A stretch of DNA of 64,000 nt from Henricia sp. BOLD:AAB3569 (taxonomy: Eukaryota > Echinodermata > Asteroidea > Spinulosida > Echinasteridae), in the NCBI GenBank assembly GCA_037783545.1, contig JBBELK010000009.1, forward strand, positions 496,001-560,000, given 5' to 3'. Under the pieces are notes generated by a model that had not been told where the DNA came from, searched no databases, and saw only the letters and a program-made list of their open reading frames with translations. Positions 1 through 64,000 of the stretch are shown piece by piece (the first letter of the stretch is position 1; each line of letters starts with the position of its first letter). Made by a program: the position numbers and the translations under genes.

Positions 1-731
1 GCCGCAACGTGCCAAAGCCATAGAGTTACCGCACTAGTGCGCATCTGCACGATGTGCTGATAATTGTCGATTGATCGGAACAGTTCGATTGCAAACGCCC
101 TCTAGCGGCGTGGCATACATTTGCATTGTGAAAATGGTGTATCGTGAGTAATAAAATTACCGTATTTTCTTGGACAGAATTATTTGCGCAACATTGTGAA
201 AAGCATTTTGACTGAAATCAATAAGCCATCTTATGGAAACACAGCGATGCTTGCTGGTACTACAAACAATCGTCAGAAAATAAACACCAAAGGCTAGGAA
301 AAAATACCATCCCACGCAGTCTCACGATGGTTTGCTCGTGGTACAAATCACAAAATGCATGCACACTGCAAGTTCCGACAGTAGCGCCGTACTCCAACTG
401 CGGATTCCGTTCAGTTTCACGAGTCAATTTCATCCTGCAAAAGCCGTTATCTTATTATGACAAATAAACCGTGTAAAACCAACCGGAACCTACACCGCCG
501 GCAATACTTGCCGAACCCGAACCGAACAAATGTTCAGGAAGAAATATCCAAACTCGAACTTGCGGACTTCATTACAGCATTAGTTTTAATTTTGCCAATG
601 TTGGCAAAGAACTGACTGTTTGAAGTTTTGACCAGTTTTTGATTTCGTGTTGAGCATTACCAAGAATAAAAAATGACATTTTATTTAACAAAAATTATTA
701 CATGTACATGTTTCCATTTGGGCCCATTTAC

Positions 732-824
732 CTTTCGTTTGAGGCTGGGTATTTCAGCTACCTTCCTTGCCTCATCGACCTGGTTAGCAGCATCTTGTCT
801 ATGCTGTGTTTTTAATTCATCAAG
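732..824 (-). CDS. Giant coiled-coil gene, exon 16 (last in window)
   Basis: A TACTAAC branch-point-like sequence sits about 22 bases before the AACAG acceptor; the donor is GTAAAT; 31 codons, phase 0. LDELKTQHRQDAANQVDEAR continues the coiled coil. The presence of a donor means the gene extends beyond the left edge. Confidence 0.78.
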
Positions 825-3800
825 CTGTTTCCATTCAGCCATGTTAGTAAAAGCAAGATATGGATGTGTTAGATGTTAGTAACAGGTTAACAAGCAAAAA
901 GACATGGCATATTACAAAGCAAGGTTTTTCACACAAACATGTACAGTTGAAGTCAGAAGTATAAATACACCTGTATGCAACCAAGTGTTAAAATTGGTGT
1001 GCTTACACCATTTTTGTAACAGTCTTTATTAAAGTCTTGATTTTGTGGAATTCCTCACGTGCATGCAGTACTTAAAACATAGCTGTAAGTTTATACTTCC
1101 GACTTCAACTGTACATGTACACAATGTAATGCAGCGACAGAGTTTCGATTTTGTTTATTATTATTATTTTTATTTCTTTCTGGTACTGGAACGAATGATT
1201 CTTCAAAAGCGCCCATTGCACTGTCGCTCGCAAGTGTGAGGAAACCCATGATGAATTAGAAACGGCCAGAATACACCGGGGAATCCCCTTGCTCTTCACG
1301 AAAGAATGCTCTGGGATCTTTAAAGTGCGTTAGTTACTGATACCTAACACACTGGACCAACGGCTTTATACATCCCTTCCGGAGGATGAAGCAAGGGTGA
1401 TTGAGTGCCTTGCTCAAGGGCACGAGTACCCCAGCCAGGGCGAGTTTCGAATCCGCAACCCCAGGTTTTCACCTGTGATCGCGAGTCAGTGACCCAAACT
1501 ACTCGGCCACGGTAACCTCACCACTTGGCCATGGTACCCACGGTTTCTGTGCATCACTTTGCACACACACCGACTCAGGATTAAAAAGTCACTCCTTGTG
1601 TCCAAAATGAATCAAGAGCATCAATCAAATTTTAGAAACATTTTTTTTTCGGTGGTCCTTTTTCACTTGTTCTGTTTGTGAGTGGCAGTGATTGCTAAAA
1701 AGAGCGATGTGTTTGAAGCTTATTTTTGCTTTGGTTTTCATTGTTTAAATTTGTTTTTGTGTACTTTTTAGTCAAGATATAGACTACCGAAGTGAATACG
1801 TCATCTTTTGTTAGTTGCCTAGGCAATGGCTCTGAACTAAAAATCACTGAACCGTGTCCCTGTGATTTTGCAATGGTACTTTTTTCCGACGGCAATGTTT
1901 AGAGCCAATTACCATGGCAACCCACGTTACACTTCGGCTGTCTATTCCTGAATGACCTTTAAGGTCAACTGCCAAACGTGTCACAAGCACATGCCCAGTC
2001 AAAAACTCTAAAATTACTTATTGTGAAGAACACACAACATATCTAAAGAAGAATGCTGGTTAACTAGCCTGAGGAAATGTCAGCTATATAGAGGCATTTT
2101 TACCAATTTTTAAACCAGTGTTCAAAAAGGTGCAATAAGCAAAAAGCAAAAAGGAATTATTAAAAAATAAAGCAATTGAGAATTACTCTCAGACACAACA
2201 CACACCCCGAGGTTAATAAGCATGTTCAAAATTAGAAGACATTTCAAAACCAAACCTGACTGACCTTTGTAGTGAGTTGGACGACCTCTCTCTCTTTGCG
2301 CTTGACCTCTGATTTGAGAAGAGCGACCTGACGCTCCTTGTCTTGCAGATCAACGTCTTTGGTCTGAAGCTAAGAATCAAAACAGCAATGATACAGAACA
2401 TTTTGCTATTAGTTGCCATGGTAATGATTCTCATTTTCAAGTCATGCAGCTGATTCGTCCATTGAAAAAATGCAGAGAAATGTTTGAACGGCATTTGATG
2501 AGAATTATCTCTAGTAATGGTGGATTCTTGTATAGCGCACATGTCTACCCTGCCGGTTACTCCTTGTGCAATTGATTGCTTTCCGGTGACGTCACACCTT
2601 CCATCCACCATTTTGGGTGTCATTTTTCATGACCAACGTGGCTCGAGTGATTACCGGCCCAAAAAGCAAGAAAAGCGCATTGGTTGCACTTAGCTCTGTT
2701 GCTTAACCCTGCTTTATGTTGTTGCGCCACGGCTGTTGTATCGATAAAGATAAAATGTATTTCTTCAGGCTATGAATCACGATCAAGTAAAAACAATTTC
2801 GTTTTTACAAGCTGGCTACGTGCGGCATTCTCGAATGAAAATGCGCGAGTATTTTGTATGCATGTTCATGTGCGTCTATTGGCGCGCGCGTGACCGGTGA
2901 CACCCAAACATTCCCGGATGTTCTACGTCACAGAAAGCAATCAATTAGTTCCCATGGTAATGATTCTCATTCTCAAGTTAGGTAAAATGTCCACTAAAAA
3001 AAATGCACAGAAAAGTTTGAACGGCATTTGATAAGAATTATCTTTTTTAATATAATGGTGGATTTTTGTATAGTACATGTACATGCACACGTGTACCCCG
3101 CAGGTAACTCTTTCTGCTATTACTAACCGTGTAGGACACTCCTTGTTGCAATTACTATCGCTGCATCAGGGAATCACCAGAACCAATATGCCTTAAGCAG
3201 GTGGCTGCCGGGCTAACTTAAGGCACACAATCCTATCAGCACGTAGATAGTGGCATTTCCCTAACAGCCCCCAAAATCGCTCTCGGGTTGACGAGGCAAT
3301 GCATAGTTCCGAGATTGCCCAGTTAACCCCGCCCCTTAGATATTGTTGCTATGTGCTCACAAGCCATCGCCAAAAAATGGCGACACAAACGTACAAAGCA
3401 ACGGGACTCGGCATGGAAAGCACAGATTCATTGGAGAAAACTCAAAGGTATTGATGTTTTAGGGTCGACAGTTACCGTAGCACACACTGAGCGAAGGGCT
3501 AGAAATGCAGGGATGACATATATTCATAAAAATGCGCTTTCCTACCTTTGAACAGCGAATCGCCCGACATTGAAACCAAAATTCACCCGGTCACTGGCGC
3601 ATACAACATACAAACTGTATGGGCAGAAAATTGCGTGATCGTTGTGATGATTGCATCACTTTGATCTATGTGGGCGCCGTCTGCTAGCTCTGTTGTGATT
3701 GGTCGGCGGGTTCGGTTGATTGACAGGTCGGAACTATGCATTGAGATTAAGCGTCTTGCCCACAAACACAAACATGTTGGCACTCTGGTACATTTTTACT

Positions 3801-6800
3801 TTGGTACTGCTTATCTTACCTGTATTTTGAGAGGTCGAAGGTCGCCGTAGTCTCGTAGCTTCTTTTTAAGGTTGTCTTCACTCTGCCGTAACTCTTTTAC
3901 AAGTTCTTCTTTTTCCTGCATAAATGCAGAAGAAAAACAATCAAGTACCAAATTCTAAAGATTAATCAAAAGATTGTACATGAACAGACTAGAGTATACA
4001 CTGTACACTGTACGTGTAAGTATATTTAAGGATGTGGGTGACCGGTCTTAAACTGTACATTTACGATTGGCTAAAGACCTGTTCGCTGATAATGGCCTGA
4101 GCCAAAAACTCAAATATCTTTTGTGTAAATTATAAAAACAGTAGCACTCTTTCTTTGACAGTAAACTTCAACGCTGTAGGACTCAAGTCCGGACTCAGAC
4201 TCGAGTCCCGATTTTCAAGAACTCGGACTCAGCTAGTCAGGACTCGGACTCGGACTCGGGCGGTAAGGACTCGGAGATTTGGGCCGAGTCCATCCGAGTC
4301 CAGTGAAATAAATAAATATACAATATGTGACGGGCTCTAGGAAAATGAGTCACAAGTCGCGCTGGCTAGTATTCTTTTTGCGACCATAAAAAGAAATCCG
4401 CGGCAAATCCACGCTCAATAAAATACCAAAACACAATGGAAATTCCTGGCGGTGCCCTGATACCGCCTGGAATGTCTGTGTTCCCCCTGGAATGTCTGTG
4501 TTACGCCTGGAATTTCTTTTGTGTTTAGGTATTTTAATGAGCGTAGAAATGCCACAGATTTCTTTTTATGGTCGCAAAAAGAATACTAGCCAGTGCGACT
4601 TGTGACTCATTTTCCGAGAGCCCGTCACATATTTTTAAAAAATACATTATACAGGCGCCAAAAATTATTTATAGTGTCTATTGTAATTTATTTTGGGGCC
4701 GAAAGTATTTCGAACATGTGAAATAAAATTTTGAGAATGTAAAAAGAAAAATCATTTCTACCGCTTAAAATAATTTTGAGCACTTGAAATGTATCTCACC
4801 TCCCAAAGAAACATTTTTCTCAGCCTAAAGCAAACTTACGAGCTGCCAAAGATGATAGGCACAATCATTGACACTTGCACTTGAAATTGAAATAAAGACT
4901 CGGGACTCGGACTCGGCCTTCTGAGGACTCGGATGTTTGCTGGACTCGGACTCAAGGACTCGAACACCAAGGACTCGGACTCGGGAAGTGGGGACTCGAC
5001 TACAGCCCTGGACTAAACTTTGCCATTTCACCATTTTGTATACATACAGTACTTTCTTAAGTTATTACATCTGCATTCATTCACAGTGCCGTGTGTTGGG
5101 TTGTTTTTGTTCTATCACACATACTGTACGCACATGCACACAAAACCTAAGTGATTGTTTATCCCACTACAGCTTCCTTACTTTTAAACATATGTGGTTT
5201 TTGAGTGTGTACGCATTTTCCATATAGGGCAAGATTAGAAAGTGTGTAGAACCAGCTGGGCCTTTATTATCCATTAAAGACTAACCATGTTGCGTGCTCT
5301 CCGCCAATAGGAATGCGTAAACTGTCTAAGCAATTTATGAATATTATTTAAAGTGTTCTTCCTACCTTGAGTTGTTTCTCCATTGTGTCAATGCTGGTTT
5401 TCAGCCTGCTCAAATCAGTTTCCTCCGTTTCCTTCTCTGCTGTTTGCCAATCCATCATCTGTTTCAGCCACATCGGGGTTGCAGGCTTGGCCAACGAACC
5501 TCCCGACCCTTCCCGTCCTCCCGGTGTCTTAGGAAGCCTCAAAGCACGGTCGGGACCTGCAGAGACGGACAAAGCAGTGATTGATTCGACTTCTTGCTCC
5601 GTCACCGAGGACATGGCGTCCAGACCGCTGTCGAATGATGATGGTCGCTGAGTGCCGTTTGCTTGTGGCATTTCTTTTCTCCCGGACTGGTTTGAAATGA
5701 AATTTCTACTCTTGCTGATGTCTTGAGGGCAAGTTTCGTGATCTGTGACGGTGTCCGTAGAAGATGCATCACTATCCAAATCGGCAGCTGTGTTTTTGTC
5801 AAGTCCGTTCTGATAAACAGGGACGTTACGACAACTGTCACTCCCTTTTCCATCAGAACGTGGTGAATGTCTTGACTGGGGAAGGCTGTTAAATCCCATG
5901 CCCACATTTGGCTTCTGAGGAGGTGATGTTTTAGGCAAAGGAGGGGGACGATCCAGACTTTCATCGGTTTCGGTATTGCTATCCAAAGAGTCACTTCTGA
6001 AACTGCCTGATGGGCTTGCGAGGAGTTTAAGATTTCTGTTCAAGTTTATTAGTTTCGGTGATGTTTGGGTTGTAGGAGGAAATCCGTTAAGTGGATTTGT
6101 GTCCTCGTTTTCGCTGTCCATTTCCAAAGAATCATCTCTGATGATCTTTCGGGGAGGGGAGCCATTCGGCAGGGGTGGAGGGTCCTCGGAGAGACTGTCG
6201 GAGCTCATGGAGCCAGTTCGCTTGCGAGACGAAACCTGCTTTCCAGGAGGTGCAAAGTCAGGCACGCATGGTGTGGGCTCGGGTATGGGTGGTGCTTCCT
6301 CCTCAACAAAGAACTGCCGATTGGAATCCGTCTCGGCGTTTCGGTATTCCAAAGAATCTATCGAGTCCTCGTCCACCGAGACCTCATCAAGAGGTGGCCA
6401 GATTTTGGCCGTTTCCCAATCTATATCAGGTGGTGGATCCCACGGGAGCTCGCACAACGCATCGACAAATTCATCAATCATTCGCTTCTTAGTTGTTGGA
6501 CTTGCAGCCTCCAAAGGTCTCAAGGACCTTTCCTCATCCTTCCTGATCTCCTCCTTAAAACACTCTTCTCCCGGAAGTGACGGATAACTTGGCTTCTTTC
6601 TCTTCTTCTCCGGCAGTGGCTTGTCAGTGGGGACGCATCTAGTAAGACGTCTTAGCAGTTTGGCTTTCGGCATTGTGCATTTGCCGATGAAGAGCTTGTT
6701 GAACTCCACAAAGTAATGCTTTCCGTCCTTCAAGAGGAGCGGGTCAGTCGGGCTGTGACCGTAGGGCAGAGACTCTAGGAACTCCTTCAAAGTCATCTCG

Positions 6801-9800
6801 TATTCCTCTGTTTGAAACAAGTGAGAAAATTATAATTAATCACTTCACATTTGAGATTAACAATAAACTGGTACCAAGTGCAGGATATTTGGTAAATTTA
6901 AAAAAAAATCAGTAAAAAGGCAAGACATAGTAAATTATTAAACCACCATAAATAGGTCTGTCACCAAGGGGGTGGGAATTATTATTATTATTATTATTTC
7001 TTTTTGGTATTCATACCAAGGATTCCTCAATAGTGCTCATTGCACTGTCACTCGCAAGAGTGAGGAAACCCATGAAGAATTCGAATTAGAAATAACCAGA
7101 GACACCAGGGAATATCCCCTTGCTCTTTACAAAAGAATGCTCTGGGATCTTTAGAGTGCGTTACCATTACCTAACACACTGGACCAACGGCTTTTCATCC
7201 CTTCCGAAGGATGGAGCAAGTGTGGTTGAGTGCCTTGCCCAAGGGCACAGGTACCGCAGCCGGATTCGAACCCGCAACCCCAAGTTTTCACCCATGATTA
7301 CGAGTCAATGACCCAAACCACTCGGCCACAGTACCCCAATAGGTCAGTAGGGAAGGTAGGGGGGTGGTGGAGAGGGAAAGGGGCAGAGACCTGCCTTGTG
7401 AACACTTGACACCCCTTCAGCTAAAAGTACATACAGATCATTCAATATCATGTTTTTATATTGTATGGAGAATTATGACCGAGTGGTCTAGTACATTGAA
7501 CTCAAGACTTTAGGTAATTCTATAGGTCCTGGGTTCGAATCCAGGCCTGCCCATGGTGCTTGTGCCCCTGGGCAGGACACTTTGCCATATATTGCTTCTC
7601 TCCACCCAGGAGTAAATGGGTTCCTGTGAGGGTCGTGAAGGTGTTATATTAGACCAAGAGTGCCTTAAAGGCACAGGCTCGTCAGCAATGCGCGCGCGCC
7701 AAATTCGTGCGATGAAATACGCAGCTCCATAGCAAATGCATGGGGCTGCGTATTTCGTGGCGCGAATTTGGCGGGCGCGCATTGCTGACGAGCCTGTGCC
7801 TTTAAGGCCTGTTTACACTTGATTCACCTTTGCCGAATCGAACTCCGCAATTTCCAAAAAGGCGAGTTGAAGCCGGGTGGGCGATAAGTGTAAACGCAAA
7901 AGATGACTTGAAAAAGGCGGATCAGACCCGGGTCTGATTCGTCTTTTTCAAGTCACCTTTGGGGTAGGGTTGAACCCCGCAAGGTCGCTTGTAGTGTAAA
8001 CACTACCCGAATACAGATTCGGCAATTTGAGTGTCCTTGGGGCAGTGCCCGCCGTGTGGTAGATTTAATTGACCAATCTGGCACCAGTTCGGCTACACCT
8101 AACAACTCACGCATGCGCTGCAGTTACAATTAGTGGTGACTTTCGCGGTTTCTGAAGGAGAGTTGAAGCCGAATCGAGGTGTAGTGTAAACGCGGCAAAT
8201 GTTCAGTTTTGTGGTCGCAATAAAAATGCTGGGTCTGTATCCACCTTTGCCGGTTCGAGTGTAAACACGGTGTAACGTGCAGCCAGGGCTGTATATGCTC
8301 CCCAGGGAGCTGAAAAAGTTAAATTAAGGAATGCCATCCAGAGCACAACAACCAGGGGTAATAATGTTAAGCTCCATGTTATGTGTGATATGTGCGCTAT
8401 ATAAATAACCACATTCTGCTGTTGTGTTCAGATTGTTTTTGCTTCGGCAAAAATAAATCATGAATCATCACCTATAAGAACAGTGGCCAGTAGACACTCA
8501 TTGGGGATGTATGTCAGAGGACCAGTTTGACTGCCTTCGTTGATGCACTGTGCCTTCCGGTTGCCAGCCACACCCTGGGGGAAAATAATACAAGAAATAT
8601 TTTATGAAGCTGCAATAATTGAGGAATAAAGTAGGTCTTTCAATACAGAAATAACAACATGACTCCCCAAAAATGCCACCCTCAAATTAATTAATATATT
8701 GTCATGGGTGGGTTATTTTTGGTCACCATGTAGGGCCTGTACCACAATAACATGAGAAGTCCACAGAAACTGTTGCTTGTTGAAAAAACTACTCTGTATA
8801 GGGCAATTCCGGATTTTCAAATTTACACTTCAGAGACTTTGAGGACTTGTAATGCTTCACGTATTCAAGTTGTTTGATTTTAAACACATGTTCTTCAAGC
8901 ATCATTGATGGAAGTGTAATTCCTGAAAAACTGATTGTAATGCCATTCTCAATATGCGCGGTACATCCAAAAATATCTCGGTTTCGGAGGTACTCATTGA
9001 GTACGTCCGAAATCGAGGGTTTTGGGGACGGGCATACACACTTAAGTTGTTTAAAATCAAACAACTTGAATACGTGAAGCATTACAAGCCCTCAAAGTGT
9101 AAATTTGAATTTCCGGAATTGCCCTATAACAAATTAATATTAACTACTTAAATTATTATGCAATACTTACATTAATTATAGTTTAGCATGCACTGTGCAA
9201 CCTCCAGCTTAAATAATTACTCAAAATGGCCATTATTTTCCGTAACTATATTCCAATACCGTATTACCGTATTACACATACATAGGAGTACAAGAAAGCG
9301 ATTAAATAAAACATGCCAGGGCCAGAATTTTTAGTTTATGTTTCTCTTTCAAAATTAACCACTTTTCTGTTCAGGGTTCACAACGCAATCCCACACAATT
9401 GTCTCAAAAATAATGCATACAAACTTGCGAGTTAAATGTATGTTTTTTGGTGTTTAGACTAAATGCTTATTATACTCGTAGAAAAATTCAGAAAGTTCCG
9501 TACATTTACTACAGTTGATTCTAAAAGTGCAATGACAACTTATGACTGTTACTCTCCAATTTTTTTTTCAATCACCTGCTAAAACTGTATTACATGTACA
9601 AGTAAATTTCAAACGGTATAAGGGTAATTCCCAAAATTAGGGGTCCAAAAGTGTGACATGCTTTTAAAGATTTTCAAGTGATTTTAATGATTGAAAGTGG
9701 TTTCCCGGCAGAAAATATTAATTTTTATTTCCACAAGCGCCACTTAAATTTAATGTTTGTGTGTGGATAAGGCACCAAGGTTAATGCACTCATTCTACAG

Positions 9801-12800
9801 CCAATTTTCATTGGCGTATGTAACTCGGGACACCAAATTCCTATTCAATATCATGGAACAAACTATGAGCCTTTATGGTCTTTTGTTTTAAATATTTGTC
9901 AGTAATCGGAGAACAAAATATTCAAGAATATGATGCTGTTCCCTATAATCACAGGCCACAGTCTATTACTGAGAATTTGTGATCATGAGTGGCAATTTTT
10001 GAAGCTCGGGATGTTGTACATAACTGGGACACCAAACGTTTTGGAACCCTAATTTTGGGAATTACCCATAAGTTATTTTTTTTAAAGGAAAATTAATAAT
10101 GCTTTTAAAATAAACAAAATATTAGAGTATAAAGTGATCAAAATATAATTATTGCTTTGTAAACAAATAACACAATTTTTGTGTCTTTGGCCAAAAACCA
10201 TCTGCTGCATCCTGAAAGAATGGCCTCTATTATTGCTCATTATTAACACATCTGTAGTCAACCAATGGGCATGCCTACACCCATTGTCATAGTTACTGAG
10301 TAGCTATTGTCATGGTAATTGCACACCTGGCCTGTACCACTTTGTGGGAGGTGTGATCACGTGCATACATGTAGTATAATTTGTCTTGATTTTAAAGGGG
10401 AAACCGTGTACATAGTAACATGTATATTTACAAAATTTGCTCCCCACAATTTATCAAAATCTGCATATGGGTCATTCCATGAAGTTGATCAGAGACCTTT
10501 TTTACCCTATATTTTTGAATTTACGAATTTCAGGAGTCAATTATACTAAAAAATACCAGCGGTTGGATGAGAGATATTAAAATTTCCATCAATTGTAACA
10601 AATTATAGAAGCAACAGTCAATTAAAAGGAATTTTGTGGAAATTCAGTGTTTTTCAACACATTTTTGTGAACTACATAAAAATGCAAGTTAGAATCCTTC
10701 AAATTCAGATTACAAAATTTTGTTTAGGTCAAGAACTGTATTCTCATGTCAAATTCAACGAGATCACTTTCGGGATCGGAGTGAAATGATCTAAATTGGC
10801 GTTGTGTCCCAATTACATCCGCAGCCAACATTTCATCAAATAACTCAAAATTACCAGACTCCATCATGACTGAACAGGCAAAGCAACGATATAAAGCAAC
10901 ACCATGATACAAATGACGACTTGTTGGTCAATTATTGGCCACTTTGTGAAAATGAAGAAATGTCAGTTTGTTTCTCAACTTCATGGAATGACCCATATAA
11001 AATATATTTGTGTATATGAATGAAAGAGTGGCATACATGTATAGCATATACTGCAGTAAACTACTAATGAGCTTCAATAATACCGAAACCAATTCTCCTC
11101 TGGTGTGAATTAGCTTTGGAAATAAAAATATTGTTCTAATTTTTGAATTTTGTGAGATTCAGGGCATTAGTGCAGTTTTATTGAATAGCTTGCTACCTGT
11201 ACTTGAATTAAAGACATAGGCTCGTCAATGCGCAACAGACAAATTCGTGCCACAAATTTCACCGCGCTCCATATTGCCCTGGCAGCCGCTCTTACAGTCC
11301 CAGAGGGTGTAGGGCCATGGTGCAGGCTAATAGCCTCGTCCATTCTGCAAATAGGGTGTGTATCTTTTCAAAATCAAATATTTATCACAGAAAACACACC
11401 CTTTGTAAATTCATGACATTTAGTTTCAGCCATATTCACATTATATTACAGATATGGAGGTATGGAGCGCGGTGAAATTCGTGGCACGAATTTGTTCGTG
11501 GTGTATTGACGAGCCTCCGTCTTTAAGACCCAGGGAATTGTAGTGGACTTGTGAAACCTTTTCGAGGGCTTATGATCTGGACTTATGTGGGACTTGCACT
11601 TCTCACAATAGGTTAGGGATATTGTGGGGTGTATGCATTCCGCTTGAATGATTTTGTATATGATTAGACAATTGTATCTGCATGACAGACACGAGGCTTG
11701 TCAGAGAAATAGGTGAAAACAGTCATTAACAAAACAAAAATCTAAAATTGAACCACATTAATATCCCTAACCTATTGTGAGTAGTATATATTATAAAGTA
11801 ATAGTACATACTGACCTGGCTTTTCCATTCCTTGGTTTCCTTCTTGATGTGACTAGCTTCTTCATCTTTTTCTAGCTCCATCTTTTCCTTCAACAAGGCT
11901 TCTCCAGAGACACCAAGTGAAGACAATTTCTCATTAAAGAGATCCTTCTCCCGTTTCAGTCGGCTGTTGTCCTCTCTCAGTATCTTTTCTGCCTCTTCTA
12001 GCTCTCTCAAGTCCCTTTTGATTTCCCGATTGTATTGGACGATCTCGGTCAGTCGATTGGTTGTTTTGACCCTCTCTGAGTTTGCACTCGCAAGCTCCTT
12101 CTTCACCCACTCCAGAGATTTCTCTAACTCCTGAATTTTTAGTTGTTTGTCTGTGTTTTCCTGATCTTTTTGCCCCTTTTCTGAATTGTCAAATGTCTTG
12201 GTGTCATTTTGGAGTTTTAAGTTCTCCGTTTCAGATTCCTGGAGTCTGTTCCTTAAATCTGCAATTGTATCTTCCAGTTCCTTTATTTTTCCTTTTTCTG
12301 TGCCGTCAGATGCTGAAAAAGTGGAGGTCTTTTCTTGTGAAATCAAACTCTTCTGTTGTTTGAGTTCGTCAATCTCAGACATGCACATGTCAATGTCTTC
12401 TTCAAGACGTTTGTTGGTCATCTCAAGCCGATCAAGGGTTGCTTTTTTGTCCTGCATCTCATCTTCAACTGACTCCTTATCAATTATAGCAGTTTCCAGT
12501 TGGTCTCTGGTTTCATCTAGTTCTCCCTGAAGTCTCTTGATTTCCTGCTCCAAAGATTCTACAGAAATGTCTCTTGAGTCCGATTCTTTGACGGATTGGA
12601 CTTGCTCGGTGGGACTCGGCTGTGGTTCCATCAGGTCGACCTCATCTTCAAGGCTAACAGGTTTGATAAATCCATCATCGGAGATCTGCTGATTGGGCGA
12701 CTGAAGCAACTGATCCTGCAATTCAGAGATGGTTCCCTTTAAATTAGAAATCTCTTCTTTCAGCGTTTTGTTAGCTTCCTCTTGCAAGCTCACTTTTGAC

Positions 12801-15800
12801 TTGAACCCTTCCAGTTGCGCCTGGAGGTCATTATCAGGAGTTTCATTTTCTAGAGACCTTTCTAATTGCTCAATTTTATCTCTCGCCAGATTCAACTTAA
12901 CTTCCATCTCCCCAAGTCTTGACGTGAGAGACTCCTCAGAGATTTTATGATCTTCAATTTCTTTCAGGAGCTGATTTTCTCTGTTTTGTAGCCTCTCAAC
13001 ATCCTCTTCCAAATTTGTGATTTTTTGCTCCGAGATTTTGTTTTCACTAGCCGAGTCATTTATGTTGGCATCTGGTGAAACACCAGAAGATTCCTGATTA
13101 TCAAAATCACCCTGGCTGGAAGGGTCATGATTCGTGGCCTGATTCGCTTCTCGGAGCATCTCTTGCAAGTCTGATTGGGAGCTCTGAAGCTCACTAATCT
13201 GGTCTAGAAACTCAGACTCTCTCCCCGTCATAATGACATCAGCTTGAGCCAAAGTTTCTTCAAAGGCGGCCTGTCTTTCTTCCAGCTCCACGATTCTCTG
13301 TTGCAACTTTTCCTCATGGTCAGTCATTTCGTCAATCTGCTTCCTCAAAGAGTCGACTAAATCGTCCTGAGAAACCGATTCCCTGGAGACTGATAGCTGA
13401 TGTTTCACTGTAGGCTCTGTTGATCTGCTCAGCATTTCTTGAAGATCTTCGCATTTTGCTTGTGATGCTTCAAAATTATTTGTCAGTGATTTCAGTTCCT
13501 CCATCAGGTTATGGATCGCCTCATTTTGTGCTTCCTTTTTTCTGGAAGTCTCTTCCGACAACTGCGACTGCTTTTTGAGGTCATCAGCAGTTGCTTCTAA
13601 TTCATCATTTTCTTCCTTGAGGCGGAAGAATCCGTCTTGCAATTTGGCAAGCCCAAGTTGTTGTCTCTCACAAACGTCTGTTTTGTCACTCAATTTCTGG
13701 TTTGTTTCTGTCAACGTGATGTCTGCCTGGGCCAAGGTTTCTTTAAGAACAGCTTCCCTCTCCTCGAACTCTTTGATCCGCTGTTGAAGCCCCTCCTCGT
13801 TTTGATCAAGTGTCTCAGTCTCATCAAAACTCATACATTTATTTTCTGATTCCTGCATTTCCACAATATGCCTCTCAATCTTTGGCTCAGTTACGTCACA
13901 GCTGCTTGGAATGTTAGACGTCTGTAGTGACTCCACTTTATGAGCCAAGTCAACCTCCTTTTGTTTCAACTTGCCAAGTTTTTCTTCAAGAACCTGACAT
14001 TTTTCCTCGTACTCCAGCAAGGACGTTTTAAGTTCTTCAAGTTTGGCTTCCCCGACTTCCAGTTGCTCATTCTTCCTCTGCAATTCATGTGAAGTATCTT
14101 CCAGCAGCTGCAACTTGTGGGAGAGCTCCTCTTTAGTCGAAGACTCCAACTGGTCCTCTAATTCCTGGATTTTTAGGTCCTTGTTTTCCAGCAGCTTATT
14201 CTGTTCACTAAGTTTCTGGTGAGTCTCGGACACAATGAGATCAGCTTGAGCAATAGTCTCCTCATATGCTTCTTGTCTCTCCACAAGCTCAGAGACTCTA
14301 GCTTGCAGGTCTTCCTCTCGCTGTGTAAGGTCTTTGATCCTCTCCTTAAGGGTCGTAACTGATATTTCAGATTTAGAAGCTTCTTCTTTTGCAACCGTAT
14401 TGGTTAAATCTGACTGAAGCTCTTGATAATGGGTTTCCAGTTCCTTCAATATTTTCAGTTCCTGTTCTGTCTTTTCAATTCTTGCCTCTGCATCTTCGCA
14501 CTTCTCTCTTAGGAGACACATTTCTTCTTTAGTGGCTTCAAGTTCTATTTGAGTCGCTTTCAGTTCCTCTGCTGATTCCTTCAGACATTCTGCTTCGGTA
14601 TTTATCCTCTCCTGAAGTCCCTCCTTTTCTTCTTCCAAATCCTTGACAAACTTATGAAACTGCTCATTTTGTGTGTTCAGTTCTTCATTCTGCATCATCA
14701 GATTTTCCTTGTTTTCTTCCATATCCGAGCATTGCATCTTAAAATGCTCCCTTTCCTCAACCACCCTGGCTAACTCTTCTGCTTGGTCCAAAAAATGAGA
14801 TTCCACATCTTCTAATTCTTTGAGTCTTTTCTTGGCATCAGTGAGTTCTCTCAAAGAATCGCCGCACTCGAGTGATTTTCTCATTGAACCTTTCCTCACT
14901 ATCTTCAATTCGGACTGATTTGTCTGTTGTTCCTTCTCCAAAGCTGTGACTTCTTCTTGGAGTTTACTACATTGCTCTTCGGAGGATGCGAGTTTTCGAT
15001 TCAGATCGTCAATTTCTTTAACAAGTTGCTGGGAAGTCTCTTGAGAACTTTGAGAATTACCTGAAGAACCAATCTTCTCCTCCAAGGATTCCTCAAATTC
15101 CTTCATTAGCTCTTCTTTCTCGTTCTCTAATTTTTCAATCCTGTGTTCCAATTCCGAGTGCAATTCAGAAGACACCTCCTCAATCCGAACCAATTCCTGT
15201 TCTGAGGATTCCAACTGCTGCGCCAGATTTTCTTTAGACTCCTCCAGATCTTCAACAGTACTTTCAAGTTTCTTGATATTGGTTTGTAATTGTTCTTCTA
15301 TTTGGGCCTTCTCGGATCTACTTTGCTTAAGGTCATGTACAAGCCCTTCAAACTTAGCATTGTCATCACTGGAACCTGCTTGATTTTGCAACATTTGCAA
15401 ATGGTCTTTCAAGCTTTCATGGGCTTCTCTTAATTCTTGCAATTTCTTGTGTTCTTCAGCAAGTCTCTCAGAGAGCTCGATATTTTCCTCCCTCACAGCT
15501 TCTAATTCTTCATCTCTTTCTCTATCATCCGTCCTATCTCCATTTTGATCCTTGCATTCAAAACTTGCATCCTGCTTTAACAGTTCCACCTCAATTTCCA
15601 ATTCTTCCACTGTCTCTTTCAAAGCCGCTTTTTCTTTTTCTGCTTCTTCGAGAACCTCAACCGTTTCATGAATTTGGGACTGCAGTTCTTCAAGTTCACA
15701 AATCTTGCATTTCAGACTTTCATTATCGTCTGCAATTTCAAATGCTTCACTTTTCAAAGCTTCGCAGAGATCATTTAATTCCGAGTTAGCTTGCTCCAGT

Positions 15801-18800
15801 GATTCCACCTTTTCCATCAGTTCAGTTTCTGACTTCTCCAATTCGGGGATTCGATTTTTGTTCAAATCCTGCTCATCTGGTATCGTCTTCCCCATGTCGT
15901 TTTCCTGAAGTTCTGAGATTTGTAACTGTGTTTCTTCTACTTCCACATTTTCTTGATCAACATAGTCTTCCTCGACCATCGATCCCAGCTCTTGCATGAG
16001 CCCCATGCTCTCTCCAAGGAAGGAAGAGGTGCCCTGGGAGGCACTTAATTCATCTCTGGCGAATTTTTCCGCCACTTGCAGCTCTTCGATTTGTTCTTCT
16101 GCCGCGTCCAACCTGCCCTTCAGTTCTTGCCGCATCTTCTCTAAATCCACAATACTGTCTTGTAGGGACTCCACCTGGGCAATACCAAAAAGAGGTAAAC
16201 ATGACCTTAAAACTTAGATTTTTGTATTTGTGTACAAACTGGCTCTAAAGGCCCAGTGGATCATTTGCAATGACCCCAAACAGAAATCGACGAGTTTACA
16301 GGGGAAAAGTTCTGAAAGTAAAGATTGAATTAATAGCAACTATCCAATGAAAGGTTTCTGCTCAAAATGATATAATTTTACCAGAAAATAATCCGTAAAG
16401 ATGAAATTATTTAGATCGTTTGCAAACGATTTACTTATTTTTGGTTCGCATCTACGCGGTCCAAAATGCATGGGCGCTGTGTACTGCGTGTGCGTGTTCC
16501 AACGCGATGCATTTTTATGGATCGCGCGCACACGCAGTATATGATGTGCGCCACAGAGTGCATGACGCAAGCCACATAGTATACCCGATCCACTGAGAAC
16601 GAATATTTGAAACACCTCGCCAAAACCAGGAAAACGCATATGGATTTTCATGGTTTTTTTAAACGTGTTACATTTGACAAAGTTGAAATTTCTTTGGATG
16701 AGTTTGTTGATGTCTTTCTTTTGATTTATAATGGTTTTATTCGCAGAATCGCTCAAAAACAGATCATCTACAGGGCCTTTAAACAAGCTTCTTTTCCCCA
16801 AATACTGCTCGAGCGATTTTGGACAAAAGTCAACTGCAATGTGGGAAAGATAACAATCAAAGAACATTTCCACAATGCAGTTTTTTCTTTTGTCAAATAG
16901 TACTTGTAAAAAGGTCTATGGGCAGCTGTAATGTAAATTGACGTAATGTTATTAATTGTAAATTTAAATGATTCCTGAAACTGATGTAAGTAGTTGTGTC
17001 TTGTCATTAGAGCATCTCCATTTGAAAATGAGGAGTTTAAAAAAGTATACATGATTGGTAAACTGTAACAAATAGTTTTATCCCCCTGTGTGATTGAAGA
17101 TATGCATGATTAAAACCAACCTGAGCAAAAACCAGCTCCGTACTTCGTCTAACTTTTGAGAAAACAGTCAAAAAAGGGTTTGCAGTCATTTCGCCCCAAA
17201 ACCACTTCGCCCTGAACCATTTTGCCCTGAACTACGGTCTGTGCACGAAGTGGTTTTGGGGCGAAGTGGCATTTGGGTGATGTAGTGTTTGGACGAAGTA
17301 ATTTGGGGCGAAATGGCACTCGGGTGAAGTGGTATGGGGCGAAATGGCACTTGGGCGAAATGGTTTTGGGGCGAATTGAATTTTCGTCTCATAAGACGAA
17401 AACTAATTGTTTTACTAATTTTTCAAAGACTATAGCACTTCAGACAAAACCATTTCAGGGAAAATTGTCTACGGTCATCATGTTTATATTGTGTAAGTTA
17501 GGCGTAAATCTGTGAACATTTCTGATTTTCGAGACTACCAATGATGTATACTGCTTTTAAAGGAGTATGACCAAATCACATTTTGAGACCCCCATTTTTC
17601 TCACCGGTGTTGAGAATTTGATACATGTATCATATCATTCTTCATATTTTTCTCATTACCATTTCAAAATTTCGCACTCCCAATCTACATATTTCCAAGG
17701 ATACCATAAAAAACCCACCAATAATCTGTAAACTAAGGCACGAAACGATTACACCAACATTTTTACTTCCACTTTTTAATTGCCCACCTGGTTTTTCCAA
17801 GCGTTATCCTGCTCTTCCAGCTGAGCGACCCTATCCAGCAGACTTTGCTCCGACCTCTGTAGCTCCTGGATCCTTTCATTAAGATTCCGTTCCGTCTCTT
17901 TGGCATCAGCTACTGCCCTCTCCACAACCTCTTGGTTGCCCCTGCCCGCTTCCCGACACTGCTTGAGTTGTCTGCTCAGGGATTTATTCGTCTGTTCCAA
18001 CTCTAAAATCTTCTCCCTCAAAGAGTCCTCGCTTGCAAAGTCGCTGTTGAGTACAAGCTCCTCGACGTCCCTTAATTTGGCTTCTAAGGATTCCTTCTCC
18101 GTTTGAAGTTGTTCCACTTTGCGCTCTAAAACGTGTACCTCTTCAGAATTTTCCATTTTGACTTTCGAGTGTTTCGCTGAGTGGTCCATGTCTGTATTTT
18201 GCTGAGAGTTTAATCCTCCCTGCTCATTTTCCTCAAGTGACAAGGACAATTGAGAGTCCGGTTTTCTAGTTTGTTCCTTGAAGCTGATGTTACACTTTTC
18301 CTCTCTACAAAAAGACAAGGATATCATAAAAGATTGTTGATTAAGGTTTGTTCTGCCCTTACCTGACGCAACTTGATTACTACTGTTTACTCGGTATCTC
18401 TGAGACGCTATGAGAAAAACGTCATAGTGTACTCGGGTGGGACTTGAACCCACGACATCCTGCACAAGGCAGATGTCTTAACCACTCAACCACTGAGCTG
18501 GCTGGTGTTTAATGGCCGGTTCGAATCATATAGCAGCAGGAACTGCAACATAAAAATTATTTAAATTTTTTCAACGAAAGATATGAGATTTTAAAAAGTT
18601 TCCAGTTACAGCAGATATCATTTGGCTGGACACTGTAACAGTAATGAACATCATTTGAGATACAAAATATTTCTGTCTCATATTTATCAAAAAATAAATT
18701 CTATTTATAAAATTCTATGCATTGCCGACAATGTTTTCTGTGAAACAGAAATTTCAAAAAAAAATCAAGTAATATCACCACCAGAAAGCTAAAAATATGA

Positions 18801-21800
18801 CTTTTAAAAAAGATGATTCTGACCGTGTATTGTGGTCATAAAGTTGTCCGGACTCGGACTCAAGCCCCAATGCATAGTTCCGAGATTGCCCAGTTAACCC
18901 CACCCCTTAGATATTGTTGCTATGTGCTCACAAGCCATCGCAAAAAATGGCGATACACAACGTACAAAGCAACAGGACTCGGCATGGAAAGCACAGATTC
19001 ATTGGAGGTATTTATGTTTTAGGGTCGACAGTTACCGTAGCACACACTGAGCGAAAGGCTAGTAATGCAGGGAAGACATATATTCATAAAAATGCGCTTT
19101 CCTACCTTTTGAACAGCGAATCGCCCGACATTGAAACCAAAATTCACCTGGTCACTGGCGCATACAACATACAAACTGTATGGGCAGAAACTCGGGTGAT
19201 TGTTGTGATGATTGCATCACTTTGACCTATGTGGGCGCCGTATGCTAGCTCTGTTGTGATTGGTCGGCGGGTTCGGCCTGATTGACAGGTCGGAACTATG
19301 CATTTTCAAGGACTCTGACTCGGACTCAAATGGTTGGACTTGGAGATTTGGGCCGAGTCCATTCAAGTCCAGTAGGAAAAAAATACATATAACAATAAGA
19401 TACATTTTACGAAAAAGTATGTTATTTCGAGCGCTGGAAATTATTTAAAGCGTCTCTTATAAATTATGTTGCAGCCCAAAAACATGTAAAAAAATACAAT
19501 TCAACCGCTAGAAATGATTTTAAGCACTTAAAATATTTTGTTACCTCCCAAAGAAATATTTTTCTCGGCCTAAAGGGAATTTACAAGTCGTCGGAGATCA
19601 TCGACACTTGAAAGTATGAAACAAGGACTCGGGACTCGCCTCAGATTCCGGCACCAAGGACTTGGACTGGTTAATACTGTAGGTTCTAACATTATGCTTA
19701 CTGCCAGGATTCACTGCATTCCTCCAACTTCTTGAGCCTCTTTATTGCCTGATCTCTCTCTTCTTCAAGTCTTTGAGATGTCGCTTGCAGTGATGTAATC
19801 TCTGCTTCCCGTTCCGTCTTCTCTTGATTCCTTTCAGCAAGTCTCACGTCGGTGTCTGTTTGGAGTTCAGCCAGTTGTTCCTCCAGGTTATGGATGTTAG
19901 TCTGGAGGTGTGCTTTTATCTGCTCAAGGTCCGGGACTCTCTGGTTAATTGGAAAAAGGATGTGATGTAAAATTATTTCCAGAATTTGTGTCTCAGACCC
20001 CATTCACATTTCGTCTTATACCCCATTCACATTAACGAAATCACTTCGTTCAATGAACATTCAATGATGATTCGACAAAGAATTTCAAATGTGAACTCAA
20101 TTTTCAATAGACGCTCGTAACCAGGACTGCCTAAAATGTAACACCCCGGTTACGAGAGTATATTGGAAATTTGTACACAGGGTTTTTAGAAAGGCATGTT
20201 GTCACACTATTTGTAACCCTTTTTGGGCCTAAGTTATCTCTTCAGAACAACTTAAACTTATTTCTTTTATTTTGAGACCAGACAAAGGTATTTTCTGGAA
20301 AATATGGTCTGTGTTGTCAAAATGCCCCCTTTACTGTGGAAAGACCCACATGCTTACTGCCAACTGGTTTGTCTCAATTTCACGTACACGTACATGTAGC
20401 TCCAACACCAGAAGCAGATTATCCAAACTATATCGTCACTTAATTGTTTATAGTCATTTGTTTCCCAATCACTATCATGCAGACGTACTTGTACATGTAC
20501 CTCTAAATTTAAATCCCACCACAAGTACAATTTTACACCATTAATATCAGTGGTCACAGCAATTCTATGCTTACAAACAACAAACAAATTGATGTCTCAA
20601 GATGACACAAAATTCAGTATACTTACAACTATTCAAAGCCTCTCGCTGATAATTTACAGTACCGGTACATGTAATTCCAAACCTATACTCATCATTTAGA
20701 GGCAGCCAGGTATGGGCCACATACATGTATTTCACCTCTCATAAAATGAGACCCCAAAATGACAAAGTTCAAAATATTGCTGGCCTCAACCACTGGTAGT
20801 AAACATAGCCAGTGCACTATGAGTTTACCCTATTACAAAAGTCACCAAGGGAACCAATCACATACCCCTTGCAGAAACCCCAGTATGCAAACACAGTTCC
20901 TATTTGTCAATTCAGTCAAAGCCTACAAAAGTGTGTCACACAAGCCAAAATCAATAATCCTATTAAGAGGTTTAAAAACAGGCTTTTCAGTGTGTTCAGT
21001 ATTTTTGAATAACAAGAATGTCGACCTCGTTTGACTTTGTACTGCTTTTGGAATATCTCAAACTTTTATTACTGTTATTTCAACACACATGTACAGTGTT
21101 ATCTAATCCTTATCTAGGTTTTCAGTAGGACTGTTTTTGTTACGGTTATCAGATTATTTAGGTCAGATAGACATGGTCAAACTTGTCAACTGATTTTTTA
21201 CAAAAAGATTAATAGTAAATCAAAGGTAAACATTGCTAGAATTATAAAGCTCTGAGCAACAGGTTGAAAATGGATTTGACAAAATAATATTGGTTGCAGA
21301 ATATTGGTAGCAGAATTTCATATTGAAAACTGCCAAAATTAGTTCAGTAAATGCTAAATTTTCAATTAGGATCATTTCTGAGACATTTTCAGAAAAGTCA
21401 ATTTTTGGATTTTGACAGGACCGGACCCTATCGGACCCATTGACCCCGGTCTTGGAGGAAAACAAATCAGACTTTCCTTATGAAATCTGCCAACATGAGT
21501 TGGAGAAATTCTAAATTTTTATTTAGGATAATTTCTGAGACATTTTCAGAAAAGTAAATTTTGGGGCGATTTTGACAGGACCGATGACCCCGAATCTGTG
21601 AAAAATTACATTTTTGGTTGAGTTTTCTTGGTTAGTGTGCCTATTCCCCAGAAAAATAAAGTAACATCTGGCAACAAAGACACAATTTGACACAGCAAAC
21701 AAAAAAGTTTTAAGTACCAGAATTGGGAGGGAAAAATTAATGAAAAGACACTGGTCACATTTTTTTTCAAGATTACTGATTGTTTAAGAAAGTTTTCCAA

Positions 21801-24800
21801 ATTTTAGATGCATAACAGCACAGGGGAGAAACAAGTTACTTTTTGCAAAAAGTCGTTTTCGTGTTTTCCACCACTGACAAACCCCCTGTTCTCTGTATGA
21901 GGGCGCTCTTCAAAATAAATGCGTGCAACTGTCACAGCCGTTATCGGCCGCAAATTGAGTCACTGATGCAATAATATGCATGGTAAGTGGCCAGCGAATC
22001 ATGTTTGGCGACTTTGCACCTAATTTTGGAATGACTTGGCTGTGTTTCTGAAGTATTTTTAGATAGGGAAAAATGAATAAGTTTTTTGTCCAGGTGGCAA
22101 ATTTTTGCCCGGACTTTAACGGTACCTCTGCTAATTTTGTGTGGGTGGCGCGCCTGGACAAAACGGCATGTAATTTGATTTAACTGTTAAAATCTTTGTT
22201 GTTTCTGCTGCTGAAAAAAATACCATTATTTGCCGCGATGTTCGTGCGCGACAGCTAAAATGACGCACTCCACTGAAAAACCATTATCAGCTGTTTCTAC
22301 TATAAAAAAATATGTTTGCGCGCATTGGCAAAAACCTTGTCTGAGCAAGTTTAAGTTTGCTGTTGTGCATAATTGCAAATAACCATTTAAAGGCCCTGTA
22401 GATGATCTGTTTTTGAGCGATTCTGCGCATAAAACCATTATAAATCAAAAGAAAGACGTTAACAAACCCATCCGAAGAAATTTCAGCTTTGTCAAATGTA
22501 CCACGTTTAAAAAAAACATGAAAATCCATATGCATTTTCCTGGTCTTGGCGGGGTGTTTCAAATATTCGTTCTCAGTTGATCCGGTACTACATGTATGTG
22601 GCTCGCGTCATGCACTCTGTGGCGCACATACTGCGTGTGCGCGCGATCCATAAAAATGCATCGCGTTGGAATACGCACACGCAGTACACAGCGCCCATGC
22701 ATTTTGGACCGCGTAGATGCGAACCAAAAATAAGTAAATCGTTTGCAAACGATCTAAATAATTTCATCTTTACGGCTTATTTTTTGGTAAAATTATATAA
22801 TTTTGAGCGAAAACCTTTCATTGGATAGTTGCTATTAATTCAATCTTTACTTTCAGAACTTTTCCCCTGTAAACTCGTCGATTTCTTTTTGGGTCATTGC
22901 AAATGATCCACTGGGCCTTTAAGGCTATTTCCACTGGATGGATAACGGTACCGAAGTGTTTCCGAAACGGTATAATCATGCCAACTTAGACGTTGTGCTT
23001 GCACCATACACTTTGAAAAGCTAAACCCTCAGTAATTTTACCCAATAGAGTATAATACATGCACAGAAAAAAATAATAACACCCATGTTATTCATAGCCT
23101 GAGAAAGACCCTCAGAGAGTTCCACATTAAAACAGTCCAACAGGGACAAGGGTATTTGAGATGTGAAAAAAAGTGCGTGCAAGAAAGGTGCAACAAAGTG
23201 AACATTTCTTAATTACCAAACCAGCTTACAAAAGCCAAGTTCCGGGAAAAGCCTCAACAATCACATCCCTGTACTTATCTTTATATCTTCTATTAAAGTT
23301 TGTGGATCTTAAATATAGAACACATGATTGGTATCTCGAAAATCAGAAATGTTCACAGATTTACACATAACTTGCACAATATAAACACGATGACGGTAGA
23401 AAACTTCCCCTGAAATGGTTGTCTAAAGTGCTATATTGTTTGAGAATTGAGTAAAACAATTCATTTTCGTCTCATAAGACGAAAATTCACTTCGGCCTGG
23501 ACCACTTCGCCCTGAACCACTTCGCCCCAAAACTACTTCGCCCAAACACCACTTTGCCCAAAAACCATTTCGTACACAGGCCCTGGTTCAGGGCAAAGTG
23601 GTTTTTGGGCAAAATGACTGGAAAGCTTTTTAAAACTATTTACTCAAAAGTTAGACGAAGTACGGAGCTGACTTTTACTCAGGTTGGTTTTAATCATGCG
23701 TATCTTCAATCACACAGGGAGATAAAACTATTTGTAACGGTTTACCAATCATGTACGGTTCTACCTTTAATAGTGAGCGTGATCCAAAACTGGTAAACAC
23801 TGGATGAAGATTTCAAAATTTCTTAAATTAATCAAAATAATACCTCGATCTGTAAAGAAATGTCCATACATGAATTTTACAATCATATTACAAAAATTAA
23901 CAGAATAAATTTGACTGGGCACACTGCGATCACATTTTCAAGAAATAGTTGAAAATGCATGTAAACAATTTCTTTTTTTGTCAATTTGATTGATTATCTG
24001 TCCCTCACGCATAAAAACAACCTCCGCATAAAACTGTAAAGTCAATTTCAACATGTGATAAACTGGGTGTGTGTATTAACATCAGTAGAAGGTAAACAAA
24101 CGAGTTCACTTTAGTTTTTATTTGTTGTTGACTAAGAAAAGGCATTTGTCTCTTGATGTCCGTCCCTCACGCGTGAGGGACGGAATTGGATCACGGTCTA
24201 GACCGTTCAGACACAACTGCTTTCAGTACTATGTCTGAATGTAACCGTACGTCTCGGAAAAGGTTAAATGCACCAGATACTAAAGGTTCTGACAGCCTGG
24301 AGAAGAATTAAGGACTTGACGTCTTAGTTGAAGGTTCATCAAGATCAGTATTATTTATCTCCATTCCGATTCTTCAGTAACAAGAATTGTTGCCCTTTCA
24401 GAGCAGGAAATCCCAAATGGCATTGGGGTCAGTATGGACAGAAATATGAATCGAAAAATCGATAGTACATGTACATGAAGAGCAATCTTAGCCAGATGCA
24501 AGGATATGCTAGTTTGGGCACAGACGAAAGTGCCATCATTTAGCACAGACTTTCCTAAGAAAGTTACAAGACAATTTTGGTATGTTTTTTTTGAGCAGCC
24601 TACATTTGTCAAATACTGGTGAGATGTAATCTGAACAAGAGTATGACTCATATAAGCCATGTTTGGCCTGTACTATTTGGCCGAGATGGGAAACTTTAAA
24701 AAAACATTTGCTTGACCTTACTTCGGAGGTTTTGTCCCGGTCATCGAGGCTTGGTTCAGGCATTGATGCCAGATCCTCTTCAAGTTCCAGAATGCGGAAC

Positions 24801-27800
24801 TCCAACAGTTCATTCTGATCCTTGCTGTCCTGGAGTTGCCATTCCAACTTGGTACATCGTTCCTCCAGATCTTTGTTCTGGGAAAACAAAAATAATAAAA
24901 ATAGGCAACTCTAGTTTATGGACACATTCTCAGGGTGTGTATTGATTGCTTTCCGGTGATGTCACGTCTTCCATCCACCATTTTGGGTGTCATTTTTCAT
25001 GACCCACGTGGCTCGAGTGATTACCGGCCAAAAAAGCAAGAAAAGTGCATTGGTTGCACTTACCTCTGTTGCTTAACCTTGCTTTATGTTGTTGCGCCAT
25101 AGCTGTTGTATCGATAAAGATAAAACGTATTTCTTCATGCTAAAAATCGCGATCAAGTAAAAACACTTTTATTTTTACAAGCCGACTACTTGCTCAATAA
25201 TTTGAACGTATCGCAACACGCGCGTGGGGCATTTTCTAATAAAAATACGCTAGTGAGTATTTTTTACGCATGTTCATGTGCGTCTATTGGCGCGTACACC
25301 GGTGACATGACCGGTGACACCCAAACCTTTTCAGGTTCTCTTCAGTCTATTTCGGAAAGACTTTCAGAATCATGTAAGGGTCTATTTCGAGCCCAAAAAA
25401 GCCCAACAAAGCCAGTTTGTCCCTTTAATTTTTTTATTATAAAGATGGCCATCTGTGAGAGTGGTCCATATATAGTGCTTACCACATCGAGTAGCTGCAA
25501 ATTTTATTTAAAGATTGCATTGACTGACACAAAAACTACATGTGCCTTAATTCAACTACCGATTTTCTACACCACATTAAAGTGTTTTCCCCCAGATCCC
25601 TAATGCCGAGTGGTCAAACTCTCACCTGTTGAATTTGTTTGCTAAGTCGTCACTGGATTGCTTACTAAGAGACTGGTCATCGCCTATATCCTGTTTATCA
25701 CAGATTGTTAATCACAAACAGCTACACACTACCTCTTCTTGTGGCAGATGGCTCCAGGGTTGTAACTAGATGTGACCAGACCGTTGTTCTGCCACTATAC
25801 ATATATTAAATGCACTAAATATTTTCACTTGACTATTATATTGTCCTGTTGGTGCGCACCGCGACCGCATGCTACTGCTACTGCAAACCCGGCCCGGCTT
25901 TGTTTGAAGTCAAGATTAGATAATCTGTAGCTAATGAAGTGCGCGTACATATCTCACTTACAGATCATCCAATAAAGATCAGAGAGGTAACATTCACATT
26001 AAGAAACTGGTAATTAAGATCAAAATAAGTGCATAGCGCCCCCGCCCGCCCCCATATCATTACGTATTAAATCATTTCGCCACATTTCGACATAAAGGAA
26101 GTGTACACTTTGCTTCATCGAGTTAAAGCAGCGTGTCCAAATTTTCAAAAAATCATATAAAATACATCCCAAAAATAATATTCATGACAAGAAAACAAAA
26201 CAATACAAAATATTAAGGTGAAAATTTCACAGTAAGTTAACGTCTTGATCGCAAGTAGTGACACAAATCGATATCGCCCTGTTTCGCTTCCATACCAGAA
26301 CTTGAAATCGGACTGACATGACTAAAGTTGGCTTTTCCGACTATATTTCATAGTGCTAGTAATTAGCTGTAGCATAATTTCTACACGCATTGGAACCTCC
26401 ATGCAAAATATCCAGGATCAGTATTTCGACTAGAAAAAGACTTTTGTGACAAATGATATGGTATAAAAATCTCAAAACCCGTGGGAAAAAATGGGGGTTA
26501 AAAAATATGATCCAGACACGCTCCTAGACACGCTCCTTTAAGTACTATATTACCTCATCAAATCCGTCTTCGCAATCAGACAGCGCCAGCGGTGACAGTA
26601 AGGCGGTATCAAACGATCCCGAGCGACTCCTATTATCCCCCTCTTCCTCCACACTCAGCGCAGACAAGCTGCCTGATCGTGGTCTAGGGATAGGCAGGGG
26701 AAGGCGGGACTGGGTGTGGTCCGGCGGACTCCGCTGTAGCCGGTCTTTTTCCTGGTGATTGAGAAGCCAATGGGAAAATAGAATTAAGCAACGATAATGA
26801 AGTATCACAACAGTTTTTGACATGCACTTGCTACTATAAGCCTGTGCGTTGGCAGGTAGAATTGGAACCAGGTATCATACATGTATGTGAGCCACTCCAC
26901 CAAAAGTAGGCTTTGCATAAAAAAATTAAAATTGAGCTAATGACTTTTAAAATCAGATAGAGTATATTATAAGCTTCACAAAACTACAAACATTGTACCA
27001 ATTCGTCAAAAATTGACCAAGTTATGACCATTTCCGTGATGACCAAGAGCACAATTAGTTAAGAAGCGCTTTAGAGAAAAATGGCGTAGAAGGTTGTACT
27101 TCTGTTAAGGCATAAAGTCCTGTGTACAAATTTCCAATATACACTCGTAACCGGGACGGACACTCGTGTTACATTTTAGGCCGTCCCGGTTACGAGCCTA
27201 AGTTATTTCTTTTATTTTGAGACCAGACAAATAGGTATTTTCTCGAAAATATGGTCCGTGTTGCCAAAATGCCCCCTTTACCGTGGAAAGACTCAATTGG
27301 AAATTGTGTGCACATCAGCGACAAAAGTTTATTAGCAGTTTTTGCTTAAACCTATGATCCTCCATGTTCTAAGGTACTTAACCACTTGATCACTACCCCA
27401 TTCATGTTGAGTGGCTGGTTCAAATTTCATATATTTTTTTTCAGACCCTCACCAAGGCAGCTTGTTTGAGCTCCACAATCTCCAAGAACTGCTCCTGAAC
27501 CTCAACCCTGAGTTTCCTCAGTTCCTCCTCCCGATCGTCACCGGCCAATCGCGGGTTGGTTCCCTGCTGTGACTGCTGGCGCTCTTTGCTGATCAGCACC
27601 TTGCGGAGACTCTGGTTTTCTCGTTCTAGACGCTGACGCATGTTTTCCTTCAAGGAGCGCTACAATGTTGAATTAAATACACAAAATACACAAAAAAGTT
27701 ACACACAAAAACATCACTATTTGCCAATTTTCTTTTTGACAAAATGAAGGCACCTATGATACGTGGAATTGCTACAATTACATTTTTGTATACACGATTG

Positions 27801-30800
27801 TTCTTTGTTTAACAGTACAAGTTACACTTGTATAGGGGTCATTCCATGAGGTTGGGTATATAAAAAAAGCGGTGTCCATGTTGCGTTGGTACAAGTTCTT
27901 TTATTAACAGACTGGAAAATTATTCATCTGGTGAAATATCTGTTGTACTGAATATGGCTAGGTGTCCCAATATAATCACGTTGTTGTCACTGACCAATCT
28001 CTCACAGATCATGAAATATTTGTCTTACCTACGCAACATGGACACCACATGTGCTTAACACTACGAGTACATTTTGGAGGTCTGTAGTTTTGTTACAATG
28101 TGATGTAAATACTTCTATTGTAGTGTAACATGTGTTTCTTTATGAAATGAATATATTTACTAAAGTAGCTGGGCTGTAATGTCACTCATATTTAAGATCT
28201 GGTGTGTCACACTTGTTGTACCCAACCTCGTGGTATGACCCTTAAGCGGGCCTCTCACTGTGCGTTTTTTGCCACGAATTTCCAACGATTAGGTATGATT
28301 TGGTGAGATTATCAGAGACCGTCTATAGACTCTATACACAATCGTACCAAATCTTTATACACACAAACGTGCATTTTGTTTTTTCCTCCCGTTTGATACT
28401 TTGCCAACTACTCGTGAGTAGCAAAATCCACTAGTCGGTCAGCGGTACTTTTTAACAGGTACCCGGTATGGCGTACACTGGTTCACAATCTTAGAAGAAC
28501 CGGTGAGTGTGAACTCTCACCGGTTCTTTTCAGAACCACACATATACAAAAGAGATTCACATGGTGCTACCGTAAACATATTGATTTCCACCATGCATAG
28601 CCTTAAGTCTTACCAATCTTAGAGATATATGGTTATTTCAGGTCACTTGAAATTTTGGTTGACAGATATTTTGAAACGTCCCATTTACCAGTTTCTGGTT
28701 TTCCTCAGTCAGTGCCTTAGTACGCTCATCAACCTTCTTCTTGGACTGTTCCAGATCTTTGATCTTCCTGAGAAGACGCTTGTTTTTCTCGATCAGCGGC
28801 GTTGTGTTCCTCGCCTCGGTGGAAGTGCGGATTTTTCTTTCCTGGTAATGTACGAGTAAAACATTCTTTCACACTTGAGTTTATATTTAAAGTAGAGGAT
28901 GCAGATTCAGTTTCCTGATCTGTATCTTAAAATTTATTCTTTCTCACGTAAATAGATTAGGGATTAAAAGTGGGTTTGGTCGGTCTTAAACATACGTTTA
29001 AAACCGGATAAAGGCCTGGACACTGATAATGGCCCAAGCCGAAGGCGCGGGCCATTATCAGCATCCAGGCCACTAGCCGGTTTTAAACGGATTGTTTAAG
29101 ACCGGCCAAACCCACTTTTAATCCCATTCATAAATACATTTTTTTTGTAAATCGGTAAAACTCACCAAAATTAGCTTGTCGTTGCATTCATCTTGTTGTT
29201 TGTACACAAACTGCTAGCTGTGCGTCGAGTTGTTTGTTCGATCGCGCGCGTTACGCGTATAATGCAGGGGTGTTGTGCACGCGCACGCAGACGACCCGGT
29301 AGATGTCGCATGCACAGTGCAAATTTTGCTTTCGGGAGCGTGCAGTTTCTGCGTGCGTGTGCGAGTTCCATACGCTTACTAGGGCGCAGGCAGAAACGTG
29401 AGCCAGCTAGTTTTAAACACTGGTTATTATCATTCGTTTAAAACCGGCCACGAGATGTGTTCTCAGCCAATGAGGATGCGTAAACTGTCTAAGGTATTTA
29501 TGAATACAAAACTATCGTACCAGATCAGCCCTGTCCTCTACGAGTTGTTTGTTTTTATCCTCCAGTTTTCTCAGAGTTAAGTTCAGATCAGCCATCTTCC
29601 TCTGCAGCTTCTTGTTCTCTTCGTCATTCCCATTCTGTACAAAGGAAAGTAATGAACTCCTCAAAAAAAGTTCGAAAACTCAAGTTTAACTGACAATTTC
29701 CCTCTTGTTACCAACAGTCATTTTCCTTGAATTTGGTATCATTGGAAGGTCATATTATTCCTCTTTACAATGATATGTCATTTGTTATGATTAAGCAATT
29801 GGGGGATGTGCAGCACAGCTGAATACGGGGGTGGGTGTAAAGTGAAATGTCACAAAATGCATTGCTATTGTCAAAAAGGGTAATGACATATTCTCTTCCC
29901 CAAGCAAAAGGGGAATGCACTGTACGACATTAGCAGTGAATTTTGTGACATTTCACTTTACAGAAATTGTCAGTTTATATCAAATTTCATGTCAAATGGA
30001 AAGTTTTAAAAGTCAACATTTGTCACGGAATTTTCGGGAAAATATATTTTTGGGACATTTTTTAAAGGTATTTTTGGGAAAATATGGTCTGTGTTGCCAA
30101 AATGCTCCCTTTACCGTGGAGAGACTTAAATACATATAAAAAGAAATGAAGAACTATGAATTGCAAATTTGTATCCCTATTTTCTCAGCATTTTATTTCA
30201 TTGGATTAATTGGTAATCAACCTACATGTACCGTGTACCTGCCACTCCCAGAAGTCACGAAGTAAATTTCACCACACTGGGGGCAATTTTACAAGACATT
30301 GCCTGCCATGTTTAAAATGATAAAGCCAAGCCCTTGATTGACTGCAACATTATACTCACCATTGTCACACTGGCCGACAAGGAATCTGGCGGCGGCGGCG
30401 CCGCTGACGACACCGGCGACCGGTAATCCCACGATTCGGCCATCTTAGTCAAACTCAGCGCATCTTTCTCATTCTGAAGTCGCTGGGAGTAACCAGACTT
30501 GTGGCCTAGCTCCTTGTCCAGCTCCGAGATGACTCGGTCTTTTGATCTTAGCTCCTCCAACTGAAAGGATTTACATTGTTTACAGAAGATGGTTTATTTT
30601 GGTTTCCAAATTTAGGTGGTCTAGGAATTTGGGGTATCTTTTGGCACTGCTAACGAGGGAGTGTATGTTTATTTTCCTTAAACAACTTGGAGATGCAGCA
30701 GTTAATTATTTCAGTATGTTGGAGCATGATAGATGGGTGGTTTAAAGTCAAAGTCTAAAATGCCAAAAGTCTATTTTTCTATAAGTTAACATTGAATGTG

Positions 30801-33800
30801 GGTCTTTCCATAAAAACAGGAGCCAAAGTGTGACATTTTACTGCATTTGTAAATTGACCTTTTCAAGTTAACAAAATTCTTTACAGATATTTCTGTGCAA
30901 TTTCTAAATAATGTGAAATATTTAAAATAATTTACAAATGGTTGGACAATTAAGTCTTGGTATCATAGTCTTTAAAAGATTCAAGAAAATTGTTTCACGA
31001 CGGAAGGGGGGACTGCAAGGCATTTTTCAACTCTTGCGATTACATTTCAAATCTTTTGGACCAGTTTCTTTCTGTAAAAAGTAGTTGCTGATTTTACCCA
31101 GCTGTAGAACATGGACATTATCGATTCAAATTACATTATAAGCGAAATTCACACTTACATTTAGAAGATAGCAGTAATTTATTGAATCATTCTCGTTATG
31201 TTTTCAGTAGTAATAGTATCAACAAATAAAGGTGGTGTTCGATTCATTAGACCAGATATTCTTTATATGCTGAGGGCAATCGTTCTCTGAAGTCCGGTAA
31301 TTATAAAAAATAAACTCCAGAAGTGTCACGACGTAAGGGGGACACTGTGTCCTGTTTTCATGGAATGACCCATGTGACAGGTCAACTATACCATGTACTT
31401 TTGAGGCCCGTTTCAACCATAAGATTGTGAATTTAGCAAAGGAAAACGAAAGATCTGGAGCCAATTTCATGGCACTGTTTAAGCGCTATGTAGCTGAAAA
31501 TGTGTTCTTACTGTAGCAGAAAAGTTGTGCTAACGTTACCGCTACAGTATTTCATGGCCACAGCGTGCTTAATCATGGGCGTGCTTGAAAATGGAGTTTT
31601 CAAATGTTTAGCAAATTTTGCCTTTAAAGCTAGCAAACTATTTAGCAGTGCTTAAGGTTACGGTCTCCATGAAATAGCCGGAGCCTCCACTAGCACAAAA
31701 TCGGCTGCTAAACAGTGCCATGAAATTGGCCCCTGGTATTTGACCGTGGGTAAATAAATGGAAATACTATGCAAAGACTGCAATCAACTTTTTCTTTTGT
31801 TCTAAGGTACATGTATACATGTGTTTCCGTATACTAACAGCCAATTATGCCTTATATTCGTGTTTATACGTACATGGCGACATTTTTGTTCACTTACGGG
31901 TGATGAAAAAACTCTGATTCCCACTTTAAAGAAGAGAAATATAGCTCATCCCAATTAGCCCAAAAATTGAACACAAACTTAATTTATTGATTATTAAATT
32001 AGATTCATCTAAAACCTGGCTAAAATTTGTTTTACAAAAAAAATAAAAAATAAGAAACGTCTTTGAAAGTGTAATTATCTGTGTACAACTCTCACCCAAA
32101 CCTCCCCACTCCACCAGTCGTCAACAAAATGCAAAATGTAGGGGGAGGGAAACAGATAAAAAAGACTTAAAAAAAGACTTAAAAAAACCTTAAAGTTGAT
32201 CCCTGCAAAATGTATTTACATAATCTGATATTGACCTTGACTGCAGGTTGATGATTTTTTTTATCTATTAATTTGTTTACCGGTACGTCATAGGCTATAA
32301 GTTGGGAAAACCCACACTCTTCAACAAGCAAATAAAAAAACAATTTCCCCAATTCTACTCACAGTCACAGTGAGTCAGGGTTTAAAAGTACACACGCCAA
32401 CTTCCAACAAAAGGCCTTGTACCGGTATATCACAAGCCAGCAATGAAATATAAAAAAAATTATTTGACGGATTTGCCCATTGTTGTAAAATTCATAGCTT
32501 TGTGAGTTTGAACTTTTTCACCTCATGGCATACTGGTAGGGACGCTAACTCCATAGCAACAAGAAATCTGAATCGCTCTATGGTTTAGGGAGTGCTTTGA
32601 ATTGAAGCACAACACAAATATTAGGTCAATGCAAATTGGTCTTTCCACAGTAAAGGGGGCATTTTGGCAACACAGACCATATTTCTGAGGAAATACCTTT
32701 GTCTGGTCTCAAAATAAAAGAAATAAGTTTCAGTTGTTCTGAAGAGATAACTTAGGCCCAAAAAATGCGTTAAAAATAGTGTGACAACATGTCTTTCTAA
32801 AAACCCTGTGTACAATTTCCAATATACGCTCGTAACCGGGACGGACACTTGTGTTACATTTTAGGCTGTCCCGGTTACAAGCGTATTGCGGGATTCAACC
32901 AAGTATGTATGTTATCGCTTTGGTTTATACTGTAGCGCCTAGAGGCCCTGGCATTTGGCGCTATATAAGATTGCTATTATTATATTATTATTATAATTGC
33001 AGGGTTCAACCCTATACCCAAAAGGTGACTGGAAAAAGGCGAATCAGACCCGGGACTGATTATCACCGTTTTCAGTTGACCTTTTGCGTTTTATACACTT
33101 AGCGCCCACCCTGCATCAACTCGCCTTTTTGAAAATTGCCGAGTTTGATTTGCCAAAGGCAAATCGAGTGTAAACGGGTCTCATGCTGTCAACATGTTGT
33201 CTCGTCAGCATGACTTTCAAAAATGTTTTGTGTGGTGTACTGAGAGCATCAGCATGGTCGCAACAGACAGAAAATAACTGCGTTGTTATTGGATTCCAGC
33301 GTTCTTCCTTCCTTAGAAACTTTTAATAGCACACACATACGTTATTGAGGCAATTACATTGAATCCACACACCACCAATTGGGGAGTTCCTAATTGAATT
33401 TGCTCCTTTGGAATCAAGTTTCCTCTACTCAGTTCTGTCTGTATGCCCCTGTGATTATGACTTTCAAAAAAACAGTCAGTGGGCCAACTTTGTTTTGAAC
33501 CCTTAAAGGGCCCAAAAGGCCACTTTAATCAACTGTGCATGTGGATTTGTTCATACTTTAAAAGTAGATTTAGGATGGGGTCACATGACATCCCAACATA
33601 TTGTAGTAATTTACTTCAAATAGAACGATTACGAGATGTTTTGCATGTACTGACCCCAAATTTATTACTAATTGTTTCATAATCAATGAACAAGAATTCT
33701 CATTATTAAGTTGTTTTTTATTGTAATCCCATTGTAAATGGATTGTAATATATACAGTACTGGCAAAAAACATATGTTTTTTTTGCCGAAGCTTTACATA

Positions 33801-36800
33801 CTAGTACACTACCCATAAAAACTTTGGAAACACCGTGAAAGTTTTAGGTTTTTGAGAAGGAAGTATTATTTTGTTTATTCATAATAAACCAAGAGAAGCA
33901 AACGGAGGTGTATAAGGGGTATCTGGAGAGAAAGCAGTCATCTGGAGTGCTGTCCATCATGGAATGGCCTGCCCAGTCACCTGATCTCAATCCCATTGAG
34001 CTGAGTTGGATCCTAAGGTCAGAAAGAAATGCCCAACCAGCCAAGAAAACCTCTGGAGAGTCTTAAAAGAGGCCTATTTCCACTGAATGTTTGGAGAAAC
34101 TGACAATCAGGATGCAGAGATTTTAGCTGCTAAGGGGGATTCTTTGATGAACATCAAGTTTAGCCGTTTCTTTTTGCATGCTCTCCAATTTGTTGATAAA
34201 GCCCACTGCTGAGGCCGAAGATGGCACTAAAATTAACATGTATATATTGCTTTTTGTTAGAATACATGTACACCTACATTTGCTTTCACCAAATTATACG
34301 TTTTCTTCAAAAAAAACCTGAAACTTTCAAGGTGTTTCCAAAGTTTTGATGGGTAGTGTACATGTCTGTTACACAGCTATCAGAGTGTGCTCTGGAAGTA
34401 AAAACCCCACAAAACATTTGTCAAGCTACATGTAAGAATTTTGCTTTGCCCAAAAACTAAGTAAAATTCTTATATATCTGGCTTAAGTATTGAATTGAAT
34501 ACTGCCCCAGGAAATATTTTTAACAACTGAATAAATGTTGACGAGTACTACAGAACAGAATGCCCAGAATGTAAAATCAAACTCCATTCCTGGAATATTT
34601 CAGATGTGTGTACATTTTACTAGGGAGGCTGAATGCTAGGTGTTCCATCAACATACATGTACATAGTATTGTACTGTGCCAAATATGCATCCAGATGGAA
34701 ACATTTTTAGGTTTAGCCGTGAAGATGCCGCAAGCGCGCGTTGTGATACGTTCAAATTATTATGCATGCACTCGCTTGTAAAAACAAAAAGTGTTTTTAC
34801 TTGATCACGATTTTTAGCCTAAAGAAATACATGTATTATCTTTCTCGATACAACAGCCATGGCGCAACAACATAAAGCAAAGTTAAGTAACAGAGGTAAG
34901 TTCAACCAATACGCTTTTATTGCTTTTTTGGCCGGTTATCACTCGAGCCACTTGGGTCATGAAAAATGACAACCAAAATGGTGGATGGAAGGCGAGACGT
35001 CACCGGAAAGCAATCAATAGGCAAACCTTTGCAAAAAGCCTGAAAATATAATGAATTTAAAACATTCTTAAGTGGATTTAGGAACAATAAAATATAATTT
35101 TTCCTATCTTTATTAAAAAAAACACGAGTTAAGAATGTTTATTTAGGAATGTTTCTAAGTTGGTTTTATGAAATAGGACCCAGATCACATTTTTGAGCGC
35201 CCTCTTTTTTCCCATGGGTGTTGCGTTTTTCAAACCATATAATTTGTCGTATTTTTCTCATTTATCCTATTTTTAAGAATACCTCCCAAAAAACACACTG
35301 ATGTTTTGAAAACTAATTTATCAATTCCATAATGCAGTGCAGTAATCACACCAACCTGTTTGCTTATACACATCTAAATTGGAGATTGCAAATTTCCTGT
35401 TTTCTTCTCATGGATAGTATTTTGGGGAGGTATTTGATATGACTGTTAGGTTAGAAAAAAAAACAAGCTCCTTTAACAAAGTGTGAAATGAGTCTTTCCA
35501 CGGAAAAGGGGGCATTTTGGCAACACAGACCATATTTTCCAGAAAATACCTTTGTCTGCATGGTCTCAAAATAAAATAAATAAGTTCAGTTGTTCTGAAG
35601 AGTTAAATTAGGCCCAAAAAGGGTTACAAATAGAGTGACAACATGCCTTTCTAAAAACCCTGTGTACACATTTCAAATATACGCTTGTAACCGGGACGGC
35701 CTAAAATGTAACACAAGTAAGTGTCCGTCCTGGTTACGAGTGTATATTGGAAATTTGTACACAGGGTTTTTAGAAAGGCATGTTGTCACACTATTTGTAA
35801 CCCTTTTTGGGCCTATCAGTTATCTCTTCAGAACAACTTAAACGTATTTCTTTTATTTTGAGACCAGACAAAGGTATTTCCTCGAAAATATGGTCCGTGT
35901 TGCCAAAATGCCCCCTTTACTGTGGAAAAACCCACATGCAAACTCAAAATATGTAAAGGCAACTCAAAACATGAAATAACATCATACAAAAAGCACATTT
36001 TGTTTCACATTATAGTTTGTTGACTTTCTACATGTAGCGCATACATACTCTCCATGCACACACAGTCAACAATCTCCCATGCCATTCCCATGTGGTAGGA
36101 ACCATGACTAGCCACATGCTGTTTTTCCATCTATTTATACTCATCTACAGGTGCTAACAATTTCCAATTTTGTCTCATTTCATGTTCAAGGAACAAACAA
36201 GTACAGAGTCTCTCTCTCTCTCTCTCTCTCATATGATCCCCTAAAGGAATCAAGTTGCTGAAGGATTTGCCGATCTAAATTGTTGCCCTGCATGTAGCCC
36301 CCTAGGAAGTTCTTCAGCTTGGCCACGAAGTGCGAGAGAACAGGAAGAAATTCTCAGTTTTAGATGTGGAAGGAAAACCCCACACACGAACTAGGCCTGT
36401 GTGCATTTTCGAAAAATCAGTTTCATTTTTGATCGAATATTCGATATTCGATACGTGAATTTTTTTCTAAGATTTTGACAAAAAAGTATGCCGTGAAATT
36501 AATTGATTTTGGCACATCCGAACTTACAGCTCACAGTAATACAGCAGCCTCTCGCCCGAAAAGGTTTTTGCCAAAATTATCGTCAGCTCTTGTACAGTGG
36601 ACTCGTGGTTGGACGCAAATATTACATCAAAGCAGCCATTTTGGCAAAGGAAAAGCATTTTTTACTTCTTCCTAGCTGAAAGACATGTTTGGTTTGGAGT
36701 AGTAAAAGCACATACCGAATATCTGATTTTCATCAGATGATGAAAATGAAATCAATCTAATAAGACTTAGAGGCTGTCAACATTTTCACAGTTCTACAGA

Positions 36801-39800
36801 GAGTAGTATTTTTCAAGACCCCCTCCCTCTCCCAAATTACATTTTGTTGTCACTACCATGAAATGTCAACATTCTACAGTGCATTTGAAGAAATTTTATG
36901 TTGAAAGTATCTTAAATGCATGTTTACCTGTGAATTAATCATACACAAAAACATACACACACAAAATCCAGCTCAATACCCCACACCCCCCCCCCCCCCC
37001 ACCCCTCCAATCCTCCACCTCCCCCCTCCCCCCCCCCAAAAAAAAGGGGGAGGGGAAGAAAAACGCATTAACTTTTCCAGACTAACAAAAAATTAAAAAC
37101 TAACAAAAAATTTTAAACTTACAGTTCTGCACTTACTGTTTATGGCTATTGGTATTACTCCATTGGGTATTTTACAATCAACTTGGCATTAATGATTACC
37201 AAAACAGAAAGCACTACATGTGTATGTCTGTCATACCCAATGCATAACACAAAACTTCCTTTAAATGTTTTCAACCTACTGGGCCATGATCAGAGCACAT
37301 GTCACATTAGTTTCGATTGCTCGCGGTGTGCAGGCGCCTGCGTAAAAACAGAGACCTGTTGAAGTTCAAGTTATTCAAGTCGTCCCTAGACTGCACGGCA
37401 GACGTGAGTTTCCTGCTGCGGGAACGGATGGCCGATGTCTGGATCATGCTAAGCACATGCTTCCATTTTATAAACTTTCAAAAACATCAATATAATGTCA
37501 GGCAGCTGGGGGCCCGGGGGAGAATTCAAGGTATTCTATACAATGTACCCGTACTAAAGATCAGATTAAGTAAAAAAAATACATCCAGGATGAAAAAAGA
37601 TGTCAGGGCAGGCCATGTGGCTTGATTTGGCTTTAGATTTGGGTCATGTAATTCATGAAAATATGGGTCTAAAAAAAAATGTTTGGGGTCCATGAAGGTG
37701 GATTTACACTTAACTTTTTCCACACGTTATAGTAAATTTTATGTGCATCGCTTCGCAAAAATGCGGCACATGGGAATTTGGAGTGAAACAAATGCACTAA
37801 AAACCTTCATTCCCATGTATTAATTTGAATTTAACAATATCCTGAAAAAAATACTGCCATCCAGTTCTCCTTCCATTCTTAAAAAGATGTGATGAAAGTG
37901 TGTTTTGATCGTCCTTTATTGTTCCTCAGTGTGGCTTACAACAGCCCCTTAATGTGCAGGATGAGCACAACTGACTCATGTCCTGTGGGTGTAGGCACCA
38001 AGACAACAAGGCAATTGTCTTGAGAACTTGGCTGCAAGCTGACTACAGGCCCATGGCACAAACTGTGTCCTTACTGAAACAAAGCTTTTGATGATGGCGC
38101 AATGCTGAATCAACAATATTAAGACTGAATGTGTCATTTCTTTCCTGTGATGAGTGACGTGCAGTTTAGGGCATGCCATTGGGTGTGTGTGGAATATAGA
38201 ACCATGTAGTGTGCCTCTGTGTACCATAACACTCTGCCTTCGGTCATGATACATAGGGCAGATGCACTGCTTTAATACCTCATAGCTAGACGAGAAAGGG
38301 TGGAATTATAGGCTTTTTCACACTATGAAAAATCTCTGGGTTGTACACCGCGGGTCTGACCCGTGTTGAAACTAACCCACCTTGGGAGGTGGGTTGAAAG
38401 CTCTGGACCCGTGTAGACTTTTTTGACACGTGTTGAAAACCACAGTCTGAACAGCTCTGGGTTAAGTTTCGACCCGTGTTGATTTTGGAGCCTGGCAGCA
38501 TCACAACTGTAATACATGTAGGCCTGAATGCTGTTTTGCAACGAACAGACAACCTTGGGTTTCGCTTTTTGCGGGTTATTCAGTGCAGTTTGTGTACATT
38601 TTGTACGGTGCTAAACGTATTATAACTTTGTTCTCTAATATGCCCAAAGTCAGACAAAAGGCTGACATGGAGTGAAGAGGAGGTAGCTGCTATATGTTGG
38701 CCATTTGGACTGACAATTCTATCCAAAACCAGCTCGATGGAACAACGAGAAATAGCAATATTTTGACTATTTTGACCCGTGTTGACAGTCGGCCGTGTGT
38801 GTAGTGTGAAACGATCGCACGATACACGGGTCGCAACCTTACACGTGTAGAAAAAATGCCGGTGTTGCGTTTAGTAGTGTGAAAACGTAGCCAAGTGGAC
38901 CCGTGTTGAACATTTAAAAAGTCTACACGGTGTGGACCCGTGTAGATTTTTCGACACGGGTCGAACGTTCATAGTGTAAAAAGGCCTTAAGCCCGAGGCT
39001 GGATACAGTGAATTTGCGGTCTTATTGACATTCTTCATATTAAACTGGTGCTGAGTCACACTGTTTATGACTTCACCTGGACTTGGTCGTGACACTAATG
39101 GCCTCTGGCATTTGTGAACTTGGACAAATGACTTGCAATGTTGGAGTGTCTACTACAGTTAGTGCAAAGAGTTAATATACTCACGACCATTTGAGTTAAA
39201 CAGTTTCTTCTGTCAAGTCCAGTGTTGGGACTTAAAGACAGATTACATGATTGGAAAACATTTAAAAACAGGAACAGCAAAATTACATAATCTAAAGAAT
39301 AATGTTAATAAACTGCCTTGTAGAAATTTCAGTCATGTAGATGCAGTAATACATACATGTACGTCAGAAAACCATGTTTGGTTTTTTTTGTGCTGAATGA
39401 AATTTTGAATGGTAAACAATTGTCTGCAGACGAATATTTTAAAAAGGCACATTCAGTTGGCAATTTCTCTCACAAAGGTACCATTTTACACAGGACAAAA
39501 CAAATCATGTGGTGTTTGTTATCATTGCAATGATTGCTATCAACACTTTTAGTGGTTTTTTTTTGTCAACTCTTGAAATAACATTTTGGGCGACTGCAGA
39601 TGATGTACAGTTGAGGTCAGAAGTTTAAATGCAACTGTATGATTTCATTGAGGAAAAATTGTCAACAAATTTGTAGGAATTTTTTTTAAGACCAGGTACA
39701 TATAGGGTTGGTGCAGAGAGTTAAAAGTTCAGGTATTAAAGGCCCTATGTATCATTTGCAAGATAAAACTTTTTACAGATTCGTGGAATAAGAGTGTAAC

Positions 39801-42220
39801 ATACCGGTATCTAAGGAAGAATGTTGGTAAACTAGCATGAAGAAATGTTAGCTACTTGGATGCATCAATGCTTCAGCAAACCTTGAAAATCTATATTATG
39901 TACAAGTGAATGGTAACAAAGTCCCGTGCACTGGACTTTTTTAGAAAACCACCTTCGGTTGTCAATTTCCAACATGAAATACCATTTTAGATGGAAATAA
40001 ATTAATGTGGTGTTTGTTACCATTGCTATCAACACTTTGAGTAAGGTTTTTCTTGTCAACTCATGAAAAACAAAATTGGGTCATTGCAAATGATACAATG
40101 GGCCTTTAAAGTAAAACCTTTCCGAATTTTAAAAAGAGGAAGAAAAGAAAATCAAAAATTTAAAGAACTGAGAAGTTGATCATCACTTCAGACCTTGAGT
40201 ACAAAACATGTGAGACAGGCTGAACAAATTTCTATATATTTTCTCACATAATCTTGAAATGTTCTCCATCCTAATTTTTGTTTTCATTGAATCTGCACTT
40301 ACCGATGCTTGATGAGTCATTTAAAAAAGAAATTTCTGATCACAGGGTGCGAAATTAACGGTTGCCTGATTGCCCTTGACACCCAAAAATTCATCCGGGC
40401 AACCAATTGTTTTAAGCATAGTTGCCCGCCGGGCAACCTTATCAAAATTAACATGATTAAAATGGCTAAATTTCTACCTGCCAGAAACGAGTTGTTTTGT
40501 GTCCTTTCATTTAAATCACCGTCGCGGCAATGCCCTTGCGTGTTCTTCTTTTCGGTCTTTGGCACCCTGGATCGACTTCTCAACTCAAAAACAAAAGACC
40601 TTTATACTCACAAGTCTTTGGATATCTCTTCTTGCATCTTTCTTGAGTTGTTCAATCTCCCGCTGATGCTCTCCCCACTGTCGTCTCAAGTCTGCTGCCC
40701 TCTGTCGGTCCCCAGTCACCGCATCGTTTAGCTCCTCCTCAAGTTTCCTCTTGCCTCGTCTCAGCTCGTCCATCTCGGCTAGCAGTTTGCCGCGATCCAT
40801 CTCAAAACTCCTCTTAACTTCCTCCTTGGCCTCGCCCCAGACTTGCTGCTTAACTTTGAGGTAATGAGTCTCCCGCTCTCGCTGTGCTTCACCTTAGGTA
40901 AGAAATTTCACTAAAATTTCACTAAAAGTGCTCCAATCACAAATTTTTAGTTCATGTTAAGAGGCTTAAAAGAAGATGCAAGATTTTACTTCAATACCTG
41001 CACTATTTTTTTTACAGCTTATCTGTGGAAATAATTGAGTTTTTCCATCAAATTTGCACTTATGCACGTATCAATTGTCCCCACCCTCTCCCCCGTTAGG
41101 TGGGGGTTTGGTAATATTTTGACCCATTGAAATAAAAAAAGTGAGGAGGGCTAGGGGGAGGGAAACAATTGACATGTGCATTACCAAAGCTTGACGAGTA
41201 ATTTTAAATAAAAACATTCTGATCAACTTCTCAACCATATTTTCTTAATTCAAATTTTACTTTTGACACATGTACATGTATACAAAATGATTCCTACAAA
41301 AATGTTGGCCATGTAAAAAATCTTGGCATTTTTACTCACACTGATGCAATTACATGTAAGTTATTTGGTTGATATACTTGTGTATATGAAGTACCGGTAT
41401 CCTTTTTTGACATATTGCTCTTCATAAAAATTTGTTGAAACTCTTAGGCACAATGTCTCCCCAAGAAATAATAGGTTTAGAAATTGGTGTAACATAAATT
41501 TGAATAATGGCCGACACCCCAAATTCTTCACTTCAGAAAGTCACATACATGTACTACGCTGTTGTGGTGCACGCCATTGCATATCAACTAACAGTTTGGT
41601 TGCTTTAGGCATTCTTTCCTTAGGAGGTGAACACGGCGTTGATTCTGTACTTCACACCTACAGCGTGCACCACATAGCAACAAAAATTTAGTCTGTTCAA
41701 GTAGATACTAAGTGAGCATGTGATTGTGAAAGAGGTATGTCAGTACACCAAACGAAACACACAAAATGCTAATTTGCAAGCACACGTTTGTCCGTCATGG
41801 AGTGCGCCTTTAATAATGCAGCTTGTGAATCTACCTACCCTGGGTCCTAGCAAGCAGCTCTTGTTTCTGCTTTAAGATCCGATTGATCTCCTGGTCATGT
41901 TGCTTGGTGACCGACTCCCGAAGGCTGGCAAGTTCCCTCTGCTTCTCATGACCAAGTTTTGATCGCAACTCACTCAGCGACGATGTCGCTTTCTGCTGTT
42001 CCTGATCACGAACGCTCTTGATTTCCGCTTGCTTCTCGCGTCGCAGCTCCTTACCATGACCCTTTTCGGTTTCTAGATCCTTCTTTAGGTGGATGACGTG
42101 TGCTCGGAGTTCGTCAACGACAATTCGAAGATTGGCATTTTGTGCCTCTGGAGACGATCCTGGGACGTACATTTGCTTTGCCCCTTTTGGGGAAGCTCTT
42201 GGTATCTTTGAGTTTGACAT
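732..42220 (-). CDS. Giant coiled-coil protein with a JAKMIP (Marlin) N-terminus; gene continues past the left edge
   Basis: This entry joins the exons listed separately below; exon 1 starts at the ATG at 42220. Vertebrate JAKMIPs are coiled-coil proteins that bind microtubules and, through their C-terminus, Janus kinases or GABA-B receptor subunits; that is family knowledge. Seen here: the N-terminal half of the JAKMIP pattern is conserved in order (ADLR.QW..HQ.EI, KDRVI.ELDKELG, PLIEKNKR, and KDQNELLEFR near codon 564). After that block the vertebrate C-terminal region is not seen. The frame instead runs through exons 9-16 with matching intron phases: a very long Glu/Lys/Gln-rich coiled coil, a small non-coiled domain, a Pro/Ser-rich region and more coiled coil. 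The exon lengths sum to 8,646 bases, 2,882 codons, without a stop. No signal peptide or membrane segment is seen. Joining the JAKMIP part to the rest as one transcript is inference from phase and strand; two adjacent genes remain possible. One JAKMIP segment between exons 7 and 8 was not found. Confidence 0.72.
942..1113. mobile_element. Tc1-type MITE with Sleeping Beauty-like ends
   Basis: A 172-bp element with inverted ends starting TACAGTTGAAGTCAGAAGT and its mirror on the right (ACTTCCGACTTCAACTGTA). The motif CAGTTGAAGTCGGAAGT is the well-known end of Tc1 elements of the Sleeping Beauty type. No transposase is present inside. Confidence 0.8.
1153..1516 (-). mobile_element. tRNA-derived SINE, family C copy 1
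   Basis: Minus-strand SINE. At its right end is a tRNA Ser/Leu-like head (GTGGCCGAGT A-box region and GGATTCGAA B-box-like sequence), and at its left end a tail ending in ATT repeats. It matches copies at 6979 and 56052, all in the same orientation. Confidence 0.8.
2010..2120. repeat. Fragment of the TTAAAGGCC-ended MITE family
   Basis: The segment with AAGAAGAATGCTGGTTAACT and CTGAGGAAATGTCAGCTA matches the interior of the element at 39736-40110 and its relatives. No clear ends remain. Confidence 0.55.
2265..2369 (-). CDS. Giant coiled-coil gene, exon 15
   Basis: Acceptor CTTAG, donor GTCAGT, 35 codons, phase 0. It encodes basic/acidic coiled coil (LQTKDVDLQDKERQVALLK, KRKEREVVQLTTK). Confidence 0.83.
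2571..2945 (-). mobile_element. MITE carrying a transposase-like first exon, copy 1
   Basis: A 375-bp element with ends ATTGATTGCTTTCCGGTGACG and ...CAGAAAGCAATCAAT. On the minus strand it holds the same start-exon-like stretch as copies at 24951 and 34723, here damaged: the ATG is GTG and the donor GT is CT. Confidence 0.72.
3157..3795 (+). mobile_element. SINE family D copy 1, split by an inserted MITE
   Basis: Left part (CAGGGAATCACCAGAAC... GGTTGACGAGGCAA) and right part (ATTAAGCGTCTTGCCCA) both match the intact relative at 59161-59420. The 445-bp MITE at 3298-3742 lies between them. Confidence 0.65.
3298..3742 (+). mobile_element. MITE with AATGCATAGTTCCGA ends, copy 1
   Basis: Inverted ends AATGCATAGTTCCGA and TCGGAACTATGCATT. 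The interior holds a short basic reading frame starting MCSQAIAKKWRHKRTKQRDS. A close copy in the same orientation lies at 18869-19303. Confidence 0.72.
3820..3915 (-). CDS. Giant coiled-coil gene, exon 14
   Basis: Acceptor TGCAG, donor GTAAGA, 32 codons, phase 0. EKEELVKELRQSEDNLKKKL then RDYGDLRPLKIQ continues the coiled coil that starts at the end of exon 13. Confidence 0.85.
4172..5014. mobile_element. Degenerate hAT-like element rich in GACTCGG repeats
   Basis: Both ends are built of GGACTCGGACTC units in opposite orientation, and the right end reads ACTCGACTACAGCCCTGGA. The interior is A/T-rich with another element nested at 4323-4631. Related GACTCGG or GACTTGG sequence is at 18845-19680 and 46115-46335. 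The class assignment is an inference from the CAGGGCTGTAGT-type end. Confidence 0.5.
4323..4631. mobile_element. Foldback MITE with about 75-bp arms, nested
   Basis: Near-perfect inverted arms begin TATGTGACGGGCTCTAGG on the left and end CCGAGAGCCCGTCACATA on the right. Between them is a small direct repeat, CCTGGAATGTCTGTGTT. Confidence 0.82.
5366..6807 (-). CDS. Giant coiled-coil gene, exon 13 (domain, proline/serine-rich tail)
   Basis: Acceptor TTTCAG, donor GTAGGA, 1,442 bases, phase 1 in and phase 0 out. The first 60 or so residues (TLKEFLESLPYG, GKHYFVEFNKLFIGK, KAKLLRRL) look like a compact domain together with exon 12. Next comes a basic patch (PEKKRKKPS), an acidic Trp/Pro segment (LPWDPPPDIDWETAKIWPP) and a long disordered region with two related motifs: DSLSEDPPPLPNGSPP and DESLDRPPPLPKTSPP. 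PPPLP cores are typical SH3 or EVH1 ligands, so a partner-binding role is possible. The exon ends in renewed coiled coil (LSRLKTSIDTMEKQLK). No family match is recognised. Confidence 0.88.
6979..7334 (-). mobile_element. tRNA-derived SINE, family C copy 2
   Basis: Same layout as the copy at 1153: ATT-repeat tail on the left, tRNA-like head on the right with GGATTCGAACCCGCAACC read on the plus strand. Confidence 0.85.
7665..7806. mobile_element. Foldback element, GGCACAGGCTCGTCAGC family, copy 1
   Basis: Nearly palindromic over 142 bp: TTAAAGGCACAGGCTCGTCA at the left and its mirror at the right. Relatives are at 11208, 44160 and 52429. Confidence 0.85.
7807..8276. mobile_element. Harbinger-like MITE with GTTTACACT ends
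   Basis: Left end GCCTGTTTACACTTGATTC, right end GAGTGTAAACACGG. Sub-terminal inverted motifs (GATCAGACCCGGGTCTGATT) recur in the fragment at 33003. The class is inferred from end type only. Confidence 0.5.
8472..8574 (-). CDS. Giant coiled-coil gene, exon 12 (non-coiled domain, first part)
   Basis: Acceptor CCCCCAG, donor GTGATG, 103 bases, phase 0 in and phase 1 out. It encodes about 34 residues including GNRKAQCINEGSQTG and YIPNECLLATVLIG. These are hydrophobic and not heptad-like, so they probably form the start of a small folded domain completed by exon 13. The family is not recognised. A SINE tail lies about 65 bases beyond the donor. Confidence 0.7.
8799..9126. mobile_element. Foldback MITE with TAGGGCAATTCCGG ends
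   Basis: Arms of about 90 bp: TAGGGCAATTCCGG and the AATGCTTCACGTATTCAAGT region are mirrored on the right (CCGGAATTGCCCTA). The flanking TA suggests a TA target site. Confidence 0.8.
9127..9621. other. A/T-rich intron, nothing recognised
   Basis: Intron of the giant gene between exons 12 and 11. No open frame, RNA or clear repeat seen. Confidence 0.5.
9622..10067. mobile_element. MITE with GGGTAATTCCCAAAATTAGG ends
   Basis: The left end reads GGGTAATTCCCAAAATTAGG and the right end is its mirror, CCTAATTTTGGGAATTACCC. No coding content is seen. Confidence 0.8.
10467..10995. mobile_element. MITE with GGGTCATTCCATG ends, copy 1
   Basis: Ends ATGGGTCATTCCATGAAGTT and AACTTCATGGAATGACCCAT. The interior is unrelated to that of the copies at 27837 and 30799, which share the ends. 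Confidence 0.8.
11208..11526. mobile_element. Foldback element, CAGGCTCGTCA family, long variant
   Basis: Ends ATAGGCTCGTCAATGCGC and GTATTGACGAGCCT match the 142-bp copy at 7665, but about 180 bp of extra sequence sits between the arms. Confidence 0.7.
11816..16174 (-). CDS. Giant coiled-coil gene, exon 11: single 4.36-kb exon
   Basis: Acceptor GCCCAG, donor GTCAGT, 1,453 open codons, phase 0 at both ends. The sequence is almost entirely Glu/Lys/Gln/Leu heptads, so a long rod is expected, with short breaks such as IPSSCDVTEP and Ser/Asn-rich pieces near DPSSQGDFDNQESSG. A motif of the form LQ.R..E..ER...YEET.AQAD recurs at exon residues about 621, 791 and 950, spaced 160-170 residues. Coding density is certain; what the rod binds is not visible. 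Long single exons of this kind are common in golgin- and centrosome-type rods, which does not identify it. Confidence 0.92.
16245..16783 (+). mobile_element. MITE with TAAAGGCCC ends, copy 1
   Basis: Left end CTAAAGGCCCAGTGGATCAT, right end TCATCTACAGGGCCTTTAAA. It lies in the intron between exons 10 and 11. A close copy lies inverted at 22387-22923. Confidence 0.82.
17045..17553 (+). mobile_element. MITE with GTATACATGATTGGTA ends and a GCGAAGTGG minisatellite, copy 1
   Basis: Ends GTATACATGATTGGTA and TACCAATGATGTATAC. The middle holds many degenerate units of the form GGGGCGAAATGG and ACTTGGGCGAAATGG in both orientations. A perfect hairpin, TTTTCGTCT-CATA-AGACGAAAA, follows. Confidence 0.82.
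17788..18304 (-). CDS. Giant coiled-coil gene, exon 10
   Basis: Acceptor TTTGTAG, donor GTGGGC, 517 bases, ends in phase 0. A polar linker (EQTRKPDSQLSLSLEENEQG) leads into coiled coil: HVLERKVEQLQTEKESLEAK, then LNERIQELQRSEQSLLDRVA. A tRNA-derived SINE lies about 120 bases upstream of the acceptor. Confidence 0.83.
18420..18545 (-). mobile_element. tRNA-derived SINE, family A copy
   Basis: The minus strand reads a tRNA-like head: CCAGCTCAGTGGTTGAGTGG (A box) and GGGTTCAAGTCCCACC (B box). Matching heads are at 45818 and, degenerate, at 27360. It is not a functional tRNA, since the family is repeated with a shared 5' leader (GAACCGGCC..). Confidence 0.7.
18845..19680. repeat. GACTCGG-rich hAT-like remnant interrupted by a MITE
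   Basis: GGACTCGGACTCAAG before 18869 and ACTCTGACTCGGACTC after 19303 resemble the ends of the element at 4172. The A/T-rich middle also resembles it (CCTCCCAAAGAAA, TTTCTCGGCCTAAAG). Confidence 0.55.
18869..19303 (+). mobile_element. MITE with AATGCATAGTTCCGA ends, copy 2
   Basis: Same ends and interior as 3298-3742, with a small deletion in the basic reading frame (after CATTGGAG). It is inserted in the GACTCGG-rich remnant. Confidence 0.72.
19702..19940 (-). CDS. Giant coiled-coil gene, exon 9
   Basis: Acceptor AACCAG, donor GTAAGC. It starts in phase 0 and ends in phase 2 (TGG CA). It encodes about 79 residues of coiled coil, RVPDLEQIKAHLQTNIHNLE onward, ending LKKLEECSESW. The phase fits exon 10 exactly, giving W-Q-E-E-K across the junction. 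No family beyond generic coiled coil is recognised. Confidence 0.8.
20105..20352 (+). repeat. Foldback family AA, right arm
   Basis: Matches the right arm of the complete 442-bp element at 35491: GTTACGAGAGTATATTGG, then GGGTTTTTAGAAAGGCATG, and ending CCCCCTTTACTGTGGAAAG. Confidence 0.75.
20353..22386. other. Intron without recognised features
   Basis: A/T-rich part of the intron between exons 8 and 9. A roughly 60-bp stretch is repeated at 21360-21440 and 21510-21590 (GGATcATTTCTGAGACATTT, then GACAGGACCG), suggesting a local duplication. No gene is seen. Confidence 0.5.
22387..22923 (-). mobile_element. MITE with TAAAGGCCC ends, copy 2 (inverted)
   Basis: Reverse complement of the element at 16245-16783, with about the same length and high identity by eye. 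Together the two copies flank exons 9 and 10 of the giant gene. Confidence 0.82.
23322..23757 (-). mobile_element. MITE with GTATACATGATTGGTA ends, copy 2 (inverted)
   Basis: Starts CATGATTGGTATCTCGAAAA and ends GGTTTACCAATCATGTAC, the reverse of the 17045 copy. The AGACGAAAA hairpin and a shorter GCGAAGTGG array are retained. Confidence 0.8.
23758..24721. other. Intron stretch, nothing recognised
   Basis: Sequence between a MITE and exon 8 of the giant gene. A short exact inverted repeat, CCGTCCCTCACGCGTGAGGG, lies near 24165. No gene is seen. Confidence 0.45.
24722..24877 (-). CDS. JAKMIP-like gene, exon 8 (last clear JAKMIP block)
   Basis: Acceptor CCCAG, donor GTAAGG, 52 codons, phase 0. 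WQLQDSKDQNELLEFRILEL is almost identical to human JAKMIP1 LQDARDQNELLEFRNLEL. Downstream of this point the vertebrate C-terminal region is absent, and the exon ends with MPEPSLDDRDKTSE. Confidence 0.88.
24951..25330 (-). mobile_element. MITE carrying a transposase-like first exon, copy 2
   Basis: Left end ATTGATTGCTTTCCGGTG is intact; the right end is lost after GACCGGTGACACCCAAAC. The minus strand has an intact ATG, 13 codons reading MAQQHKARLSNRG, and a GTAAGT donor. Confidence 0.72.
25626..25690 (-). CDS. Possible small exon between exons 7 and 8 of the JAKMIP-like gene
   Basis: AAACAG acceptor and GTGAGA donor bound 65 bases that read DIGDDQSLSKQSSDDLANKF in one frame. This is acidic/Ser-rich like the linker before human LTKEYQALQRAYALL. 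The length is not a multiple of three while exons 7 and 8 are both phase 0, so it could only be used with a second, unseen exon of complementary length. It could be chance. Confidence 0.3.
26554..26751 (-). CDS. JAKMIP-like gene, exon 7 (linker)
   Basis: Acceptor CACCAG, donor GTAATA, 66 codons, phase 0. The start EKDRLQRSPP continues the JAKMIP pattern DREKLIRRK. The rest is a low-complexity Ser/Pro/acidic linker (PIPRPRSGSLSALSVEEEGD), likely disordered, in the place of the human MDSETSSMASFRTD linker. Confidence 0.82.
27115..27295. repeat. Foldback family AA fragment
   Basis: Contains CACTCGTAACCGGGACGG mirrored by CCGTCCCGGTTACGAG, followed by the right-arm end CCCCCTTTACCGTGGAAAG. Confidence 0.7.
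27360..27432 (-). repeat. Degenerate SINE family A head
   Basis: Reads GTGATCAAGTGGTTAAGTAC on the minus strand with the family leader TTTGAACCAGCC. It lies just upstream in transcript sense of nothing coding and some 20 bases beyond the donor of exon 6. Confidence 0.5.
27453..27659 (-). CDS. JAKMIP-like gene, exon 6
   Basis: Acceptor TTGTAG, donor GTGAGG, 69 codons, phase 0. It encodes RERENQSL-type coiled coil then REEELRKLRVEVQEQFLEIV. The latter corresponds to the JAKMIP block EEREVEFLKLQVIEQQNIID. Confidence 0.85.
27837..28242. mobile_element. MITE with GGGTCATTCCATG ends, copy 2
   Basis: Ends GGGGTCATTCCATGAGGTTG and CAACCTCGTGGTATGACCC are inverted. The interior differs from the copy at 10467. 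Confidence 0.75.
28689..28841 (-). CDS. JAKMIP-like gene, exon 5
   Basis: Acceptor TACCAG, donor GTAAAT, 51 codons, phase 0. It encodes TPLIEKNKRLLRKIKDLEQ, aligning with human LKPLVEKNKRMNKKNEDL, then the KALTEENQKL coiled coil. Confidence 0.88.
28960..29125. mobile_element. Palindromic MITE, GGATTAAAAGTGGG ends, copy 1
   Basis: Inverted arms include GGATTAAAAGTGGGTTTGG and AACCGGATAAAGGCCTGG, with a GGCCCAAGCC centre. A second copy is at 49920, and partial sequence is at 4021 and 58360. Confidence 0.8.
29425..29512. repeat. Repeat terminus next to the exon 4 donor
   Basis: The AGGATGCGTAAACTGTCTAA / TTTATGAATA stretch recurs at 5300-5345 beside the donor of exon 13. The left part (CGTTTAAAACCGGCC) resembles the palindromic MITE family. 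Confidence 0.5.
29521..29634 (-). CDS. JAKMIP-like gene, exon 4
   Basis: Acceptor TACAG, donor GTACGA, 38 codons, phase 0. KMADLNLTLRKLEDKNKQLV matches the human JAKMIP pattern KIAELNSVIRKLEDRNTLL. A repeat terminus starts within about 20 bases of the donor. Confidence 0.88.
30055..30128 (+). repeat. Foldback family AA, short right-arm fragment
   Basis: TTTTTGGGAAAATATGGTCT then GCTCCCTTTACCGTGGAGAG matches the outer right arm of the 35491 element. Confidence 0.6.
30360..30560 (-). CDS. JAKMIP-like gene, exon 3
   Basis: Acceptor TTTCAG, donor GTGAGT, phase 0 at both ends, 67 codons. It encodes KDRVISELDKELGHKSGYSQ and QNEKDAL, a strong JAKMIP signature. An Ala/Pro-rich stretch (SSAAPPPPDS) follows where the human protein carries a short linker. 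The intron before it is about 10 kb. Confidence 0.88.
30799..31373. mobile_element. MITE with GGGTCTTTCCAT / ATGGAATGACCC ends, copy 3
   Basis: Ends TGGGTCTTTCCATAAAAACA and TGTTTTCATGGAATGACCCA. It belongs by its ends to the 10467 family. Confidence 0.72.
31456..31734. mobile_element. Foldback element, CCAATTTCATGGCACTGTTT arms
   Basis: CCAATTTCATGGCACTGTTTA at the left is mirrored by AACAGTGCCATGAAATTGG at the right, and internal motifs (GTTACCGCTACAGTATTTCATGG) are partly mirrored. No second copy is seen in the window. Confidence 0.7.
32637..32890 (-). repeat. Foldback family AA, left arm
   Basis: TCTTTCCACAGTAAAGGGGG through ACGCTCGTAACCGGGACGG matches the left arm of the complete copy. 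The right arm is missing and a SINE tail (GGCGCTATATAAGATTG) follows. Confidence 0.75.
33003..33183. repeat. Fragment of the GTTTACACT-ended element
   Basis: CGAATCAGACCCGGGACTGATT and CAACTCGCCTTTTTGAAAAT match the element at 7807 in reverse. It ends GAGTGTAAACGGGTC. Confidence 0.6.
33805..34360 (+). pseudogene. Tc1/mariner transposon remnant with broken transposase
   Basis: Ends TACACTACCCATAAAAACTTTGG-type on the left and the mirror on the right, bounded by TA. Inside, the plus strand near 33960-34010 encodes WPAQSPDLNPIE, the Tc1 transposase signature around its third acidic catalytic residue. Only a C-terminal piece survives, and several stops and frame breaks follow. It is not functional. 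Confidence 0.85.
34723..35018 (+). mobile_element. MITE carrying a transposase-like first exon, copy 3 (inverted)
   Basis: Right end CCGGAAAGCAATCAAT is intact. The plus strand has CCATGGCGCAACAACATAAA, then a GTAAGT after AACAGAG, so start codon and splice donor are both preserved here. Confidence 0.72.
35491..35932. mobile_element. Foldback element AA, complete copy
   Basis: About 220-bp arms in near-perfect inverted orientation: GTCTTTCCACGGAAAAGGGG at the left and CCCCCTTTACTGTGGAAA at the right, meeting at CCGGGACGGCC / GTCCGTCCTGG. No coding content. Partial copies lie at 20105, 27115, 30055, 32637, 55050 and 59911. Confidence 0.88.
36209..36230. repeat. CT microsatellite
   Basis: Eleven or so uninterrupted TC repeats in the large intron between exons 2 and 3. 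Confidence 0.95.
36975..37065. repeat. Poly-C/poly-G tract with hairpin potential
   Basis: Long C runs followed by eight or nine A and a G-rich mirror (AAAAAAAGGGGGAGGGG). The minus strand has the G runs needed for quadruplex or triplex forms. Length here is prone to assembly error. Confidence 0.85.
37334..37403 (+). other. Exon-like 70-base segment of unknown origin
   Basis: A TGTGCAG acceptor and GTGAGT donor bound a stretch reading RLRKNRDLLKFKLFKSSLDC in one frame, on the strand opposite to the host intron. No other exon nearby fits it. It may be a captured exon in a transposon or a chance open frame. Confidence 0.25.
38309..38988 (+). mobile_element. Harbinger-like element with broken Myb/SANT-type frame
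   Basis: Inverted ends AGGCTTTTTCACACTATGAA and TTCATAGTGTAAAAAGGCCT, with GACCCGTGTTG repeats near both. Around 38655-38765 the plus strand reads TWSEEEVAA in one frame and then AIWTDNSIQNQLDGTTRN in the next, the pattern of Myb/SANT-like proteins of PIF/Harbinger transposons, with a one-base frame break between. The transposase itself is absent. Confidence 0.6.
39290..39600. repeat. Degenerate fragment of the TTAAAGGCC-ended family
   Basis: CAATTGTCTGCAG and GTTATCATTGCAATGATTGCT, then ACAACACTTTTAGTGG-like sequence, resemble the interior of 39736-40110. A Tc1-type end (TACAGTTGAGGTCAGAAGTT) follows at 39608. Confidence 0.45.
39736..40110 (+). mobile_element. MITE with TTAAAGGCCC ends, copy 3
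   Basis: Left end TTAAAGGCCCTATGTATCAT, right end GATACAATGGGCCTTTAA. The interior shares CATCAATGCTTCAGCAAACC with the inverted copy at 44999. Confidence 0.8.
40342..40571. mobile_element. Short hAT-like element, CAGGGTGCGAAATTAA end
   Basis: Left end CAGGGTGCGAAATTAACGG, right end TTTGGCACCCTGG, with an internal GTTGCCCGCCGGGCAAC hairpin. It lies within 35 bases of the exon 2 donor. The hAT assignment rests on the CAGGG end only. Confidence 0.55.
40612..40892 (-). CDS. JAKMIP-like gene, exon 2
   Basis: Acceptor CTAAG, donor GTGAGT. It enters in phase 1 and leaves in phase 0. It encodes coiled coil with RAADLRRQWGEHQREIEQLK then KKDARRDIQRL, which lines up with human JAKMIP1 around ADLRAAYQAHQDEVHRIK. 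An hAT-like remnant lies about 35 bases downstream of the donor. Confidence 0.88.
41040..41838. other. Intron 1 of the giant gene, mostly unrecognised
   Basis: ATCAATTGTCCCCACCC / GGGGGAGGGAAACAATTGA at 41070-41175 forms an inverted-repeat element of about 100 bp. The remainder holds a weak mirror (GTTGTGGTGCACGCC / GCGTGCACCACATAGCAAC) and no coding sequence. Confidence 0.5.
41839..42220 (-). CDS. JAKMIP-like gene, exon 1 (start codon)
   Basis: The ATG at 42220-42218 opens a protein beginning MSNSKIPRASPKG. The frame upstream stays open but the next start-like codon is only TTG, so this ATG was chosen. A short upstream ORF (MKSGLSLH, then stop) overlaps the leader in another frame. The exon encodes the head of the JAKMIP coiled coil (VDELRAHVIHLKKDLE and KQRELASLRESVTKQHDQE, matching the human pattern L.ALREGLIRQHEQE). 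It ends in phase 1 at the donor GTAGGT. Confidence 0.85.
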
Positions 42221-43317
42221 TGTTTCAATTTTTTGCTTCAATGTAGGCTTAGCCCCGACTTCATTTCATTAATTTACAAACAAATGTAGCCTAGCTCAGC
42301 TCAACAAAATCAATCCTCTTTTGTTGAACTCAACCCATTATAAAACCAGAAGTTTACCAACATCGCGACACTGAATTAGGTCACTTCAATCACAGTACGT
42401 ACGCGAATCTCTCTGCGGTTGCATGCTTGGATTTTCATCGGCGGTTTCCACTGTTTTTGCGGAGGAACAATCATATAATCCTGACCACTTCGCAGCCGTC
42501 ATGGCCGGCCGTACAGTACAGACAGTCAACATGTCACACGTCCGTTGCCGACGACGCTTTCACGGTGAATGAACTGCATGGTATGCAATGTCATTGGTAA
42601 CCTTGTATTTTGAACTTGAACCATTATGTTTCGCCGAGTACCAGGCACAAAGATTGACAGCTCCTTCAAGAGAGGGCGCTATTTTTGTAAACAAGAAAGC
42701 ACGTGGTGGCCATTTCCTCTGTGGCCAAGCTGATTGCAAAATGAGTCGATGTATTAATTTCTTTTCATCAAATTCGAGGGAAAAATACGGGTGTTTAACT
42801 CTCCTGGGGTTCAGTTAATGAATATCTGAAAAAGCAAGAAAATATGGTTCTTGAAATAATTTTACATGCTACTCCAGATGAAACATTGTCGGCTCATAGA
42901 TTATTGAAATGTTCGTGTAGACTGTAATTTGATGAAATATTTAGATTATAATTGCCGGCAGACAATCACTAATTTTGTTTACAGGAAGTTTAGAATACCG
43001 AGTGTTCTCACACTATTACAGGGCACTAACTCTCTCGTGTTTGTCGATCCTCTAGAAGAAGGAAGAGAACAATAGAGCCACATGTAGAAACCACAAGAAT
43101 GTTTCAGGTGTAGCAGGCGATTGTGTTGTTCTCTCCCCTTCTCCAAGAGGATAAAATATATGCAGCATAAGCCATGTATCGCTACAAGTATTGCTGTAAT
43201 TCAGCTCCCCTTTAACAAGCTGGCATTTACCCCAACCCCTTCTATTGTTCCCCCATTGTCTCAAACATCCAAGGAATTTAAAGGAATTCTTTTAATTTTT
43301 AGGGGCGAGTTGGTGCG
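42221..43317. other. 5' flank of the giant gene
   Basis: Contains the 5' leader and presumably the promoter of the minus-strand giant gene. No TATA box can be assigned. Richer in CG dinucleotides at 42480-42570 than the surroundings. No other gene is seen. Confidence 0.45.
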
Positions 43318-43723
43318 TTAAAGTTGCACTCTCGATGTCCGATTTTAGGCCGATTTGAGCGTCAAAATATTTTTTTAAAGCTAAATTGATATTTTTCTAG
43401 AATAGAAAAAATTATCAGCTTTCATTCAAGTTGGTACCAAGGACGTAAAATTCCGTCAAGGATTAATGCCAGTCGATTAAAAACAAGAAATAATAAAAGA
43501 CAGGGTTATGACGTAAATGTACATGTGCGCATTGTCACATACTATGTACACATGAGCGTATGCGCAAATGTACATGTGAAGCCCATTTGAAGAAAAAGAC
43601 TTGTCGGAAATTTAAGTTTTATATATTTTTCGTTACAGAGACACATAAGCTTTCTAAATTCGTTCGCTTGTGTGAATTAATTTTCTTAATCCTTTCACCA
43701 AAACACGGACAGTGCAACTTTAA
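43318..43723. mobile_element. MITE with TTAAAGTTGCACT ends
   Basis: TTAAAGTTGCACT at the left and AGTGCAACTTTAA at the right, 406 bp apart. The interior is A/T-rich and noncoding. Confidence 0.72.
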
Positions 43724-43896
43724 CAAAAGGGAATTGTGTTGAGGTATAGGGGCGTTAGGGGGGAGTGGTGCGTCCCTCTGTTACATATCGTACTATCGTG
43801 CTGGGTATCGAGGATAAACACGCAAGTGTTGGAGACCAGTAACGATGTAGAACAACCCTATGGAAGTTCACAATTGTTGATGTTTGTAGATCCTAT

Positions 43897-44026
43897 ATAG
43901 ACCCTTTGCACGGGCGGCCATGACGGGGCAGTCACATTGTCACGCACAGGTAGGCTTTTTGTGGATCTATTGTCACATCATTTAAAATCTGCCCCCTGTC
44001 ATGGCCGCCGATGCAAAGGGTCTTAT
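43897..44026. mobile_element. Foldback MITE, CATGGCCGCC family, copy 1
   Basis: Mirror arms AGACCCTTTGCACGGGCGGC and GCCGCCGATGCAAAGGGTCT, with TGTCACA motifs inside. A second copy is at 51323. Confidence 0.8.
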
Positions 44027-44159
44027 ACTAGGTTTATAAGAAAAATGCAGTTTTGAAAACTTGTTGCATGCGCTGCTCATCAGATTTTATCTTCCTGTCT
44101 CAGGGCTGTTGCTCCCATACCGAGTTCAGCAACAGCCTGGAGACAGAAAGATGATTAGA

Positions 44160-44256
44160 TTTAAAGGCACAGGCTCTATGCCTTTGCTATGGAGCTGCGT
44201 ATTTCATGGCACGAATTTGGCGCACGCGCGCATTGCTGACGAGCCTGTGCCTTTAA
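44160..44256. mobile_element. Foldback element, GGCACAGGCTCGTCA family, copy 3 (deleted)
   Basis: Begins TTAAAGGCACAGGCTC and ends GAGCCTGTGCCTTTAA. Most of the left arm is missing compared with the copy at 7665. Confidence 0.78.
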
Positions 44257-44998
44257 ATATAAAAATGGGCATGAAATACAAGTTACAGAAAACAGTGACA
44301 TCAGAACTTTGTTCTCTTAGAATTTTTTTTTATTCTAAATGATATTTACATACATGTATTTACATTATTATTATCATTTTTGACAATATTATAATTTTTA
44401 AATTTCTATCCTTTTTCTGCACGTCTGTATTTAAAAGCAATTCTAAATAATTCACACTTTTATTTTAAACACAAGTAAGGCACCGCAGGGTGGGTGGTTG
44501 GTTGAGCGATTGCACAAAAGAAATGAATACAAAATTGCTTGTGAAATAAAACAGACTGGTCAGAATTGTCAAACTGCCAAAAAAGTATTTGTGAATTACT
44601 ACACTGCAAACAAGAAGAAATAAGACTAAAAACATAATATTCCAAAAATCTCAATTTTTCGGCCTTCACTTTTATTGTCTACAGTGAGGCATATCCGATG
44701 AGCGATATGCCTTCTGTCATTAGTTTGAGTCTTATTTTTTTTGTGAGCAGAATATTTAGGGGAAAAAAAGCAGATTAGCCAATTAAAAATATTAAAGGAA
44801 AAGTGCATTTTATGAAGCTTTGGCGAGATGTCAGTTTCAAAATTGCACCGTTTGGGTACAAAATTTAAAGGTGGATTTTTCTTGTTAATAATAAAAATAA
44901 TTTAAAAAAAATTATAGAAGGAAAAATATCTGGAGAAATATTTGCTACAAGACAAAAGACCAATTGTACGTACTGGTAACTATGAAAAGGTTGTCACT

Positions 44999-45327
44999 TA
45001 AAGGCTCATTGTATCATTTGCAATGACCCAATTTTGTTTTTCATAAGAAAAACCTTACTCAAAGTGTCGATAGCAATGGTAACAAACACCACATGAATGT
45101 ATTTCCGTCAAAAAATGGTACTTTCTGTTGGAAATTGACAACCGAAGGTGGGTTTCTAAAACACAAATCCATATATATATTTTCAAGGTTTTCTGAAGCA
45201 TTGATGCATCTATGTAGCTACAATTTCTTCAGGCTAGTTTACCAACATTCTTCCTTAGATATTTCACACTCTTATTCCACGAATCTGCAAAAAGTTGTAT
45301 CTTGCGAATGATACATAGGGGCTTTAA
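44999..45327 (-). mobile_element. MITE with TTAAAGGC ends, copy 4 (inverted)
   Basis: Left end TTAAAGGCTCATTGTATCAT, right end TGATACATAGGGGCTTTAA. The reverse complement matches 39736-40110. Confidence 0.78.
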
Positions 45328-46100
45328 GGGCTGTGTTAAACGTTATACACAGGTCATCTCTGTAGATCTGTATCATACTGCAAGCACACTCCCCAAACGG
45401 GATATACGGTTGTAGGAGTGTAGGATATTGGTTTGAGTGTATGCGAGAAAAAAATGTATTATTCCAATTACATAATAGCTTTTGATTTTTGTAAAATTAT
45501 TATCATAAGTACAACATACTATGTACACAATACAAAAATGAATATACTTTTAAATAAATCTGTTAATATTACAGCTGCATAAATCAAATTGACACCAAAG
45601 TGTAATGGTCGCCTCGGGAAGATATAATACAACACGACCATCCTAATCACTGGTGTTCGTGTTGTAACAATGTGATGTTTTGCACTCGCCCCACACATTT
45701 ATGGGTGCATATATATGCACTTGAATGGTAACAGATTTCGAACTGGAAGGCAAGTGTGTGCAGAAGCCTTTAGTTTTAACATACTAACTAACGTCACATT
45801 CTCTCAGCAGTTGCGGTACCCGCTGCTAAATGATTTGAACCGGCTACTCAACACCAGCCAGCTCGGTGGTCGAGTGGTGAAGACGTCTGCCTAGAATGCA
45901 GGAGGTTGTGGGTTCAGGGCCCACCTGAGAATGCCATGAAGTTCTTCTCATTGAACTTTCATGCATTATTGTCATTTTGAGGACCGAATTGTTTTTCAGA
46001 ACTAAAGCTTTCTTTTATTAAACATGGAGCATTGTTGGCCAGAACAACGTAAATACCCTACACGAATGCGAGATTCAAGTTTTAGACTCATTTTGAAATT
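45328..46100. other. Intergenic, one SINE otherwise unrecognised
   Basis: Apart from the SINE family A head at 45818-45935, nothing supports a gene here. Confidence 0.45.
45818..45935 (+). mobile_element. tRNA-derived SINE, family A copy
   Basis: Leader TTGAACCGGCTACTCAAC, A-box region GCTCGGTGGTCGAGTGG and B-box region GGGTTCAGGGCCC. It matches the minus-strand copy at 18420. Confidence 0.68.
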
Positions 46101-46114
46101 AACTTTAACAAATA

Positions 46115-46335
46115 CTACTTGACTTGAACCGACTTGACCAACATGCCTGACTTGACTTGACTTGGGACTCGGACGCCATTTGACTTGAATTGACTTGGGA
46201 CTTGAAGGCAGTTTGGCTTGGCTTGACTTGACTTGGGGCTCGAAGGCAGTTTGACTTGACTTGACTTGACTTGGGACTCGAAGGCAGTTTGACTTGACTT
46301 GGGATTCGAGCAGAGGGAGACTCGTTACAACCCTG
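46115..46335. repeat. GACTTGACTTGG-rich tandem repeat
   Basis: About 40 units of the pentamer/hexamer GACTTG with GGACTCGAAGGCAGTTT interspersed, ending ACTCGTTACAACCCTGC. It resembles the ends of the hAT-like element at 4172. Confidence 0.75.
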
Positions 46336-46685
46336 CAAACGAATGCTTAACCAGGGTGATATTGAGGTTGAATTGTCGTGGAAAAAGAAACGTGTGTCTC
46401 CCTGCTCCGCAGTTGACTTAGTACCAATGATGATGACGACAATGAAAAACTAGGCAACAATCAAGTTTAACAAGAATTCTCAGTATGTCCGGAAAATGGT
46501 GTTTCTGCAGTGCATCATTTTGTCACATCTCGTATGCCTTTATGGCGGGATGAGGACTTGATAGACTCAAGCTGGTAGTGTAGAACCATGGGTGCTGCCT
46601 GTGGTTACAAAATTACACTTTAGTTATTCTGTCGGGTCGGGGCACAACATACAGTGGTGTCCATGTAGCATCGGTATAAGTTGTC

Positions 46686-47410
46686 TTAAAGGGGGAATCA
46701 GAGTTAATTTCTCCGCGTTTCACGAGAATAAAAAGGTATTGTATTGATCCTCGGTTACTAGAGAGACAAATTCCGAAAAAAAAATAAGAAAATTCCATCC
46801 CTGTTGCAAATTAAGGACAATTGTTCATCGTAAGATTACCTTCAATTTATGTGAACAACGGACGGATTATGTGAATCTTTGCGCGGTGAACAGCGCCCTT
46901 TGTAGTTCAGCTCCGACATATTGGCTGTTTTCAAAACCACCGTCTTCGTCTGTGGCTCTGGCCTGGTGTATCCCAGCAATATTAATGGATTAAGAAACAT
47001 CTTGGGCCAACGCTAATTTGAGCGTTTACCCCTCTTAAGCATATTTATTAACACCAAGAGAATCTACGAAGGTAAACTACACACAAAGGAAGATATGGAA
47101 TTTAAAATACCGAGCCTGACCCTAAAACACAGAGCGTTTTGAAAACAGCCTATGTGGAACAGATTTTGCGCGTGTATCCACACGTCCAGACGTATCACGC
47201 GCATAGCTACGCCCTGGTTACTGCTATTTGCATATAAATTGCCCTCCGACCCATTACTTTTCATTGGGACAAATACTCCAAAATCATAAAGTGGATGGAT
47301 CGAAAAAGGTAGATTGTAATTTTTTTATAGACTATCGACTGGTTCAAATAAATCGTGATATTTGGCGAGGCCCAGTCTTCGGACAGTACAAACTCTGATT
47401 CCCCCTTTAA
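46686..47410. mobile_element. MITE with TTAAAGGGGGAATCAGAGTT ends
   Basis: TTAAAGGGGGAATCAGAGTT at the left and AACTCTGATTCCCCCTTTAA at the right are exact inverted ends, 725 bp apart. The interior has AAAATACCGAGCCTGACCCT-type sequence and no coding frame of note. Confidence 0.85.
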
Positions 47411-47855
47411 TATCATATGGAAAATTTACTCGGATATTCAACTTTTTGTTGCAGTGGATATGGTATAGTGTCCTGCTATATTCATTCATGCTTCTATCAA
47501 ATGATTTTGGGAAACTTGGCCATTCGAGTCAATTCGAATAAATAATTTGCTATTCGAAAATTATATAACCAAGTGTTTGATCGAATATCAAATATTCGTT
47601 TAGCCCGATTTAGTCATGATTTATTAGGTGTAAATTCTCAAGTTGGCCTACATGTAATACCATAGAGTAAATTTTAATGCAGTACAATCAATCTAGAAAT
47701 GCAAAAATTAAGTCCACTGCACGCATACATTTAAAGCACCATTGTACAAGCAACTTGGAGAAAATACCACTTTTGTAAACGCTGAAGCCTGCTACTGCAG
47801 GGGCCTAGTTCATTGCTACATATTCCTGCTGTTTCACCAATAAATTGAAACCTAC

Positions 47856-47936
47856 CTTGCCTCGCCAGTGGGCAAGCCAAATGTATTTCATTGGCTCGTC
47901 TTCGTACAAAATGTGGTCTCCACAGTAAAGGTTGAT
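47856..47936 (-). CDS. PCGF1: PCGF1, RAWUL exon 2
   Basis: Acceptor TAACAG, donor GTAGGT, 27 codons. [20 protein letters not shown] then LAHWRGK matches human LLFDNEVLPDHMTMKQIWLS. A following exon is required by the donor. Confidence 0.9.
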
Positions 47937-50900
47937 CTGTTAAATATGGTAAGAAAACATGTGTCACTTTCATCTACCCTTATCCAATTGCAGGGTGTCC
48001 TTAAAAAAGTTAAAATTTCCTCAGTCAAATAGACCTTTATGACGGTGCGTCCATCGTCCCTTTTCTCCTATTGAAATGAACGTAACCAAAACAACCTTGC
48101 AGAAAAAAAAGTTTGGTCCCGTTTTGAAATTGTTCATTGTGTGCATCACAATGGCACAGACGTTGCGCGATCAAGAAAACACGCTGCGTAGACAGTGATT
48201 CTCAACGGGAGATACACGCGCGGACGCACAGATCGTACCCGACACGTACTATGGGGAACAAGACAAAAATTGACGCACCGTGATAAAGGTCTATGGTATT
48301 GGATTTATTACATTATTGCCATGGATGACTGAACAAACGAGACAGTTTTTAAAGCTACTCAAATCAGGGGGTTCACCTTAAATGGAGATAGCTGGTCGGG
48401 GCCAGCAGTCTAAACACAACGCAGTTTCATTTCACAGCAGCAATAATGAAAACCAATTTAGTTTCCAAAAGGTACCCTTTTATGAGTGTGGATAATAAAC
48501 AAAATCTTAAAACAATTCATCGGCAACATTTTGATTAATGGGCACAGCATGCACGGTCTTTGCATGCGGTACGTATGTGTCACACCGCCCTAGGGTACTC
48601 TTTCATCGGTTTTGTCTAACACATCACGAGGCCACTTGCGATGTGCGAGACAAAAACGAAGTAATAAAAGCATTACAAAATCCAAGACTAAATCCAGGAT
48701 GAGAAGGACGGCATCAGCTTATACGCACATTCTGTGGTATTTGCTGTCATATGTTTGCTGTGATGACTACTTTTGGAAGATGTTGTGCCTATTTTCTTAC
48801 CTCCATTTGGTCGGGTACAGCTAGTTTCTTCATGAGAAGTTTCTGAAGGTGGGAAACGCAGGCTCGTACTGAGCAGCGGATATATCGCTTCTGTAAGGCA
48901 GTACAGGGGAATTCATTTTCATCCAGCATTTGGTATCTGTAATTTTAAAAAGCACAATTTAAACACAGGTTTTCACTCTTCCGGAACAAAAATTCCGGAA
49001 GAAACTTTTTTTTAAAGGGGCGTGGCTTCCTTGGGGAAGGGGGCGGGGGAGAGACGTAGAGAGACCACAAAGACTTCAACTTTTGGGATGTTTTAAACAC
49101 CACCATCGTGCAAATTGCAATGTCAAAATTTTTTTACCAGATATCACAAGAACCATTTTTGTTTTAAATATTTACCTTGTACAAATGTGCATAATATTGA
49201 AAAGAATCTAGGCAACATCGATCGTTGAAGACGGTGAAGCGAAAGCAGAGGGTAAAATTGGTTCGTTGCCCACTGCTTGCCGCACATGCACACACCACAC
49301 GCAACGCACGACCGTTGCAGGCAAAGATGGCGCTTGCTTTAATAGGGACTTGTACACCCTCTGCTTCGCTACTCGTTGCAGTCTTGGTCTGCTCGCCGAG
49401 CAGTACAGTACAAACACAATATTGTTGTGATGCTCTGATGGGATGCCCAGATAGCTCAGTTGGTAGAGCAATTTGCCATGTAAGCCAAGGACCTGGGTTC
49501 AAATCCCAGTCGGGGCACTGCAATTTTCTCGTGTTTCAAAATTCATCTTTCAAAAGCAAAAGAGAGGAAATCAGCTATTAAAGAGAAAATTTAGATTTTT
49601 AACATCACCATCAAGTTGCAAGCTGGTACTAACGATAACGATCAAGAGACACCACTGAGAATTCAGAATCACTCACTCATGTTTCTCCAGACATAGTGAG
49701 ACCTGCTCATCATTTCGGTAGAAGTGACCACCCATGGGATCTAGCTTGCCATTGAAAGACTTCTGCTGTATTCTGCTCTGCACCTTGTCCAGTCCGCGAG
49801 CTCGGTAGAAATCATGTTTTCGTCTTTCTTCACCTGTGCAAAAGATTTAGCGGCAGAGTGAATTACCCCGTCAGAATTTTAGAGATGATGACCCAAAGAC
49901 TGCCGGGTGAATAAATTATGGATTAAAAGTGGGTTTGACCGGTCTTAAGCATACGTGTCGTTTACAACTGGATAGGAACCTGGACGCTGATAATGGCCCA
50001 AGCCGAAGGCGCAGACCATTATCAGCGTCCAGGCCCCTATCCGGTTTTAAACGGATTGTTTAAGACCAGCCAAACTCACTTTTAAAAAGAACAAAAAGCC
50101 TGGTGCCTCTACATGTTTGCCAATCATTTTGACACCGCCTATGTCCTTAGTACTTACTTTCAAATAAATTGGGCACCAGACCAAGGACGAGGTCTTGCAT
50201 GGTCCTGTCGGGCCTAAGGTTGATGAGTGGTTGGGTTTCATGGATCTTGATGTTACACATTGGACATTGCTTGGACATCTGAAGGTATTTCACAATGCAA
50301 CTCTTGCAAACTAAAAGAGAAAAACAAAATGTCTTCATTCTTTATAAAATTTGTCAAAGGTATAAGAATTTATTGGTTAGACATCAGCCATCAAAGTGCA
50401 GATCTAATAGAAAAACCAAAATTTGGCAGGTTAAACAATATTAAGATTTCCAAAAAAATGTTCATGATAGGTTTTGCACACAGTCACTCTCCAAGCGTCA
50501 GGGGTACTCCCACGGAGCGGATTCGTTTTTTAGTTTTGTGACCGCGAGCGAGTGAGATTTAAGGGGGCTGGGGCGCCAGCCCTTGCTGCCCCTCGAGGCT
50601 CCAGTTATGGGCAAGGGACGCCCACCCTGCGGCACCGAAGTGCCGCTGTAGCCTGTGGCTCCAGTTATTCAGACAAGGGATGCCAAACCCTTCGACACCA
50701 GGATTTAGGGCGAGATGGCACTTGGGCAAAATGGTTTTGGGGCAAATTGAATTTTCGTCTCATGAGACGAAAAATAATTGTTTTACTAATTTCTCAAAGA
50801 CTATAGCACTTCAGACAAACCATTTCAGGGGAAGTTTTCTACGGTCATCATGTTTATATTGTGTAAGTTAGGCGTAAATCTGTGAACATTTCTGATTTTC

Positions 50901-51822
50901 GAGATACCAATCATGTAGCCTTTAATTGTTGCCAAAGTTACACATACCCCTACCATTCAGCAAATTATAAGCAAGAAAAACACAGTAAACACAAGAAAAA
51001 CACAAAATTATGAGTAAATATTTTCAGTAAAAGTAAAAAAACAAACTGCTAGAAGACTCACATGTGTGAAGGCATTCTGTGATGGTCGTAGCATCAATGA
51101 AATAGCCAGCACAGAGAATACACACAATATTCGGATTCAAGTCCTTAATCTTCAGTTTTAGCTGCGGCTGTAAACAGAATGGTAAATTTAAAAAGAGAAA
51201 TTAAAATATTTACCCAGGGTCAGTTTAACCCTTGAAAATAAATGTAAAACAAATCTGAATAAAAATGCATACCGGTATTGTCTGTTTTCTGAATTAAAAA
51301 AAAAAAATAAAAAAATAAGGCAATAGACCTTATGCACGGCAGCCATGACAGAGGACAGGTTCTCATATTTAAATGATGTGACAATAGATCCACAATGTGC
51401 CTACTCGTGCATGACGCACTGTGACAATGTGACTGCCCTCTGTCATGGCCGCCGTGCATAAGGTCTATTATGAAAAAATAATTCTTGAAGTATTTTTGAA
51501 CAAATTACAAAGTTCATATTTTTTACGGAAAAGGTACCGTACACCTTCGCCAGTTCAGACTCCATGCACTAAGTCTACGGAGCATGACATAAAAATGCTA
51601 AGTGTTTTTAAAGGAAAACTTGAAATTTTATCATCACTGCTAAATTCATGTTTCTTCACTAAATTTACACTTTCTGGGGCATTATCATGTTATACTTATA
51701 CTATAAATGCTAATAACTTCAGCAAACTTAGAAAAAATGTTAATTTTTTATACTTTTTTTTTTTCAAGAAATTTAGTTTGTCATACAAACCTCCTCCTCG
51801 GTGCCTCTGTATTGAAACATTT
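47856..51822 (-). CDS. PCGF1: Polycomb group RING finger protein 1 (PCGF1/NSPC1), partial
   Basis: PCGF1 pairs with RING1/RNF2 in the variant PRC1.1 complex, which mono-ubiquitinates histone H2A in the nucleus. Six coding exons are read, all with GT-AG borders and consistent phases. The RING is complete: [32 protein letters not shown] and [14 protein letters not shown] give the C3HC4 cysteines and histidine in order. [16 protein letters not shown] follows, a PCGF hallmark. The C-terminal RAWUL domain is seen in [20 protein letters not shown] and in [18 protein letters not shown] and KYLQ.SK.CPMCNIK fit PCGF1 better than PCGF3/5, which have CPTCRI. The expected final PLLL.Y strand exon, and perhaps an N-terminal exon, were not found. 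Confidence 0.93.
48801..48936 (-). CDS. PCGF1: PCGF1, RAWUL exon 1
   Basis: Acceptor TTACAG, donor GTAAGA. It encodes [33 protein letters not shown], the start of the ubiquitin-like RAWUL fold. Confidence 0.92.
49445..49516 (+). pseudogene. tRNA-Thr-like pseudogene or SINE head
   Basis: Has A box TAGCTCAGTTGG, B box GGTTCAAATCC and an acceptor stem GCCCAGA / TCGGGGC with one mismatch. The best anticodon is TGT (Thr), but the anticodon stem is mispaired, one extra base is present and position 33 is not T. It is probably a pseudogene or the head of a SINE. Confidence 0.6.
49677..49833 (-). CDS. PCGF1: PCGF1, linker exon
   Basis: Acceptor CACAG, donor GTGAGT. It encodes [18 protein letters not shown] and [15 protein letters not shown], matching human REFYQSRGLDRV and YYRYDEQLNLCLE. 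Confidence 0.92.
49920..50092. mobile_element. Palindromic MITE, GGATTAAAAGTGGG ends, copy 2
   Basis: Same arms and GGCCCAAGCCGAAGGCGCAGACC centre as 28960-29125. Located about 65 bases beyond a PCGF1 donor. Confidence 0.8.
50158..50310 (-). CDS. PCGF1: PCGF1, exon with second half of the RING
   Basis: Acceptor TTTTAG, donor GTAAGT. It encodes [20 protein letters not shown], then [16 protein letters not shown] and [15 protein letters not shown]. Confidence 0.94.
50700..50915 (+). repeat. GTATACATGATTGGTA-ended MITE, right half
   Basis: Retains GGCGAGATGGCACTTGGGC, the TTTTCGTCT hairpin and the right end GAGATACCAATCATGTA. The left half is absent. Confidence 0.75.
51062..51167 (-). CDS. PCGF1: PCGF1, exon with first half of the RING
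   Basis: Acceptor TTACAG, donor GTGAGT, phase 0 in and phase 1 out. It encodes [19 protein letters not shown] and [16 protein letters not shown]. Confidence 0.92.
51323..51469. mobile_element. Foldback MITE, CATGGCCGCC family, copy 2
   Basis: Arms ATAGACCTTATGCACGGCAG and CGGCCGTGCATAAGGTCTAT-like right end, with TGTCACA motifs between. It lies in the PCGF1 intron. Confidence 0.82.
51791..51822 (-). CDS. PCGF1: PCGF1, small N-terminal exon
   Basis: Between an AATATAG acceptor and a GTTTGT donor, 32 bases read [11 protein letters not shown]. This aligns with human PCGF1 YKMDPLRNEEE just before KIKDL. The ATG inside may be the start, or the exon may continue from an unseen upstream exon ending in the first base of a Lys codon. 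Confidence 0.6.
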
Positions 51823-52428
51823 CTATATTCTTGTGCTGATTGCGGCAGCTCGCTCAACAAGAACCAATCTTCACAATATTCCTTTAATCTGCCAATATAT
51901 AATGACAATGAACATTACGGGTTAAAATGGTGTGTACTATTCCAAAAAATATTTTTAAATTTCGTGTTCATTACCATGCACGGACACCTAGGGTTTTCCT
52001 TGTTATGACATATAAACCATGTAAAAATGTTACTGAGGAAAAACACAGACTCACAGTGCAGAACACTTAATTCAACCACGCCGTGGATATACGGCGCGTG
52101 TTGCATTGCGCATACCGAGCTGGGAGCGCATTACACGGACTCCCTACTACGAAGGAAATCCCCGATGATTTCTCACATTTGCAACATTTTTGTTTTGGGA
52201 CATGTTTGATATGTTGAAGATAAAGTGGTGGGAGGTTGGTTCTTGAACTATTTCTGGTTTTCGTGAAAATGAGCAAAAAAAGTTGCCGAGTTCGCGTCCG
52301 CCCAATAGGTTTATGCACAATTAGCCAGGCAATTTTGTCATCCAATACCATATGATGCATTGCGAACGTCGATAAGGTTGATTAGAATTTCGTACTCAGA
52401 CGTCACTATTTTTTTCCTTGAAATGACT

Positions 52429-52576
52429 TAAAAGGCACAGGCTTGTCAGCAATGCGCGCACGCGCCAAATTCGTGCCACGAAATTCGCAGCTCCATGCCT
52501 TTGGCTTTGCTATGGAGCTGCGTATTTCGTGGCACGATTTTGGCGTGCGCGCATTGCTGACGAGCCTGTGCCTTTA
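52429..52576. mobile_element. Foldback element, GGCACAGGCTCGTCA family, copy 4
   Basis: About 148 bp and nearly palindromic, ends TTAAAAGGCACAGGC and GCCTGTGCCTTTAA. Confidence 0.82.
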
Positions 52577-54180
52577 ATTAACACTACACAGGCACACAAC
52601 CGTGTCATTACAAAAAAAAGAGGTGTAAAAGCAAAACAAAATTCTCCAACTTTGTACAGACTAGTGTTTTTTTAATTTTCAATGGGACACATGCATGACA
52701 TGAGGATACAAAAGAGGAAATCAGCTGATCAGCTGAAAAGTTGCATGCCTGACTTATTATGGCAAGCAGAGTCAACCATTTGTCAATAGGCTATGTGCAA
52801 ATCTAACGGGAACAAAACATTTGGAGGGGAAAAAATATGAAGATTTTACTAGGAAAAACTTAGAATTCTTCCGAGTTGTCACGTAGGTTTAGTGCAGGAG
52901 GGCTTATGTGACGTCCGAGTTGTAAATTATTTCCATGTGGGATGGGTACAATGTACATATCCTACCGTTTCCTATGTCATGTGTACATGTAGTACATGCA
53001 TCATTTGGAAATGACAAGCGCGCGCAATGCGACCATATCCATGCGGCAAAAGCGCGCTGCGCTGGCGCGATGGGCTGGTGGATCTTGGAGCGCTAGCGCG
53101 CCACCATTTGGCGCAAATATCAACGGCATGCATTTCCTCAACCCCAAAACAAGTAAAAGGTTGTACTTTGTCTCTTTTTAAACATAAAGCATTAACTGTT
53201 AGTTAATAGTTAGTACCCGATGTTAATTATGCCCGATGTTAAAAGTGGAACCGACAAACGGCCCGACAGGCATAGGCACACGAACGTGAGTAATACTAGA
53301 GCAGACGACGCATAGCCTACTACACACTTTCTGCAAAATGGCCTATGGGTAGCTGAAAGTGGCGTTCGAGTTGCTTCCCTAGATCGCCCGGGTAATGATC
53401 TCATGGAAGCCACAAGAACACCACAGAACAAGTTAAGTATTTTCAAGGAAAATTGTCAATGTTTTTCACTCCTAAAATCACTTCCCATTAAAATATTAAC
53501 ACGTTTTTTGTGGTTATTAGGTCATTATAAGGAGAATAAGTAAACGGAATTCTCCCGGTGAATTATTTCCAAATGATCTGGTATCTAAGATTGGAAAAAT
53601 GGGGACACTAAAAAATGCGATCTGCAGTTTAAGACATCGAATAGCTTTCTGAAATTTATTTCGCACATCAAATTTTTCGCCAGAGTTTGTCAGTCATTGC
53701 CAGAGTGAAAAAGGGAGTCTTGAACATTCGCTGATATTGATGCAAATAAGACTATTGCTAAAGTGCAGGGAAACAATCACTGGTTTTAGCGTAGACCCAG
53801 TCAGGGCCTTGACAACACAAAGGGTGACGTTTTCACTTGATGCGTTGCTATGCTAAACCTACTCAGCGTGTTCAGTTCGTGTGGCCATGTATATAGAACA
53901 ACCGAAAAAGAGCAGACTTGGTGGAGTCCGAGGCGACCGGAGGAAGTCACTCGAACGCAACTGAAGTTTGTAGGAGCAGCAATCTGACGCCTAGACGTCT
54001 CTAATGAAAAACCGGTATGAAAACGACAAGGTGCATGTGTATTGTGTAATGTGCATTATGTCACATGTACACACCGACATGACTGACAACAAACGTCCCT
54101 GATCGTGCTGATCACTTGTCACTTCTCTTTATCTTATCAATTGTTTTAAACACTTTTACACAAAGACGTGAAGATTTAAA
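52577..54180. other. Region between PCGF1 and COX15, promoter side of both
   Basis: The two genes point away from each other here, so promoters and a possible first PCGF1 exon should lie in it. Two dispersed repeats are visible: 52590-52760, related in reverse to 62745-62885, and 53757-53842, related to 56708-56792. No coding exon can be supported. Confidence 0.5.
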
Positions 54181-54342
54181 ATGGCGCTGGGTGTTGCCTG
54201 GATGAGCACGATGAGGTTTGCTTGTCGGTATTCCGTGGTTCGAGATGTTTCATTGACAAGCAGATTGAGCAATCTTCACATTTCCAATGTCATGAATGTC
54301 AAGCAACTTCCGAAAATAAAATCCTGCTTTGTGAACACGCCG
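54181..54342 (+). CDS. COX15: COX15 exon 1 (start, presequence)
   Basis: ATG in context AAAATGG opens 54 codons, [20 protein letters not shown] onward, ending in phase 0 at GTGAGT. Arg-rich and acid-poor at the start. Confidence 0.88.
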
Positions 54343-56048
54343 GTGAGTAGTTTCCTCCTCTATCATCCATGGAGGAAGAAAACAAAGCTTAGGCTAGGTG
54401 TTATGCGATTGTCAGAGTTTTTTTTGTATTGTTGGTCCAAATTAAATTGCCAGGCAAAACGCGCTTGTGAGATGTCATGTAAATGGGTTGATGTTTTTTT
54501 ATTAATTATTCATTTCTCAGTGTACAACGGGGTGTAGGCCTATTTGTTATTGTTAGTTCAGAGAGTGTAAATTAGTCTGACAGTTGAACCTCGTTAACAA
54601 GAGACCCTTGAGAATTTGTTGTTTACTTGGCTATTAATATAATGCACCTATCAATTGTTTCCCCAAACCTTCTCCTCCCAGGCACCCCAGCTAGAGAGGG
54701 GCAAAATTTAGGTGACAAAAATCACCACCCTCGGGTGCAAAACATGCACGCCTTGAAATTTATTCACAGAAATTTGTATTCCTATTTCTCTAATTCCATC
54801 TTTTTCATTGTTTATTTATCACTTTCCTTTTTAATTTTTAGGCCAGACACACAACCTCATCACTTGTCGCACCTTTATGCTCGAGGAGATTGGGCCTTCT
54901 CACCCAGTGGACCAAATTCTTCAAGGCATCATACATCACTAGATTACACAACCAATCATTTAACCAGGTATAAGTATGTGGTGCTGTGTCTTTCTTTTCA
55001 GAACAGATTTTATAACATGAAAACCAGGAGAGTAACTAGGGTGAAACACGTAACACAAGTGTCCGTCCCGGTTACGAGCGTATATAGGAAATTTGTACAC
55101 AGGGTTTTTAGAAAGGCATGTTGTCACACTATTTGTAACCCTTTTTGGGCCCGAGTTATCTCTTCAGAACAACTTAAACTTATTTATTTTATTTTGAGAC
55201 CAGACAAAGGTATTTCCTTTCCCTTTACCGTGGAAAGACTAACATGTGATCCATAACAAGTGTTTGCTTTATAATAGTTGGGAGCCATGGGTGATGTTCA
55301 CTACACCAGAATGTTTATTATTGTGGTGTTCAATGCAGTAACTTTCCACTGTGACCATTTGGTTAAAAATATTTAAAAAGTACAGAAAGGGTCGAGTAAA
55401 CTTTTATCTCCAATGTAATATTTTTTTATACATACTGTAACATAGGCATTTAATACATCCTTCGAAATTACCAAAGAGCTTCGACTCCGTGAACCTAAGC
55501 ATCTGTAGTGCTCTGTGCCCTTGGGTAAGGCACTTTGCCATAAGTTGCCAATCTCCACCCAGGATTAAATGGGTACCTGCAAGGGTTGTAGCCGCTCAGT
55601 GATTGTGTCAGGCTGTCTGAGCTGCATACTTCCCAGGGAGCTGTGGCCAATGACCAGGAGTAATATGTGTAAAGTGCCATGCATATCTCGCAGGGGTGCG
55701 CAGGGTAATTTGAATACAATATTCACGGAAATTATGAATTTGTCTTTAATTTGTAAGAACTCTGGATGCCGCAATAGGGCAACATTTCGGGAAGACTCCC
55801 CGGGGACCACCAAAATTTCGGCAAGAACCACTCAAAATGACACCTTATTTTTTTACCCAAAGCTTCCAAAAATGCTTCCAGACTGAAGAGAAACAGCTCT
55901 AGTCCTAATAAAAATGGTTTTTGACCTAAAAAAAATGATTTTAAAAAATATATATATTAGGGCGACACCAAAATGTCGCCCTATTGAGCGTGTCGCCCTA
56001 ATATAGCTTTTTTACACACAAAATGTCGCCCTATCCTAGCATTCATAG

Positions 56049-56080
<32 letters not shown>

Positions 56081-59000
56081 TCTTTCTGGTATTCATACCA
56101 AGGATTCCTCAATAGTGCTCATTGCACTGTCACCCGTAAGCGTGAGGAAACCCATGAAGAATTAGAATTAGAAAATGGCCAGAGACACCGGGGAATCCCC
56201 CTGCTCTTCACGAAAGAATGCTCTGGGATCTTTAGAGTGCGTTACCATTACCTAACACACTGGACCAACGGCTTTACATCCCTTCCGAAGGATGGAGCAA
56301 GTGTGGTTGAGTGCCTTGCTCAAGGGCACAGGTACCGCAGCCGTATTCGAACCCGGATTCGAACCCGCAACCCCAAGTTTTCACCCATGATTGCGAGTCA
56401 ATGGCCCTAACCACTCGGCCACCTTAAAGATTATTAACTTCATCAGTGTTTTTTGTCCTTATCTCCAGGGTTTACAAAGACTACGGTTTACCAGTCAGCG
56501 TTTGCAGAGTAGTGCGGCCGTAGCGATACCCTCTCATGCACAGAAGATTGTCGGTTGGTGGTTACTGGGCTGCTGTGGCATGGTGGTAGGGGCTGTTGTT
56601 CTGGGCGGAGTCACAAGGTTTGGACATGGTTGTAATAGACTGCAAAAGTGTGACGTCAGTTGCCAAAGTTACTGGTTCTGAACATTTGATGGTAATCTGA
56701 AACATCCATTGCTAAAGCGAGGGGAAACAGTTCACTGGTTTTAGTGTAGACCCAGTAACCTTGGCAACACACAAAGAGTGATGTTTTCACTTTAGTACAA
56801 ACCAGTATCATGTAACCTCCCAAATTTAGAGACTCTTCGATTTATGTGATTAGTCTAATAGCAGGGTTGTAGCACTCGTACACTTGTGCTTGTACTGGAT
56901 AGACCACGCTTACAGACGGCCATCTTTGTACATGTAGGAAAAATTCAACTGCGTATTAAACGCGATCAGGTACACGTATGCACATCATGAAAAATGTTTC
57001 AAACACGAGCGTGTGTTGCTCGAAATTTGTTTGAAATATGGCATAGGCGCTGCGCGTCACAAAAATGTATTCTCAAGATCCTGATGCACGTGGCAATCTG
57101 TAGGCAGTGATGTCTTTTGAGAGAGGGTCCATTGTCAAAATACTTGGGACCCCGACTGATTTTGTACTCGATCATTATAAAGTACTCAAAGTAAACTTTG
57201 GCTTGTTTTTTTATTCAGTGAGTAAGTGAGGGGTTTAACGCCATGTCGGCATCAATGGCCATATTCATGGCGGGACCATGTTAATATATAAAACACTTCA
57301 TATTAATCAAAGATAATTAAATAGAAAATATATATATGAACTTGGGATCAGTTGTTAAGAAAATAAGTGAAATATTCAACAAGATTGAAGAAACGTTAGA
57401 AAGTACAATAACATGAGTGGGTTTTATTTCAGGGAAATCAACCCTGGAGCAGAGTAATATCTTGTCTCGCCTGGGCGAGCAAACCCCAGTATGAGTCCCT
57501 AATTAATGTTGTTTGAAGAATGGATAAGTAGAGTTTTACAAAATGTGGTAGAGTTGGGATGATTTGAGGAAGTCAATGATGATACTAGGGTTTATGTTGA
57601 AGAGATCTTTCAGTGTAGAGCAAGCAAAGTATTGTTGTCTAACTGGAGCTAAGTCGATGCAGTCGATAAGTAAATGATGTATGGTAAGAGAGCTGTCGCA
57701 GGGGATACATTGGGGTTGTGGTTCCGATTTTAACAGAAATGAGTGGGTTAACATGGAGTGGCCTATGCGGCATCTGGTGAGAACAACCTGGTCTTGACGA
57801 GGTAGATGTAAATAAGTTTTCAAAAATCCAGTATTTGGTTGAATAGAGTAGAGCTTGTTTAAGTTACAAGTTGTCCATGATTCCTGCCAGATGCGTTGTG
57901 TGACTTGTATTCAGAGGTATCAGGGGCGGATCCAGGAATTTTTCCAGGAGGGGGTTTTGCCACCAGGGAGGGGTTTTGCCTATCAGATTTTTATGTCTGC
58001 TTGTTTCGGACAGGCGGACACGCAAAAAATGCATTACATTATATTTTTTGGTGTCGGAGCAGGGGGGGGTTTTGACCCCCAAAACACCCCCTCTGGATCC
58101 GCCCGCGCCTGGGTATAGCTACATGAATGTTCAGTAACCTTGGCAACACACTAAGGTGACTTTGTTGTTTTTATGCAGACTTACTAAATCAGGTTTGTCC
58201 ATGACCGACTGGCACCTCATCAAGGGAATGAAGCCTCCACGCACTGATGAAGAGTGGCAAGCTGAATTTGATCGATACAAACAATTCCCCGAATACAAGT
58301 AGTAAGTTGGATTGAAAAGCAGTTAGGTTGGTTCCGTGAAATGTTCTAGCACAAAGGTGTGGTCTTAAACTGTACATTTAAGACCAGTTAGGAAACTGGA
58401 GGCCAATAGTGGCCCCGAGTCAAATTCACCAGTACCTTTGTTATGTAAATCAGTCACTCTCCCTTAACACGTTGACTGCCGACTATGAGTATACTCTTAG
58501 TAACAGGTGTACAGGATTCTGCCACTACGAGTATACTCGTAGAAAATGAGATTTTACCTTACATGTAATACTTTTCTCATTTCTATTCTGATATTTCGCA
58601 CTCTCGTCAAAAAAATGTTTTTAAAACTAATTTATCGGACTACAAAACTAATTTATCGGACTACATAAAGCAGTGCAGTGATTACACATCCAAATTGGAG
58701 ATTGCAAATTTCCTGTTTTCTTCCCATGGATACTATTTTGGGGACGTATTTTATATGATTGTAAGAACAAAATCCATTTGTGGAAAAATCTCAACATTTC
58801 ACACATTTTTATGGTTATACCACCATGCCATAATGTCCCAATCTTTTCAACTCTTCCTCGTGTCCATGCAGTGTTCACCACGACATCACACTGAATGAGT
58901 TCAAGTGGATATGGCGTATGGAGTACGGCCATCGTATGTGGGGGCGCAGCATTGGCTTGGTTTTCCTGTTACCCGCAGTTTACTTCTGGAGGAAAGGCTG

Positions 59001-62000
59001 GTTCACCAAAGCCATGAAGCCACGGATAGTCATCTATGGATCCTTGTTGCTCTTCCAGGTATTCATACTCATGTCAACCCGTTGATGCTGGTACTGTGCG
59101 CTATGTAAACAAGTTGAGCATGGGACACATGTTGGCAGTGTGGGGTGCTCCTGGCGCTGTTGCCATTATTACCGCTGCCGTCAGGGAATCACCAGAACAA
59201 TTTCGCTTTTAACTAGGTGGCTGCTGGCCAGGCGCTCAACCCTCAGCAGTTAGATTGTGGCATTCCCCTTAACAGCTTCCCAAATATCACTTGGGTTGAC
59301 GAGGCAACTGGTATTAAGTGCCTTGCCCAGGGACACAGACACGTTGGTCGAAGTGGGGCTCGAACCCGCAACCTCTGATTGGGAGTCCCGCTTCATACCC
59401 ACTAGACCACACGCACTGATGCACTTTCATTTACAGGTGACTAAATTCAAAGCAATTCATCGTGCTATCTTTGTGTGCAGGGCCTTCTGGGATGGTACAT
59501 GGTGAAGAGCGGTTTGAAGGAGCCCCAACCATCTGACATGCCTCGGGTCAGCCAGTACAGGCTGGCTAGTCATCTAATAATAATAATAGGACTTGTAATG
59601 CGCACATATCCACCCTGCTGGGTGTTCAAGGTGCTGGGTGTTCATTCGCTTTGTGTGCACTCACGCTGTGGTGTATACTTCTTTAAATAAAAAAACGATT
59701 CACTGTGCCATTGTTGACTTTCTATGCAGGGCCTTCTGGGATGGTACATGGTTAAGAGCGGTTTGAAGGAGCCCCAACCATCTGACATGCCTCGGGTCAG
59801 CCAGTACATGCTGGCTAGTCATCTAGGGTCGGCATTCGCTCTGTATGCACTCATGCTGTGGAGTGGACTATCGCACCTGCTCAAATATAAACCAGTATGT
59901 AATACAATTGAGTCTTTCAAGGGTAAAGGGGGCATTTTGGCAACACAGACTATATTTTCCAGAAAATACTTTTGTCTGGTCTCAATAAAATAAATAAGTT
60001 TCAGTTGTTCTGAAGAGATAACTTGGGCCCAAAAAGGGTTACAAATAGTGTGACAACATGCCTTTCTAAAAACCCCGTGTACAAATTTCCAAATATATGC
60101 TCATAACCGGGACAGCCTAAAAATGTAACAAGTGTCCGTCCCGGTTACGAGCGTATAGTGGACACATTTTTATACCATGCATAAATTTTGAAGGTTTTCT
60201 GAAGCATTGATGCTGGCATCTATATGTAGCTAAAATGTCTGCAGGCTAGTTTACCAATAATCTTCTTCAGATATGTTATGCTCATATTCCAGCAGTCCGT
60301 TAACTTTTACCTTTAAAAGTAGTCTACATGATTGGTAAACCGTTACAAATAGTTTCATCTCCCTGTGTAATTGAAGATACGCATGATTAAAACCAACCCG
60401 AGTAAAAGTCAACTTCGTACTTTGTCTAAATTTTGAGAAAACAGTCAAAAACTGTGTCGTTATTCTCCCGAAAGCTTTACAGTCACTTCGCCCTGAACCA
60501 CGGCCTGTGCACGAAGTGGCATTTGGGCTTAGTGGTGTTTGGGCGAAGTGACTGACATCGTTTGAAAAAATAATTTGTCTCATTAATTGTTTTACTAATT
60601 TCTCAAAGACTATAGCACTGAAACCATTTCAGGGGAAGTTTTCTATCGTCGTTATGTGTAAATCTGTGAACATTTCTGATTTTTGAGATACCAATCACGT
60701 GTTTTACCTTTAACAGTACACAACCACAAACCAGACACTGTTTAAAGATAGTATACATGATTGGTAAACTGTTACAAATAGTTGTATCCCCCTGTGTGAT
60801 TTTAGATATGCATGATTAAAACCAACCTGAGCAAAAACCAGCTCAGTACGTCTTTTGAGAAAACAGTAAAAAAAGGGTTTGCAGTCATTTCGCCCTGAAC
60901 CACGGCCTGTGCACGAAGTGTTTTTGGGGCGAGGTAGCATTTGGGCGATGTAGTGTTTGGACGAAGTGATTTGGGGCGAAATGGCACTCGGGCGAATTGA
61001 ATTTTCGTCTCGTGAGACGAAAAATAATTGTTTTACTCATTCCTCAAAGACTATAGCATTTCAGGGGATGTTTTCTACGGTCATCATGTTTATATTGTGT
61101 AAGTTAGGCGTAAATCTGTGAATATTTCTGATTTTCGAGATACCAATCATGTATATTACTGCCTTTAAATGAACTGCAGCAAAGGAATACCTTTGTGAAT
61201 GTGATTGATATTACAGTGATGCTTTTGAGAAATACGAGTTTTAAAAATAATCTTTTTTTTCTTTTCATTGTAGGTAGCCAAGAGTCGCTACCTGCCTCTT
61301 TTGAGGAAGTGTGCACATGGAACTATGGCATTGGTGTTTGTCACAGCATTGTCTGGTATGACTTATTCTTGGGTTTCACTTAGCTTGACAGCGGTTGCTA
61401 TCCGCCATTACTGTGTCCATACTATGGCACGCCAAAGCGAAAAGTAATTCAATACTGATAATTTAATGTTGACGCATATTTTCGCAAATGTTGCGCAAGA
61501 AAAAAAAAGTTGGCATGACTTTTAAATGTTGATAGACTGTTTGAAACTGGCATACCGTGCTTTTGTTGGCAAGTTTTTAAAAATGTTGAGACTTGTTTTT
61601 TCAGGGTTGATGGCAAAATTATCAGTGTTGAATTACTTTTCGCTTTGGCGTGCCATAGTATTGACACAGTAATGGCGGATAGCAACCGGTTGTTAAGCCA
61701 AGTATAACCCAAGAATAGACTGACTGTGTGGAGGGACAATTTCACCATGTTAAATTAGCTACGTGAATTTTCCATATCCTTTGTTTTCTGTGTTTATTGA
61801 ATGTGAATAGGCGACCGCCAGGGTTAATTAATTATTTTGATACAAATGTGGAGACGCACCCTCCCCCTAGCTCAAACGAGTTCCGCCTTGCAATTTTTTG
61901 ACGGATCTCTGCTATTGTCAAACATGATCCTATATCTGATTGTAATATATGCCAAATTTCAGAAGAAAAAAAATCGAGGGTCGGTGTAAGAGGGCACCAG

Positions 62001-63726
62001 CCCCCCAGGTTTGTGGTTCCACAAACCTGGTTTGTAAAATTTTGCCCATCCATCTTCCCAGGTGCCTTTGTGGCCGGCCTTGACGCGGGTCTGGTCTACA
62101 ACTCGTTCCCCAAGATGGCCGACAAATGGGTCCCTGATGACATCATGACCATTGAGCCCAAGTACAAGAATGTCTTTGAGAATCCCACAACCGTGCAGTT
62201 TGACCATCGGATACTCGTAAGTATTTAAACCTTTTCCGAGTGCAAATTCATTGGACGACTAAATTCAAGATTTGCAATCTCCCAAATTTTAGTCAACTGA
62301 AAAACCTTACTCAAATGAATAGGAGTGGGTTCCACCTGTCCAACTCAATCATTCTGCCCAAAAAACAAAATTGAAGATGAATTTATGTAAATGCATATAT
62401 ATTAGTGCTGGGCGACTAGTGGATTTTGCTACTCGCGAGTAGTTGCAGCAATTACTCGTGACTAGTCGATTAATCGCGAGTAGTTGGCAACGTATCAAAA
62501 GGCAAAAACAAAAAACACGTATATGTACGTAATTGTACGTGTAGGCCTATGTGTTGAAATTGTCAGCATAGGCCTACACAATAAAATTCAGTTGCACACA
62601 GGCCGTCTTTTAAGAGAGGGGACTGTCACAGTGTAACAGTATAGCGTAATCGCGACTATGTAACGGTGCTAATCGCGAGTCCGAGTACCGTTTACTACAC
62701 GCAATTAATCGATTAATCGAGCTATTCGCCCAGCCCTAATATATATGGCAGTCATGCAACTTTTCAGCTGATCAATCATCTGTCCCATTGAAAAAAACTG
62801 TACAAAGTTGGAGATTTTTGGCATTTTCCTCTTTTTTTTAATGACAGTTGCATGCCTGAATTATGGGCAAACATTTTTTACAAGGACACTGTCATGTAAA
62901 CGAAACTATATAGGCCCCTTAGTGTACCAGCCTAAACAGGACGGTGGCTTTACACACTTGGATGGACATAGTTTTTCTGGATGACATACTGAGCTCACTC
63001 TTACATCACACATCCTCAATCATGCATGGATATAATACTGTAATCCATATTTAAATAAGGCCAATGAAATTAGATTACTAGTTTCTCGTCAGCGCCCGCA
63101 TGTGATTTTGTCCCCGCACCAAAAAATTTCATTATGCCAAAATTTCATTATTTTTCAAAAAAGGGAAAAAATCAGATGCAAACTACTTGCAGTTCTGAAC
63201 GTTTCCATTTCAGTTGTGCAATCGCGATCTGTGTTTTGCAGCTTTTGTGTTTATAACCAGACATCTCCTTTGTCATTTCTCATGATTTTGTAATCTCAAC
63301 TTGTTCCTTCAAACACAAGCTACCTGGTATAACTCAATGGCATTGATACTGGCACCAAACCATTTCTGGGCGAGTTTAGAGCCTTAATAATCAGTTTCTA
63401 AGTAGCAGTTCGTGTATGTGTAAAGGTTGTATTTTTCCTTAATTGAATAATGAATAATGAAAAAAATCCCTCACCAAAATTTGATAAATGGTTGACGAGA
63501 AACTAGTAATCTAATTTCATTGGCCTACTGGCAAATTTAAGTTCTACCTCTGAAGCTGCTCCGTAACATATTGTATGCGAGTTGACAAGCTGTTATTTTG
63601 CATTGGTTGCAGGGTACATCAACAGCAGCAGCAGTAGTTGGACTGTGGTTGCTAGCTCGTAAAGTGCCATTACCAGCTAGGGCTAATCTGGCTGTCAACT
63701 GCATGGTGGCAATGAGTGCTGTACAG
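54181..63726 (+). CDS. COX15: COX15, mitochondrial heme A synthase, C-terminus beyond the window
   Basis: COX15 converts heme O to heme A in the inner mitochondrial membrane for cytochrome c oxidase. Eight exons with GT-AG borders and matching phases give 379 codons; the human protein has 410. The N-terminus is rich in Arg and lacks acids at the start, as a mitochondrial presequence. Hydrophobic membrane segments follow ([66 protein letters not shown]). The four conserved His contexts of the family are present: [23 protein letters not shown] and [23 protein letters not shown] and [19 protein letters not shown] are near-identical to vertebrate COX15. A degraded extra copy of exon 5 lies at 59481. 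The last donor at 63727 shows more exon(s) follow. Confidence 0.96.
55050..55245 (+). repeat. Foldback family AA, right arm
   Basis: GTCCGTCCCGGTTACGAGCG through GACCAGACAAAGGTATTTCC and CCCTTTACCGTGGAAAG, in COX15 intron 1. Confidence 0.75.
55490..55690 (+). mobile_element. SINE family B body
   Basis: GCCCTTGGGTAAGGCACTTTG, CCACCCAGGATTAAATGGGT and CTTCCCAGGGAGCTG in order. This copy shows the uninterrupted layout used to interpret 7470-8405. Confidence 0.7.
56052..56423 (-). mobile_element. tRNA-derived SINE, family C copy 3
   Basis: Clean ATT-repeat tail at 56052-56082 and a tRNA-like head at the right (GATTCGAACCCGCAACCCC on the plus strand, ACTCGGCCAC). It is 45 bases upstream of COX15 exon 2. 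Confidence 0.88.
56469..56617 (+). CDS. COX15: COX15 exon 2
   Basis: Acceptor CTCCAG, donor GTTTGG. It encodes the first membrane segment [20 protein letters not shown] and GGVTR. It ends in phase 2 and joins AG to ACTT to give RLTKSGLS. Confidence 0.92.
57218..57896 (-). pseudogene. 3' end of a non-LTR retrotransposon (LINE)
   Basis: The minus strand from 57896 to 57536 reads [20 protein letters not shown], then [20 protein letters not shown] and [17 protein letters not shown]. This is the RNase-H/zinc-ribbon tail (C..C....HHLL..C) of jockey/CR1-like reverse-transcriptase proteins. A stop and a 3' untranslated region follow (GGCGTTAAACCCCTCAC). No reverse transcriptase domain remains. Confidence 0.78.
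57921..58110. mobile_element. Short hAT-like MITE, CAGGGGCGGATCCAG ends
   Basis: CAGGGGCGGATCCAGGAATT at the left and CTGGATCCGCCCGCGCCTGG at the right. No coding content. It lies just outside the LINE end and 70 bases upstream of COX15 exon 3. Confidence 0.78.
58179..58301 (+). CDS. COX15: COX15 exon 3
   Basis: Acceptor ATGCAG, donor [26 protein letters not shown] then [17 protein letters not shown], the most conserved loop of COX15. Confidence 0.94.
58872..59058 (+). CDS. COX15: COX15 exon 4
   Basis: Acceptor ATGCAG, donor [26 protein letters not shown] carries the first conserved His; [17 protein letters not shown] follows. Confidence 0.94.
59161..59420 (-). mobile_element. SINE family D, full copy
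   Basis: CAGGGAATCACCAGAACAAT at the left; at the right a tRNA-like head on the minus strand (plus reads GGGCTCGAACCCGCAACC and ACTAGACCAC). It resembles the split copy at 3157. Confidence 0.75.
59481..59690 (+). pseudogene. Broken duplicate of COX15 exon 5
   Basis: After a TGTGCAG acceptor the sequence repeats exon 5 for about 95 bases, [20 protein letters not shown] to ASHL. It then runs into ATA repeats and a SINE tail, and resumes CATTCGCTTTGTGTGCACTC, as in the true exon. The donor is lost and a stop occurs at about 59690. It keeps Arg in SQYRLASHL where the intact exon has Met. Confidence 0.88.
59730..59894 (+). CDS. COX15: COX15 exon 5 (intact copy)
   Basis: Acceptor ATGCAG, donor GTATGT, 55 codons, phase 0. 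[20 protein letters not shown] through [19 protein letters not shown] and LLKYKP. A foldback arm starts about 17 bases after the donor. Confidence 0.93.
59911..60165 (-). repeat. Foldback family AA, left arm
   Basis: Starts AGTCTTTCAAGGGTAAAGGG and reaches TAACCGGGACAGCC and the centre mirror. It is the inverse of the copy at 55050, so the two flank COX15 exons 2-5. Confidence 0.75.
60180..60290. repeat. Fragment of the TTAAAGGCC-ended family
   Basis: GGTTTTCTGAAGCATTGATG and GCAGGCTAGTTTACCAATAA match the interior of 44999-45327. Confidence 0.6.
60326..60703 (+). mobile_element. GTATACATGATTGGTA-ended MITE, copy 4
   Basis: Begins TAGTCTACATGATTGGTAAA and ends GATACCAATCACGTG. The minisatellite is short and the hairpin is partly deleted. 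Confidence 0.78.
60748..61160 (+). mobile_element. GTATACATGATTGGTA-ended MITE, copy 5
   Basis: Begins AGTATACATGATTGGTAAAC, includes TTTTCGTCTCGTGAGACGAA and ends ATACCAATCATGTATA. It lies next to copy 4 in the same orientation. Confidence 0.8.
61274..61355 (+). CDS. COX15: COX15 exon 6
   Basis: Acceptor TTGTAG, donor [26 protein letters not shown] then VFVTALSG, with the third conserved His. A MITE begins eight bases after the donor. Confidence 0.93.
61364..61717. mobile_element. Foldback MITE next to the COX15 exon 6 donor
   Basis: Arms of about 100 bp: TATTCTTGGGTTTCACTTAG and GCTATCCGCCATTACTGTGT at the left, mirrored at the right (CACAGTAATGGCGGATAGCA, AACCCAAGAATA). It is about 354 bp and begins eight bases after the exon 6 splice donor. 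Confidence 0.85.
62062..62216 (+). CDS. COX15: COX15 exon 7
   Basis: Acceptor TCCCAG, donor [26 protein letters not shown] and [17 protein letters not shown] with the fourth conserved His. Confidence 0.95.
62402..62741. mobile_element. hAT-like MITE with AGTGCTGGGCGA ends
   Basis: TTAGTGCTGGGCGACTAGTG and GCTATTCGCCCAGCCCTAA are inverted and flanked by ATATAT on both sides. CGATTAATCG motifs lie near both ends. A fragment matching its left part in reverse is at 28388-28440. Confidence 0.75.
63056..63527. mobile_element. MITE with TAAGGCCAATGAAATTAG ends
   Basis: About 36-bp near-perfect inverted ends: AAGGCCAATGAAATTAGATT on the left, AATCTAATTTCATTGGCCT on the right, with ACTAGTTTCTCGTCA just inside. 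It ends 86 bases upstream of exon 8. Confidence 0.85.
63613..63726 (+). CDS. COX15: COX15 exon 8 (last in window)
   Basis: Acceptor TTGCAG, donor GTAACA, 38 codons. [20 protein letters not shown] then [17 protein letters not shown]. Confidence 0.92.
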
Positions 63727-64000
63727 GTAACACACACATATGGAATATAATGGAACATACAGTACATTATGGAACCTTTGCTGAAGATGACAGACAGTGC
63801 GCACATATATACTTGTTCAATCCTCTGCTTCGTCACATTTTTACAATGAAAAGGATATTTCAAAACAAATTCTGCACTTAGAATGTCTTAATTACATGGT
63901 CAAAATGTTACCTGTTCCCGAGGAATGACTTGATCATTTTTTGAATCGAGTCTGCCAAAAATGAAATTGTCATTTTGAACGAGGACCGAATTGTATTTCA

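Follow-up and report, generated by a model that had tools for sequence, protein, structure and literature searches.

The minus strand of the Henricia DNA analysed here (64,000 nucleotides, referred to below as the window) carries a chain of 16 exons, running from 42220 to 732, in which exons for a JAKMIP-like head lie directly upstream of exons for a rod, a Pro-rich part and further coiled coil, all on the same strand and in compatible phase. We consider it reasonably probable (about 0.6) that these exons belong to one gene, the long product of which is a giant JAKMIP.

The exon chain on the minus strand

The spliced chain (Table 1) comprises 8640 nt and encodes 2880 residues with no stop codon, and all of its 15 junctions are phase-compatible. 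This bears out the exons, the strand and the coordinates proposed in an initial annotation of the same DNA, including its phase-matched further exons, and the roughly 2,300 residues said to be added by them correspond to residues 565-2880 (2,316 residues in eight exons, 9-16). The proposal that the protein ends in a Pro-rich tail was not upheld: exons 14-16 come after this part, and a donor at 731, near the window edge, takes the chain out of the window and leaves it open there, so that the protein would be longer than 2880 residues.

Coding potential was assessed with a codon score that had exon 11 as its sole training sequence, the null being sampled open non-exon stretches of equal length from either strand. 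Thirteen of the 15 other exons scored higher than every null stretch of their own length, the null sets varying in size between 10 and 3111 stretches and being small for exon 10 (10 stretches) and exon 1 (38 stretches, all exceeded). Exon 13 was too long for any open null stretch of its length to be available, and exon 12 was not distinguished from the null, as 14% of 2666 stretches reached its score; under a mixed codon model, 6.2% of 3756 did so. A strict exon scan of the minus strand, trained partly on stretches from four of the model exons, returned nine candidates, all nine of them in the model. The lax version of the scan returned 20 rows, 14 of which belonged to the model, exon 1 being listed with a later start, and six did not; exons 12 and 16 were absent from this list. 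These two exons were positioned by eye to suit the phase, and the acceptor of exon 16 is weak (score -3.5). Exon 11 may also join exon 13 directly, in frame, at a second AG, with exon 12 being skipped. The segment 25690-25626 (65 nt) was tried as an internal exon and dropped, since it broke the frame into exon 8.

Upstream of the chain, between 42300 and 64000, the minus-strand scan revealed no convincing coding exon; 36 ORFs of at least 85 aa are present there across the six frames. Several repeats were also seen in the window. Two inverted copies, 94-97% alike, lie in two introns at 16275-16783 and 22386-22893, the copy in intron 8 coinciding with a CpG-rich patch. A dispersed repeat (1138-1261, 6962-7274 and 56044-56355; copies 77-96% alike) looks tRNA-derived by eye, the minus strand of one copy reading 'GGGTTCGAATCC', and a palindromic element at 4322-4633 has 130-nt arms that are 91% complementary and spaced by 52 nt.

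Table 1. Exons of the chain and associated features, in order along the minus strand (positions are those of the window; E values are for tblastn with the provisional human JAKMIP1 sequence described below)
Feature	Position	Strand	Description
Exon 1	41839..42220	-	Carries the start codon (MSNSK...) and the first coiled coil of JAKMIP; phase 1 out; E 1.3e-11
Exon 2	40612..40892	-	JAKMIP coiled coil; E 1.5e-12
Exon 3	30360..30560	-	JAKMIP 'KDRVI.EL.KELG' block; E 2e-4, collinear
Exon 4	29521..29634	-	JAKMIP 'LRKLED' block; E 0.007, collinear
Exon 5	28689..28841	-	JAKMIP 'PLIEKNKR' block; E 4.6e-4, collinear
Exon 6	27453..27659	-	Coiled coil; coding score above all 479 null stretches; no tblastn match
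Exon 7	26554..26751	-	Ser/acidic linker; coding score above all 554 null stretches; no tblastn match
Candidate alternative last exon in intron 7	25622..25690	-	DIGDDQSLSKQSSDDLANKFNR-stop; outside the long model; score 8.7
Exon 8	24722..24877	-	KDQNELLEFRILELEE, end of JAKMIP_CC3; Pfam PF16034 36.1 bits; E 4.7e-6
Intron 8	19941..24721	-	4781 nt, decisive join; contains repeats
Exon 9	19702..19940	-	Rod start; no Met; phase 0 in, phase 2 out
Exon 10	17788..18304	-	Rod
Exon 11	11816..16174	-	4359 nt, 1453 residues, acidic coiled coil
Exon 12 (tentative)	8472..8574	-	34 codons and one further base; compatible in phase, without a significant coding score
Exon 13	5366..6807	-	Segment without coil, followed by a Pro/Ser-rich stretch and the beginning of a coil
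Exon 14	3820..3915	-	Coiled coil
Exon 15	2265..2363	-	Coiled coil
Exon 16 (weak acceptor)	732..824	-	Coiled coil; terminates at donor

The head, the rod and the distal exons

Sequence comparison supports the head (residues 1-564) as a coiled coil homologous to JAKMIP. With a provisional human JAKMIP1 sequence as a query, one not taken from a database and thus giving a lead and not a database result, tblastn gave six collinear blocks in exons 1, 2, 3, 4, 5 and 8 (E 1.5e-12 to 0.007). After splicing, head residues 21-378 matched residues 9-368 of this query at 36% identity over 360 residues (E 3e-53). None of 101 controls, namely the reversed sequence and 100 shuffles with a block size of seven, reached E <=0.007, the best being 0.027. 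Independently of the provisional query, exon 8 alone exceeded the Pfam cut-off for JAKMIP_CC3 (30.2 bits) with a match to model positions 160-191 of 200; the complete spliced head, at 29.2 bits, was slightly below it. The start of the head, MSNSKIPRASPKGAK, resembles residues 2-17 of rat NECC2 as published, SKKGAGSRAKGDKAE. Within exon 8, the segment 24779-24877 is exactly seven residues, that is one heptad, short in comparison to the provisional JAKMIP1 sequence. JAKMIP signatures had initially been noted throughout exons 1-8; they held for exons 1-5 and 8, whereas exons 6 and 7 were not matched by tblastn and the larger part of CC3 is missing.

About 157 positions at the beginning of JAKMIP_CC3 were not found in the head. 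Among internal exon candidates of phase 0 within the 1676 nt of intron 7, even the best was equalled or beaten by 83 of 100 shuffles. The C-terminus of the long vertebrate form, also a provisional query, was not matched anywhere in the window (best E 0.96), beyond which the chain continues. Within the window, replacement of the vertebrate C-terminal region, as claimed earlier, is thus supported, and most of CC3 is gone too. Marlin-1 (JAKMIP1) is described as binding microtubules and kinesin-I through its N-terminus, and GABAB1 and JAKs through a C-terminal region of 200 residues (PMC2685396). We infer that the latter region is CC3 and that the part of the head kept here is the microtubule-binding one. 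As the likely JAK/GABA-B-binding region is mostly absent, binding by that route is not expected.

The added rod of the initial annotation is confined to exons 9-11 (residues 565-2269), which account for 1,705 of the 2,316 further residues, the remainder not being rod. It contains 19% Glu and carries a net charge of -209, in comparison to +2 over the 564 residues of the head. Coiled-coil propensity was estimated with a home-made heptad score, compared with 40 shuffles, and 2295 of the 2880 residues were assigned to coil. The score was higher than in all 40 shuffles for exons 9, 10 and 11, each taken separately. Exon 11 contains three copies of a repeat of about 31 residues with the (I/L)AQAD motif, near residues 1459, 1632 and 1793, with the rough consensus 'EE.LQ.R(I/V).E.(E/V)ER...(E/K)ET(I/L)AQAD'. 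Exons 12-13 (515 residues, 11% Pro) are only 12% coil, yet their coil score also exceeded the shuffles, and exons 14-16 are coil-like, with a heptad score of 13.9 against a shuffle maximum of 14.7.

No Pfam family matched exons 12-13, and PDB sequence searches with most of exon 13 and with exon 2 gave no match; the AlphaFold model of 6350-6805 had a mean pLDDT of 38, too low to be of use. The only PDB match, of the exon 11 frame to PEX14 (E 6e-5), was judged to be a coiled-coil chance match, and a single weak match of the rod to residues 565-604 of the provisional JAKMIP1 sequence (E 0.017) was attributed to coil background. Relatives were found neither in GTDB genomes, queried with the Pro-rich exon and the exon 8 frame, nor in IMG/VR, queried with the Pro-rich exon and the head.

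The putative junction of exons 8 and 9

The decision between one gene and two depends on the join of exons 8 and 9. Since 12 of the 15 junctions of the chain are phase 0, the phase match of these two exons is weak evidence. The coding signal, however, starts at the acceptor of exon 9: the first 21 codons of this exon scored 10.1, a value reached by 0.1% of 7358 null stretches (exon 9 belonged to the training set of this score), while the 21 in-frame, ATG-led codons preceding it scored -4.1, as reached by 23% of null stretches. The ATG that opens the exon 9 frame is at 20003, the exon itself being without Met. The read-through of exon 8 was non-coding-like, as indicated by 72% of 987 null stretches scoring as high. 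At splice thresholds low enough for all model acceptors except that of exon 16, the best first-exon candidate in intron 8 was equalled or beaten by 89 of 100 shuffles, the best terminal-exon candidate by 80 and the best internal-exon candidate by 82. Very short exons would escape this test; a first coding exon only a few codons long may be present, as may a 5ʹ UTR exon, in which case translation would start at the ATG ahead of exon 9. A patch at 22001-23000 in intron 8 is CpG-rich (o/e 1.01 and 1.43), similarly to the exon 1 region (1.05 and 0.98), and most of it falls in the repeat whose inverted copy is at 16275-16783. Four AATAAA hexamers were counted in intron 8, and the hexamer is also present in the four other introns inspected. 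The single transcript considered initially thus gains from the coding signal at the exon 9 acceptor and from intron 8 showing no detectable start or end, and little from the phase match; judged from the DNA alone, a transcript containing both exons 8 and 9 is favoured.

One gene with a giant JAKMIP as its long product would account for the collinear match of six exons, with the spliced head unequalled by its controls, for exon 8 exceeding the JAKMIP_CC3 cut-off, for the stop-free 2880 residues with every junction compatible in phase, and for a coding signal that begins with exon 9 behind an intron whose exon candidates are no better than shuffles. Less easily reconciled with it are phase 0 being the rule at this locus, the unlike net charges of head and rod, the complete head remaining under the JAKMIP_CC3 cut-off, the weakness of exons 12 and 16, and a heptad register that is continuous at three of the 15 junctions, about as expected by chance. 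The CpG-rich patch within intron 8 also counts against it, as does the terminal-exon candidate of intron 7, with which a short JAKMIP would be in keeping. These two features, together with the ATG at 20003, would fit two head-to-tail neighbours, one a short JAKMIP that stops short of exon 9 and the other a giant coiled-coil gene that starts ahead of exon 9 and is perhaps the counterpart of vertebrate C4orf50, an arrangement which we regard as possible though rather unlikely. The closeness of human C4orf50 and JAKMIP1 on chr4 is in line with such neighbours, as is the short form of human JAKMIP1 that presumably ends just past the KDQNELLEFR-type block. They are opposed by the first- and terminal-exon candidates of intron 8 being no better than shuffles, by the ATG-led stretch ahead of exon 9 not being coding-like, and by the absence of Met from exon 9. 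An assembly artefact or a decayed gene is highly improbable: the window is repeat-rich, but no stop occurs in 2880 codons and 13 of the 15 tested exons carry a coding signal.

A short JAKMIP could also be made from the same gene next to the giant form, by intron retention or an alternative last exon, a reading which overlaps that of the giant JAKMIP and which we regard as unlikely. The intron 7 candidate 25690-25622 is coding-like and was equalled by one of 100 shuffles, so that a short product is possible; the segment could be where a short form ends, or it could belong to a pair of exons that the model misses. Alternative C-termini are found in vertebrate JAKMIPs, as in rat NECC2, described with 844 and 915 residues (PMC3765260), and five splice variants of Marlin-1 are mentioned (PMC2685396). 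However, the candidate is the outcome of one of six tests and would stop the protein ahead of the conserved KDQNELLEFR block, and the exon 8 read-through is not coding-like.

Returning to the giant JAKMIP, should exons 8 and 9 be spliced together, the head would anchor the protein to microtubules, by analogy with the JAKMIP1 head, which binds microtubules and kinesin-1. At the textbook helix rise of 0.1485 nm per residue, the rod would measure about 250 nm if it were one continuous helix, and would keep the C-terminal part at a distance. The protein could then serve as a long, golgin-like tether or scaffold that links microtubules to membranes or to a microtubule-organising centre, and the short product may be made too.

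Relation to vertebrate JAKMIPs, C4orf50 and golgins

The N-terminal 360 residues are collinear with the vertebrate JAKMIPs, JAKMIP1 (Marlin-1), JAKMIP2 (NECC1) and JAKMIP3 (NECC2), with 36% identity to the provisional JAKMIP1 sequence, and the KDQNELLEFR block at the end of CC3 is shared. This degree of divergence is in keeping with an invertebrate origin of the window. The chain differs in lacking about the first 157 CC3 positions and, as far as the window and a provisional query go, the long vertebrate C-terminus. It also differs in length, with 2880 or more residues against 915 in the longest published isoform found (PMC3765260), and seems from its sequence to be over three times longer than the short vertebrate JAKMIPs. 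JAKMIP has been called vertebrate-specific (PMC3765260) and listed among families that 'only have vertebrate members' (PMC4906994), and no invertebrate or giant JAKMIP was found among the papers listed in searches of the open-licence PMC literature, although automatic gene models may exist. JAKMIP2 has been placed at the Golgi and the centrosome (PMC12732012).

The rod resembles golgins and other giant coiled-coil tethers in being a very long acidic coiled coil with non-coil parts. When all 16 exons were compared with Pfam, alone or as the enclosing open frame, only JAKMIP_CC3 reached its cut-off among the matches listed; none of the golgin, GRIP, GRAB or Rab-binding domains did so within the window, beyond which the chain continues, and exon 15 scored 14.8 bits for Rab_bind against a cut-off of 27.

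Human C4orf50 is a coiled coil that lies on the same strand as JAKMIP1 and directly adjacent to it. It would resemble the rod in this coiled-coil nature and in its place relative to JAKMIP1. Published coordinates put a CpG in the C4orf50 gene body at chr4:5,972,071 (PMC11245434) and JAKMIP1 at chr4:6,106,385-6,253,183 (PMC3352055), possibly in different genome builds, and C4orf50 is described as little studied (PMC9714206). Vertebrate C4orf50, the next gene downstream of JAKMIP1, could represent the rod after its detachment. In a wider scenario, which we consider distinctly unlikely as it stands, the giant form would be ancestral: the JAKMIP of the invertebrate ancestor would have been a single gene comprising head, rod and Pro-rich end, one copy would have split into JAKMIP1 and C4orf50 following the genome duplications of vertebrates, and JAKMIP2 and JAKMIP3 would have shed the rod while acquiring CC3 and a new C-terminus. 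A fusion in this lineage, the other origin offered initially, would be the alternative.

A JAKMIP head outside vertebrates, lacking most of the JAK/GABA-B region and joined to a rod, would point to microtubule binding as the older property and to the signalling partners as later additions. The adjacency of the two vertebrate genes is then predicted to be the trace of a split gene, and the little-studied C4orf50 would gain a possible origin. If RNA confirms one gene, the view of the origin of the JAKMIP family would change.
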